From Scenedesmus sp. ARA3 (taxonomy: Eukaryota > Chlorophyta > Chlorophyceae > Sphaeropleales > Scenedesmaceae): DNA of 64,000 nt. The stretch covers positions 62,001-126,000 of the forward strand of contig RWJK01001312.1 in NCBI GenBank assembly GCA_004335835.1, read 5' to 3'. The translations under genes and the position numbers were made by a program. Positions 1-64,000 of this stretch are shown here, piece by piece (within the stretch, counting starts at the first letter, position 1; each line of letters starts with the position of its first letter). Below the pieces are notes generated by a model that worked only from the letters and a program-made list of their open reading frames with translations, made no database searches and was not told the origin of the DNA.

Positions 1-11
1 CACATTGTCGC

Positions 12-18
12 TATAAAA
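12..18 (+). promoter_or_regulatory. TATA box of the first FAS1 gene
   Basis: TATAAAA within a CTATAAAAGC context, 71 bases before the chosen ATG. The same CTATAAAAGC block precedes the second FAS1 gene (3620-3626), which supports both as core promoters. Confidence 0.7.
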
Positions 19-88
19 GCGTCATGTGTTCGCAATTATCACAGCAAACTCTGTAAACTCGCAAATACTGACCTTCTGCAAAGCCATC

Positions 89-1441
89 ATGATGTCCATC
101 AAGCAGATCCTGGCTCTGGCCTGCTGCGTGGCAGCAGCAGCTACTGCTGCCCTGGCCCCTGCAGCTGCTGCAGCGGAGTACCCAACTCTGGCTGAAGCCG
201 TGGCTGCTGCCAGCTCCACCAACAACCTCTCCACCCTGATTGCCGCTGTCCAGGTGAGCTTGGCAACTGGTGTTGAAAAGCAAAGTTGGAAGGCAGCCAA
301 GGAAAGCAAGAGAATTACAGCCAGCACTGTGTGGTAGCGCATCAGGCTGTGATGGAGCGGCCAGGAGACGGTGCGCTGTCCTGCATGCCATGCAGATACC
401 AGGCACAGTCTGCTGCTGCTGCTTCTGCTGCCTGACATTGCATGCATCATCCTTGCGTCTCACACAACTTGGGCGCTGCTGCTGCTGCTGCTGCTTGCTC
501 ACAGGCAGCTGGCCTTGCTGACTCCCTGAAGGCTGACACTGCCTGGACAATCTTTGCCCCCACCAACGAGGCCTTTGCAACACGGCTGCAGGCTGCCCTT
601 GGCATCACACCACAGCAGCTGCTGGAGCCAAGCAACAAGGACACCTTAGTCAAGGTGGGTGTAGGATTCAGGTGCTGTTCATACGCAGGCTGGCCCTGTG
701 AAATTTGGCTGTTGGTGTGTGCATGCGCAGCTAGCATTGAGTTGGCAAGCAGCTCTGCACAATCGCGCACCATGACCCATTGCGGGCTGACAGTTGCCTG
801 CAGGGAACATTGGCCAGAAAACGTTCATGTGCAACTTCTGCAAAGACGGGCTAGCCTGGAAAGTGCCGGGAAAGTCAAGTGCCAGGCTGGCAGCTTGGTC
901 ATGGTGCTGCAGACATAATCCAGAAGCATGCCGGCTTAGCGGGCTAGTGGTGGGTACCGCACATGCACCTGTGTGGTGAGGGATGTGCATGTTGCGTGGT
1001 GCTGCTGCGGTAGCTGCACCAGTAAAGCAATCTATGTAACAATCTAGCTGTAACAGCACATGACGTACCAGCCACACATGTAGCATACATTTTCACACTG
1101 TCCTGCCGTGCCTGCCTACTGCACTGCTCCACCCCATCTACTTATATTATCTCCTGCAGGTGCTGTCCTACCACGTCATCCCCAGTGCTGCTGTGCTGAG
1201 CAGCCAACTAACAGACGGCCAGCAGCTGACCACTGCCCTGTCTGGAGCAGCCCCACTGACTGTCAGCCTGCAAGGCGGCATGGTCAACATCCAGGGCGCT
1301 GGCAGCACCGCCATGGTTACTGTGCCAGATATCAAGGCTGGCAAGAGTGTGGTGCATGTGGTGGATGATGTGCTGCTGCCTGCTGGTGTCGGAATGCCAG
1401 AGGCTGGAACAATGCCGAGCTCTGGCCGGCGCATGCTGTAG
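89..1441 (+). CDS. Secreted single-domain fasciclin (FAS1) protein, gene 1
   Basis: Exons 89-253, 505-654 and 1160-1441 join in phase 0 to give 198 residues. The start at 89 (a second ATG is at 92) is chosen because it opens a classic signal peptide: MMSIKQ, a hydrophobic run, then an Ala-rich cleavage zone near residue 28. The FAS1 domain fills the rest. The H1-type motif ([11 protein letters not shown]) is in exon 2 and the H2/YH motif ([11 protein letters not shown]) opens exon 3; the domain closes with [18 protein letters not shown]1 domains are extracellular adhesion modules, so this is probably a cell-wall or matrix protein (inference). The same exon plan recurs in the next four genes, showing tandem duplication. 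Its final coding segment is copied again downstream of the stop. Confidence 0.88.
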
Positions 1442-1555
1442 GTTGGCAACACCTTGCTTGTCAAACTTGAGGGACTGCAGTGTGCTCCCTTGAGGTGGAC
1501 ATGTGCTGCTGTCTGCTGGTGTGAGCACACCACACTTGACTTGTCAGAAACTCTT

Positions 1556-1880
1556 GAGGTGGATGATGTGCTGCAGCCTGCTGGTGTGGGCACACCAGAG
1601 GCAGGAGCAATGCCTAGCTCTGGCCGGCGCATGCTGTAGATGTTGAGGGAACACCTTGCTTGTCAGGAAACTATTGAGGTGGATGATGTGCTGCTGCCTG
1701 CTGGTGTGGGCACGCCAGAGGCTGGAGCAATGCCTAGCTCTGGCCGGTGCATGCTGTAAAAGGTGAACAACTTGTTGGCATGAGGAAATTGTGTGGCACA
1801 GCAATACGTGAATAATGTGCTGCTGCTTGCCGGGACGGGAGCGGCAGACGGCAGGGCAGGTGCTAGCTCTCGCTGAGTAG
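1556..1880 (+). repeat. Tandem copies of the gene 1 coding end
   Basis: The last roughly 80 bases of the FAS1-1 coding exon (1359-1441: GTGGATGATGTGCTG through GGCCGGCGCATGCTGTAG) recur at 1559-1639 and 1679-1759, about 120 bases apart. Each still ends in the same stop position (TAG, TAG, TAA). A much weaker fourth copy spans about 1811-1880. They lie after the stop, so they are not translated from the normal transcript. Confidence 0.85.
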
Positions 1881-3619
1881 TTGGCAATAGAACCTATTTG
1901 CATGAGGGAACTCTATGCAGTGTATGGCAACTGTAGGGCTGTGTTGCAGCCTGGGTAAGTCCAGAATCTTTGGTTGTACTTGGTAGTTGTGTTGTGCAGT
2001 TTGCTCAAGTGCTGCTGGTCTGTTGGCAGCGCTGTGTTGCCAGGATTGGTTCTGCCTCTGTGGGGGGGTGTCTTTGGCGCAGGAGGTGGTTGAACTGATG
2101 ATATATCTTTGTCGTTATCTGCATGCTGATGCTTGGGAATAACGCCAGCAATGACGTGGTGAGCGCATGTGTGTATGGGCGTCAATGGCCGCTGCATGCA
2201 TGTTGATTGAGCAGATCAACTCTCTTGCAAGTGATAACTGTCTGCATGCAATTGCGTGAAGCAAGTAAAGCAAAGGTGTGTTGCAGCATGCACATACTAC
2301 TTTCTGTAGGTGGTTGTGAATGCAACACGGCGTGGATTCTGGACTTGCAGTTGCTGTGGTAGGGCTTCCCTGTCGTCACTGGAGATGCGTACTTCAGTGT
2401 CCAGAAATTTCCCCTGCAGGACTGGTGATCGATGAAGCACGGCTGGCACGAAGTACGGGCACTGATAATCATCGCGCATACGTCTTTATAGCAAAGCTGC
2501 AATTGATCTGCTGTCAATCTCAAGATTCCATGCACATAGCGAGCTGCAGCGTAGGTACAAAAGAGGTAACCTTGGACCGGAACACACTCAACAAGTGTTG
2601 GTGCCCTACACACAAAACACAAACAAGCTAGGCTACGCCGAGCGCGCCTGCCATCATCAATGTCCAAGTAAAATATAGTTGTTGATGGCTGGTTCGTCGA
2701 AATTGAAGCTCCTGTGACGTATGGCATCTGTGGCAGTTTCGTCCTATTGAACCTATCCACCTGCCAAACCCCTGCGAGAGCAGGTGTGCCAACGATCCAC
2801 CGTCGGAAAACAAAAAAAGAGCAGCAACAACACGCAAACAATTATTTGTTGACGTGCATCATGATTGCGCCGCGTTCCACGTCGAGCCCGGCTTGCGTGT
2901 GTGACAACAGCTGACCCTCTGCGTTGGCAGTCCGCTTACAGCTGCCCACGACCACGCCAAGCCCCACGCTCACTCAGAATTCGCTGTTTGCTATGAGCTA
3001 CTCCGCTAAGAGAACCATTCGGTGGCCAACATGCTCGAGGCACGATCACCTGGCACCTGAACTGCTAAAGCAGAAAATTTCCTGCGTGTCTGCATTGTTC
3101 ACAGCCGCGCGACGTGCGATATATTTTTAATCAACCTAGGGGGTGTGAACTAAGCCATCTCTAGATCGAATGGCGCACTGTGCGAGCGGGGAACGGCGAA
3201 AAATGTTAAGAGAAGATCAATAGACGCGCATGCATATGGTGCCTATAGGCCTCGCCATAAATGGCAGGCCAATGAGACGTGGATACTGGGTGATTCTTCG
3301 ACTGATCTTAAGGCCATCATGTTGATCTCAACGACCGTTTCCTGTTGTTGCGGTCGCTTTGCGCAAGGCATACAGATTTGGCGCCTGGCGCTTGTCACAT
3401 GTTGCGTTTGCGCTTAAAAAAAACCATAACTAATTGTTGTTACCAAACACATGTGCCATGTTAAATCTACGTTGGATACGGTGAAGGTCGATGTCCGACA
3501 TTGGGTCGCGAGCTTCTACCCGAGGGCGGCCGCCCGCGGGCGCCATACTACAGCCATTCCCCCGCCCTTCCACACGTGCATCGCAGCCGAATGCCGCTCA
3601 CATTCGCCGCACATGTCAC
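1881..3619. other. Intergenic region between FAS1 genes 1 and 2
   Basis: I see no convincing exon here. Short open frames lack splice-compatible continuation or family similarity. The right end, from about 3480, is GC-rich and leads into the TATA box of gene 2. Confidence 0.5.
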
Positions 3620-3626
3620 TATAAAA
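3620..3626 (+). promoter_or_regulatory. TATA box of FAS1 gene 2
   Basis: TATAAAA inside CACTATAAAAGC, 85 bases before the ATG at 3711 and matching the element of gene 1. Confidence 0.7.
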
Positions 3627-4249
3627 GCTTTGCGCACCTTCGCACATTGATTTGTGCCTGGACTCGGAATCTTCCAAACGTTCAAGGTGTTCTCCACCAA
3701 GCTCAACTTGATGCTGGCCTGCTGCTTCGCAGCACTGGCTACTGCTGCACTGGCATCACCTAGGTCCTTGCTGCAGGCAGCACCGGCAGCGGGTGCAAAG
3801 CCTGCAGCTGCAGCACCTGCATTCCTGTCTGCAGCCTTGGCTGCTGGTGCCCCAACCACCAAGCTCACCACCTTCAATGCTGCTGCCCAGGTGAGCCTTA
3901 CTTCACAAACAGCAGCGTTGTGCAGGACGCAATCACTTGGTAATCTACAACACATTAAAGACTGCATCTGTGCTTCCCAAGTTTCGAACATGCAGCTCCT
4001 TGTGGCATCAACCAAACCTGTCCATGCCCAGTGGGTCATCTTGTACACAACACAGCATAACTCTGGTGCAGACAGTCTGCATGTTGGAGAGCGTTGCACA
4101 CAGGAAGGTCACTTGAACATCCATCAAACAGTGGATGTTGTCTCTTTGCTCCATTAACTAGATCATGCGGCTCCCTGTGGCAGCTGAAGCACACAGATGT
4201 CCAGTCCGCATCATGAGGCCCACCCTTTGACCCAACACTGTGCCTGACA

Positions 4250-4250
<1 letters not shown>

Positions 4251-4312
<62 letters not shown>

Positions 4313-4320
4313 TTGCTGCT
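4251..4320 (+). repeat. (CTG)n tract before FAS1-2 exon 2
   Basis: About 23 GCT/CTG units with two interruptions run straight into the CCGCAG acceptor of exon 2 at 4327, in sense orientation for the gene. Confidence 0.9.
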
Positions 4321-4649
4321 CCGCAGGCATATGGTTTGGCCAGCAAGATGACGCCCACCACCGCCTGGACCATCTTCGCACCGATGCGGCATTCGCTGAA
4401 AGGCTGCAGGCATCGCTGGGCATCACACCTGCGCAGCTGCTTACGCCAGCCAAGAAGGCCATCCTGACCGAGGTAAGTGGTGGAATACGATTGGCACTGT
4501 GTGTGCAGGGTACACAGCATCAGGTGTCATTGTCAGGATTCATGACTGAACCACTGTGTATCCAGGGTACAGCGCATCAGGCGTCAGTGTTAAGTACCAA
4601 TAGGCAACTCCAGCCTTTGGAACAGTCTTTAGAGTCAGGCATGCCGATC

Positions 4650-4870
4650 CTCTGCAGCATATGCAGCAACACATCGTCCACAGGGGCGCGCCTCTCCCTG
4701 CTGTGCACAAGCTGAAGTCTTGCACTGGGCTGCCCCGCTGCATCCTCCACCAACCACCCCAATCCTCTGCAGTCATGCAGTACCACATCGTCCCTGCTGA
4801 CGCCCTCCTCAGCACCCAGCTGAAAGCAGGCCAGAAGCTGACCACTGCCCTGGCAAGGGCAGGCCCACGG
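4650..4870 (+). repeat. Two ghost copies of FAS1-2 exon 3 5' end
   Basis: The working exon 3 starts TGCAG/ATCATGCAGTACCACATCG at 5035. A near-identical acceptor plus about 95 coding bases (MQYHIVPADALLSTQLKAGQ) lies at about 4769-4866, and a more decayed copy begins near 4653 (CTCTGCAGCATATGCAGC). Both copies lack a matching donor, so they look like duplicated exon edges rather than full alternative exons. Confidence 0.75.
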
Positions 4871-5404
4871 ACAAACTGCTGTGCTGCACGGCTCCCTCTC
4901 CATCCACCAAACATGTGCCTGCTGCATGCACGTGCTGTCCCACCACGCCGGTTTCCGCTGCTCGTTGCTATCTCCCGCTGAACTGCTGTACCGCCCTTTC
5001 CTGCTGCAACACCAACCACCCCAACCGTATGCAGATCATGCAGTACCACATCGTTCCTGCTGGCGCCCTACTCAGCACCCAGCTGAAAGCCGGCCAGAAG
5101 CTTACCACCTCCCTGGCCCGGGCAGAGCCCCTGGTCATCAAGATGATTGGCGGCGCTCCCAACATCTCTACACCTCACAGCGACGCAGGCATTGTTGTGC
5201 CGAACATCAAGTTTGGCAAGAGTGTGGTGCATGTGATTGATGATGTGCTGGAGCCGGCTGATTTGGGCAAGGCAGAGGTGGGGGAGATCCCTTATTCAGC
5301 TTCAGGATGAGCCATTCAATGATGTGTTATAGCACCATGAAACATCCATTGCTTGACCAACAGTCAGGCGACGACGCTGAAATGAGGTGCACTGAGGCAA
5401 GCTG

Positions 5405-5850
5405 CTGTGCAGTATGATGTCATGCAGCTTGATCGAGCTCAGAGACGTTGAGTAAGGTGTTGGTGGTTTGGCGGCTATCACACACTGAACTGTCAAGGGG
5501 GCTTGCTGAAGTCGAGTTTTCCGATATGAATCTGCAGTGCAGTGTGATGGTATGGCAGCTTCGTCCAGTTAATGGTCGTTGAGAAAGGTGTTGCGGTATG
5601 GCGGCTATCACACACTGAACTGCCAAGGGGCCAAGGGTTGCTGAAGCCAGCTTCTGCAAGACATGTCTGCAGTGCAGTATGATTGTATGGCAGCGTCCTC
5701 CAGTTCATGGTCGCTGAATAAGGTGTTGGTAGTCTGGCGGTTGACACACACTGAACTACTCACGGGCCTTGTTGAAGTCAGTTTTTTCCACTATATGTCA
5801 GCAGTGCAGTACGCAGTATGACGGTGTTGCGGCTTGATCGAGTTCATGGA
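5405..5850. repeat. Tandem repeat of about 125-135 bp, four units
   Basis: Units start near 5408, 5533, 5670 and 5801 with GCAGTGCAGTATGAT-like sequence. They share GTTGAGTAAGGTGTTGG and GGCTATCACACACTGAACT blocks. No coding potential is evident. A weak fifth start is near 5994. Confidence 0.75.
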
Positions 5851-6841
5851 TGTTGAGTACAACTACTTTGAGGGTACCTAACACCGGTGGTGTGCTTTGG
5901 CAGTCACAATTAACTACAAATGGGGCTTGCTTATGCTTATGCAGTTGCTTTCAGAATCTCAGGAGGCATGTCAAAAATCGTTCTTTTACATGTCTGCAGT
6001 GTGGTATGATGCCCAGTGTCATGATTGTGAGCGTTGGGACAAGGAGTGTTACGGTGGCGTTCAGAACTGCACTACTAACCAGCTTCAAGTGGTAAAGCAG
6101 CACAACTACAGGTATGTGAAGCTGCAGAGGTCTGGCACCCTGCCTGCATGATACCACTGCAAAACACGCTGACGTGTTGCCTCGATTGATTGCAGTTCGT
6201 TTGCATGGGTATGCGTTAAATTCAATCGTAAGTTACTGCACTATGCAAGTGGCATCGCCCTTGCAGCAGTTGCAGGTACACTAAATACATGTGTATTGCA
6301 CTCGTGGCTGTGTTGCATGGCCCAGAGCAGATTGTTAAACAGGAGCCACTGCTTGCCAGCAGCCGCTGCTGCAGCGCGGCGCTCAGCATGTCCCTTGCAG
6401 TGCAGCAGCCAGGTTTGATGGTAAAGTCGCATGTGTGCTGCAATGCAGGATTGAGCATTGAGCTCATCTTGTCATTAAAATATGTCCAATACTTTATTGA
6501 TGGTCTTACAGGCGTGTAGAGAAGCACGCAGAGCGCTGCACACATGACATGTGCCCACATCAAGTTCGTCAAGATTCAACACAGTTTGTGCAGGCTATTC
6601 ACAGTCATCTGCACCGTATGACAGGTGTGGCAGAAGTTGTAACATGACCTTATATGTGTCACTTTGCCGAGGTCCTGCAAGCGATGGTGAAGATCGTTGC
6701 TGCCAGGGCAATGCCATGGCTGGCTGAGCCACTGCCAGCTCCCGCCTCAGCGACGAAAAACACCGCCTTCGTTTTCAGACACCGGTTTTTGCGAATACAA
6801 TTACAATCAACATTTGATATTTTGTTCGACATATTTCTTTT
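5851..6841. other. Non-coding stretch downstream of the repeat
   Basis: Nothing with splice logic or family similarity is visible here. The sequence includes AT-rich patches (about 6470-6500) that could be 3' or promoter sequence. Confidence 0.4.
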
Positions 6842-6932
6842 GGTGTATGTACCTGTGTGGGAAGGATTGCTGACATCCTACTCGGCAGCATCGGCCAGTA
6901 CGAACCAAGTCCTGCTTGCTGCGATGGTCCAA
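6842..6932 (+). pseudogene. Orphan FAS1 first-exon remnant
   Basis: An open frame (ATG available at 6654) ends AASASTNQVLLAAMVQ followed by a good donor, CAA/GTAAGC at 6933. This resembles the end of FAS1-1 exon 1 ([16 protein letters not shown] then GTGAGC). No matching downstream exon precedes the real exon 1 of the next gene at 7032. I read it as a leftover first exon of a lost or rearranged FAS1 copy; an alternative first exon of gene 3 is possible but its frame and content do not require it. Confidence 0.4.
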
Positions 6933-7031
6933 GTAAGCACGGTATTCAAGCTATAATGCGGAAACTTTAAATTCTGCAGAATCTACCAACCCTCATATGC
7001 ATCTGCGCGATACAGAACGCAGCAGGCAGGC

Positions 7032-9324
7032 ATGCCCACGGCGCGTTTCCTGAGCTGCTGCTGCATAGCAGTGCTGGCTGTCGCTGCCACTGTAGCCACC
7101 AAAGCACGTGGATCTACCTTTGATGATGCGTTGGAAAGCGAGGGCTTGGGCACTTTCCAGGCTGCTTTACAGGTGGGATGAACCTGTTGTACCTGCTGTT
7201 TAACAACAGTTTCAGATATCAGCAGCAGCTGCAGCACTAGCCAACTTATGACAGCACAGATTTGCAGGCAATACTACTAGCTGCGTATGCATCATCTTGC
7301 AGCCAGCTGACCTGCTATTTTCGTTTACGCGCTAAGGCATAGCTGTGCACGGCTCACGGCTGCATCGGTTGGTTAACACATCTCATGAGTTCCTGCAGCA
7401 CTGCCTGCAACAGCGAATCCTGCTCCAGCAGCAGCAAAGCCAGCAATGCACATCCTCATACGGATGGAACCCTGCAATATCAGAAGCTGTAAGCGCTGCC
7501 TTGGTTGTTGCTGCTGCTGCTGGCTGCAAATGTGCTGCAAATGTGCTCGCAGTCTGGCATAGCCGTCAAGGAAAAGCATGCATGGACCATCCTGGCCCCC
7601 ACAGATGCGGCCTTTACTGCCAGGCTTAATGCATCACTGGGCATGTCCACAGCAGAGCTGCTGAGGCCAGCAAACAGAGATACCCTGCAGCAGGTGAGCA
7701 GGCACCAGCATGTTATTTGTTATGTGCATGATTTTGTTGTTGTGATATGAGTGGCACACAGCTCCTGGCAATGACATATATTAGCTTTGGATGCTGCTGC
7801 GTACATCAGACGCTTCAGATGCTGCAATGCAAAGGCTGTAGTCTGCGCTCATGGGGAAAGGCCCTCAAGTGCATGCCAGCATGACCAGGGCTGCCATCCC
7901 GCCACATTCAGCATTGAACAAATGACACAGCAGCTGCACTGCAACGCGCACATGCTGCTGATGCTGATGCTTCTGCTGCCAGGTGCTGTCCTACCACATC
8001 ATCCCCAGTGGCAGCTTCCTCAGCGCTGAGCTGGAGAATTGCCAGCAGCTGTTAACTTGGCTGAAAGACACCCCGCCGCTGACAGCCCGTGTCTCAATCA
8101 CCACAGCCAAAGTGTTTGCTGCAAGTGGTGGCAGCCAGCAGCAAAAGGCCTTACGGTTGTCGTTAGAAGGCGCCACCAACAGTGCTCGTGTGCTGAAGCC
8201 GGACATTGAGGCAGGCAGCAGCGTGGTGCATATCATTGATGATGTGCTGCTGCCGCGGGGTGTGGGCAAGGGCGCTGTGCTGCAGTACTACCCGAGCTTT
8301 GAGTCTGTGCTGACAGGGGCCAAGCTCAAAACCATGATGGCTGCAGTTCAGGTGAGGATACAACCAGGCACAGTCAAAGCAGCGCCTTGCAGGGTAATCG
8401 GCTGCTGCCGCTGCTGCTTGCATCTTGATGGCTCATTCCAGGTTGGCTGCTTGGGGCACGGCTAGTTGTGTCGGTTTAAGGTTGCACAGCTGCCGCCAAT
8501 GCTGCTGTGTTGCAGCGCTGTTGATGTGTTGAGCAGCGATTCTGTGATCATACTCAAGTTGAGTCTGCGGTGATCAACAGCTGTTGCAGCTGAGCAGCAA
8601 CAACTCCTTGATCCGTGACAGTAGTGCACTACTGATGCAACAACAGCTTGTCACCATCACCTGTCTCACAACATCCATTGTTGCTTTGCGCTGAACACAC
8701 CCATGTCCCACTTGCCCACTTGCAAGGCCTCTGGCATCACGCTGAGCCCAGAGCAGCGCTACACCATTCTGGCGCCAACAGATGCCGCCTTTGCAACCAG
8801 GCTGCGCAAGTCCCTGGGCATGCAGCCTAGCGACCTGCTGGCACCTGCCAACGCAGATCGACTGCACAAGGTAGGGCTGACCTGTAAGCTGACTGACACG
8901 ATAGAATTGAAGGACTCAAGCAGCAGCAGAGCCATCGCACTAGCTGCTCTGTGTACAAGCTACCGCAGCTGACACATGGTCCTGCGTCTCCTGCAAGCCT
9001 AATATGCGCTCTTACTGCAGCTGCATGTTCATCAAAAATACTAGCCTGCAGATTAGGCCCACTTCTGTAATTTTCCGCCATGCCCTGCAGATCCTGAGCT
9101 ACCACATCCTGCCCCGTGGCAACCTGCTGTCTTCCAATCTCAAAGACGGCCAGAAAGTGTGCACCAGCCTGCAGGGCGCAGCACCGCTCACAGTGCAGCG
9201 CAGCTGCAACAGCATCACCTTTCAGGGGGCAGCTGGGAAGGCACATGTGACAGCAGCAGATGTGAGGGCGGGCAGGGATATTGTGGTGCATGTGGTGGAT
9301 GATGTGCTGCTGCCTGCTGCGTGA
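7032..9324 (+). CDS. Secreted two-domain fasciclin (FAS1) protein, gene 3
   Basis: Exons 7032-7172, 7553-7693, 7983-8351, 8727-8870 and 9091-9324 all join in phase 0 and give 342 residues. Residues 1 to about 25 form a signal peptide (MPTARFLSCCCIAVLAVAA). Domain 1 has WTILAPTDAAF and LSYHIIPSGSF; domain 2 has YTILAPTDAAF and LSYHILPRGNL. Each closes with VVHxxDDVLLP. Exon 3 carries the end of domain 1 and the first strand of domain 2 (FESVLTGAKLKTMMAAVQ). The two halves therefore repeat the short-exon/long-exon plan of gene 1, as expected from internal domain duplication. The exon 4 acceptor is TTGCAAG rather than CAG and is the least certain boundary. Probably an extracellular adhesion protein. 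Confidence 0.85.
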
Positions 9325-10475
9325 TGGGCAGTAAAGGCGCTGCTGTTGGTGCACCATGCGTGGCTGCATGGCCTAATGCATGGTGCTGCAGCATACTGTC
9401 ACAGCTGAGTGCAAGCCAGGCGTCTGCAAATGTGTGATTCCCAAAGGTGCTACAAGCCTGGTGCAACCTGTCTTCATTGGCTGCTTTGGTGGGAAAAGAT
9501 TTTCTGTTTTTTTTTAACACGCAGTGAGTAGGGGCTGGGCTCGGCACACGGCATGTGCGGCGCTGAATTGTCTGCCTTGAAGCCAAGAGCTGGTGGTCAA
9601 AACAGCAGCTGCTGCTGCAAGGGTGTGTGACTGTGGGTTTGATGTTGCAGTTTCCAGCTGTGAGATACAAGACCCAAAGCAGGTAGCTAGGCTATTCTCT
9701 GGTGCAAGAGAATCTGTCTGAGATCAGTCAGCGGTATGTTGATGTTTCTTGCTCTGTTAATTAAGTATTTTGTCACTGCTGTCATGCATCCGCAGACAGT
9801 TGACTGTTGGTGAACATGTCATGCACGTGTTTTCATTGTCACCACTTTAGTCCCAGTATGCAGTGGGCAGGGCATTCTACTGCACATCGTTCTTGCACAG
9901 CAGCAGCTGTGCAGCACCCTCCACGTGACCAGCTGCACTGTTTCCATGTTTCCCTGGTGGTGGTGATTGAGATTCTGGTCTGATTTGAGTTGGCCTCAAT
10001 CCGTCTCAGAGGCAGTATGATACCATGATGCCTTTCACAGTATCATCGTGACGATGTGTTGGCCTAGGCTGCTGGTCAGCCAACGAATGTAAAGGAGCCA
10101 GTGAAGAACGTTCCTGATCAACACAGCTTAGTGCCAATGCCAAGACGTTGAACAGCGAAAAAAAAAGTGGTGTTACGTCTCCTGGTCCGAGGATGTGCTG
10201 CAGCGGCATGCGCAGCAGTGCCTGCTTGCAGCTAGGCAGCTACTGCTGGCCAGCAGTAGGTTGACTGACGGAGGTGCTGTCATCATGCCAGATGGCAGGA
10301 TCTGAGTGATAAATGTATATCCGCCTTTACTTATTGTTTGTTTGTAGGTGGGTCGCTGCTTCTGGGTGCGATCCATGAGTTCTACCACCTGCGCAGCTTC
10401 CGAAGCCAGTCGCCGCATCGGCCACGACGAAACGCTGCTGGCCTTACGAAGAATTCAATCCAAATGAAGCAGTTG
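9325..10475. other. Intergenic region between FAS1 genes 3 and 4
   Basis: I see no exon, RNA gene or repeat array in this stretch. Confidence 0.5.
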
Positions 10476-10482
10476 TATAAAA
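10476..10482 (+). promoter_or_regulatory. TATA box of FAS1 gene 4
   Basis: TATAAAA in GTTGTATAAAAAGC, 99 bases before the ATG at 10581. Confidence 0.6.
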
Positions 10483-10580
10483 AGCACAATCATTGCTGTT
10501 AAATGACAATCAACAGCGAGTCTAGCTGCAGCGATCGTATCTAATATTCTAACCAAACAGCCTTGCTGCAACTGCTCAAC

Positions 10581-12325
10581 ATGTCGTTCAAGCCATCCAC
10601 TGTTGTCGGCCTACTGGCCTGCATCCTTGCAGCAGTGTGCGTCGTGCCAGCACAATCAAACAATACCTACAGGACTGTAGAGGAAGCTCTGCAGGCCAAG
10701 AATCTAACAGTTCTGTTGGCAGCTGTTCAGGTGAGCAGCACCGTATGGCATGTCATGGAAAGCACGTGGATGATTATGTGTGCTGTGGCGCTACCCTGTG
10801 CATGCATCTTGCTCTGATTGAAGATTAAAAGACAACAGTTTGATAGAAAACAAACACAATGGCGTGTGCCTGCCTGATGACATCACACTGTGGTATGCAT
10901 ACACCTGTTGCGCGCGCAATATCTGAGACACTTCCACTGCTGCTGCTGCTGCTGCTGCTGTTTCCGCCAATACTGCCGCTGCTGCCGCCTTCCCCTCTTC
11001 ATTTTTATTGCTGTGCAGGCAGCCGGCATTGTTGTGGAGCCAAGCAATGCCTTTACAATCCTGGCGCCAACCAACTTCGCCTTCGCAGACAGGCTCAACA
11101 AGACATTCAACATCACCCCTGCTGACCTGCTGAAACCAGAGAGCAGGGAAACCTTGCAGACGGTGAGTTTGCTGCTGCGTCAAGCCTACCAGGACAGGCC
11201 AGTGGATTGGCATGTACTTGCCCATTCGCTTGTCGGCACGCGTACGAGTTCTGTCAGCGTTACAGAAATGTTCTTGTTGTTATCACATGTCCTGCTTGCA
11301 AGGTTGGGCTGGTGCTGCTGCTGCCCCTGCGCAGTTCTTGCTCCTGCTGCTGCATGCTCCTGAGCTCTGGGTGCAGGCTGTGCACGCAGCACTTGGATAA
11401 GCCCTGACGCATCTGCTGTGCCCTGCTGCCCTGTACCACTAATCAACCACCATGCTGCTTCCTCAGCTGCCGCCTTACCACAACATTCCCAGTGCTGCCG
11501 TGCTCATCGCCACAGGCTGTGCCCCACTGGAACTGTTGTTTCTGCCCTGTCCCCCTCCCACCATTTATATCCTACAGGTGCTGGGCTATCACATCATCCC
11601 CAGCGGCGCTGTAAAGAGCAGCCAGCTGCGGGACTGCCTGACAGTCGCCACCGCCCTTCAGGACCCAAATAACACAGCCGCCAACCTCACCGTGCGTGTC
11701 AGGAAGGGCAAGGTTGACTTTGAAGGGCCCACAAATGACGCACGCGTCATCACTGCTGACGTCAGCGCTGGAGAGAGCGTAATCCACATATTGGATGACG
11801 TGCTGCTGCCACCTGGTGTGGGTGCAAAGGCTGCGGCGCCATCATTCCCCAGCCTGGCTGCCGCCCTGCAGGGAGCCAACCTGACCATCCTGGCTGCTGC
11901 TGTTCAGGTGAGTTGTACCTATAATATTCATTCATTTTTATTTAAAATGTTGGTTGCTGTGGACTGCAGATAAAGCATAAATGGCTTCAGCCTCTGGCTG
12001 CAAATGGCTTCCCCACATTAGCTGCTCAGCCCTATACAAACAGGTACATGCAGATAATCCTGCAGATCAAGAGCTCGATTGTTGATCACACCTGCCGAAA
12101 CCTTTCCTGCTGCCTGTTTCTGCTACTGCCGATTTATAAAAGATAAGAATTCGTGAGTAAAATCCTATAAACTTTCGTTTCTTTACAATGTACCGATAAA
12201 GGTTGTAGAATGGTGCCTGCAAGCATCTGGCATCACGCTGAGTCCTGCTGCCAACTACACCATCCTGGCACCCGGCAACTTTGCCCTTCACTGAGGTATT
12301 CAAATATCAAACCTGCTGACAATTG

Positions 12326-12357
<32 letters not shown>

Positions 12358-13417
12358 ATCCAAACTCATCCTGCAGGCATCTGGCGTCACGCTGAGTCCT
12401 GCAGCCAGCTACACCATCCTGGCACCTGGCTGTCACTGAGGAATTTATCCAAATATCAAACCTGCCGACAAATGCCCTGCTGCTGCTGCTGCTGATCCAA
12501 ACTCATCCTGCAGGCATCTGGCATCACGCTGAGTCCTGCAGCCAACTACACCATCATGGCGCCCAGCGACTATGCCTTTGTCACCCGGCTCAACGCCTCC
12601 CTGGGCATCGCCCCCATGGACCTGCTGCAGCCAAAGAATGCAGCCACACTGCGCGCAGTGAGTTGACTGCTGAGTCAGTTTTTATTTTTGTTCGAGCCTG
12701 ATCCGTGCTTTGGTCGCTTTGCAACTACAATCAGTTGCAGTGGGTTGCCCCATTGACCAGCTGCAGCCACGCTGCGCTTGGTGAGTTGAACGACAAGTCA
12801 GGTGGTGTTGCTGCTTGATCCATGTGGTAGCTGGAGTTGCTGTTGTGATCAAGTACTGTAGTGTTGCCTGTGGGCCCGTTGATCAGCTGGCGTTGACGCC
12901 GCAGCGTAGTCCTGTTAATCAAGCCACCAGCTGCCATGCCACCAGTCAGCACTCACCAGCCAGCTCTCAGCATGCACGTGTACACACGGCTGCATCAGGC
13001 TAGCATCTTGAATGCCTCCGCGTGCACCGGCCTGCACCTGCCAACCACACTCCTTTGCCTTCTGCATGCAGATGCTGTCCTACCATGTCATCTCCGGTGC
13101 TGCTGGGCTTACTGTTGTGTCTCACTGGACACTTGTACCGCACTGTCCTGCTGCATCCTCCACCAACCCCCAAAATGCTGCAGGTGCTGTCTTACCACGT
13201 CATCCCAGGTGCTGCTGTGCTCAGCAGCCAACTCACAGACGGCCAGAAGGTGCCAACTGCCCTGCGGGGTGCCGAGCCACTTGTTGTGAGGCTGCGCTGC
13301 AACAAGATCGACTTTGAGGGTGCCACAAATGATGCTCGGGTGCAGCGTGCTGACATCAGCGCAGGCAGCAACATTGTGGTGCATGTGGTGGATGATGTGC
13401 TGCTGCCACAGCTGTAG
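10581..13417 (+). CDS. Secreted two-domain fasciclin (FAS1) protein, gene 4
   Basis: Exons 10581-10730, 11019-11162, 11578-11907, 12514-12657 and 13184-13417 join in phase 0 and encode 333 residues. A signal peptide (MSFKPSTVVGLLACILAAV) ends near residue 24. Domain 1 has FTILAPTNFAF and LGYHIIPSGAV; domain 2 has YTIMAPSDYAF and LSYHVIPGAAV. Potential N-glycosylation sites occur (NNT, NLT, NKT, NIT). Exon sizes 144 and 234 match those of gene 3, so the two genes are tandem paralogues. Three introns hold broken copies of neighbouring exon edges (11466-11535, 12208-12513, 13070-13125). Probable cell-wall or matrix adhesion protein. Confidence 0.88.
11466..11535 (+). repeat. Ghost copy of FAS1-4 exon 3 5' end
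   Basis: CTTACCACAACATTCCCAGT and GCTGCCGTGCTC mirror the YHIIPS start of exon 3 (11578). The copy is decayed and lies about 110 bases upstream of the working acceptor. Confidence 0.6.
12208..12513 (+). repeat. Two ghost copies of FAS1-4 exon 4 5' end
   Basis: GCATCTGGCATCACGCTGAG followed by ACACCATCCTGGCACC occurs at about 12225 and 12378, before the working exon at 12514. Each copy is truncated after about 60 coding bases by CACTGAGG and followed by the same CAAATATCAAACCTGC intron block and a CTG run. The unit is about 140-150 bp. The second copy keeps the ATCCTGCAG acceptor. Confidence 0.85.
12740..12795 (+). repeat. Ghost copy of FAS1-4 exon 4 3' end
   Basis: GACCAGCTGCAGCCACGCTG followed by GTGAGTTGA repeats, in shortened form, the exon end and donor at 12618-12665 (GACCTGCTGCAG through GCGCGCAGTGAGTTGA). 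Confidence 0.55.
13070..13125 (+). repeat. Ghost copy of FAS1-4 exon 5 5' end
   Basis: ATGCAGATGCTGTCCTACCA followed by TGTCATCTCCGGTGCTGCTG matches the start of exon 5 (13184, GTGCTGTCTTACCACGTCAT), 114 bases upstream, with an intact acceptor. Confidence 0.7.
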
Positions 13418-14784
13418 TTCAGCTGCTCCCTGATTTTGCACATCGGATTGCTCTACATGTGCTGCTGCACATGCATGTGTACATGTTGAGAGAGGTCTGA
13501 TGTGGTGTGTGACGCAAACGTATGCAGTCGGTGCCACATTGGGTGTCCTTTCATGTCCATCATGCGGCAGCAATCGCTAGTGTGGTTTTGAGACGTAACA
13601 TAGTTGTCTCTCGAGGGCATTGCACACATTGTGCACGATTGGCAAACCAAGGGTGCCCGCGAGCTCGAGGCACCAAACTTTTTGCACAGTGAGCAGCTTT
13701 GTTCTTGGTGAGACCTGTTGGCCGTCCAGGCTTGTCCATCTGCACTTGCAATAACCTGAAGCTAGCACTCAGCATTCTCTGGTCTCCATATGCAGTACAC
13801 ACTGTGTCTGGCATAAGGCACGGCGCAGGGATTCATGATCTCTGGTATTGTGTGCTCAGCACTGTGCTACCAGCACGGTGTGCTGCAGACTCAAGCTGGT
13901 GTGCATGCTTTGCATGTGCTCGTGCATTGAGTGACTCGAAGTTACTACAGGCTGCAGCATCTGCATTGGTAAAGCCTCTGTTGCTCTTTAAGTGCATGTG
14001 CATGCCACACTGTACAGGCTGTGCCACCTCTTTTGAGAAGGTTGTCATCCGCGGCAGGTACCGCTGCACGCTGCGTACATCATGGCTTGTTGTTGGCGCG
14101 TCCTTTGTGTAATGTGTAACTTTTCATGCAGCTGCAACAGTTGTATGTTATCGAATGATGTACTCTGAAGGGTGCGCTTTACAATGGATGCACTTAAGTG
14201 CACCAGACTGTCCAGTCAAACACCCAGCTGCTGCCGTGCGGCTGTGCAAACAGTGGTCAAACTTTGACCGTCAAGGGACCATGCAACAACAAGAAGCCAC
14301 CAAACACACATCAGCGTATTCCATTCAAGCATAATACCAGATAACTTTTTGGTTTTGTGCTGGTGTCGGGTACAGTCAAGATTGCAGGATGCGTGCACGC
14401 ACGCTGCTGCAGCAAGTACGACTTGCAGCAGCACTCGTTGCCAGCTGTGCGTGCCTGCAGAGCCAAAAACCGCGCTACAGTCCTTGCTTCCCAATAACGA
14501 AGGTCACTTTAATATACATATCAGGCGTATGTACCATGCATCAGGCGCAGGACAGAGAGCAGCGACTGGAACCTGCTGCCTTGGCCGGCCGGATCGACCC
14601 GGCGCCGGATGCAACTGCCGACAACTGCCAACCGTCGGCCCGACTGACAGCTGCGGGGCCGGCGTGTGCTCGCACCGCTATATTGACAGCAGAACTAAAA
14701 CACACACAAAGCTACATATTCACATCTATCGGATCAGCTCCCGTTCGACAACAAACCGCACCACCTTCACCGCACACACGCAAA
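13418..14784. other. Intergenic region between FAS1 genes 4 and 5
   Basis: No supported exon. An in-frame upstream ATG (14389) leads into gene 5, but the intervening peptide has no signal-peptide or FAS1 character, so I treat it as leader. Confidence 0.45.
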
Positions 14785-16429
14785 ATGCTTGTGAGCAACA
14801 TGGCGACAAAGGTGCATTTCGTCATCTTAGCTGCCGTGCTTGCTCTTAGCCAGGTTTCATGTGCAAGGCATATCCTGCAGGCACCGGCAGCAGGGATGAA
14901 CCCACCAGTCCTGGAGTCAGGCCCTGCAACCACATCAGCACCAGCAACAGGGGCAAATGCAGCAGCGGCCAATGCAGCAGGGACAAACGCAACAGGGGAA
15001 ATTGCCGCAGGAAACAATGCAGCAGTAGCCAAATCCACCCTCAGCAACACCACGTACCCCACCCTTGAGGCTGCACTTACTGCAGCCAACCTGACAACGC
15101 TGGCAGCAGCAGTGCAGGCAGCTGGCTTACCTGCCAATGCAACGGAAAACGTCACTATTCTGGCGCCAACCAACAAGGCCTTCACACAGCGGCTGCAGAA
15201 AGACCTCCAGATGACACCACAGCAGCTCCTGCAGAACAAAACACTCTTGGTGGAGGTGCGTGAATGTTGTTGAACAGTGCTTGCAGGCACTGTTCTTGCA
15301 GGAACAACGCTTGCAGGGAGAGTACTTGCAGGAAAATGGCTTGCAGGAACAGCGCTTGCAGGCACAGCGGTTGCAGGAGCAATGCTTGCAGGCACAGCGG
15401 TTAAAGGAGCAATGCTTGCAGGAACAGCGGTCGCATGAACAGTGCTTGCAGGAACGGTGCCTGCAGGCTGCAGGATCAGTGCTGGCAGGAACAGAGTTAG
15501 CTTGCGTGTGGGCATACATTTGAACAGTGCTTACCATAACCAATACCTTGGATGATCAATGCAGAATCCAATGCACACCATTGGCAGCCACAGCCCTGCT
15601 GCTGCACCCTGCTGCATGCTGCCTGTGTGCAATCACCGCCTGCACCAGCCTGCTGCTGATTCAGTGCCGGACAGCTGGAAAGGCATGCATTCAGCCGACA
15701 GCGACCACTGCAATGCACTGTCAGCTGTTGCAATATATATGCCGTGCTGTGACACTGCACCATATTTGCCACACACACCTGCAGGTGCTGTCCTACCACA
15801 TCATTCCAGGAGTTGTGCGCAGCAGCCAGCTAACTGACAGGCAGACAATGCCTACTGCTCTGGCTGGAGCTAAGCCGCTTGTTGTGAGGGTGAGCAGCAG
15901 CAGCAGCAACAGCAACCGCAACAGCTGTTGTTGACTTCAAAATTGCATCAGTTGCATGCAAGCAGGCTAATGAAGCATCCAAGACATTACATTAGTGTTG
16001 TGAAGGAGAGCAGGAGCAGGAGCAGCAGCAGCAGCAGCGGCATGTTCAGCATGGGTGTGACAGCATGCTCCTGCCAGGCTTGTGCTGTAACCAAATACAG
16101 GCGCAACAGTCGCGCTGCACACAGCATCATCAGGTGGTTTATTTGATTAAACTTTTTGCTGCTGCAGAGCAGCGATTGCTGCTGACCAGTCTGCGTGTGT
16201 TCCTGCTGCTGCTGTTTCTCGTGCATGGCTCATCTGTGTGCAGTTTGACCGAACCAATGCGGATGGCAGCAGGCGGCGTGTGCCGCAGATTGAATTCAAG
16301 GGAGCCACGGACAAGGCAGAAGTCCGCACAGCAGACTTGCTGGTTGGCAATGTCGCAGTGGTGCATGTGGTGAATGATGTGCTGCTGCCGGCTGGTGTTG
16401 GCAAGAGTAGCAAGAAAACGAGCGGGTAG
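14785..16429 (+). CDS. Secreted FAS1 protein with Ala/Thr/Asn-rich linker, gene 5
   Basis: Exons 14785-15255, 15785-15889 and 16244-16429 join in phase 0 and give 253 residues. A second ATG at 14800 starts an equally good signal peptide (MATKVHFVILAAVLALSQ). Residues about 30-95 are low-complexity Ala/Thr/Asn with many NAT/NTT sequons, possibly a glycosylated stalk. One FAS1 domain follows, with VTILAPTNKAF, LSYHIIPGVVR and [15 protein letters not shown]. The intron plan differs from the paralogues: the intron after AAVQ is absent, so exons 1 and 2 are fused, and an extra intron splits the last exon after LVVR. Intron 1 holds a 15-bp minisatellite. The coding end and 3' flank are duplicated downstream. 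Confidence 0.83.
15279..15478 (+). repeat. 15-bp minisatellite in FAS1-5 intron 1
   Basis: About 13 units of a CTTGCAGGAACAGCG-like 15-mer. Because the unit is a multiple of three, every frame is periodic (for example LQEQR on one strand, VPAS on the other), but it lies between a clear donor (15256) and acceptor (15784). Confidence 0.9.
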
Positions 16430-16589
16430 CTGCATTGCTGCAGGCAATGATGAAGGAAGCTAGCAGATGTGTGTATTATGCCCTAAGCTGTCGCATATTG
16501 TAATAAGGAGATGCAAAGGGAACTGCAGTGCAGTGGTATGTCTCGCTGGATGATAGTGATTGTGTTTGCGCTTGTTGCATGAGAACTCG

Positions 16590-16735
16590 GTTCTGCAAGG
16601 CTTGCTGGTTGGCAATGCAGCGGTTGTGAGTGTGGTTATTGATGTGCTGCTGGCGTGCTGACAAGAGTAGCAAAACGATAAGCGGGTAGCTGCTTGACTG
16701 CAGCCGAAGGTGAAGGAGGCCTAGGCTAGCAGATG
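16590..16735 (+). repeat. Duplicated 3' end of FAS1-5
   Basis: CTTGCTGGTTGGCAATG, GATGTGCTGCTGGC and AGCGGGTAGCTGC repeat the coding end (16338-16432), and GAAGGTGAAGGAGGC with CTAGCAGATGCATGTGTTAT repeats the 3' flank. The copy is about 260 bp downstream and its reading frame is broken. Confidence 0.75.
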
Positions 16736-17735
16736 CATGTGTTATGTGGTCAGGTATGTTGTCGCATCGTGCAGTATGCAAATGAAGGATTTGGCAGAAG
16801 GATTTGCAGTGAAGTATTGTGCCACGTTGGCTGTTGGTGATAGATTGTCAGCTGGTGCATGTTGAGCTGAAGACACATACTGGATGCGAAAGTTGATAAC
16901 AGCAAGCCTGCACAGAGCCTTCATGGGGATGTTGCTTGCTTGTAGCAGGAATATCATCGTCACAGTTGCCGCATGAATCAGGCAAAGCCAGGCATACTTC
17001 TGCAAGCTGCAATGTAAACACAAATTTGTTACATGTTACTTCTTCAGCCTGTTAGCCAACAGCCATGTAGTGCTCTACGGCAGCCGTATGTGGCAGACAC
17101 GTGCACCTGCCGGTGAACGCTGCTGTACATGTCTTGCCTTTTACACATACCCATCTAATGTGTGCAGACGTATCCATCTAATGTGTGCACAGCCGTCCCC
17201 ATTCTGCAACGCTACGCCCATCTCCTTTCCCACTGCAGACACCTTGCTGCACTTTGTGCGCTGCAACCACCATCATTCATTCACACAAGTTGTCCGCAGC
17301 ATACATCTGGGCACATCCGCATCGTGCACTGTGCAATGCGAGTGACAGACAATACATAGCAGTCCTCACAATCTTGCCAACACCAACTCTCAGCAGACAT
17401 AAATCGTCATTTTGCACCACCATGGGTTGCCTACCATCATGCTGCTGTGCAATTCACAATACTAACAAGATAATATGATCACCAAAGCAGGCGGTTGCAG
17501 TTTGGTCAAAAACAGCCGCATGAGCAAACTTCACTGCCACGGCAACTGCCGCTGCCAGCTTATTCAGTCGCAAACAACAGTGATGCATAAATACTTCATG
17601 CCAATGGTCACAATCCCGAATGCACCACTTTCAAGCAAAAGGCATGAACAACATGCATGTTCAAGATGACACCAAAGTCTCACAGCTGAACCAGGACCAT
17701 CATGTCATAGCTCAAACACTTGCAGTGCTTGCAAA
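16736..17735. other. Intergenic region between the FAS1 cluster and the minus-strand genes
   Basis: A gene-free stretch between convergent transcription units. I see no exon. Confidence 0.45.
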
Positions 17736-18873
17736 TTACATCTTCCTGCCTGCCTGGATACCCTCCTGCCAGTCTGGCGTCACACCAGTCTTCAGCATTG
17801 CCTCAAGGCGCTCCACCTGTGCCTTGTTCGCGTGCTTGGTGCCCTGCAGCCGCCTGCCGGCCTGGTTACCCTCCTGCCAGTCTGGCGTCACACCCGTCTG
17901 CGAACCACAAGGGAGCAGCAGTAACAGCAGCAGCAGCAGCAGACAGGCAGAAATAAATTCAACAATGCCCATGCAGCCTGCTTGTGCTACATCCGACCAC
18001 AGTGTGCAGTGCACTTGAAGCATGCTTGCATGCTTGCAGGTTCCTGTCTCGTTTGGACTCGAAAGCACAACCACCACCACAGTATGATATCATAACTCAA
18101 ACTGAATTGTCATGACATCACACAACCCGGTCCTTGTTGGGCCGATTGAATAACAACACAGAACATTTGCATACATGCTGAACTACTGACAGGACCCACC
18201 ACAGGATACTGTTGCACATCCTGATAAGTTCAAGCAGACGAGTTCCCACACAAGCCACAAACAGAAGCAGCAGGCCGGCAGCCTCTCACCTTCAGCAGAG
18301 CCTCAAGGCGCTCCACCTGTGCCTTGTTCACTGGACCAGCGCCCTGCAGCCGTCTGCCCGCCTGAGCAGACGCCTGCCAGTCTGGCGTCACCCCAGCTTT
18401 CAGCAGAGCCTCAAGGCGCTCCACCTGTGCCTTGTTCACTGGACCAGCGCCCTGCAGTGTCCTGGCTGCCTGCAGAGCAGAAAGCAGCAGCCACACATCA
18501 GCAACTACACGCCTGTGACCTCGTTCGCTTTTTTCTGCAGATAGTGCTGCCATGCAGGAAATTTTGGAACTTGCTGCCATGCGTCCATACTACCGGTGCT
18601 GTGCTGCTGCTGTTGCCGCCACTGCTGCTACCCGGCGAGCTGCGCTTACTGTGCATTGCTGTCTTGAACGCTGCACTGCCTACGCACATTCATTCTACAC
18701 GTAAAACCGTACACAAAGGTTCATGAACGTACCTTGGTCAAGCCGGACAGGAGTGATGCGCCAGCATCCTCTGCTGCAGTGGTGCCATGCAGCACCCTGG
18801 CATCCGAAAGCGGCAGAGCGGAGTAGCTCAGGCAAGAAACTACTATGATAAGAAAAAGATTTTTCTGCAACAT
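17736..18873 (-). CDS. Small secreted repeat protein A, family unknown
   Basis: On the minus strand, exons 18733-18873, 18290-18469 and 17736-17897 join in phase 0 and give 160 residues. A signal peptide (MLQKNLFLIIVVSCLSYSAL) is followed by a DARVLHGTTAAEDAG N-terminus. Then come about three copies of a 36-residue unit, LQGAGPVNKAQVERLEALLK followed by AGVTPDWQxxxQAGRR. The unit is predicted helical and amphipathic with a fixed PDWQ turn. There are almost no cysteines in the mature part. The neighbour at 20881-21950 shares the signal-peptide style, the ARxLHGT start and the repeat motif, so the two are paralogues. I do not recognise the family and assign no function; export to wall or medium is inferred from the signal peptide only. 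Confidence 0.75.
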
Positions 18874-19388
18874 GGCGTCTAATTGTCTTCGGTTGAAGAG
18901 CTGGTTCACAGATTACGACTCTGCGGTCACGCAAGATGCTGACAATTTAGGCTGTTAGATACCTTCCGTCGCAAATCAAGCGAATCGAGAGCAGCATTTG
19001 CTTGTATATGCTGCAGTCGCACAACCCTGCCTGTGCGTGTACGTGACGCAACTCGTCCGGACCTGTACGGAAGCTGCAGCAGCGGTGATGTCATCATACG
19101 CCCTGGTTACGTCCTCGCACCAGCAAGGGTGCAATGACTGAAACTAATATACCAAATGTCGCTCATCATTTTTATACACCTTTGCAGGCGGTCGTTGTCA
19201 GCTGCTGCGTGCCTGCACACTGAAAAGCTGTATGTTGTGTTGCACAGACACACTCTGGCCTATGTGCTTTCAATGAAAGCAGTTGTCTTGCATCATAACT
19301 CTCATGGACACGGAAACCAGTTAAAGACGACGTTTCAAGTCCCTCAAGCCCAAGGCACTGATAAGACCCTGTCCAGCCACAGGACACC

Positions 19389-19766
19389 ATGGTATACCTG
19401 GCCAGGTCGCCTGCAGGTTGTTACACCAGGCTGCTGGGACAGAAAGGGCTGCTGTGCACAGCCGGGTCTGCAAACTACACCATGCCGGTGCCCGAATGTA
19501 CCTGGAAAGAGCGTGATGAACGCATGTTTCTGCATGGCTTGTGCGTGAACACAACATGCATGGTGCTGCTTGGCTGCCACGTGGCACCTGCTGTGCCGCG
19601 CCACCCAGCCACCGGCAATGCCATAGGCCAGCTGGCCAGCCCCATGGGCCGGCAGCAGCAAGGCAGGGTGCATTCGCGCTTTAACAAAAGCATGCTCATG
19701 AAGGGTTATGGGTCGACCCAAATGCAGATTCTAGGCCTGCTGATGAGACCACTGGTCGTGCTGTGA
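19389..19766 (+). CDS. Hypothetical ORF, 125 codons, weak
   Basis: An ATG-initiated single-exon frame begins MVYLARSPAGCYTRLL. It contains four cysteines around VPECTWKERDERMFLHGLC. I recognise no family, and an equally long frame runs on the opposite strand, so it may not be coding. It is listed because it is the only candidate between the two minus-strand secreted-protein genes. Confidence 0.2.
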   Translation: MVYLARSPAGCYTRLLGQKGLLCTAGSANYTMPVPECTWKERDERMFLHGLCVNTTCMVLLGCHVAPAVPRHPATGNAIGQLASPMGRQQQGRVHSRFNKSMLMKGYGSTQMQILGLLMRPLVVL

Positions 19767-20169
19767 GCCTACCAGCAGTGATGCAACGGCTGTGCAGCTT
19801 ACAAGCACTGCGCATCAGCCTCAACACTTGCAAACAACTGTGCAACACCCTACACACGCAAACACAGATGGCAAGAACCTTTGAACAGTCTGATACTGAA
19901 TTTAATGTTATTTCAACACAGCAATAATTAAATAAAATCCAGGGCACATGATCTGACATGTACTTCAAGTAGTTTGGCGATGCAGCAAACAGCAGTCATA
20001 AAACACAGCCGTCATACCTAATTCTACATTCAGAAGCACCTTAATCTAGCAAGCAAGGAATGGATTGTGGTGTGACATGAACAGCAGCACTGTCGAAGTG
20101 ATGCGGCCTTTTCTGTTTTAAATTTCCTGCTGCGCGATTTGGCATTTCTGTCTGGCTGGAGGAGCCAAA

Positions 20170-20560
20170 CAAATCCTGCAGGCAACAGCTGGCAAGGTCT
20201 ACAGCTGGCAGGCTGGGATGCTCACAATTGTGAAACCATTTTGGCAAAATGATGAAAAACAAAACTATTTGAAATGTTTTAATGCAAGATTAAAAGCACT
20301 CCTGGCAAGTTCTGGCGAGTGCTCACAATGTTCTGACAGGCTGGCTTGGGTCACATGATTGATGGTGACAACATCCTGGAAAAGCATGGTTTCTGCATGC
20401 TGGGAAGGCACAAGCATTCCTGGAAACATCATGGCAAGGTCAACAGCTGGCAGGCTGGATTGGTCACTTGGCCAACGACAATAAATCCGAGGAAGAGTTT
20501 GCATGCTGGGAGGGCGGAAGCATTCCTGGCAACGTCAAGGCGAAAGCGTGAACTGGCCCG
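20170..20560. repeat. Degenerate repeat of about 110 bp
   Basis: The blocks CTGGCAAGGTCWACAGCTGG and CAGGCTGG recur near 20188 and 20432. Shorter related units (CATTCCTGGMAACRTCA, CTCCTGGCAAGTTCTGG) occur near 20297, 20417 and 20525. No coding sense is apparent. Confidence 0.55.
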
Positions 20561-20730
20561 CCATCAAGGAACAAGAAGGTGAATACATCTGTGAAACCAC
20601 CATGGCAAAGGCACGCAACAACACCAGCAGAGTTTGCATGCAGTTTTGCACAAGGCTGTTTGCGAAAATGTGCAGCGGCACAAGCTTCAAACTACTGAAG
20701 CATCCACACCACTTCTTACTGCGATTCTGT

Positions 20731-20790
20731 CTAGAGGCGGCGGCGCCTGCAGCCAAAGCAGCAAAGGTCGATGCTGCCCTTCTTGATGCA
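20731..20790 (-). repeat. Ghost copy of the exon 3 end of protein B
   Basis: Read on the minus strand it gives CIKKGSIDLCCFGCRRRRL and a stop, against CAQKGSINLPGFGCRRRRF and a stop in the working exon 150 bp away (20881-20940). Differences are mostly conservative at the protein level. Confidence 0.65.
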
Positions 20791-20880
20791 TCAATCGGGT
20801 ATAACGTTCGGCTGGAACGTTCGGCTGAAACGTTCGGCTGAAACGTTAACACCCCAACACCAGACACGCCACACATGTCT

Positions 20881-21950
20881 TCAAAAGCGGCGGCGCCTGC
20901 AGCCGAAGCCGGGCAAGTTGATGCTGCCCTTCTGTGCGCAGGCGTGCGTGATGAGCTGCTGTCTGATTTCCGCGTAGGGCTGCTTGGGCTCCACACCCTC
21001 CTGCATGTGCAGCAAGTCAGCGCAAGGAGGTCGAATGGCAGGGCAGCGCATCCCAAGTCAGGGGCAGGGCGGGTGCATCTGTAAGGTGATCACAGCTCTG
21101 CAGCGGCCGCCACTGCAGCAGTGCTGCTCTGCTGCCAACGCATTGTCGGCTGATTGTTTCTAGCTGCTGTAGCCGTGGTGCGCTGCCAAGACAGGGCGGC
21201 TGCCGGCGCTGCAGTACAGAGTACAGGCTGTTTGTTGTAACGTTTATAATGGTTACCACAACGTTGTGGCTGTAGGTTTACAAAGGTAGCACACACGCTG
21301 CAACCCACCGAGATGCTGAAGCAGCGGACACACAATGCACAGCAAGACGCTGCCTTGAAGCCAGCTTATACGCTGCATTCAGCAGAGTGTGTGTGTTCCT
21401 GCTTACCTTGAGGTCTGCATTGATGCGTTCGATCTGTGCCTTGTTGGCTGGCTTGGCACCTTGCAGCCGCCTCAGCGCCTGCAGCAATGCAGAACAGGCA
21501 TCAATGATCATTCAGAGCAGAGCAGCTGCTATGCGGCCAAAGCATTCCGCACCGTTGCTTCAACTTGATAAGGCTTACAAAATTCTAAGAGCAAAATGAT
21601 ATTTTCCTGCCACAGTGTGCTGCCTGTGCAGCAACAAGGACAGCAGTCTGCAGCTAAAATGCAAGCCATCAATAGCTGCTGTGTGTTCAAAATGTTCAGC
21701 TCACCGTAGCCGCAATGGCAGCATACAAAGGGCATACAAACATACTTGTTGACTGGTGATTGGTTGCATCGCTCACCATGCCCAGCGTTGACATCACTGA
21801 AGCATGTTTTACATGCTCAGCTGCAGGCTGCAGTGCATTTGCTGCTGCCAGCTCAGCAGTGCCATGCAGGGCCCTGGCCTCAAGCAGTGGCATAAAGGAG
21901 CAGCTCATAAACACAGCCATCAGTACTGCGGCAACTATCTTGCACGCCAT
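20881..21950 (-). CDS. Small secreted protein B, paralogue of protein A
   Basis: Minus-strand exons 21777-21950, 21407-21478 and 20881-21000 join in phase 0 and give 121 residues. The ATG at 21950 opens a signal peptide (MACKIVAAVLMAVFMSCSF), then EARALHGTAELAAANAL. Exon 2 holds a single repeat, RRLQGAKPANKAQIERINAD, clearly related to protein A. Exon 3 (EGVEPKQPYAEIRQQL, ending FGCRRRRF) is the least certain. Its acceptor and phase fit, and its end is duplicated at 20731-20790 with the protein motif kept, which favours it being coding. The tail is strongly basic. No known family. Confidence 0.6.
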
Positions 21951-22039
21951 GGACGGCCGATTGAGGAATTTCACGGCGCGAGCTGCAATGCTACTACGTC
22001 ACCTCCGTGGTTGCCAGAAATCAGATGACAACAGCAAGG

Positions 22040-22045
22040 TATATA
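22040..22045 (-). promoter_or_regulatory. TATA-like element of protein B
   Basis: TATATA on the minus strand, about 90 bases upstream of the ATG at 21950. Confidence 0.4.
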
Positions 22046-23099
22046 ATGGAATGCACCTTACGTCTAAAGAACTAATCGTAGGCATCCTTTTAGAAGAAAT
22101 AGTGTCGGCTGGCTGGCGTGAACTTTGGTCATCGTGGCAGAAAATCACGTGCACGTGCGCGGCGAATCGCCGGTGCCGCAGGTTGAATGCGGTACGCACC
22201 TTTCCCTGTGTTCCTATCACTAATCAAATTGCATTCATCTTTGTAGTACAATAATGCTGTTACAGCGTGGCACACGCGCATGAATGGTCAGGCCAAGCTC
22301 TGCACGGGGCATAGCTGTGGCTACATCTATAGATGCAGGACAGCACAACACCAAAGGAACAAACCCCAAGCAGCAGCGCACCACTGAATATGACGATGGT
22401 ACTGCAGCATTTGTCATAAAAATAGAGACCTGTTGTGCAGCGGACTCCAATGCACGGAAAGCAACATGCTTGCACACCACTGAACCAGCTGCAACCACAG
22501 CAGTCAGGGCAGCACATCGTGCTGCACAATGCATGCCTCCGCCATGCCTGCAAGCGTCAGTTAAAAGCAATTGCAGGCAAGACAATACGTTTTGCAACAG
22601 CTGCATGCAACATATTGCTCACTCACATATCTGCAAGGGCCCCCTAAAGGCACCATGGCTGCTTCAACTTCAGTTGATTGTCAGCTCACTGCTCAGCTTC
22701 TGGTGCACCGACACTTGCTGCTGCATGCTGTGCACTGCCACCAGCAGCTGCAGCAACTGCCGGCGCTGATGCAGCTGCTGCTTGCAAGCAATTTCCCTGA
22801 GGGCAGCGCAACCTGGCGGCAAGGTGCCATTCAACCTGGTGGCAAGTTGCCATCCCGCCCCCCTCGTAACCGCCTACGCAGCGCAAACACGCTTCACCTA
22901 CAATTTGGAAGTCACACACACGCAACTCGCCTGTTTGAAGAGCCAATGACGGGCTCATTGGCTAGAGGGAAAACACAACCTGGTCAAAGCACGGACCACT
23001 GCTCCTTTGTGCACATTGCACATAACAGCTCAACAAACCCTGCTGCATCTCTGCACACACAGCTGCAACCTGCCCTGAAACCTGCAACTGCCCAAAGAA
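22046..23099. other. Intergenic region, nothing recognised
   Basis: No exon with splice support. The right end grades into the repeated CDC73 terminal-exon copies. Confidence 0.4.
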
Positions 23100-23626
23100 T
23101 CCTCAGTAGTCCAGCTCGCAGCGCCTGCCTTGCAGGAAGCTGTCCAGCTTTGTGTAGTAGTCCAGCATGGTGGTGTGGTCCAGGTGGCATGCCAGCTCAA
23201 ACCAAACCACCACAAACCACAGTTGGCCCTTACTAAGGCTCTACTAGTAGTAGTCCAGCTGGCAGCGCCTGCCCTGCAGGAAGGCGTCCAGCTTTTGCAT
23301 GCAGGTCCAGCATAGTAGTATTGCCCAGGTGGCATGCCAGCTCAAACCAAACCACCCTCAACCACCCATCAATGATCCAGCTTGCAGCGCCTGCCTTGCA
23401 GGAACATGTCCAGCTCTGTTTACAAGCGTGGTGCGGTCTAGGTGGCATGCCAGCTCAAACCAAACCACCACAAACCACGCCACGCCACGCAAGGACCATT
23501 GGTAGTCCAGCTCGCAGCGCCGCCCTTCAGGAACGCGCCCAGCTTTTGCATGCAGGTCCAGCATGTTGGTGTGTCCAGATGGCATGCCAGCTGTGACCCA
23601 ACCACCAGAGACCACTCTGCGGACCA
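23100..23626 (-). repeat. Four extra copies of the CDC73 terminal exon end
   Basis: The block read on the plus strand as AGTCCAGCTCGCAGCGCCTGCCTTGCAGGAA...CAGCATGGTGGTG starts near 23107, 23250, 23376, 23504 and 23631. The last is the working exon. Each copy retains about 90 coding bases (TMLDFYTKLDAFLQGRRCEL region) plus flank containing GGCATGCCAGCTCAAACCAA. Period is about 130 bp. Confidence 0.88.
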
Positions 23627-23775
23627 TTAGTAATCCAGCTCGCAGCGCCTGCCCTGCAGGAACGCGTCCAGCTTTGTGTAGAAGTCCAGCATGGTGGTGT
23701 GGTCTAGGTGGCGCCCCGTGCGCCTCAGCGGCAGCTTCAGTACCTTCCAGCCCTCGACAGTCTCCGGTACCTGAC

Positions 23776-23824
<49 letters not shown>

Positions 23825-24395
23825 GAGAAGACGAATGTCAGGGAGGCAGTGTACAGACAGACACCAGAACGCAACAGGCAGGGCAGCAGGGGCCAGCATC
23901 AGCACCTTCCAGCCCTCCACTTTCCAGCACCTGTGTAGCAGCAGCAGGAGTAGAAGTCGAAGAGGCGAAAGCCAGATTGAGTAGTTAATGGCAGAGTTAT
24001 TACAGCTGTTGGAGCACCAAAGCCGCCCACCTTCTCATCGCTGTAGTGGAAGTAGGCCCCAAACAGCTGCGTTAAGGTCTCCCGCAGTTCGCCCTTGTTG
24101 AGCCAATAGTACAGCTGTTATAACATCAACATGGCCCACCTTCTCATCGCTGTAGTAGAAGTAGGCCCCGAAGAGCTGCGTGAAGGTCTCCCGCAGCTCG
24201 CCCTTGTCGGCGCCCTTGAAGGGGAAGTCCTTGAACTGCCACGCCTTGCCCTGCAGCAGCAGCAGCAGCAGCGGCGGCAGCGGCGGCGGCAGCAGCAGCA
24301 GCAGCAGACAGTGAACAATCAGTGCATGTGCTGTGTGTGCTACAAATGTTAATGTAGCCACACAAGCAGAGCTTTGAACTGCCACGCCTTGCCCT

Positions 24396-24433
<38 letters not shown>

Positions 24434-25394
24434 GACAATAGCAGGTACATGTGGGTCCCGGTGCCATCACAGACGGCATAAGCCAAAACGGGATGAACAG
24501 ATGCTGGAAGGTGCCGCCACCACATATGAAACCGCCTCACAATCACGGCCACCACGCGCTTCCAGTCGGGGCGGCATGTAGTGCAGCCCACAACTGCGCA
24601 GCAGCGCGCAACAACAACTTGCAGCCGGCTCACCTGCACGATGACAGCCACCACGCGCTTCCAGTCGGGGTGGCCAGACCGCGGCACCTTGTCCGTCACG
24701 TGGTACCTGCAGGCGGCGCAGGCGGCAGCAGCAGCAGCAGCAGCGGACGCATCAGTAAGTCACTAATGCAAAAGTAGATGAAGTTATGATTAATAGCACG
24801 ACTGCTGCACTGTGCGCTGGAGGGCGCACCAAGAGACATGGCAGCAGCAGCGCTGCTGCTGCCAGCACTGTGACAAGAGTGCTTCTGCATGTTCGCAGCG
24901 CTTGGTTGATCACGTCGCAACATCTGCAGCAGAGCTTTCATATAAAAGCACACGCATATACATATGCCCTACTCAATCAGGTGATGGCACATGTGTTACC
25001 GCGCCGTAACACCATCTTCTGTTATAACATGTTACTAACAAGTGTCCCACCTGGGCATGCGCGGCCCGCTGCGCAGTGCTGTGCGTGTGTAGTCCAGGCC
25101 CTTGGCCGGTTTCACATTGCCGGCAGCAGCAGCAGCCTCGGCACTGCAGGCAGTCAACAGGGGGCACAGCAGCAAGCATGTACAACAGCAGCAGCAGCAG
25201 CAGCAGCCTGGTCAGCAGCGCTGTGTGTGTAGTCCAAGCCCTTGGCCGGCTTCACAATGCCGGCAGCAGCAGCAGTAGCAGTAGCAGCCTCGGCACTGTA
25301 GGCGGGCACACCGGCAGCACGACAGCAGCAGCAGCAGCATGTTCAGAAGCACTGTGCGCGTGGTGCAGGTGCTTGGCCAGTTTGACGCTGCAGA

Positions 25395-25442
<48 letters not shown>

Positions 25443-28263
25443 GCCGCACCACACACCAATCATGCAGCCCACCTGGGCACAAGCTTGCCCTCCTCCAGGA
25501 ACTGCCCCGCAACACAGAGCAGGTGGAGCCCCTTGCACTGCAACAGCATCCACCCACCTGGGCACAAACTTGCCCTCCTCCAGGAACTGCAGCACACTCA
25601 CAATGCAGTTGCACCCCCCACGGCACATAACAACAGCCAGCCACCCCACAACAGTGCCGCCAAGCGCATCGCCGCGCACGCACAGCAGTGGTGCCGCACT
25701 GCACCACATCCGCTGATCCCAAACGCAACCCGCAGCTGATCACAGACTTGCAGCAGCATGCGGGCCACCATTCCCACCTTGGCACAAATTTGCCCTCTTC
25801 CAGGAACTGCCGCGCACTGAAGATGTTGATCATCGCAGTCACACCAGACGGCACCAGCCACAGTGACGCCCCACCCCCAACAGTATGAGTCGTACCAAAA
25901 AAGCAGCCCACCGACCCACCTGGGAACAAACTTGTCTTCCTCCAGGCACCCCTCACACAGTGGCCACGTCCCAGCATCTCTGCATATGCAGCCCTTGCCC
26001 CATTATCTGTGGTGACGGGACCCTAAACCCTGAAACCAATTTTGTGAATCCTCACCTGGGCACGAACTTGCCCTCCTCAAGGAACTGCCGCGCATTGAAG
26101 ATGTTGATCATTGCAGTCACACCAGACGGCACCAGAATGATTGGAGGATCCCGCCCAGCCCTGCTGCTGCTGCTGCCGCCGCCGGCAGCGCCGCTGCCCG
26201 CCCGGTGGCTGCTGCTGCGGCCACCAGCTGCTGCTGCTGCACGGGCGTCCTTACTGCTGCCGCTGCTACTGCGGTGCTTGGCTGCAGGAGCCGCACCGCC
26301 AACAGCACCTGCTGCTGCTGCTCCAGCAGGCGCCTTGCCTGCTGCTGCTGCTGCTGATTGGCCGTCCACCTGGATACCGTAACCGTATCCGAGGTTTGCT
26401 GCCAGGCTGGCATCGCCTCCCATGGCCTTCATCTGCCCCACCACATCGTTACGCTCCATACGGCCCGAGGGCTTCATGAAAGCGGGGCCGGCCGGCTGCA
26501 GCAGCATAACACAGCAACAGCACAACCACGTGAGAAAGATAAAGCATGTCTTGAGGTTTTTGCTCAAGCCGTTGACAGCGTGCTGCAGCAGGGCACAGCA
26601 CCTGCAACAGCAACACAATGTGAGAACAAGAGCAAAGGGTTGCAGCAGATGTCCCTTCCCATGGCCTTCGTCTGCCCCACCACATCGTTACGCTCCATAC
26701 GGCCAGACGGCTTCATGAAAGCGGGGCCGGCCGGCTGCAGCAGCATGGCACAACAGCAGCAAAAGAACACCTGGATGAAAATGCAGAATCAAAGCTTCTG
26801 CCAAATTTGCTGCCAGCGTGCTGCAGCAGTGCACAGCAACAGCAACAAATTGTGAAAACAAGAGCGACGGGGGGAAACACATGTCGCCTCCCATGGCCTT
26901 CATCTGGCCAACCACATCGTTACGATCCACACGGCCTGAGGGCGTCATGAAAGCAGGGCCGGCCGGCTGCAGCAGCATGGCACAGCAACAGCAAAAGGAC
27001 ACCTGGATGAGAATGCAGATTAAAGTTAGAGGTTTCTGCCAAATCCGCTGCCAGCGCGCTGCAGCAGTGCATAGCAACAGCAACCGGTTGTAAGAACAAG
27101 AGCAAAGGAGTAGGACACATGTCGCCTCCCATGGCCTTCATCTGGCCAACCACGTTGATACGCTCCATACAGCCCGAGGGCTTCATGAAAGCAGGGCCGG
27201 CCTGCTAAGAAGCACAGCAACAGTGCACAAAAGGGAACAGTGCAAATACCTCTAACAACAGACAAGGAATGAAGTTGATCGGTCTGTCTGAAGCACACAC
27301 GGTGCACAGCACAGCAGCTACGAGGCAGCAGTGCACAGGCACAGGCGCGGGGCACAGCAGCTTGCGCCTCACCTTCGCTTGCTGCGGCTGCTGCGCTGGT
27401 TGCTGGTGCCGATTTGTAGCCAAAAGCACGCCAACTTGTCAGCACAGACACAAGACAAAGAGAGGCCCGTTACAGCTGGCACCACGCAGCGCCCCAGCCC
27501 TCACCTTTGCTTGCTGCGGCTGCTGCGCCGGCCGCTGCTGCCCAGATGCAGGCCGCTGCTGCTGCTTGCCCGCCGCCGCCTTGGCGTTTGCTGCTGCTGC
27601 CGCCGCCACCTCTGCTGCTTTGCGGTGCGCCAGCACCTTGTCGAGCATGTCTAGCACTGGCTTGAAGTTGGCCCCGGGCGCACACTGCGGAGCAAAAGGT
27701 GCAGTAGCAGATAGCAGACATGCCATACAAAGGTGATAGAGGCAGCAGCATGCACTGTGCCAGCACCTTGTCAAGCATGCCGGGTACGGGCTTGAAGTTG
27801 GCCCCGGGTGCACACTGCGGAGCAAAAGGTGCAGTAGCAAACAGCAGACATGCCATACAAAGGTAGTAGAGGCAGCCGCATGCACTGTGCCAGCACCTTG
27901 TCAAGCATGCCCGGTACGGGCTTGAAGTTGGCCCCGGGTGCACACTGCGGACCGCAAAACACATCACATATGTACTGTGGAATCAGGAAAGGCAGCAGCA
28001 ACACAGCTGTGAGTGCAGCAGTGCTGGGCGGACTGTAACTGGAGATTGAGCAGCTGGTGCCCCAGCTGCTGCACTGCGCATGCCGCCTGTGTGCAATCCT
28101 ACACATGCAATCGCTGCAGCATGTGCTGGTGCTGCCTGCTAGGCTGCGGCTGCTGCGCAGCTGCCAGCACGTGCCATTGCCTCTGCAGCCACAGGTTTCC
28201 TTGCCCGCTCCTACGGCTGCCGTCTGCCAGACAAATAGCTGCTGCTGCTGCTGCGCTGGCAGC

Positions 28264-28314
<51 letters not shown>

Positions 28315-28481
28315 CTGTCAGCCTGCCGTCGCTGCTGCTGCTGCTACAATTGCTGCCACTGCCGCTGCTGCTGCTGCTGCACTGCCGCACGCACCAGCAG
28401 TGAGTTCCTGTCCCGCAGCTGCTTCTCCTGCTCCAGCAGCTGCCGCAGCGCTGCAGCCTCACCCTGCGCTGACTCTGCAGT

Positions 28482-28519
<38 letters not shown>

Positions 28520-31500
28520 GAATCAGTTTTGATACGTGCAGCAACGCTATGTGCATGTGTGGGCGCAGCTGCTGCCGTGCAAGTGCACAGCACCACCACA
28601 GGGAGCACTTACGCAGCTGTGCATGCCGCAGCTCTGGTGATGCTGCTGCTGCTTCTGCATGCGTGGCCACTGCCGCTGGTGCTGCTGCTGATCCTCATGC
28701 GTGCTTGCCCACTTCTGCTGGTGCTGCTGCTGCTGACACCGCATTCGTGCAGTTGCACAGCAGCTTGAGGCTGCTGCACCTGCTGCAGCGGATGGCCCAG
28801 CGCCACCGCCACCGCCACCGCCACCACTGCTGCTGCTGCTGCTGCTGCTGCTACCGCCAATCCTGCCGTCGCCCATGCTGCCACTGCTGCTGCCAGCGCT
28901 GCAGCTGCAGACTTGCAGCCAAAAACAAACAGCACAACATCACACTGTGCCACCCTACCAGCTTCTACTGCGGCTGCCACTGCTGCTGCTGGTGCTGCAG
29001 CTGGAAGGTGCAGGCAGATGACATGTCCAATAGCACACCAGCAGCCGGTGCCGCCGCACCAACTGCTGCTGCTCTTGCTGCTGCTGCTGCTGGTGCTGTT
29101 GCTGCCGCACGTCTTGCCGTCTGTGCTGCCACCGCTGCTGCTGGTGCTTTGCCTGCAGGCTTGCAGCTGACAGCAAACCGTTAAACACCACTGTGTGTTG
29201 CCTCACCGTCTAGCTTCTGCTTCTTTGCTGCTGGCTCCAGCGCTGAGAAGGTGACTGTGGGCACCACATCAGAGATGTGCACTGTGTGTGCGAGCTTCCC
29301 TGTGAGGTAGTCGCGCAACGGCTGCAGGGGCAAGCGGCAGCAAAGCATCCACACGATAAGTATCAGCGAAAACGCAGCTGCGGTCGGCTCAGTATAAGAA
29401 ACAGCTGCAGCATATCTGCTGGGAAACTACAACGCCAAAGTTGCAGAGAACCATGCAGCAAGCAAGCATCTTGCAGCGTTGTCCTGGACAGTCCCACGGG
29501 CAGCTGCCTCTGCTGCCGTCACCCACAGCCACACACAGCCAACATACCATGAAGCTGCGGTTGCGCCGGCTGCTGCTTGCGCACAGTTTTATCAAGCAGC
29601 CACTGTGCCAAACACACACAACCACGGCCGGCGGGCAGCACAAACAACAGCAGCACCTACCTGTCTGTCCTGCAGGATGATGTGCGCTGTGCGCGCGCGC
29701 GCACCGCTGTCCTGCGAGACAGTCCTGCAAGCAACCGCCACCTATGCTTGCCTGCTGCCGCTCGACACCAGCCACACAAGAAACACGCCACTGCAGCTGG
29801 GCTTCCTGCTGCTTGCACTGGCTGCTGCTTACCCACAGTGATCAACCGCCACAGCCAGCCTAGCAGCAAGTGCGCCTGGTGTCCCGCACTGCTTGTGGCT
29901 GTGGCTGCTTGCAGGCACATTGTGAGTATGCTGGCATCAACATGACGCACCAGCAGCAGCCGTAAGCAATCACCAGCCAGCGGCCACGCAGTACAGTCAG
30001 CACCGTCAGCAACAGCACCCAGCCAGCTTGTCCAGCACAGTCAGCAACCGCCACAGGCAGCCGCCGGCCAGCACAGTCAGACCATCAGCAACAGCACCCA
30101 GCCACCACAGCCACCACTATCAGCACTGTCAGCAACAGCACACGGCCAGCACTGTCAGCAGCAGCAGCACCCACCTGTCTGTCCTGCAGGATGATCTGCG
30201 CAGAGCGCACAAGCACCGCTGTCCTGCGAGACAGTCCTGCAAGCAACTGCCACCTATGCTTGCTGCCGCTTGACACCAGCCACACAAGAAACAAACTACT
30301 GCACCAGGGCTCCTGCTGCTGCTTGCACTGGCTGCTGCTTGCACTGGCTGCTGCTTACGCACAGGGCTCAACCCCCACACTCAGCCAGCCAAAAGCAACC
30401 ACCAGTCAGCAGCCAGGCAGTACAGTCAGCAACAGCACACAGCCAGCTTGTCCAGCACAGTCAGCAACCGCCACAGGCAGCCGCCAGCCAGCACAGTCAG
30501 ACCGTCAGCAACAGCACCCAGCCAGCACAGCCACCACTGTCAGCACCGTCAGCAACAGCACCCAGCCAGCACAGCCACCACTGTCAGCACCATCAGCAAC
30601 AGCACCCAGCCAGCACAGCCACCACTGTCAGCACCATCAGCAACAGCACACAGCCAGCACAGCCACCACTGTCAGCACCGTCAGCAACAGCACACAGCCA
30701 GCACAGCCACCACTGTCAGCACCGTCAGCAACAGCACACAGCCAGCACAGCCACCACTGTCAGCACCCACCTGGCGATCCTGCAGGATGATCTGCGCTGT
30801 GCTCCAGTGCATGCTTGCTATTACTCGCTATACCACTACAGCTGGGCCAGCACTGCACTGTCACAGCGCACCTGTCGATCCTGCAGGATGATCTGTGCAG
30901 TGCGCGCGCGCACTGCTGCTGCCACGTACGCTCCCATGTTAGCTCCTCCTGCTGTAATGCTCTTGATGAAAAAGGTGACTGACTCCAAGCTGTAGGGCTC
31001 GCCGCTGCCATCCTGCAGATGGAAACAAACAACAGCATGCAGGTACTAAGGCTTCGCTGTTGCAGACATGCAGGTGCATGCATAAGTGCAAGGCGTATGC
31101 AGTTCAAGGCCTGGTGTGTGTGTGCGGTTGCAGGTTATCTGATGAGTGGGTCCTGCAAGAACACAGGTCAGCCTTGCATTGCTTGCAACACCAAACAGTG
31201 ACAGGCAGCAGCACCGAGCGAGGCAGCAGCAGCGCTGCAGCGCAGGCATGCGAGCAGAAGGCTTAGCCTGCTGCGCCTTCCAGGGTTATCATTGCAGTGA
31301 TAGGCTTGCAAGAGAGTTGCTTGCAGGAGCATGGTTGCACGCAACACACTCGTCTGCTGGGTGCAGCGCACAGGGCAGTTGCAAGCCTGACAGCTGCTGT
31401 TTATCCAGGTGCTGCTATGGCACGGCACCGCAGCGGCTGTAGTTGCTGCAGTAGTAACACAGTTTGGAAGGACAAGTGCTCTACAGCACAAGCCATGCAG

Positions 31501-31640
31501 CGCACCTTGGCTCTAAAGGCAGTGGGGCTCTGCTTTGGGAAGCTGTACTTGTCACCAAACTTGATGCGGTCCTCGTCTATCACCACTTGGTCCAGCTGCC
31601 CGCCCACGCAAAACTCCTTGAGAATGGCGAGGGGATCCAT
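23627..31640 (-). CDS. CDC73: CDC73/parafibromin, Paf1 complex subunit
   Basis: Ten minus-strand exons: 31506-31640, 30872-31012, 29207-29321, 28395-28474, 27505-27684, 26056-26495, 25051-25143, 24634-24706, 24140-24250 and 23627-23770. Their phases match throughout and give 503 residues, between plant and human CDC73 in length. The N-terminus MDPLAILKEFCVGGQLDQVV with FGDKYSFP is diagnostic. QIILQDRQPLRDYLTGKL follows. The C-terminal Ras-like domain (about 340-503) carries PIILVPSGVTAMINIFNARQ, DWKRVVAVIVQ, GKAWQFKDFPFKG and a final HLDHTTMLDFYTKLDAF. CDC73 acts in the nucleus with RNA polymerase II in elongation and histone modification. Ala/Ser-rich linkers at about 175-215 and 265-335 are longer than usual. 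Almost every intron contains tandem copies of adjoining exon edges. Confidence 0.93.
23777..23822 (-). repeat. (CTG)15 on the CDC73 sense strand before exon 10
   Basis: About 15 pure CAG units on the plus strand, read as CTG in the transcript, end a few bases before the GTCAG acceptor of the last exon. Confidence 0.9.
24030..24110 (-). repeat. Ghost copy of CDC73 exon 9 3' end
   Basis: Sense reading gives KGELRETLTQLFGAYFHYSDEK plus a GTGGGC donor, lying downstream of the working exon 9 (24140-24250) and differing at a few codons. Confidence 0.8.
24362..24402 (-). repeat. Ghost copy of CDC73 exon 9 5' end
   Basis: CTGCAG/GGCAAGGCGTGGCAGTTCAA is repeated upstream of the working exon, with its own CTG tract (plus-strand CAG run 24399-24432). 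Confidence 0.75.
24535..24580 (-). repeat. Ghost copy of CDC73 exon 8 3' end
   Basis: Sense reading gives CRPDWKRVVAVIVR, matching DWKRVVAVIVQ of exon 8 (24634-24706), downstream of it. The donor is degenerate. Confidence 0.7.
25205..25400 (-). repeat. Two ghost copies of CDC73 exon 7
   Basis: The first (about 25207-25300) reads KPAKGLDYTHTAL against KPAKGLDYTRTAL in the working exon (25051-25143). The second (about 25345-25400) is decayed to KLAKHLHHAHSAS. Both lie upstream in the sense direction. Confidence 0.75.
25469..25960 (-). repeat. Four ghost copies of CDC73 exon 6 3' end
   Basis: The exon end coding ARQFLEEGKFVP and its AG/GTGGG-type donor recurs at about 25917-25957, 25776-25860, 25556-25607 and 25469-25512. 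The second copy extends back through VTAMINIFSARQ. All lie downstream of working exon 6 (26056-26495). Confidence 0.85.
26657..27205 (-). repeat. Three ghost copies of CDC73 exon 6 5' end
   Basis: The exon start coding PAGPAFMKPSGRMERNDVVG with a TGCAG-type acceptor recurs at about 26657-26742, 26890-26972 and 27126-27204. The unit is about 240 bp. Intron blocks such as CAGCAACAGCAAAAGGACAC are also repeated. The outermost copy has lost the CAG (GGCCGGCCTGCTAAG on the plus strand). Confidence 0.88.
27360..27420 (-). repeat. Ghost copy of CDC73 exon 5 3' end
   Basis: Sense reading gives QQPAQQPQQAK followed by GTGAGGCG, the same as the end and donor of exon 5 (27505-27510), about 130 bp downstream. 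Confidence 0.8.
27750..27950 (-). repeat. Two ghost copies of CDC73 exon 5 5' end
   Basis: The acceptor GCAG and CAPGANFKPVPGMLDKVLAQ coding block recurs at exactly 130-bp steps (plus-strand CACACTGCGG at 27681, 27811 and 27941). The working copy is the downstream-most. Confidence 0.9.
28266..28312. repeat. (CTG)n tract in CDC73 intron 4
   Basis: About 15 CTG units on the plus strand (CAG in the sense of CDC73). Unlike most of the others, it is not next to an acceptor. Confidence 0.9.
29655..30862 (-). repeat. CDC73 intron 2: ghost exon 2 ends plus 44-bp satellite
   Basis: The exon 2 end (AQIILQDRQ with its donor) recurs at about 30770-30800, 30172-30235 and 29660-29725. A roughly 180-bp block (29660-29840) is repeated at 30172-30362. 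Between them, 30490-30770 is a tandem array with an exact 44-bp period (CCACCACTGT at 30531, 30575, 30619, 30663 and so on), about six units. Confidence 0.85.
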
Positions 31641-32244
31641 CCCGCAAAGCTGCTACGGAGCTGCTGAGTGGGTTTACACTAGGGCTGCAGGCCTCTGCTG
31701 CTGCTGTGCTACCTGTGCGCTACTGCTGTGTCAGGCGGGCATGCCCGCATCAGCGTCCATGTAGGCCTGTGCGGCACAAGAACGACGAAAAAGCTCAATC
31801 GAATGCGTTCCAAGTGCGTGCCTCAATAGTGCAGGGAACAGCCTTGCAGGACAGGAACAATTGGGTTGGAGGTGCCTGCAGGAGGAACTTTACGAGTTCA
31901 AGAACTGTAACGAGTGCACCTATCGCAGCCTGGTTCAATACTTGGTTGACACATGCTGTTGTCATCTGTCAAAACCGCTGAAGTTCTGCAGTCACTTTGA
32001 GGTGTTTTGTCCACATAGCGACAAGTGGCTTGTAGCTGGTTATCAGCTTGCATAGCTGTGTCTCAGGTATACCAAAACTGTGCTTCTGCTTTGCAGGGCA
32101 AAACTCAAGGGGTCCAGTAAACCTGGCAGCATGCTGCGCAGCAGCAGCATCTGCACATGTCACTGCACAACAAGTGCGGCGTTTCATGGGCCACCAAGTC
32201 TTATTTCGCAAGTATGTGCAGATCAAAATAGTTTTCTCAACATG
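31641..32244. other. Region between CDC73 and the SGNH-like gene
   Basis: It must hold the CDC73 promoter (minus direction). On the plus strand, 31861-32055 is an open frame with RCLQEELYEFKNCNECTYRS that could be an exon of something, but I could not connect it to the SGNH-like gene. No GDS-motif exon is visible. Confidence 0.4.
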
Positions 32245-32420
32245 CATATGTGCTGACCTCATTTTCAAGCCTGGAACACAGTGCGAACGGCTGCAACGAA
32301 AACCTGCACTGATACATGTATTATGTTGCCTTTGCGTATATGGTTGCTTGCACAGGACGCTGACCTCATCCTAGGGGAATACAGTGTGAATGGCTGCAAC
32401 CAAAACCTGCACTAAATGTA
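32245..32420 (+). repeat. Two ghost copies of the first recognised SGNH exon
   Basis: GCACAGGACGCTGACCTCAT, AATACAGTGTGAA and GGCTGCAACCAAAACC at 32352-32415 repeat the working exon start (32461-32515). A weaker copy lies at about 32251-32310. The unit is about 105 bp. Confidence 0.85.
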
Positions 32421-32568
32421 TTTAACATATATATGTTGCGTTTGCCTGTACGACTGCTTGCACAGGACGCTGACCTCATCCTAGTGGAATACAGTGTGAA
32501 CGGCTGCAACCAAAACCACAAGTGCCACAGCTTCATGTCCCCCAGGGTGAGTGCTCAACGTGTTACAT

Positions 32569-32570
<2 letters not shown>

Positions 32571-32622
<52 letters not shown>
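32571..32622 (+). repeat. (CAG)n tract
   Basis: About 16 CAG/AGC units follow (ATC)n in an intron of the SGNH-like gene. Shorter CAG runs lie at 32739-32757 and 32790-32811. Confidence 0.9.
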
Positions 32623-32631
<9 letters not shown>

Positions 32632-33347
32632 CTAGCAATGCCACAGCTTCATGGCCCCAAGGGTGCGCTGCTGCATGCTGCTCTGCGCATCCCAGGGAAG
32701 TGTGTAGCATGGCAAGCTCGCATGTGACTTGCAGTACAGCAGCAGCAGCAGCAGCAGCTGCTCTTCCACGTGGCTCGCAGTTGGTGCAGCAGCAGCAGCA
32801 GCAGCAGCAGCGTCAGTGTTCTTGTACGTGACGCGCAGTTGGTGCAGCTGAGGCTTGCTGCACTGGAACACTGTGAAAAGACCGTTTTACGCATGGTGAA
32901 TGCACAACTGCACACCTGCAAGCAATGCTGGACCACTGTACCCTCACATGTGCTCAACGTGTGTGGCGGTTGCAGGTCGCTGCCTACGAGACGTTTCTGC
33001 GGCGCATCATCCGCACGGTGCCAGGGGCAGCGCTGCTTGCCGTTGCCGCATTCGACTTCGAACTGTTTGACGCCTCCATGCCGGATAGCCAGGGCCAACC
33101 GACAGGCATCAGTGTAACGCGTCCCAAAGCATATTTCGACTCAGGTGGGCAGCCGAAACCCTCAACCTTGACCCTTGACTTGAATCCATCAAAGTTGCAT
33201 GCACTCGACTGTGGAGTGATGTGCATCACCATAATGGTACAATAGTTATGTACCGCAGCCTTGCAGCCAGCAGCGGCAACAGCCACAGCATGCTGGGGTA
33301 TCTGCATGGACTCCGTTCAACTGCCTCTGTCATTCTCTTCTGTCCTG

Positions 33348-33425
33348 CGCTGCACTGCACTGCACTGCACTGTCCTGCACTGCACTGCACTGCACTGTCC
33401 TGCACTGTACCGTCATGTGCTGCAC
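33348..33425 (+). repeat. (CTGCA)n microsatellite
   Basis: CTGCACTGCACTGCACTGTC-type pentamer repeats interrupted by TGTCC, in the second traceable intron of the SGNH-like gene. Confidence 0.9.
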
Positions 33426-34689
33426 TGTACAGCACAGTACACGTATTGTGTGGCTGCTGACCAGAGTGCTGCTCTGCGTTGCTGTGTCCAGGCGAGAGTT
33501 TTCACACCAGGGTTGCGCATCGCTATGGCGTCCCAGTGGCCTCTGTGAGAGACGCTCTGTATGACATATTTGCTGATGACCAAGTGCTGCTGAAAGCAAC
33601 CGCCATGACACGAGCGCAGCTGCTGTCGCCGGTCCGTATGATACATCCGACTACTGCGGGCCACGTGCTGTTTGCAAACGTGATTTGGTGAGTGGTGCTG
33701 GCTGCTAATACCAATAGCGCTTTTTGGCAGAGCACACAGGGAGCCAGGCCGCCATTGCAATATGCGAAATGCAAGGCCTTGCTTGCTAGATCTCCTGCCG
33801 GCACTTTGAGAGAGGAAAGTTACATGTGGGTCCTGGCACCATCTTGGATGGTTGAGCCACAACAGGTTGAACACAAGGTCCGAGACCAGAAAAGGAGAGT
33901 GAGCATCGTAAAACACCACGCACACCCTTGAACACCAAATCTCTCATGGTATATCCAGAGACGTCTTACTCTTACTTTGATAAATGAACGTGCCTGCCTT
34001 CCTTGGACTGCTTTTCGTCACACATGCGATTCAAGTGCTGCTTATCTGGCCGCCTGCTTGCAGGTACACTCTACAGCTGACGCTGGAGACTGTGATGGCA
34101 GCAAAAGCCGGCACTGCTGGATCTCCCCAGCAGCGGCAGCAGCAGCAGCAGCAGCAGCAGCTGCCAACCCCAATCAGCCCCATAGCAGCAGCAGAGGCAG
34201 AGGTCGAGCCTTTTTGTGCCGAAGGATCACGCCTGCAGCAGTATGCCACCAACAGCAGTAGCTAGAGCTGGAGCCATCTTCTCATATCAGAGCCCTGCCC
34301 GCACCCCAACTGCATGGCGACCGGGTTCAGCGCATCACAAATAGGCAGCACATTGGAGCTCACTATTGACACACTAAACAGCACGCGGGGCGCAGCGGGG
34401 CACCGCAGAAGCCTTTTGGGCATCTTTCACTTGGTCCGGACAGCATATTATCTGAGCAGGATGGGTGTTGCGCAGCTGTCGTGCGTGCGCGGTTGCAGCT
34501 GCAGCCCGGTCACAATGGATGGCCGGGCGCTGGTTAAAGGCAGCAACAGATATTGGGGGAGCCTGGGAATCTCAATTACTGAGGTAAGAGGAATATTACA
34601 CCACAGCTGCCATTATGACCTGGCCGCTGCTATTTAGCATGCACTGACAAACAGCATTCAGCCGAGCCTTGCTCTTTGCTTGTGCGCTG

Positions 34690-35762
34690 CATCACAAGCG
34701 AGTGTTTGCTACAGCAGTCAGGGCGTACCTCAGTCACGGTGACAATCGTCGTCCCATCATACTATGATGTGGTGGTACCACCGAGCAGCTGCCAGCGTGC
34801 AATAACAGCGTGCGCGTGTACTTGCACGATTGTGTTGCAGGTGACGCCGCACCCGCAGTGTGTGGTGGCGGTGACAATCGTCGTCCCATCACACCACTGA
34901 GTAGCAGCAGCGTGCACATGTGCCGCAGGTGCATCAAGGTGCCAGGCGGTGGCAGGACCCACATGTACTATCCTCTCTCAATAACAGCGTGTGCGTGTAC
35001 TTGCACAATTGCGTTGCAGGTGACGCCGCACCCGCAGTGTGTGGCCGTGACAACTGTTGTCCCATCACACCACTGAGCAGCTGCCAGCGTGCAATAACAG
35101 CGTGTGTGTGCACTTGTGTCGCACCTGCATCAAGGTGCCAGGCGTTTCCAGGATCCACATGTACTATCCTCTCTTATCAACAGCGTGCGCTTGTACTTGC
35201 ATGATTGTGTTGCAGGTGACGCCGCACCCGCAGTGTGTGGTGGCGGTGACAATGGTTGTCCCATCACACCACTGACCTGCTGCCGGCGCGCAATAACAGC
35301 GTGTGCGTGTACTTGTGTCGCAGGTGCATCAAGGTGCCAGGCGGTGCCAGGGCACACATGTATTATCCCCTCTTATCCACAATTGTGCGCGTGTGTACTT
35401 GCAGAATTGCGTGGCAGGTGACGCCGCACCCGCAATATGTGGCCGTGACAATCGTTGCCCCGTTACACCACTGAGCAGCTGCTGGCGTGCAATAACAGCA
35501 TGCGCGTGTACTTGTGTCGCAGGTGCATCAAGGTGCCAGGCGGTGCCAGCCACCCACATGTACTATCCTCTCATATCAACAGCGTGTGTGTGCACTTGCA
35601 CAGTTATGTTGCAGGTGACGCCGCACCCGCAGTGTGTGGTGGCGGTGACAATCGTCGTCCCATCATACCACTGAGCAGCTGCCGGCGGGCAATAACAGCG
35701 TGCGCGTGTACTATCCTCTCTAATCAACAGCATGTGCGTGTACTTGCACGTTTGTGTCGCAG
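34690..35762 (+). repeat. Five ghost copies of the SGNH terminal exon start
   Basis: The acceptor plus GTGACGCCGCACCCGCAGTG occurs at 34841, 35020, 35216, 35418 and 35614, before the working copy at 35763. Most continue through VAVTIVVPSHH then stop. The unit is about 150-200 bp and also repeats GGTGCATCAAGGTGCCAGGC and CACATGTACTATCCTCTC. The copies are 90 percent or more alike by eye. Confidence 0.92.
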
Positions 35763-35927
35763 GTGACGCCGCACCCGCAGTGTGTGGTGGCGGTTACCAT
35801 AATGGGCTCTGCTGCCAACTCTACTGGCCAGGACTTCTTCTTCAATGGGCTAGCCGTTGTGCCCATCACACAGTCAAACCTCAATCGAATCGACCAGCGC
35901 TCCAAACGCGCCTTCCGTTTTGAGTGA

Positions 35928-38440
35928 AGTGGATCCTGGACCGTGGATGATTATGCACGTGCTGTCTGCTTTTTGCGATCAGCATCTGTTTATGTAGGTC
36001 CCACATGGAGCGTGCATGCCGCGCGGCTGCAAGGACACAGTACTTTTTGGACTTCAAGTTGCTGTGCCAAGACCAGAGGGTGCTGGCCCTAAGCATCCTT
36101 GATGCTTTGTGTTACAACTGTGTGTGAGAAAAATCCAGTATGCATTGTGCAGTCAATGTGCTCTGAGAGAATATGTACACGTGCGTGCAAGCGCACACCT
36201 GTCATCTTCAGTTGGGTTCTGTGCCATGAACGGCACGCGTTGCCGACGCGGCATGTTCGTGTTGCAGTGGCTGGCCTCGACCGACCTGCGCAGGGTCTGC
36301 AGCTCAAGTTGTCAAAATGCCGTCATTCGCGTTGCTGCATTATGCTGTCACCATTCCAAGCACCTAGTGATTTATTGTGCATGGCACCGATATGTTGTGC
36401 CAGGGATGGCTGTTGCTGCAGCTCTGACTACGGGGCCCATCCACTGGGTGCCAACCTGTTATTCAATGGCAGGTTGCATGGCTTTTGAGCCGCAGTTGTC
36501 ACAAGGCCACGGGGTTGGGGGGCTGACTATGGGGCCCATCCGGTGGGCCAGTGGCACTGGGTTCCAACCTGCCATGCACAACAGCGGTTTAACGCCATGG
36601 TGGCCTTTGGTGGTGCACTTCTAGACATGTGACTGACGCAATATGCTACATTGTGCTACTGCAATGCGTGTTACCTGCAATTCTTTATGCTACCAGCTGG
36701 GTGTACTGCTGTTGTCACCCCATGCATATGGCCAGCAGGTGGCTGAGCCTGACCAATGGTGTCATCAGCTTGGGCTGCGTAAATATGTATATGTAATCAT
36801 AATTTATTTGATCATTTTGAAACCAACGTGTTTGCGACTCAGCGCAGAGCAGCAACATCACTTCGTATGTTATGTGCATCAACAACATGTTTCCTGGCGT
36901 GCAATGCTCGCGACATCACTGGATAACAAATCATCAATCAATACCGATATCAAAAATGCCACTGCGACAGAGAGGCGGGGGAGTCACCCGCCACGCAGCT
37001 TCTGGCTCCTGCTTTTCTGGCGATTCTGGCACACTGGAGTGACCGTCTTCAGTGCGTTCGTACGGAGTCGAACCAGCCGTGATAAAAGATGATACAGAAA
37101 ACAAAATTTTCAGTGATAATACGTGCGACATGATTTGACTCGGTGGTGCAATTTGGTGTGACCAACACGCCCAACGCAGTATCAGTGACGAAGCATGGGC
37201 GATTCGGACAAAGCTTGAAGCACCTTGAGGACTGATGATTGAATTCCTTCACTAAGATTGGGGCAAGAGCTGGCAGAAAGTCACACCGTCACTGTCACTC
37301 GGGTTTGGTTGGGCCGCAACCCCCAGCACTACATAAGGTGCCAAGTGCGCAGCACCAGCTCAATCTGTTACACTGACTGTCGCCCAACACGCTGCGCTTG
37401 CAATCCTGATCATTGTTGCGTCGTGCGTGCTGCTGTTAGCGCCGGTGAGGCTGATCACTTGGCAGCATGCCAGCCGAAGCCAGCGGCATGATGCAGCACA
37501 AATCACGAGCAATTTAATGTCGACAAGCTGCAGTAATTTGGTAGCCCCAGCTCGCAAGCCAGCAGCCCGCAGTTTGCCGCTTGAATGAACTGCTGGTGCC
37601 CAGCTCGCACGTACCAGCATCATCGCTGTATTGTTCGAACAATCTTTATATAATACGCAGGGCATGCTGTCAGGCAGATACGTCAATGTACAGGGCGTGC
37701 TTTACTTGTGAAATCTGAAAACCGGCAGCTGCGCTTTTATGAACGTTACAGAATTTTGATGCGCAAAAAATCACAGCACTGCATTCGACCCGAGATGTGA
37801 AGCCTTGCTGTCTCTGCTCCCTGCGCTCACCACAGACTATCGCCTCCTACTGGCCCCATCACCAGGTGCCCTTGGCGTGTGCAGCAACGAGCCGAACCGG
37901 TGAGTTCGTCAGCAGCTGTGACAAACAGCAGTGCTGATGGAAAACAGGTACTCCATGATCAGCAGCCTCAGGAGCCGTGCCTGCCACGTGCTCTCAGGCT
38001 GTACAGTATTGGCCAGTGGCCATGGCAGAGCATGCAGCTGCAGCAATGCGCACCAGGCAGCTGCAGCGCAGCTCGCTGCCAGATACATCGCGGCGGTGTG
38101 TGCAAACAGCACCCTAAGAGCTTCTGCAGCAGTGCAGAGGCCTTCTGAACATGTGTGCAACAGTGTCGGTTGCGCTGCAGCGAGTAGTGGTTTGGGCGTC
38201 ACGCGTACGGCTCACGGAGCCTGCATGCTATCACAGCAATGGGACCCATATACATGGGATGCTATGCAGCAGCAGCACACTGCTTCCCACATACAGGCGC
38301 AATTGCCTTCCTACCTGCCACCCCAATTACACTTTCTTACTGCCCCTTGTGCCTGCCATGCCTCCCCTGCCGCAGGGACCCTCTCTTGACTACCACACCC
38401 CAGGCAGTACTTCACACCCACACCTCAACCACAGATTGTC
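35928..38440. other. Intergenic region between the SGNH-like and cysteine-rich genes
   Basis: No supported exon. A short direct repeat, CTGACTAYGGGGCCCATCC, occurs near 36424 and 36523. A TATATAAT element at 37646 points to no assignable gene. Confidence 0.4.
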
Positions 38441-38443
38441 ATC

Positions 38444-38761
38444 ATGAGCCGCTTCCTTGCAGCAGCGCTGCTGCTGGCAGCCCTGCCGGCCCTGCTTGCT
38501 CAGCCGAACTGCCGCTCTGACTACATCCTGCTGCTGCCCGCCGTGCCTCCCCTGCCCTCACCACAACCCAGGCAGTAATACACACCCACACCCCAACCAA
38601 ACAAGAGCCGCATCCTAGCAGCAGTGCTGCTACTGGCAGCCCTGCCAGTCCTGCTTGCTCAGCCAAACTGCCGCTCTGACTACATCCTGTTGCTGCCCCC
38701 TGTGCCTCCCCTGCCCTCGCCACACCCCAGGCAGTAACCCACACCCACACCTCAACCAAAA
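38444..38761 (+). repeat. Two ghost copies of the signal-peptide exon
   Basis: The first (38444-38578) is itself a complete 44-codon frame: MSRFLAAALLLAALPALLAQ, a short tail with NCRSDY, and TAA. The second (about 38605-38735) has the same content but its ATG is changed to AAG. The working copy starts at 38762. The unit is about 158 bp and includes the leader CCACACCCCAGGCAGTA. Confidence 0.88.
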
Positions 38762-41153
38762 ATGAGCCGCATTCTTGCAGCAGGACTGTTGCTGGCAGCC
38801 CTGCCAGCCCTGCTTGCTCAGCAGGCACCCAGACCACAGGAGCCAATCCCAGAGTCTGCTGTCAGCATCGCCCAGGACGGCATTGAATTTGCTTTCCGGC
38901 CATTCAACGCCAGCAACCCTAAGGCAACCACCTGCGAAACAACCTGCAGCTCCACGTATGGCTGGGCGTCCTTGTATGCCGGCACTCAGAACCGCACCCT
39001 GTGCACAATGAAGGTTGGCAGCAGCATCATGGTTGGTGAGTTCAAGCTGCTGAGAAGTTGCCACTGCCGTGTGCTGCATGGCATGCGGCAATTGGCAGTC
39101 TCACAACTAGTTGTATGGCATGCAGCATTCGGCAGCAGTTTCAAGGCATGCAGCATCCGGCAGCAGCCGGCTCAAATCAAAGTTTTTTTGCCATGCAGCA
39201 TCCAGCAGCATTGTGATGTCTGTCCCAAGCAGCAGCTCCCACAACGAGCCCTCTGCTGCCAGGCGCTGCCAGCAGTGTTGGTCGAGGCTGGATGCTTGAA
39301 TGTTGTGGACTCCCAACAGAATGTTGCTTTGTGAATCAATAAATCGCAAGCTGAGCAGCGAGGTGCAGCAGCAGGGGATCTCATAGCAGCATGTTTCCAA
39401 CAAGCAAAGCATGACATCAAGTCTGGTGCTGTGTGAGCATGGCAGCATCGATCAAAGCAGCTGCCCAGCTGGCCTGGCTGGCTGGCATGCAGAACCAGCA
39501 ACGCATTGCCTAAACAGCGCAGCCCAGCTGTTCAGCTGAGAGTCACATGTTTCCCCAGTTGTAGAAAGTAACACCATGCCATGTGTGTTGTGTCTGCTGT
39601 GCATGCACAGGTACCGCGCAGCGTGTGGGCAGCGCCTATATGTGCCAGTATAGGGTAAGTCACGCAGCATGCCTAGGAATGAGACTGAATGCATGCTGCT
39701 GGCTGCGACCGAGCACTATGCAGCTGCACTGCGCATGCCAGCAGCTGCACCTGCAGGTGGTTAGCACACGTCACTCTTGCATCAGGCATGCAGCAACACA
39801 CCCACCAGCCTGCAAGCTGTTGCAGCAGCAACAGCGGCATTGCCACCTGGCACGACGCAGCAGTGCACTGTTAGGGGCACAGCAGTATGATCTCAGGCAG
39901 CAGGAGCAGCAGCGAATGCATTGCAGACGGCATTGTACCCCAGCATGCTTGCTGACGACAGGCACTGCCCAAAATGCTCACTCTGCTGCATACTCACACA
40001 TCCTCTGCCCTTCATTTGCTCAACAGGCCAGCGCTACAGCAAGGACCCCTGTCAGCGTCCGTCGTGGCTTCAGTTGCGGTTGCGCCTACGCGTGCGCGGT
40101 AAGTAACTATGCCATAAGTACAGCCGGCTTCATAGTGGTGGTGGAGGCAGGATATGTTGATATGTGTGGCACACAGCCATTGCTCTGCCTGGCAGCTGCA
40201 TGGGATATTACAGCAGCTGTTGCGCAGCAGGCAGTGTGACGATCTTCACTCTAGAGTCAATCCTTCCGTGCCTTCGTGGGCAGTGCAGGTTTTCAAATGT
40301 AACCGTGTCGCATGTGTGTTGGCGGCACGGCCTTGGTGGTTGCTGTACAACACATATGTCTGCCAGCCCGTGACCTCATGTGCTCATTTAATGGCCGTCC
40401 GCTGCTGCTGCTGCCGCCGCTGCTACTAGGCCGCTGACTACGAATATGACTGGGTAAGCAGGCGCCGGCCATGCATAGACTCTTAAGCTTGCAATATTGC
40501 CCTGCTTGGGCATCATTGCAGTTCTTGATGCAGTGTTGGCAGCAGCTGTGGGCATACTGTGCTTGTTTGTGCTTTGATGTGCAGCGTTGCCGCAGCAGCA
40601 GCAGAAGCAGCAGAAGCAGCAGCAGCAGCAGCAGCAGCACTGCCTTGATGTCACTGCAGCAAGCACGTATGGCAAGCACCCACTGTACATGTGGTTCCCA
40701 CATGTGCTTGCAACTGACACGACTGGCATCAAACCTTGCAGACAACAACCTGGCTTCAACCCTTCCACTTTCTATGCAACAGCTGTATCTGTGTATACAC
40801 CACGAAGCAGCTGCACAACACCCCCACTCACAACTCATATTCGCATGTGCTCCTGCCTGCAGAACTACGACAACAACAACACCCCAGGTGGCGCACCCAA
40901 GCCCGGCAACACAAACGTCGACTACGAGGCCTCCAAATGCCGCAAGACCTTCTGGAACCAGTCCCCTGCTCCTACTGCTGCAACCGGCCCCAAATGCACC
41001 TGCGCAACCGGCTGCATGTGCCGCGCGAGGATCGGCACCACTGGCAAGAACTATGTGACTGGCTGGGTGGCCAACAATGGCAACAGCTGCATCACGCACA
41101 TGGGAGCGCAGCGTAGGTACGATCTCTTCTTCCAGTGCCGCCCCAAGGCTTGA
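38762..41153 (+). CDS. Secreted cysteine-rich protein, family unknown
   Basis: Exons 38762-39035, 39611-39654, 40027-40098, 40430-40453 and 40863-41153 have matching phases and give 234 residues. A signal peptide, MSRILAAGLLLAALPALLAQ, is followed by a Pro-rich start. Cysteines lie in clusters: TCETTCSSTYGW, RTLCTM, YMCQYR, SCGCAYACA, KCTCATGCMCR, NSC, and a final FFQCRPKA. Such spacing suggests a disulfide-stabilised extracellular protein. N-glycosylation sites NAS and NRT are present. The fourth exon is only 24 bases (AADYEYDW) but has strong splice sites and keeps the frame. An alternative exon at about 40288-40430 could also be included. I do not recognise the family. Confidence 0.72.
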
Positions 41154-42710
41154 AATCAGCCATGAGCTCCGGGCTTGAAGAACGGCAGCTGGTGATTGGA
41201 GGCATGTGAGTGAGGAAGGCTGCTGAGTGATGCACAGTAGCGTAGCAGATGCTTGATCAGAGTAGTGGTGGGTGAGCTGGCAGTAAGTGCAGCAAACACA
41301 GTGTTGAATCAAGTGTGGACCATCCTAACGCAGCTCACTCAGCACATGCACTTCATACTTGAGGCTGCGGATGCACCAACTGCACTGCAGTTGCTGAAAG
41401 CAGCTGTTGAGGTACAGTACACACTGTTATTGGCGCAGTACTGCGTGCTGCACTGCGTCTGGCTATGCAGCCGGCTCATGCAGCAGCAGGTAGCCAGCAG
41501 TTTCTTGGCTCGTATGCATGAGCTATGTGGCAGTGCATTGCAGCAGCATGCGTTCCACTGCAACTTGAGTAGGCCTAGGAGTTTGAGACGTGATCTTGTG
41601 GTATACATTGGTCACTAATAGCACAACCTGTTGTCAATGCGACAGTGACTTCAGGCAGCTTGCCTCTATGAAAGTGTTGCTTGCAACAACTCTTGGTGCA
41701 GCCGTTGCTGCTGTGCATAGCTTGCAGATGCTGCATGTCGCAAGGCATTGATTCTTATGCATGATGGATGTTGCGGACAGCAGGCAACTTGCAGATGCAA
41801 TGGCGTTTCTTTGATAGTAGAACCAGGCATAGCTAGGTGAGGCTCTTTATGAAGAGACTGATCAGTCGCCAATAACACTGCGCTGTTGCAGTCGATAACG
41901 TGGATGCATTCATCACCAATTGCATTGTACCAGTCTGCATTGAAGAGTGCTGTGTGTGACAGGATTGGACTGCGCAGTCAGAGGCATGCCTCTGTTGTCC
42001 ACGCTGTGTGTCACACATTTAGGTTCCGAACCCTGCTGCCCAGCTGCAGTTGTGGTGTCTAGGAGAACATATGCATGTGTCAGCAGAGCCCGCACAATGT
42101 ACGCACCACCAAATCAATTAACATGGACGTCCTGAAGCATACAAGACAGCAGGTTGGGAAGCAGCGTTGCAGTGTATACGTAACCCACGAGAGCCATCAC
42201 ACAACAAAGCTTCACACACCAGACCTGGCTTGTGCCTTGCAGCCCTCAACACGTGAACTGGCTATGGGTGAAGGATGAGGCGATGCAAGGCTTCCAAGCG
42301 CCGCATGTACCGTGTGAGCTGTGCAATGGGCAGCAACACATCAGGGCCCAGCCGCCTGCAAAGTGCAATACTCCTCGTTGAGTGGAGCATGTAATGTAAT
42401 GTAATGCAATAACACAGGCAAACGCCATGCATGCAGCCATCAGACACATGGTAAGCAAACATGCAAGACCCTTCAGTGATCCAACCAGGGCATCACACCA
42501 AAGAAATGCATGCGCATGGATCTGGGCATGCAGCAGCAGTGCATTTACCTCACATTGCAAGTTGGCGTGGGCAATCTAGCAGAACGGCGTGCAGATGCAG
42601 CCCAACGTGATCATGATGTCAATGTTTAGCAGCCCGCTGCACCAAAAATGCGGCCCCAATCGGATTTGCGCTACACTCTGCACTCAGCAACACCATTGCA
42701 TGCACCTGCT
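41154..42710. other. Convergent intergenic region
   Basis: Lies between the 3' ends of the cysteine-rich gene (+) and the SCD1-like gene (-). I see no exon or repeat array. Confidence 0.45.
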
Positions 42711-45700
42711 TTACAGCCATGCATCCGCAGCTGCGCCCACAGGCTTACTGCAGTTCCACACAGAAACTAGCCCGCTGCTGTGCCCTGCTGCCAACACATC
42801 TGCCACGGGATCCATTGCCATCACAGACACAGCCGCTGCGGCAGCAGGCTGCGCCTGGCTGACCAGCAGCTGAGGCATGCGCATTGGGCTGCAAGACAGC
42901 ACATCAGGCAGGCCCCACACAGCGCATGTCCTGTCAGCTGCACCTGGTAGGCATTGCAGCAAGCAGCCAGGGCAGAAGGGCGTGTTGTCAGTAGCATGGC
43001 AGAGTAAGGGCAGCTGAAAAACACCGGCAAGCGTGCTGAACGTGTATGGCATCGCTAAGCTGTACATAGATTGTACAGCCCTCCACCTTCTGCATTTCAT
43101 ATGCACATGCACAAAGCAATCCCTGCCAGCCCAGCAGCTGCATGTGCCAAACCCACCTGACACCACTGTCTCATCGCCCTGCGCCAGCAAGTACACAGGA
43201 GAGGCGTGCTGCTGCATCAGCGCATGCAGCTCTCCCCGTAAGCCCCACACGCCAACAGTGCCATCCGCAGCGCCTGTCACCAGCCGCACACAAGCCCCAC
43301 CGCTGCTGCTGCTGCTGCTGGTCTGGCAAGACACTGCTGATGCTGCTGTCACAGCGCCGCCGTGCCCTACACAGACTGCCTGGCAAGCACCAGATGAGGC
43401 ATCCCACAGGCGAGCAGTCCAGTCATCACTGCCAGTGAGCAGCAGTGGCAGCGCCCTGCTGCACTGCTGCCCTGCAGCAGCTGCTGCCGCTGCTGCTGCT
43501 GCTGCTGCTGGCAGGAAGGAGGTTTGTGTGACGCGGCCTTGGTGCCCTTGGCATGTTGCTAGCGGCTTCGATGGCTGCAAATCCAGCAGGGCAACAGCAG
43601 ATGTACACAAAACGAGCGCACATCGGAGCTTTGTAGCGCACACGACGGAGGTGCAAAGGCAAAAAAAGAACAACCGTTTGAGGAAGTGTTAGGGTTAACC
43701 CTCATCATGAGCTGTTGCTGCAGACTGGCTGGTCAGGTCTTGTGTTTGCTGCACATGAGCTGCTGCAACCCCTCCACGCTTCTGCCCGATTAGAGCCAAA
43801 GCGCAACAAGTTTGTTTGCAGCAGCTCCCGCTGGCCACTGTGCACACAGTGCATACAGCACTTCCACAGCAACTGCAAGCCTCAAACCTACGCAACTCTG
43901 CTTGTACTATGTGTCCTGCTGTATTGATGCTCACCTGCCGCATGTCCCACACGAGCACGGTGCCGTCTGCACAGCCTGCTGCTGCCAGCACGCCATCCTC
44001 ACGCACCGACAGGCTGCAGACACCGCCCGCACCGCCACTGCAGCTGCCGCTGCCGCCACTGCTGCTGCCGCCAGCATCAGATGGAAGATCTGCAGGGGAG
44101 AAGCCCAAGCTTGCAGCAGCTCTCTTGGGCTTCCGCAGGTCCCAGAGGAGCACGGCTGTGGCTGATTTGCTGCTGCTGCTGCTGCTGGGCCTGCTGAGAC
44201 CAGTCAGCACTGCATTTGGATTGCGCTGCAGCAGGTGCAGTGCAGAGACAGAGCTACCAAGACCTGCAGGCAGCACACCATCAACAGTTATGCCCTGAAA
44301 TTCAGGCCTTTGGCTGCCGGCATTTTCAGTCACCAACTTAATTGCATGTCTAAACAACAAAAGCGGCACAGTCAATTTGCTTGCATGCACATCAAGGTGC
44401 ACACTGCTTCCACATAAGAGCCAAATTTAAGCGGCACAGGTTGTGGGAAAAACCCGGGGCAGGCTGTTGTAAACCAATGGCGCTGCTTTGCCTTCTGCAG
44501 CAGCGCTCACCTGACAGCTCCACACTAGCTGCTGCGCCGTGCAGGTCGACCACCCACACTGCCTGCGGCCGCGCATTGCGGATTGCTGCCCTGCTGCCAT
44601 CCCGCCACAGCTTCACAACAGGCATGGCAGCAAAGCCAGCTGGCCAGACACTGCTGCTGCTGCTGTCGCCACCACTTGATGTGCTGCTGGTGTTGCTGCT
44701 GCTGCTGCTGCTGCTTTGCAATGATGGGATGGTCATGGCGGCTGACAGCTTCATGGTGCCGCTGCTGGTGTCCACAACCTGCGGTTTCAGCAGCACCCAC
44801 TGGCCAGACACACACTTTGATAGTGTCTACGGCTGCGTTACTGGTGTGACCGCTGCAGCATCCTGCACAGGACATGCAACGCACCTACAGCTGCTAAGCG
44901 ATACTTGGGTGGTTGAATGCCCCAGCAGCAACAGCGCATGCACAACCGTCACTCCTGCTGTCCCTGCAGTTGTTGCCAAGTGCTGGCCTCACCTTGAGAC
45001 TGCCATCCAGGCTGACAGACAGCACAGTGAAGTTGCTGGCATCGATTGCCACCACTGCCTTGCTGTGCAGTGCCGCCCACTGCAGTGCACCTGCCTGCTG
45101 CAGGCCACCACCCCTCCCCTCAACTGTGATATGCGCCTCAGCTGCCGCTGCAGCTTCAGCAGCCGCCGCTGCTGCTGCTGCTGCTGTCTCTGCAGCTGCC
45201 TCCTCTTCAGCTGTGGCGCCTGCCTTTGCGCTTGCACTGCACAAGGAGCAGCTTCTAGATGCACGCCTGCTAGCCTTATAGCTATACTGGTACTGTTGTG
45301 TCCCATCCCTTGGGCTTAACCTAGACAAACCTCTAGGACTCATTGGCCTGCTAAACCCTGCGCCACGTGGGCTCCTGGGGCTGCTGGCAAGTGCAAAAGG
45401 TGTAGTGCTGCTGCTGGTGCCGCTGCTGCCCTGTTTTGCGCCTGGCTCTGTGGCTGCTGGGACACAGCATGCCAGATGTGCTGGGCCTGAGGGGCTGGCA
45501 GTGCCAGGCTGCCTGGGGCTGCTGTGTGCAGCGCTGCTGAAGGGTCCTGCGCTGGGCTGGGTTTGCTGTTGCTGCTGCTGCTGCTGCGCTGCACATGGGT
45601 CAAGCAGCCTGATAGGTGGTGCGATTTGCAGTTCATGCGTCGCTGCTTCCACTGCTGGCAGCTGCCCGCTGGCTCTCCCACCTTCTGCGGCACCACTGCT

Positions 45701-48160
45701 ACCAAACACATCCAAGCCACACGCCTTGAGGCCAGACACCACATGCGCTGGCAGCTGCTTGGCGACTGCCGCTAGCCCTCCACTTGCTGCATCATCACTT
45801 GTGACAGCATGACCAGCTGCAGCGCGTATCAGTTGCAAGGGCTGTGATGTGCCAAGTAGCTCATGGCTTGCCATGCTGCTCATGTGTGCCAAGTGAGCTC
45901 TCAGGGCTAGCAGGGTGTCAGGCTCTGGTGCTGAGGGCTGTGTGAGGTGCTCTGCCGACAGCTGCATCAGCAGCAGCCATGCTGCAGGGCCTGCAGTGCA
46001 GCAGTTTGAAAGCCATCGTGACATGACAAAACGCAGGAGCATGCATGCATGCATATGCATCTATGATGCAATGCACGAGGGCACACAAACAAAAGCACCA
46101 CAGCGGTTTTAGGCATCTGTGCTACCCACCAGGGGTGCCCACGCTGCACAAGTAGCACGCAAATTCAGCTCAGCAACAATGCAACCGCACTCCAGACTAA
46201 TCTCAACTGGTCAACTGGTCCCCAGTGCTGCTTTAACCATCAATCCATGGAAGCAGCGCCGCCACAACTGCATCCACTCTCATGTTCACCCACCTGAAAT
46301 GCCGACCCCACACATGTAGCGCGCAAAGTCAGCCAGGCACAGCAGCACCACATCCCTGATGCTGGCCAGCTCCTCCGCCTGCAGGTAGCTGCTGCTGACA
46401 GCAAAGCTGAAGGCGCCAGCCCACAGCCACTCCGTGTGCAGCACTGGATTGCCAGCAAGGGTTGACAGCAGCTGCCGCTTGGCGCCGAATGCTGCAAAAT
46501 CAGCATCAAAATCGTAGCAAAGTAGCACAGCCCAAACAGCTTTCAGTCAAGATGTGTTGTCAAAGGCTTGGCTGCAGCGTAGCTTGCATTGTACACACGG
46601 TAAGTGCTGCTGGCCCCACAGCACGCAAGCAGCAGCTCAACATGGTGGCCTGGGGCTCCCTCTGCTTACCTGGTTGGCAGCTGGCGTGCTGAAGTTAGCC
46701 ACTGCTGGGCATGTATTATGCAGCGAAACTAGGTGGACTGCATGTACTGCCTCTCTCTCACCCATAGCTGGTCATACAGCAGGTAGCTCAATTGCTGGGC
46801 TAGCGCTGCATAACAGGAACTGGCAAGCTTACCTGGTTGGCAGCTGATGGCGCAGGCCAGCTCCAGTGCCGCCAGCACCACCCGGTAGTCCTCCTGCACT
46901 GCCGCCACCTCAACGATGGAGTTGAGCATGTCAGCAAGCACATCAAACGCAGCAGCGCCCACGCGCCGCTCCCAGCTGCAACCTTTAGCAGCTGGCGTCG
47001 GCGGCCTGCTGCTGCTGTTGCTTTCTGCTGTGCTGTCAGCAGCATCAGCAGCCCCTCTGGAAGCCTGGCTGCAGCTGCTGCAGGTTGTAGCTGCAGCTGC
47101 TGCTGCTGCATGCTTGTCTACATCTGGGGAGCCTGCAGTGCTTGACGTTGCTGCAGCTGGCTGTGATACCTGCGCTGCCTTGATGCCATTGCCGTTACAT
47201 GGTGATCCTGCACAAGCCACCCCACTACTACCCGCTGCTGTTGAACTGGCTTCAGCCTCTCCTGCCTCCTGCCGCTTGCTTCACAGGCCAGCTGCTTCAG
47301 GCCTTCCACAGCAGGCCTGCTGCATGCTGCGCTACCAGCTGTGCTTGCAGGTGCCGAAGCTGCCTCAGCATCCCTACAAGTAGTGCTAGAAACAGCACCT
47401 CTTTCGGTATGCCAGCTGGGGTCGGTGGTGGGGCTGTGAGATCTGCTGCTGCTGCCAGCCTTCAGCTTAGCAGACATGGAGCGGCTCATCACAGATGCAC
47501 TGAATGCAGACGCCATGGCTGATGCTGCATTGGCAAATGACTCCATGCTCTGGCTGACTTTCATGCCTGAAGGGCTGCGAGATCGAGCACTGTGGCTGCC
47601 ACCAATGTTGACCCCAAAGAGTTTGCTGCTTTTTGAACTGCCTGGCTTGCCACTGTGCCTGCTGCTGCTGCTGCTGTTAGGTGGCAGCGATGATGTAGCC
47701 AGTGGATTGCGTGGGCTGCCAGGCGCTGCTTTGCCTGCTGCTGCTGGCCCTGGCGCCACCCCAGAGAAAGAAACAGACAGGCCGCTATTGCCGTTGCCTG
47801 ACTTGCTGCTGCGGCCTCTGCTGGCAGCTTCCGCATTGCTGGCGCTGCTGGGCGCTGTGTTGGCTGCTGTTGCATCTGTTGTCACAATCTCCTTGAGCCG
47901 GCTGACGAGGAACCAGCCATTGCCTCCAGTCTGCAAGCACAGCAGGGCACACATGTCAGTGCCAGTGAGAGTGACAAACTAGTGTGTTTGCAGCATGCTG
48001 AAGTCCCTCACACAACGCCCCAAAAATGGCAGTAGCAGACGCAAAAACGCCATGAAAAGAAAGCTCTCAACTGTTTAGCTCAAGGAGCTGTACATACCTG
48101 CAAACACAGCAGCCGCCTAGCAGCTTCCAGCTCCTCATGCGCCTCCTCCTGCTGCAGCGC

Positions 48161-48192
<32 letters not shown>

Positions 48193-51100
48193 CAGCATCT
48201 CCGCAAGCCACCGGCTGCATCAGCTGCACCAGCAGCCCTGTCTGCCTGCGCACCACATCCGCCTCAGCAGAGTACTCTCCTAGCTCCACGCCCAAGCCGC
48301 TGCTGCAGCTGCCAGTACAGCTGCTGCTGCTGCCAGCCGGGCCATAACTCGACGGCGCAGTCCCTGCGCCGGTTGCTGCGCCTGCTCCTGCAGGAGACGG
48401 GATGGTCTCTAGGCCGTTGTCACGCAGGTTTGGCCGCTGCTGCAGCAGCAGCGCCTCAGTGGTGAGCAGGTCCGGCACAGGGCTCCTGCGCCGTAGGTCA
48501 ATCCGAGACCCCTGCAGACAGTGACAATGCAAAAGCGACGTTTTGTTGAGACTGATGCGCAGCACACACACCAACAGGCAATGCGCCATGTCCTCATACT
48601 GAAGCTGCGTTGCCGCCCCTGTTGGTCGACCCCCACATCTGCCACAGCTAACTGGCCGACAGCACAGCAGCACAAGCTCATGTAGACAAGCAGCCCCAAA
48701 TCCATGCAGCTAGCTGGTGACATACAACACTGCAAGCACCTTGCACTGCATGCAGCCGCGCCTGCCCACCATGAGCTCTGAGATGGCCCTGCGCTTGCCC
48801 GCACTCTGTCGCTTCTTGCTGTTGGCGTTGGCGGCACGCCGCAGCCGCAGGCCCGGGCCCTCGCCCTGCTCCACTAGGATCAGCGCAGGGAAGTTGCGGT
48901 ACAGCAGCCCAGGCCGCGGCACCAGCGGCGACACCTGCCGCTGCGGGTTGGTGAAGACCTCTGCACGGTTGTGTGCAAAGAAAGAGAAAAGCCGTTGCAG
49001 CAAGTTATGTATGGTTTGAAGTTGAGTTATAATGCAGCGCGATGTGCCACGGCAGGAGCATTTCTACGCTTCCTGTCTGCAGGTGCTCGCCCTGCTCCAC
49101 CAAGAACAGAGCAGGGAAGTTGCGGTACAGCAGCCCAGGCCGCGGCACAAGTAGCGACGCCTGCCGCTGCGGAATGGTGAAGACCTCTGCATGGTAGTTG
49201 AAAGAAAGGCAGCAAAACGTTGCAGCATACGTGCGGTTTGAAGTTAGGTGTGGGATAGTTGGCAGAGTCATGTTCCACAGCAGAAGCGTCACTGCGCTGC
49301 TTGCATCTGCAGGACACTGCAAACTCGCCCACCTGTTCCCTTGTCCAGCTTCAGCATGGCGAGCCTTGATGCATGATGTGCTGCCTCCAGCGACAATACT
49401 ACGCTTGTGGGCTGCAGGACACTGCAAAACGCCCACCTGTTCCATTGTCCAGCTTCAGCATGGCGTGCCGCGATGCATGGTGTGCTGCCTGCAGTTGCTC
49501 TTCTGCTGCCCTCCACTGCCCTAAGGAGTCCTCTGCTGCAGCTAGCCAGTCTTGGCTGTTGTAGGGGCAGCCGCCCTCCTCCACAAATGACAGGAAGGGA
49601 AGGCCCTGCATCATGTGCTGCAGCAGGGCTGGGTCGCAACGCCTGCATATAATGTCCAGAAATAGCAGGGCAGCAGCAGTGCAGCACAGCCACAGGAAGA
49701 CCATCAAGCAGTCAGGGCCCAAGCAGTAGCACCGCACTTGCCTGGATCTGATAGGTTGGCACCGGCACTGATGGGATGTCAAACAAATTGTGATGCTACA
49801 ACCTTTTATTGGAGCAATCAGAGACATCACATGCTGCAAGGCAGAACGGCATATGTGCTGCGTGCATGTGCACTGCCTGTGTGCGGATTTGGGCGGTGCA
49901 CTCACCCACACAGCGCAGTGTGATGCTCCAGCACTGCAGCCATGTCCACTCTGCACGGCGGCTGCTGCGGCCCCAGCAGCACAGAACTCCTCACTGGCGG
50001 CACAACAGGCAGCGCCACACCGCCGCCGCTACCGCCGCCGCTCACTGCCGCACTCGACGCACGCTTCTGCATCTGCAGCAGGCCTTGCTGTACGCCGCTG
50101 AGCGCCCTGCAGGTGATGCTGCGGCTGCCGTCGCAGCTGCCGGGTATCAGGAAGCCTTGGTATCCATCCAGCACGCTGCGGAAGAATTCCATGAAGATTC
50201 GCAGCAGTAGCGCCTGCTTGCTGGGCCCCCAGGGCTGCCCTGCCATCTGCTGTGCTGCAAGGATCCAGGGGTCTGTGTGCTGCGCTACTGCATCAGCGTC
50301 TGCAATAGACGGCTGCAGCAGCATCCTGCAGCCCAGGAAGCATGACAGATGGAGCAGACAGTGTGCAAGGATACATGGTGTAGCGGTGCGCGTTTCAGGT
50401 AGCAGTGAGTGCAGGATGCTGCTGCATGCTTTACAGGGGCGGCATTGTAGTGCTACTGCACGTTTGTTTTCAGGCTTGAGGCAAACCAGGTTAAAGGTAC
50501 ACCAGAGGACCATGCAGTGTGCACCAGGCGATGACGAGGCAGACTTTGATGGGGGCTACTGCACCCACCTGACCCTGCTGCGCAGCTGCAGCATGTATGG
50601 ATGTGCCAAGCAGCGCTGCAGTATGGTGTCTGTCCTGCTGGGCCGCAAGCTGTCTGCATCCAGGTCCACTTCAACAAGCGCATCCAGCACATGCGGCTCG
50701 ACATACTCGCCGCTATGAAGGCCCATGAGGAATGGCGTGGGCGCCTGCATGCATGCAGTCCGATTGCAAGTCGATCGCAAGTCTGCGTGTTAGACGATGG
50801 GAACACAGTTCATTTTGGGCGAATGACAGGGGCATTGGGCACAGCGAGGTGCAGGCTGCTGCTCTGGCTTCTGTTGCAGGAGTGGCTGTCACTGCTTTGA
50901 ATGTGGCAGGTAGCACAGGTTGTTTCTGTTGGGGTGGGCCAACAGCTGCCTCCGCTGTGCTGCACAGCTCACCTCCAGGTAGTCTGTTCATTTAAATGTA
51001 GTGCAGTGTGCAGGACACAAGCACACTGCACTAGAGTTCAGTTGAAACAGCATCTGGCTGCACAGCTCACCTCCAGGTAGTCTGTCAAGCTGTATGGCAT

Positions 51101-53146
51101 GACTGGGATGTACACGTGGTGGTACTGCAGCGGCTGCAGCAGCCGCATCACGCCCTCTGCAGCAACTGTCAGCAGCCAGTGATGGCGCGACTGCGGCAGC
51201 AGACACAAACAGCGAAAGAAACTCAATTGCACACACCACAGATATGTGCAGCAGCAAGCAGCTCAATGCTTGCAGGACAGCAACATGTACAGCGACTTGG
51301 CACCTAGCAGGGCAAAAGTGCCTTGCAGCGGCTGCAGCAAGTAGCACTTTCTGTATGTAACAGTATGTGTAACAGCATGCTCACCCTCAGCAGCACGCGC
51401 TGCTCCAGTAGCACAGCAGCAAACATCCCCACCAGGTTGTCTGGCCTCAGCACCTCCAGCAGCGGCTGCAGCGGCACCTCCCCTGGGGGAGGGCCTGCAG
51501 CCAGTGGCGGCCACAGCAGGCGCTGCATGCCCCCCAGCCGCAGGCACACCTGCGGGCGATGAAATCGGCAGTTGTCACAGCAGTTTGTGGCTTGCTGTGT
51601 ATCAAAAACAGCATGGGAAGCGGCTGAAGCAGCAGCCTGTATGTTGGCAACATGCAGTGCCATTCAACAGGCCATGCTCTTCATGAAATGCATACTTGAC
51701 TGAGGACTGGCAACCACGCAGTTGCCGATTACTCCTGGCCTTGCCACGCCTGCCTTGCTGGTGCTTGAAGCCTGCAGCACTTCCAACTGCTCACCTTTGG
51801 TCCATTTGCACGCGGCTGTGGCACTGCCAGCAGGCTGTTGATGACTTCAGGCAGCGGCACGCTGCTGCCACGCACAAAAGCAGTGTTGTACAGCTCCCGC
51901 AGCACCTGCAGGCACCGCAAAACAATGACTCTGGGTAAATGAAGTATATCATTGAGCAGAACTGCAGCGCTCAGGCATACTTTCATTGTCTGCTTTGCCG
52001 TTGCTGCTTGGCAAGGAGCCCAGCCATGCTGCAGATGCCTCAGCATGCAGGCCCTGCTGATGGGGCTGCCACTAAGTAATCGGAATGATGCAGAATAGCC
52101 TGTGCATAGCACTATTGCTGGCACATGGCTGCCGCCGTCGCCTTGCTGCTGCTGCAAGTGGTGCTCCGCACTGTGCCACCTGCCTTGTCTGCTGTTGTCA
52201 GGTAGGGCTGATGTGACAGTAGGCAGATGGCCTTGAGAGCCACTGCCCCCAGCAGGTCTTCATGCTTTGTGGCCAGAGCATGCGGCACCCTATCGTAGAA
52301 CGACAGGCAGCTGGCATATACCTTGGTGCCATCGCCCTCTGCAGGAAACATGCATACGCATCACAGCGGAGTTGTCAGCGTGTGGTGGGGTGGCTGGTGC
52401 AACCAGCGGTGTCCTGCTGCGGCAGTGCAGCTGCTGCTGTTGCGTCCTGGACTGCCTTGCAGATGCTTTACCCCCAGCTTCGATTGTGCTGTTGCTGCTG
52501 GGTGGTGTGCAGGCATGCGCAGAGCTCAAAGCATCATAGGCAGCTGCTGCCATCTGTGTTGCTGTCGCTGCTGTTGGTGGCAAGAGCTGCTGTGACCCAC
52601 CTGTGAGGACGACTGCAAAGGTGTGGGGCACAGCGTTTGTTACTGCAAGGTCCTGATGTAGAACAATGTCCACGCCAGCAGGCAGGCAGCACTGCGGCAG
52701 CAAACAAACGTGAGCATGCACAACACAGCTGACAGTGAAGTGGTCTGCACAGACTGCAAAGCGACGTATGCTTTGCAGGACAGCTGCTGCTGTAATGGTA
52801 AGGAGCAAATGGCACGTAGAGCTGTGTCTGACAGCATGTAGCAATAACCACCGCTACGCATGCTGTAGCACAAGCAGTGTTTTGCAGGGCAGGGCAGGAT
52901 CTAACAGAGTTCGTGCCTGGGCAAGCCCCTGAGGGTACTTACTGTGGGAAGCTGCGGGGGCGGCCGCTTGCTCTTGTTCAAAAACTCATCAATGTGTGGC
53001 AGGCAATCAATCAATTCAGGTTTGTAGCGAGCATCGCTGCCAAGGAACCCGGGCTCGCCATGCACGGTTTGCAGTGGCTTGCTGTGTGTCAGACCAATCA
53101 CAACAAAGTGCTCCCACAGACAGCCTTGCTGGGCCATATGAAGCAT
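42711..53146 (-). CDS. SCD1: DENN-domain and WD40 protein, SCD1 type
   Basis: About 19 minus-strand exons: 52943-53146, 52601-52691, 52184-52338, 51795-51905, 51385-51549, 51071-51190, 50569-50744, 49906-50325, 49437-49642, 48770-48960, 48098-48511, 47232-47930, 46833-47160, 46294-46491, 44993-45990, 44511-44778, 43935-44263, 43157-43574 and 42711-42943. This gives about 1907 residues. The DENN part shows EHFVVIGL, EGDGTKVYASCLSFYDRV, LRPDNLVGMFAAVLLEQRVL, YHHVYIPVMPYSLTDYLE and APTPFLMGLHSGEYV. C-terminal WD repeats include VLLWDLRK, GTVLVWDMRQ, TARLWDASSG, GTVGVWGLRG and VSVWNCSK. DENN proteins are Rab exchange factors; plant SCD1 works in vesicle traffic and cytokinesis. Long Ser/Ala linkers enlarge it over plant SCD1. 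The 47161-47231 intron (71 nt) is the least certain, and the intron after 52184 uses a GC donor. Confidence 0.88.
46665..46695 (-). repeat. Ghost copy of SCD1 exon 13 3' end
   Basis: CTTACCTGGTTGGCAGCTGG on the plus strand repeats the exon end and donor at 46828-46847, about 160 bp downstream in the sense direction. Confidence 0.65.
49060..49200 (-). repeat. Ghost copy of SCD1 exon 10 5' end
   Basis: Acceptor plus EVFTIPQRQASLLVPRPGLL is a close copy of EVFTNPQRQVSPLVPRPGLL in the working exon (48770-48960), about 235 bp upstream in the sense direction. Confidence 0.88.
49305..49392 (-). repeat. Ghost copy of SCD1 exon 9 3' end
   Basis: Repeats AHHASRLAMLKLDKGTGG and the GTGGGC donor, downstream of the working exon end at 49437, about 120 bp away. 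Confidence 0.85.
50963..50990 (-). repeat. Ghost copy of SCD1 exon 6 3' end
   Basis: CACAGCTCACCTCCAGGTAG plus TCTGT on the plus strand repeats the exon 6 end and donor (51061-51085), about 98 bp downstream in the sense direction. Confidence 0.75.
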
Positions 53147-53638
53147 GAAAGTTGATCAAAGAAGGTGTAGGCACTGCTAGGTGCCTCTTGCCTGCTGTTG
53201 TGGTGTGTAAGTGCTCATAATGGTGCATGTGGAGGCAGACAGTCAGCTGCAGGTCAAAGTTACGTGACCCAGCGCCGCACAGCCCTTTGATGGGCCCATA
53301 AACTGTTATGCTATTCCCATGATGTCTTTAGACCAGCAAATTTGCAGCCATGAGGGTAGCGAGGCCAGACATCGCAGAGGTTTATGAGTTTATGACAGTG
53401 ACTCATTCAAGCCCCCATGCACATGCTCAGACTTTGCAAAACATCCATTCATCACATATCCACGTCTCAGCGAGCCAGGATCAACTCCACTGCTCTAACG
53501 ACCTTGCTTTGTTTGGGTTTGCTTGTGAAACGCTGCAGCCTGTGGAGCTGCAATTTCATGATATTATAAGTATACAACTTGCTTTGCTTTGACAAAGCGC
53601 ACATAGGCGGTCCTGGGCGCCAGCTCAGCCTGCACGTA
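53147..53638. other. Bidirectional promoter region of SCD1 and the PP2-A10-like gene
   Basis: 492 bases separate the two divergent ATGs. AT-rich ATGATATTATAAGTATAC near 53558-53575 could serve as a core element for the plus-strand gene. Nothing else is recognised. Confidence 0.4.
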
Positions 53639-55297
53639 ATGTCTAGCAGGCCAGATGCCTCATGGTGGGCCCGCAACCGGCAGTATGTGGCGCTTGCATG
53701 TGCTGCCACTGCTGCCGGAGTGGCAGCCTACCAGCTGGCGCACCCTCGCGTGAAGGCCACGCAAGCAGCACTGCAGCGGGCAGCTGACACCCTGGACAAG
53801 TATAGCAACGCAGCAGCGTCAGCAGGCGAGGCCCTGGCCATTCTCAGTGCCGACATCAAGCAGTTCCTGGCCTCTGATGCAGACGAGCTGCCGCCGAGCT
53901 TGAGGCAGCTAGGCAAGCTGGTGCGGTCGCAGGAGATGCAGGACACACTGGCATCATGCATAGCTTCTGCAGTGAAGGGCATGCTAGCAAGCGGCAGCCC
54001 TGCTGCTGATGGTGCACCAGGCGAGCCGTCAGTTGTTGACAAGGTCATAGAGGCTGTGCTCAGTGACAGGGGCCAGAGCTTGGTGGGCCTTGCCGTGCGC
54101 ACAGCTGCGCAGACGTCGTCAGAGACGTTCTGTGCTGCACTGCAGACAGGCATAGAGGCAGCTATGGGGTCAAGCAGCAGCAGCTGCAGCAGGGGGCACC
54201 ACCAATCAGAGCAGCATCCAGATGTCAGCCCCGCTGCGTCACCAAGGCACTACCAGCAGCAGCACAGCCCTAGCAGGCACAGACATCAGCAGCAGCTGCA
54301 GGGCCTGCACCCAGCAGCAGCAACCCTAGTAACAGTGCTCAGCAACCCCCAGATGCTGAACCTCATAGATGCACTTGTGTCCACAACAGTCGGCAGTGCA
54401 GTGGGAGCGTACATCCGCCAAGCAGGGCAGGAGAGCATGCTCATATCTTTCATGGATACGCTGGCAAAGCCAGGCAACAAGGAGATCATTATCGAGGTGA
54501 TGTCCAGCGTATCGGCGGCATTCTGCCGCGAGGCAGCTGCAGCATGCGTGGCGCCAGCCTCCACTGTTGCCAGCCCGCGGCCAGCCTCTCGCCTGGCGCA
54601 GCAGCAGCAGCTGCCGCAGCCGCTGCCGCAGCCGCTGCTGCAGCACGCACCGCATGGCACTGCTGCTGCTGCCGCCAGCGGCAGCGCCGCCGCGCTGAAG
54701 CAGCTACAGCCCAGCCGCAAACCTGCAGCAGCAGGCAGCGACAGCGAGGATGTGGACGACGGCAGCAGCAGCAGCAGCCAGCCCAGCACGCCGCAGAGTG
54801 GCCCCAGCACTCCAGAGCCCTCGCTTGCAGCAGAGCCAGCTGCAGGTGGCGGCCTGCGGGGCTTAGCTAGCCGCAGCTCCTTTGCAGGAAGTGCAGTGGC
54901 TGGCCTCATCCTGCGCCGCAACAGCTTCCCAGGAATGGGTGGCGGCTGGGGCTATGGCGGCGCAGCCGGCAGCAGCAGCGGCGGCAGCGGCGCTGACTGT
55001 GTGGTGGACCCTGCAGCGCTCGGGCCAATGAGCACGCTGGTGAGCCTGTTTGTGCAGGCTGCGCGCTTCCAGGAGTTCCGAAGCCTCATGGTGGATGTGA
55101 GCCGCAGCAGCACGCGCGAGTTTGTGCTCAGCCTGCTGCCAGCCAGCTGGAGCCTGGCCGCGCGCAACGGCAGCGGCGGCAGCAACGCGCTGGCGAGTGC
55201 GGCGCTGACGGCTGCGCTGTACCGCGTGTACAGCGCCATGTGCGTGATGCTGTTCCTGATGGTGTATGCGCTGGGGCCAAAGACACTGGAGCAGTAA
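53639..55297 (+). CDS. Phloem-protein-2-like-A10-type membrane protein
   Basis: A single uninterrupted frame of 552 residues from ATG 53639; upstream in-frame codons lack an ATG. It opens MSSRPDASWWARNRQYVALA with a hydrophobic segment at about 13-32. DTLDKYSNAAASAGEALAIL and IKQFLASDADELPPSLRQL follow, the characteristic block of the plant PP2-A10-like family (SDL-KEFL-SDSDE-P-SL-Q). Residues about 185-230 and 310-420 are Ser/Gln/Ala/Pro linkers. The conserved C-terminal part has SLFVQAARFQEFRSLMVDVS and a last hydrophobic segment, YSAMCVMLFLMVYAL. The biochemical role of the family is unclear; the name does not prove lectin activity. It is the only intronless long gene here and the only one without flanking exon copies. 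Confidence 0.75.
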   Translation: MSSRPDASWWARNRQYVALACAATAAGVAAYQLAHPRVKATQAALQRAADTLDKYSNAAASAGEALAILSADIKQFLASDADELPPSLRQLGKLVRSQEMQDTLASCIASAVKGMLASGSPAADGAPGEPSVVDKVIEAVLSDRGQSLVGLAVRTAAQTSSETFCAALQTGIEAAMGSSSSSCSRGHHQSEQHPDVSPAASPRHYQQQHSPSRHRHQQQLQGLHPAAATLVTVLSNPQMLNLIDALVSTTVGSAVGAYIRQAGQESMLISFMDTLAKPGNKEIIIEVMSSVSAAFCREAAAACVAPASTVASPRPASRLAQQQQLPQPLPQPLLQHAPHGTAAAAASGSAAALKQLQPSRKPAAAGSDSEDVDDGSSSSSQPSTPQSGPSTPEPSLAAEPAAGGGLRGLASRSSFAGSAVAGLILRRNSFPGMGGGWGYGGAAGSSSGGSGADCVVDPAALGPMSTLVSLFVQAARFQEFRSLMVDVSRSSTREFVLSLLPASWSLAARNGSGGSNALASAALTAALYRVYSAMCVMLFLMVYALGPKTLEQ

Positions 55298-56927
55298 GCT
55301 ACGTTTAAAGCTTGCTGCAGCATGGCAAGTGTGCTGCTCAAGCAGCAGCTGCGCTTTGGGCGCGTGTGGCGTTGCTGCTGTGATATTGTCGAGCAGTAAT
55401 CTGCTGCAGCACGACATGGTGCGTCGCAGCTGGGCAGCAGCAGCTGTGCTGTGGCCAGATGGTGGTGCAGCTGCTGTAATGGTGTGGTTGGTACAATGAC
55501 GGCTTCGGTGAAGAGCATGCGACGAAAAGTTTTGGGGGCCTGAAATGCTCTATTGACAGGGCGACCCTTCTTGGTGGTGGCTATTTGTGACCGGGCGGTG
55601 TAGACCTTAGTGTGGGTGCGTGTGTTTGATTTGTATGTGCTTTGACTTGCTGTGTTGTGTGCGCTATCAGTAGTGTTAGGCAATGTACCATCTACGTAGC
55701 ATGTCAGTGTATTGGGGCTGTGTCCTGGAACTTGCGTGGCATTTGTGTATCTGCTGTTATGATTATGCGTGCCATGATTGACTGACATTGAATCTGGGTT
55801 CATTCTGGGTTCACTCTTTGTCATCATGGCGTGTTGACTGTGTGTGCACCTGACAGCTGCGCTGTCGGCAGTTGCTTGCTGTGCTCAGCGCTGCTGTTTT
55901 TTTGTTCTGATTTGGCGACAAGTGAACGGCTGATAAGTGCTTCATGGCAGCGCTGGTGTATCAGACTTAAACTTGCGCTGCTATGACCGAGCGTGCCTGC
56001 CACTGGCACAGTACATGCTGCTGACATGGCCGCCATTTTGCTTGGGGGACACGTGCATCTGCTGTGCCTGCTTGCCCTCTTACAACAAGCAGCCAGCCAG
56101 CGCGCACAGGTGCGGCATGCACACAGCAAGCAGACTGTCAGGCGATGCTGTATTACTGCACCTTGTATTTTGTGATGTTTGCATCAGCAGTGCCCGGCCA
56201 GCCGTTCGCTGCTGCAGGTTCAGCTTGCAGCGCTGAAACTGTGTGTGTTGTGACGCCTCAAAGTCTCCCCTATGTGGTGCCCTGCTGTACGTTCAAATGC
56301 GGATCATCGTGTGGTTTATGCAATGCGTGTGTAACCTGGTGCTTTGTGAGGCAGTACGGCTGCTTTGAGCTGCAGTATTCTTGTGTCCCACCCATCAGTG
56401 AACCCAGCAGAGTAACTCACCGACAGGGACACTGTCAGCGCAAGTGGCAGTTACATTACAGCGAAATATTCGAATCACCAGTTCTGACCTTCCGTGCTTG
56501 CACAGAAGGTTATGAAACACCACGGTTGGGTCTCGTAATCAAGACACTGCTGAGGAGGCCTGCACAGGACCTTGGTTCACCGGTGTCTGCTGTCAGGCGT
56601 TGCTTGTTGGTTGCTTGAAAAAGTATGCGGTGTAAAGGGTGTAATGTGATTATCTCTCAGATAACTGCAAGGTCGACTTCCTTCAGACAATCAAGTTACT
56701 GACAGAGCATGCCTGACACCAGCGTGCAAACCCCGGTCACGGCAAGCGACTATTTCACCATGTATCGCTTACTTGACTAATAATCGAGCTTAATCATTGG
56801 TGATCATAAACATCTACGGACCAGGGTGCTGTAAGTGTGCAGCAGACACCCTAACGCTGCAGCGGTCACCCCCAGCAGGCAGTGCTGCCACATACCCCAA
56901 ACTGCTGTCGCTGTTTGATTTTTCAAG
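55298..56927. other. Intergenic region before the dehydrogenase gene
   Basis: No supported exon. TGTAA (55477-55481), the usual green-algal polyadenylation signal, lies about 180 bases after the PP2-A10-like stop. Confidence 0.45.
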
Positions 56928-58200
56928 ATGCAGGCATTATCAGCAAAGAATGCTCAGGCAGCTGCAGGGCCCCCTAGGCAGTGCGCAGTGCCAGCACGCA
57001 CAGGTTCACGCTGCTCAAGGCGCCCAGCGCAGCCAGCACGCAAAGCACAGCCAATTTTTGCCAGTGCTGATAAAGTATCGCCATTGAAAGCTCAGGTAAC
57101 ATTTACTGGCCTTCATGCGTGACCTATGCCGCGTTATGTGTAGTTTGGTCAGCGTCATCGCTTGCTGCTGCACTGTTGCCAGCTGTGTGGAAAACGAAGG
57201 CATCAAGATCCTGTGAACGAATATCCTACCTAAAAAATTTGCATACGAAGCACGTTGGCTTGTCCCTGTACTGGTGCTCATGATCAGTAATGTAGAAGCC
57301 ACACACAACTGCTCAAACCAACAACGCTGCTGCTCAGCGCCACAGGCGGGCTGGTCAGATGTGCATCAGCAAGCTGCAACCCACACACATTGCAACAGCA
57401 GTTAACTGAACACCACTTGTGACAGCTGCAACAAGCAAGTGGTCTCATCTGTGCGTCCGTTGTGCTGCCATACCCTTGCACGCGTCTCCCTGGTGCCGCT
57501 GCTGTTGCTGCTGCTGACATCACCATTGCTGTGGCTGCTGCATCCCTTGGCTCACTCTCCACATCCTTTATCCCCTAATCTACTGTCTTGCATCTTCTGC
57601 CTACTGTCCTGCAAGCAGGCTGTGGATGAGATCGCTGTGTACACGGAGGTCAGCACGCAGTCAGTGGCAGATGCACAGGTCAAGCTGGAGAAGCCGCGTG
57701 TAGTGGTGCTGGGATCAGGCTGGGCATCTGCATGCTTCTTCAAGGCGCTGCCAAAGGACATCAAGTGAGTCTTGAAATTGGCGGATGCCTGCGGATGTCT
57801 CAAATGGCCTACTAGGCTAGCACCTGGGGTAGTATAGATTCTGGAACCTGCAACAGCGGCAGTAGCAGCGCTGGCGCCCAGCCAAGCCAAAGCCCCCAGC
57901 AGCCGCTGCTACGCGCGTTGAGACGTTCAGCAATGAATGGTGCAATAGCAGCAGCAGCAGCACCGGAGTGGCTGTGCTGGCCAGACCAGGCAGAGCAGCT
58001 TGGCAATGCTTCTGGAGCAGCGGCCCATGCAGCATGGCGTTACATTTGCTGTTTTCTTTGCACACAATCAATCAGCGTGCAGGCACGGAGTACATTCTGC
58101 ATCAGCTGCAGTGCATCAGCAGAGAGCGCTGGCAGCGGCAGCAACTTAGGATACACCTGGTGGTTCTGGCACTGGCGCTGACACCTGCAGTATGTGTCTG

Positions 58201-58232
<32 letters not shown>

Positions 58233-60090
58233 GTGCAGGGAGAAGTATGAGGTGGTCATGGTGTCACCCCGCAACTACTTCCTGGTGAGCTGCAGTGATG
58301 GGCGTCAATTCAATGAAATCGGATTATCAGGGCATGTGCACTCGCAGTGCTGCAGCCGCTACTCCGCTAATGTCAATAGCAGTGCAGCTACGCTGTGCTC
58401 TGTTTGTATTTGATGCAGCTGTCTCCTAGTCAGCAGCAGCGCTTCATTTGCACCTAGCAAGGTAGCATGGCTCATGGCACGGTCGCGGGGGTCTGCATGG
58501 CGCAACAATTTGTACCTCAATAGCGTGCTGCGTGCATGCCACTCAGCAGATACCAGCAGGCTGCTAGGGTGCATGTTGCAGCTGTTGCAGCACCAACCGT
58601 GCAGTGCTAACACCTTCAGCATGTCGGAAGGTCAAAGGAGAACAGGGTGCACAGGGCACCAGCCGTGCAGTGCCTCACCTTCACAGAGCTGCAGCTGTTG
58701 GTAGCTGTTGGCAGCTGTTAGAGATTTGCTGTCAAGCTGGCAGCACCTCCATCTGAGTGCCGTAGGTTGCTGCATCAGCACCTTCATCATCGACTAAGTC
58801 ATTGGATGGCGGGTTTTGCGTTGTCGCAAACCCTGTTCTCTTTTGACATAGTGTGATGCTGAAGGTGTTGGTACTGCAAGCTGCGCCACGCAGTGTGGTG
58901 CACTCTTTCAGCTTTGAATCTGCCACTGTGACTTCTGCAGTGGCAGCAAGCCTAGCAGCTGCCAGTTGCTGCAATCGACTCGGCATGCACATCGGCTGTT
59001 TGCAGTGCTGGTCTGCATGCCCTGGCCGTGCGTGCAGTGCATAGTACCTTGCTATCGGCAATCAAGCGTGCCAGGCATTATCACCAGTGGTTGTCGCCAC
59101 GCTCAACCCTGTGGTTCGCTGCCGTGGCCCTGCCCCAACCTATAAAAGCCACATTCGAGCTTTCAATCAGCGCCTTGCCCCATTGCCATTGAGCTACAGC
59201 CTTGATTGCTTCCCACGTGTGATTGCATGTGAGCTGCTGCTGCTGCTGCTGCTTGCAGTACACGCCGCTGCTGCCTGCTGTTGCCGTGGGCACCATGGAG
59301 GAGCGCAGCATTGTGGAGCCAGTGCGCAACCTGGTGCTGGGCAAGGTGAGGCACAATGCCAGGGGCAGGTTTCACGCTTCAAACACCATTCTGTCTCTCG
59401 CGTGTGGAGCCAGTGCGCAACCTGGTGCTGGGGAAGGTGAGGCACAGCAATTGATTCAAATAAAGCATGGATGATTGTTCTACGATGTAGTTGCTGCCTT
59501 GGTTGGTGAAACCAGTGCGCAACCTGGTGCTGGGCAAGGTGAGGCACAGCAATTGATTCAAATAAAGCATGGATGATTGTTCTACGATGTAGTTGCTGCC
59601 TTGGTTGGTGAAACCAGTGCGCAACCTGGTGCTGGGCAAGGTGAGGCACAGCAATTGACTCAAATGAAGCATGGATGATGGTTCTATGGTGTAGTTGCTG
59701 CCTTGGTTGGTGAAACCAGTACGCAACCTGGTGCTGGGCAAGGTGAGACACAATGCCAGGGGCAGGCTTCAAGCTTCAAACACCATTCTGTATCTTGTGT
59801 GTTGTGTGTTGAGCCACTGCGCAACCTGGTGCTGGGCAAGGTGAGGCACAGCAGTATAATTGGTTGAACGCCAGTTGCCGCCTGCTGGCCGCAGGGCTGA
59901 CGTCCAGATGCTGGAAATGTTTTGGTGGCTATGCGTTGCAGCGGTGCGGCCGATGTGCATCATGTCCTGCTTGTGAAGTGCAGAGTTGAATGAAGGGCCT
60001 GGACAGGTTGATTAGCTTGCTGTACAGCAGGCTGGGAGTGGGCTGCTTGCTTGCTTCAGCTGGTACAGCATGACAATGTACACGCTGCTG

Positions 60091-60128
<38 letters not shown>

Positions 60129-60196
60129 GCGACTACTACAAGGCTGTGTGCAAGGCCATCGACCGTGTCTGTCATACGCTGACATTGTGTGCACCG

Positions 60197-60239
<43 letters not shown>

Positions 60240-63200
60240 GGGCAACTACTATGAGGCTGTGCGCAAGGCCATCGAACCTGTCTGTCACACGCTGACATTG
60301 TGTGCACCCTTCTGCTGCTCCGCTGCTGCTGCTGCTGCTGCCGCTGCTGCTGCTGCTGCTGCTGCCAGGGCGACTACTACGAGGCTGTGTGCAAGGCCAT
60401 CGACCATGTGCTGACATAACACTTTTCTGCTGTTGCCGCTGCTGCTGCTGCTGCTGCTGCCAGGGCGACTACTACGAGGCCGTGTGCAAGGCCATCGACC
60501 CGGTGCGCAAGGAGCTGGTGGCGTGCTTCCCAAAGGACGCTGGGCTGGATGAGGCATGCTTCAAGATTGCTTATGACATCCTTATCATTGGGGTGAGCTT
60601 GTAGAGGGTTGGCACACACTTGTATGGCTTTAGCTTTCTGGTTCAAGGATGAAGCGTGCTTCGAGGGGGCGTACGCCATCCTGATCACCCCTGGGGTGAG
60701 TTCTGAGGCCTGTTGCTTTGGACCATTTGCCCGCCTTGCTTCATGCAAGCATGCAAAAATGCTGCCCTCTGGCTGTTGACCCTGCTGTTCTGACATGTCT
60801 GCACTGCAGGTGGGCAGCGTGAACAACACGCTTGGCGTGAAGGGCGTGGCCAATCACTGCCAGTTCCTAACTGCCCCTCTCACTGCTGCTGACCCTGCTG
60901 CTAACATTGCTGCCGCGCCTGTTTTCCTCCAAATCCTGCGGCAGGTGGGCAGCGTGAACAACACGTTTGGCGTCAAGGGCGTGGCCAATCACTGCCAGTT
61001 TCTAACTGCCCCAATGACTGCCGCTGATACTGCTGCTTCAACTGCTGTAATGTGAACATCACTGCAGGTGGGCAGCGTGAACAACACGTTTGGCGTGAAG
61101 GGCGTGGCCGAGTACTGCCAGTTCTTCAAGTCCATCGAGGACGCCAACACGCTGCGCAAGCGCATCAGCGAGTGCTTCGAGCGCGCAGCGCTGCCCTACG
61201 TGAGTGGGCCTGTGCTGTATCTTGTCAGCAATTTGCTCTGCCCATAATAGCAGCTAAGAATTGGTTAGTGCTGCGCAAGCGCATCAGCGAGTGCTTCGAG
61301 CGCGCCGCGCTGCCCTACGTGAGTGCGCCTGTATCCGCTGCAAGCAGCATCAGCGGAGAGCATGTGCACAGAGCACAGGAGACGACGCAAGTGATCTTGC
61401 CCGGGCACAGATTGGAGCTGCTCTGTAGAATTCCACCTGCTGCGTGCTTCTCTTGTGCCCTACGCACAGCAGCGGATGGTGCTGCAGGCATGCTGCTGCC
61501 GAACATGGTGGAAGCAGGGTGAAGCGTACCCTGGTGGCATATTTTACCTGCTGGTGTTCACTGACCGTGCATGTTCTGTCTGTTTGCTGCTGCCTGGCCT
61601 GCGCAGACACCCGAGGAGGAGCGCAAGAAGCTGCTGTCCTTCGTCATCTGCGGCGGCGGGCCCACAGGCGTGGAGGTAGCCGCAGAGATCCACGACTTCG
61701 TGTTCAACGACCTCAAGGTGCGGCCACAGTCGGTGACTTGCGTTATAACCACTATATAACCTTGTGGGTGGCGTTTTGGTCATGTTGTTTTGGAAAGCCA
61801 GATGCGTGGAGGTGGCGGCTGAGATCCACGATGTTGTGTTCAACAACCTCAAGGTGCGGTCGCAGGGTCGGTGCTTTAGGGAATTAGGTTACGTCTTCGT
61901 GTAAAGAACACGGTGTTTTAACTGTGACGTGCAACCACTATGACGTGCAATAACTTGCCGCTTTCATACTTGTGGATGGCTGTTTCGCTATGGTGTTCCC
62001 AAAGCCAGTGCGTGGAGGTGGCGGCCGAGATCCACGACTTCGTGTTCAACGACCTCAAGATGTGGACACAGGGTTTGGTGGTTTAGAACAGAGTTAAACT
62101 CGTGGATGGCTTCTCTGCTTGTTTTTTAACCGATGTGCTGCGTGGAGGGGTGACTGAGATCCACGACTTTGTGTTCAACGACCCCAAGGTAATGCACTGT
62201 TGTGTACCAGCACTGGAACTGTTGCATCGCGTGAGCTCTGCCCCACAGCCCTCTGCTGTTGCATGTGTATCCCCCGCATGAACACTACACATCAATCTGA
62301 GCTGCTGAAGGATGTGCATCTGTCTGCAAGACGCACCGCCATTTGTTGTTGATCTTAACAGCCGTGCACCTGGTGTCTCGCCTGCAGGCGCACTACCCTG
62401 AGCTGCTCAAGGATGTGCGCATCGGCGTGATCGAGCTCATGGCTGTTTGCCTGCAGATCCGCCACCCTCTGTCGGCGCTCTGAAGATCCACAAAACTGCT
62501 GTTTTGCCTGCAGGCACACTACCCTGAGCTGCTCAAGGACGTGCGCATCCGCGTGATCGAGCTGATGGACTACGTGCTGTCTACCTATGACCGCAAGATC
62601 GGCGAGTTCACGCACAAGCAGTTTGAGCGCGCAGGTGCGTTCACACACAAGTGGGTCCTGGCAGCATCAGACGGTGTACCAAATGCATGTGCATGCGTCG
62701 GATCATCGTACTAGCCGTCTTATTGACAAGTATCATACACCATTGCAACTCCCACTGCACCAACAAACCCACCTGCAACTGCTGGCGCCGCTGCTGACAA
62801 GTAACGCTGAAAAATGTGTCTGCATGCCGCAGGCATTGAGCTGGTGCTGAACACGCGTGTGGCCAGTGTGCGTGACGGCTATGTGTCTGTGGTGCCCAAG
62901 AGCGGCGAGGAGTTCGAGATCCCCTTTGGCTCCTGCGTGTGGGCCACTGGCATTGCCATGAACCCGCTCATCAAGGAGCTGCAGCAGCAGTTCCCCGAGC
63001 AGACACACTTCAGGTGAGCTGTTCTGTGAGGTGTGGCTATTCTGAGGGGGCTTGAAGCAGTTGTTTAAAATCGCCATGAACCCACTGATCAAGGAGCTGC
63101 AGCAGCAGTTCCCGCAGCAGACGCACTTCAGGTGTGGGAGCTGGTAGTCTTGTGGTGTCATGTGTGCTGTGCGTGAGGCATTTGTACACAATGCCATGCA

Positions 63201-64000
63201 CAGTGCTGCCTGCATCTGCTGCCACAGCGCAGCATCACCCCTGCCGTCATCTCCCTGGCCAGGCATGGCATGCAACTGCACAGACCAACGAGTTGCTGCA
63301 ACTGCAGCATCTGGGCCTTTGGAGATTGATGTTGTGCTGCCGCTGCTGCTGCTGCTGCAGGTCGGCGCTGACTGATGAGTTCCTGCGCGTGAAGGGCAGC
63401 GACGGCAGCATCTGGGCCTTTGGCGACGCCTCAACAATCGAGCAGCCACGCGCGCTGCAGCGCGCAGACGAGCTCTTTGAACAGGCCGACACAAACAAGG
63501 TGCGGCGGCTAAGCTTGATATGCATAGGGTTCATTTTGGGTGGGCGGGATGACACATCAGGAACAGCAAGTGCGCTGCAGCACGCAGATGAGCTCTTCGA
63601 GCAGGCCGACACCAACAAGGTGCGGCGGCTAGGCTTGATGTGGATAGGGTTCATTTCGGATGGGCGGGACGACACATCAAGACCGCTCTGGCATGCGTGC
63701 GTGCTGCGCTCTGCAGGGGCGGATAGTGGGCAAGGAGCTGCAGGCGCTGCTGAACGAGGCCAGCAAGGATCCATCCCCTCTTGTTGCACTTGCCATGCAC
63801 CTCATGCCTTTTCTGATGGTTGATTGTTGCACCTGCTGGATTATTCTGAACACATTTGCCTTGCAGGACGGCCTGGTGGGCCTGAAGGAGCTGCAGGCGC
63901 TGCTGACTGAGGCCAGCAAGGAGTTCAGCCACCTGGAGGAGCACGCGCGCTTCCTGGAGGCCAAGAACAAGCGGTGAGGCTCGACACAACGCTCTCTCGG
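56928..64000 (+). CDS. Type II NAD(P)H dehydrogenase with EF-hand, 3' end outside the window
   Basis: Eleven exons are visible: 56928-57095, 57619-57764, 58239-58284, 59259-59345, 60464-60592, 61068-61199, 61607-61717, 62514-62634, 62833-63013, 63361-63499 and 63867-63973. They are phase-consistent and give about 456 residues before the edge. Residues 1-50 are Ala/Arg/Gln-rich without acids, a transit-peptide type ([10 protein letters not shown]...PIFASADK). The FAD Rossmann motif GSGWAS is at 88-93 and the NAD(P)H motif GGGPTG at 252-257; WATGIAMNP and IWAFGDAST follow. An EF-hand loop at about 417-428 ([12 protein letters not shown]) has Asp, Asn and Asp at 1, 3 and 5 and Glu at 12, as in calcium-dependent NDB enzymes. 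It transfers electrons from NAD(P)H to quinone without proton pumping. Plastid or mitochondrial location cannot be settled from sequence alone. Confidence 0.92.
59400..59855 (+). repeat. Five ghost copies of dehydrogenase exon 4 3' end
   Basis: CCAGTGCGCAACCTGGTGCT followed by GGGCAAGGTGAGGCACA recurs at about 59410, 59512, 59615, 59718 and 59817, after the working exon end at 59345. The period is about 103 bp, the donor is intact in every copy, and the spacer TTCAAATAAAGCATGGATGA is shared by three units. Confidence 0.93.
60088..60420 (+). repeat. Three ghost copies of dehydrogenase exon 5 5' end
   Basis: CTG tract, then CAG/GGCGACTACTACAAGGCTGT and AAGGCCATCGACC, recurs at about 60124, 60239 and 60367 before the working acceptor at 60463. 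Each copy carries its own (CTG)n plus acceptor and is followed by TGTCACACGCTGACATTGTG. Confidence 0.93.
60640..60702 (+). repeat. Ghost copy of dehydrogenase exon 5 3' end
   Basis: Reads [16 protein letters not shown] with a GTGAGT donor, against [15 protein letters not shown] in the working exon. Confidence 0.75.
60808..61067 (+). repeat. Two ghost copies of dehydrogenase exon 6 5' end
   Basis: Acceptor plus [20 protein letters not shown] recurs at about 60810 and 60945, before the working exon at 61068 (which has VAEYCQFF). Units are about 125-135 bp. Confidence 0.9.
61262..61325 (+). repeat. Ghost copy of dehydrogenase exon 6 3' end
   Basis: CTGCGCAAGCGCATCAGCGA through CTGCCCTACGTGAGT is nearly identical to the working exon end at 61151-61205, about 120 bp downstream. 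Confidence 0.9.
61800..62195 (+). repeat. Three ghost copies of dehydrogenase exon 7 3' end
   Basis: GTGGAGGTGGCGGCTGAGAT and GTGTTCAACRACCTCAAG recur at about 61806-61860, 62011-62065 and 62141-62192. The first and third keep a GT donor; the second has AT. Confidence 0.88.
62380..62445 (+). repeat. Ghost copy of dehydrogenase exon 8 5' end
   Basis: CTGCAGGCGCACTACCCTGA through GTGATCGAGCTCATGG repeats the working exon start at 62508-62570, about 127 bp upstream. Confidence 0.9.
63068..63135 (+). repeat. Ghost copy of dehydrogenase exon 9 3' end
   Basis: ATCGCCATGAACCCACTGAT through ACTTCAGGTG repeats 62953-63017, about 119 bp downstream, with its donor (GTGTGG). Confidence 0.9.
63562..63685 (+). 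repeat. Ghost copy of dehydrogenase exon 10 3' end
   Basis: GCGCTGCAGCACGCAGATGA, the donor GTGCGGCGGCT and the following intron GATAGGGTTCATTT / GGGCGGGAYGACACATCA repeat 63453-63560 at a 117-bp step. Confidence 0.93.
63708..63778 (+). repeat. Ghost copy of dehydrogenase exon 11 5' end
   Basis: CTGCAGGGGCGGATAGTGGG then AAGGAGCTGCAGGCGCTGCT and GAGGCCAGCAAGGA mirrors the working exon start at 63862-63930 ([19 protein letters not shown]). The EF-hand DG codons are changed. Confidence 0.88.

Follow-up and report, generated by a model that had tools for sequence, protein, structure and literature searches.

Partial copies of exon edges beside the working exons of two genes in a green alga

Duplication within genes is reportedly frequent and said to cross exon borders, according to the work of Gao and Lynch in 2009 on internal gene duplication, and in this respect it resembles what is described here. 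In one published single-gene case, a duplication spans an intron–exon boundary, the exonic bases of one copy turn intronic, and the inherited splice signals are reused, as is proposed here. A published intron-gain model likewise rests on local duplications that do not alter the message, the duplicated splice sites absorbing them. For Drosophila, novel introns at 25 positions in 31 genes are attributed to tandem duplication or sliding, with duplicated exonic sequence later intronised, as is also proposed for the present locus (PMC2891723).

The window, the whole 64,000-nucleotide stretch of DNA that was analysed, evidently comes from the green alga Tetradesmus obliquus (genome 87 Mb). Two of its genes were modelled: a type II NADH dehydrogenase of 14 exons and 612 residues and a CDC73 gene of 10 exons and 503 residues, both in frame and with GT-AG at all 22 introns (Table 1). 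The dehydrogenase model differs from a UniRef T. obliquus protein (P0001) at three residues and in one 17-residue block, and the CDC73 model differs from protein P0121 at seven residues and four gap columns. P0121 is encoded on a contig of 1,889 bp and is thus presumably intron-free. Neither P0121, whose contig is too short for introns, nor P0002 contains exon-edge copies, and such proteins suggest that the copies are excluded from the messages. P0001, from another T. obliquus source, carries a 17-residue duplicate of an exon end that has no counterpart in the present gene.

Smith–Waterman alignment of exon edges with the adjoining noncoding sequence (score at least 44, at least 14 distinct trimers, at most 12 nt from the exon edge) yielded 45 partial exon copies in 22 families of one to five copies. 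The introns therefore do contain partial exon copies, as the first-pass annotation had claimed; when the dehydrogenase and CDC73 were compared with themselves after microsatellite masking, 30 and 42 direct repeats emerged, against a mean of 0 in 20 shuffles of each. Copies occur at 22 of the 48 coding edges, comprising 20 of 44 splice edges (11 donor, 9 acceptor), both stop edges and neither start edge, although these rates are not unbiased since both genes were the annotation's own examples. They lie in 15 of the 22 introns and beyond both stop codons. Each matches 30–87 nt of exon at one edge, and the GT or AG is usually preserved, again as claimed: 34 of 40 intronic copies retain it by a strict count, while among the other six, five alignments end before the edge and in the remaining copy the GT is gone. 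A whole-exon copy with both splice sites, of the cassette or mutually exclusive type, was not found among the 45, and a copy in a helicase gene elsewhere in the genome (L025) may be an exception to this fragment-only pattern. A diverged donor-end copy near 60648, spotted by eye, falls outside the thresholded list.

None of the self-comparison repeats in either gene joins two coding stretches. In the dehydrogenase a CDS edge is attached to every repeat family, and in CDC73 the two families off CDS edges are a 44-bp minisatellite and a GCT-rich pair. The span from working edge to farthest copy accounts for 47% of the intron length of the two genes. Across the whole window there are 102 direct repeats and no inverted ones; some of the window's arrays are plain noncoding repeats or in-frame coding repeats.

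Table 1. Gene models and exon-edge copies in the window. The genes with stops near 1441 and 16429 are presumably fasciclin-like, and that at 49070..49385 is one we take to be of DENN/WD type.
Feature	Position	Strand	Remarks
Dehydrogenase, exons 1-11 of 14	56928..63973	+	remainder beyond window end (L024)
CDC73 gene, 10 exons	23627..31640	-	
Copies of CDS end, first fasciclin-like gene	1555..1873	+	3' of stop at ~1441; by eye
Acceptor-end copy	4748..4866	+	5' of exon beginning near 5035; by eye
Two acceptor-end copies	12222..12440	+	5' of exon beginning near 12514; by eye
Copy of CDS end, second fasciclin-like gene	16598..16746	+	3' of stop at ~16429; by eye
Four copies, end of last CDC73 exon	23105..23583	-	3' of real stop codon (non-splice coding edge)
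One copy, donor end, CDC73 exon 9	24031..24098	-	
One copy, donor end, CDC73 exon 8	24538..24575	-	alignment 3 nt short, donor absent there
Two copies, acceptor end, CDC73 exon 7	25215..25407	-	alignments end 7-8 nt before edge
Three copies, donor end, CDC73 exon 6	25473..25857	-	
Three copies, acceptor end, CDC73 exon 6	26657..27202	-	
One copy, donor end, CDC73 exon 5	27373..27410	-	
Two copies, acceptor end, CDC73 exon 5	27756..27944	-	
Three copies, donor end, CDC73 exon 2	29661..30819	-	44-bp minisatellite in same intron
Five acceptor-end copies	34841..35670	+	~199-bp units, 5' of exon beginning near 35764; by eye
Two start-codon-straddling copies	38444..38670	+	5' of apparent real ATG near 38762; first has ATG; by eye
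One donor-end and one acceptor-end copy, DENN/WD-type gene	49070..49385	-	by eye
Five copies, donor end of exon 59259-59345	59403..59840	+	GT intact in 5/5
Three copies, acceptor end of exon 60464-60592	60128..60411	+	
Two copies, acceptor end of exon 61068-61199	60810..61000	+	
One copy, donor end of exon 61068-61199	61270..61318	+	48/49 nt identical
Three copies, donor end of exon 61607-61717	61798..62188	+	one without GT
One copy, acceptor end of exon 62514-62634	62388..62442	+	
One copy, donor end of exon 62833-63013	63070..63131	+	5 synonymous, 1 nonsynonymous differences
One copy, donor end of exon 63361-63499	63561..63619	+	intron flank alike
One copy, acceptor end of exon 63867-63973	63726..63769	+	alignment ends 9 nt before edge

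The rule that copies always straddle one splice junction is ruled out as a universal one by copies at stop and start codons: stop-codon copies are present in both modelled genes and in the two fasciclin-like genes, and start-codon copies at 38444-38762, the window genes other than the modelled pair having been read by eye. The common factor is thus the coding edge and not splicing. The accompanying placement rule (5' exon ends copied upstream, 3' ends downstream) holds, but it does so almost by definition. These edges also bear on a splicing-linked mechanism, such as templating by splicing intermediates, that would produce copies ending at splice sites. Similarity often does end no more than a few bases from the junction, and the intron flank is closer to that of the working edge than to any unrelated intron for only 15 of the 45 copies, the other 30 matching no better than unrelated introns. 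The dehydrogenase also has no intron-only family, the chance that a segment of equal length placed at random overlaps the CDS being ~0.25, a figure that ignores the longer recognisability of copies from slowly changing exons. Against this, stop and start codons have similar copies, 12 of 22 families have by shuffles the homology in the neighbouring intron that tandem duplication would leave (p <= 0.01; 11 of these also against unrelated introns; none by shuffles in the other 10), and the wider sample described below shows no enrichment of splice motifs where repeats end. We therefore consider a splicing-tied origin very unlikely.

On balance we favour, as the probable explanation, tolerated local duplication across coding boundaries followed by neutral decay of the copies as frozen exon states. 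Short stretches (~60–250 bp) would often be duplicated locally in T. obliquus, and a duplication may cross a boundary between coding and noncoding sequence, be it a splice junction, a stop or a start. Provided that the outer, original edge stays in use, the message would remain intact and the duplication be tolerated. The surplus exon edge would become an inert decoy, whether intronic, in a UTR or upstream; fresh copies would keep forming, off the working edge or off older copies, and would decay neutrally while lengthening introns. Each copy would freeze the synonymous state of the exon at its birth, or that of another allele, as the working exon keeps changing, mostly synonymously. What the sequences show directly is the layout of the copies, private changes that look neutral, a difference in copy number from the protein of another T. 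obliquus source and copies beyond stop codons; that messages omit the copies, how the duplications arise and why synonymous sites have diverged further than the decay of the copies would give are inferences.

Tandem repeats are difficult to assemble, and the arrays might be an assembly artefact. The copies, however, are mostly unlike each other, at up to ~1/4 of exon sites and often with distinct intron flanks; local repeats were present in 17 of 20 stretches sampled elsewhere in the genome; and P0001, from its other source, independently contains an exon-end duplicate. An artefact is thus scarcely credible. A paralogous source of the copies was rejected, no paralog exceeding 80% identity per exon. 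Searches for related DNA gave no match for P0001 in viral contigs, and a single exact pattern of 32 bases had none among prokaryote contigs.

The wider sample, 185 kb from elsewhere in the genome, contained 74 local repeat arrays. Coding-like arrays numbered 48 of 74 against 39.6 expected from matched shifts (z 2.4), and 17 versus 14.8 and 9 versus 6.7 under stricter thresholds, a weak coding enrichment; a looser control using single random segments (threshold 4) gave 66% versus 28%. Splice motifs at repeat ends were not enriched (34 of 74 versus 30–35 in homologous-copy and single-place controls), and an apparent signal against unpaired shifts (32 of 74 versus 7.8) was lost under those controls. 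Beyond the chosen genes, evidence that repeats attach to coding or splice edges is weak or null. Alignment covered at least 0.9 of the spacing in only 5 of the 74 arrays. Mismatches showed a period of three (z 3.6), and by codon position they were distributed 136:87:212 in 32 arrays (90:56:168 without L019), of which 27 came from the wider sample and five from elsewhere in the window, their frames being guesses from codon score; the noncoding parts of these repeats differ at 0.148. Of the 20 helicase exons ranked highest in an HMM search, six have partial copies within ~650 bp, a count made with exon ends unmapped and with the locus at rank 21 (L026) left out; copies at two of the exons (C719 and C910) were noticed before counting, yet both are in the top 20 by score.

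Comparison of working exons with their nearest intronic copies gave a dS/dN of 5.6 (100 versus 43 changes in 29 families; likelihood-ratio p = 1.6e-9 against a value of 2), with synonymous divergence of ~0.20 and nonsynonymous divergence of 0.036. This set takes the nearest copy only in each family and includes nine hand-picked helicase families represented by the nearest repeat per edge. Shifted frames gave 0.38 and 0.31 in the two-gene set, which indicates that the coding frame is real. Neutral decay of copies would allow a dS/dN of ~2, and the value of 5.6 is unlike simple neutral decay. In contrast, changes private to one intronic copy look neutral (S19:N35 in 10 families; expected synonymous fraction 0.29), as tolerated duplication predicts. 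Differences confined to the working exon were S9:N5 and mixed patterns S26:N11 in 10 families, the mixed class including sites changed in several copies, to which no lineage is assignable; private changes differed from these two classes pooled (Fisher p = 0.0009, multi-copy families not being independent). The message-neutral duplication put forward in the first-pass annotation accordingly agrees with the neutral-looking private changes, the stop-edge copies, the P0001 block and the 47% of intron length spanned by copies, but sits less well with the dS/dN of 5.6, the 10 families in which shuffles gave no intron homology, the scarcity of in-frame stops described below, the weak or null wider tests and the five arrays of 74 that align over most of their spacing.

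In the two genes and the helicase set, a more than five-fold synonymous excess together with neutral-looking private changes might mean either exon-only exchange between deeply diverged haplotypes or part-time coding. Copies that are, or long were, used as alternative or backup coding exons and kept by protein selection would fit the 5.6 set against 1.1 (S5:N10) for the two post-stop families, the intact GT or AG of most intronic copies, and the finding of one in-frame stop among the 45 copies where a rough estimate gives 6.2 (observed over whole aligned codons, expected per substitution). The duplicated exon end inside P0001 points the same way, as does the L025 copy, which possesses both an acceptor-like and a donor-like sequence and, over 116 sites, lacks any nonsynonymous change, next to an intron whose divergence is visibly greater. 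However, the post-stop contrast is based on two families, private changes show no synonymous bias, the S26:N11 excess is of unassignable lineage, and the two-gene copies are exon fragments that are absent from P0002 and P0121. Coding use is improbable on this evidence.

A more tenable, still doubtful, possibility is that working exon and copy derive from different haplotypes, joined by duplication or recombination in a highly diverse outcrossing species, so that even a young copy would be synonymously different from the outset; this refines the preferred explanation and does not replace it. It would suit the gap between synonymous and nonsynonymous divergence, the neutral-looking private changes and the absence of a close paralogous source. 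It would also suit copies that differ synonymously without nonsynonymous change (eight changes in L025, five in L037, eight and three in L027) and the L037 family, where by eye the outer copy and the working exon share four of five synonymous states against the middle copy. On the other hand, introns differ at 0.10 and dS is 0.30 in four families with well-aligned, non-repetitive flanks, which would need exchange of exons only; P0001 and the model differ at only three residues; and the third-position excess in the guessed-frame arrays (90:56:168) is milder than in the 29-family set.

Under tolerated boundary-crossing duplication, the copies appear to be innocuous local duplications in which alternative versions of the exon's silent letters survive. 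Tentatively, they may form a built-in archive of the exon's synonymous state from another haplotype or an earlier time, and genes would then possibly hold a record of exon change. Each gene would also be a natural test of spliceosome choice among near-identical sites. For annotators, the deposited protein P0001 is a warning, as it includes an apparent exon-edge copy.

No description of such copies in Scenedesmus, Tetradesmus or Scenedesmaceae was found among the titles and abstract openings listed from an open-licence library. The study of Gao and Lynch reportedly focuses on whole exons or new introns, unlike the present case, and is not known to describe fragments of exon edges at close to half of the splice edges in a gene. 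If boundary-crossing duplication is this common, introns may grow largely through duplicated exon edges, which would help explain the long introns of T. obliquus: according to Table 1 of PMC5966456, they average 462 bp in predicted gene models, compared with 270 bp in Chlamydomonas and with 230, 302 and 284 bp in three further Sphaeropleales. One event made a new intron in the single-gene case, whereas dozens of copies lie in existing introns here; the intron-gain model turns duplicated exonic sequence into a new intron, whereas these copies adjoin and lengthen existing ones; and the Drosophila introns occupy novel positions (PMC2891723), whereas the arrays of edge copies lie in old introns. 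The kind of event is known from single cases, and it is the density that is unusual.

The models of the two genes studied most closely, a type II NADH dehydrogenase and CDC73, have intact reading frames and GT-AG introns throughout. Against P0001, a Tetradesmus obliquus protein in UniRef, the dehydrogenase model is a 99% match, with three mismatches and one 17-residue insertion in P0001. The CDC73 model and its database protein (P0121) differ by seven mismatches and four gap columns. The P0121 contig, at 1,889 bp, cannot hold the 8-kb CDC73 gene with its introns. The window covers bases 62001-126000 of its contig, within an assembly of 87.3 Mb and 1,567 contigs. Judged from the protein matches, it comes from T. 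obliquus or from a very close relative.

Self-comparison with microsatellites masked returned direct repeats in both genes, 30 for the dehydrogenase and 42 for CDC73, against a mean of 0 in 20 shuffles per gene. When exon edges were aligned one by one with the noncoding sequence next to them, 45 copies in 22 families emerged, each copy matching 30-87 nt of exon. Copies were found at 20 of 44 splice edges, at both stop edges and at neither start edge, and, counted strictly, 34 of the 40 intronic copies retain their GT or AG. Copy-bearing introns (15 of 22) have a median length of 582 bp versus 493 bp for the other seven, a small difference; in the two genes, the span from working edge to farthest copy accounts for 47% of total intron length. 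CDC73 intron 2 is largely occupied by a 44-bp minisatellite (29989-30767), with copies of the donor end of exon 2 on either side of it.

The first-pass annotation had proposed that copies of 5' exon ends lie upstream of the working exon and copies of 3' ends downstream. Self-comparison of the two genes found no repeat pairing two coding stretches; thus, relative to the working edge, the copies are on its noncoding side. Such placement is close to a definition, since a partial copy on the opposite side would fall within the exon. The informative aspect is the identity of the edges that carry copies, which include stop edges and, by eye, a start edge. What they share is a boundary of coding sequence, as tolerance by selection predicts.

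Copies at stop and start edges of coding sequence
Feature	Position	Basis
Stop-edge copies, CDC73	23105-23583	alignment of exon edge
Stop-edge copies, dehydrogenase	in L024, a stretch beyond the window	alignment of exon edge
Stop-edge copies, two fasciclin-like genes		by eye
Start-codon-straddling copies	38444-38762	by eye

The upstream start-straddling copy at 38444 keeps its ATG and, if transcribed, would open a reading frame of ~49 codons before the apparent real start. Several fasciclin-like genes, distantly similar to one another, appear by eye to be clustered on one strand at 1-16500.

Elsewhere in the genome, 6 of 20 helicase exons, taken by rank from an HMM search, have partial copies within ~650 bp, and donor sites are visible at several. 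A wider sample comprised 20 stretches (185 kb without N), picked irrespective of content either at set intervals or from long contigs. Of these, 17 hold local repeat arrays, 74 in all, with a median shortest spacing of 120 bp. In only five arrays does the alignment still cover 0.9 or more of the spacing. Mismatches within the arrays follow a three-base period (z 3.6; other tested periods, z at most 1.2), which indicates that some arrays are coding, and a matched-shift test counted 48 coding-like arrays against 39.6 expected, a weak enrichment. Splice motifs were not enriched at the repeat ends of the 74 arrays. Judging by these repeats, local duplication is abundant in the genome, and the exon-edge copies are one visible component of it. 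Preferential duplication at edges relative to introns is indicated in the two genes and tentative elsewhere; it may be overestimated, since copies of a working exon that changes slowly can be recognised for longer than copies of intron sequence. Two noncoding-looking arrays in the window have no apparent coding edge (5399-5811, unit ~130 bp; 32252-32517, unit ~110 bp). An apparent in-frame coding repeat on the minus strand at 17745-18481, with a 108-bp (36-aa) unit, would be a repeat within a protein and not a set of exon-edge copies, and a long internal coding repeat occupies 3730-5798 of L019, a sampled contig stretch.

In the 10 intronic families with at least two copies, changes private to one copy comprised 19 synonymous and 35 nonsynonymous. 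The synonymous fraction of 0.35 compares with 0.29 expected without constraint (p = 0.2), and these private changes show no coding constraint. Differences only in the working exon numbered 9:5 (synonymous:nonsynonymous) and mixed patterns 26:11; the mixed class, assignable to no lineage, leaves room for some constraint on copies.

With copies changing neutrally everywhere and the constrained exon only synonymously, dS/dN should not much exceed 2, given one split and equal mutation rates. In the two genes, 20 intronic families gave a ratio of 5.6 (65 synonymous, 28 nonsynonymous), and nine helicase families gave 5.7 (35 and 15); pooled, these sets differ from a dS/dN of 2 with a likelihood-ratio p of 1.6e-9. 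For the two families past stop codons the ratio was 1.1 (5 and 10), and shifted frames of the two-gene set gave 0.38 and 0.31. Private copy changes in all multi-copy families showed no third-position mutation bias (26:19:29). Where introns were non-repetitive and aligned well (four families), intron divergence was 0.10 versus 0.30 at synonymous sites; between copies, divergence at the three codon positions was 0.11, 0.07 and 0.22, and in introns 0.11 (14 non-independent pairs with alignable introns). A copy in L025, a helicase exon region, carries eight synonymous and no nonsynonymous changes, and its adjoining intron is visibly more diverged. A milder excess, near a factor of two (90:56:168 by codon position, with guessed reading frames and L019 excluded), was seen in 31 arrays drawn from the wider sample and from other parts of the window. 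At 773-1078 of L037, another stretch beyond the window, the outer of three tandem copies and the working exon agree at four of five synonymous states against the middle copy.

For the strong cases, the excess may have arisen because copies were coding during part of their life. The neutral private changes favour another possible explanation, in which the working exon beside a copy would derive from a different haplotype than the copy did.

In P0001 the end of exon 11 ([16 protein letters not shown]) is present twice. Here the extra copy lacks a counterpart in the intron that follows and within 700 bp upstream, where the best scores reached 16 and 23 versus 94 for a full copy. This comparison of sequences suggests that copy number differs between strains, and that gene predictions or messages can take up exon-edge copies. 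Searches of open-licence literature, incomplete in coverage, turned up no account of exon-edge copy arrays in this lineage. A duplication across an intron-exon border is documented in potato as a single event (PMC4974935), and tandem duplication is included among the mechanisms of intron gain (PMC3443670).
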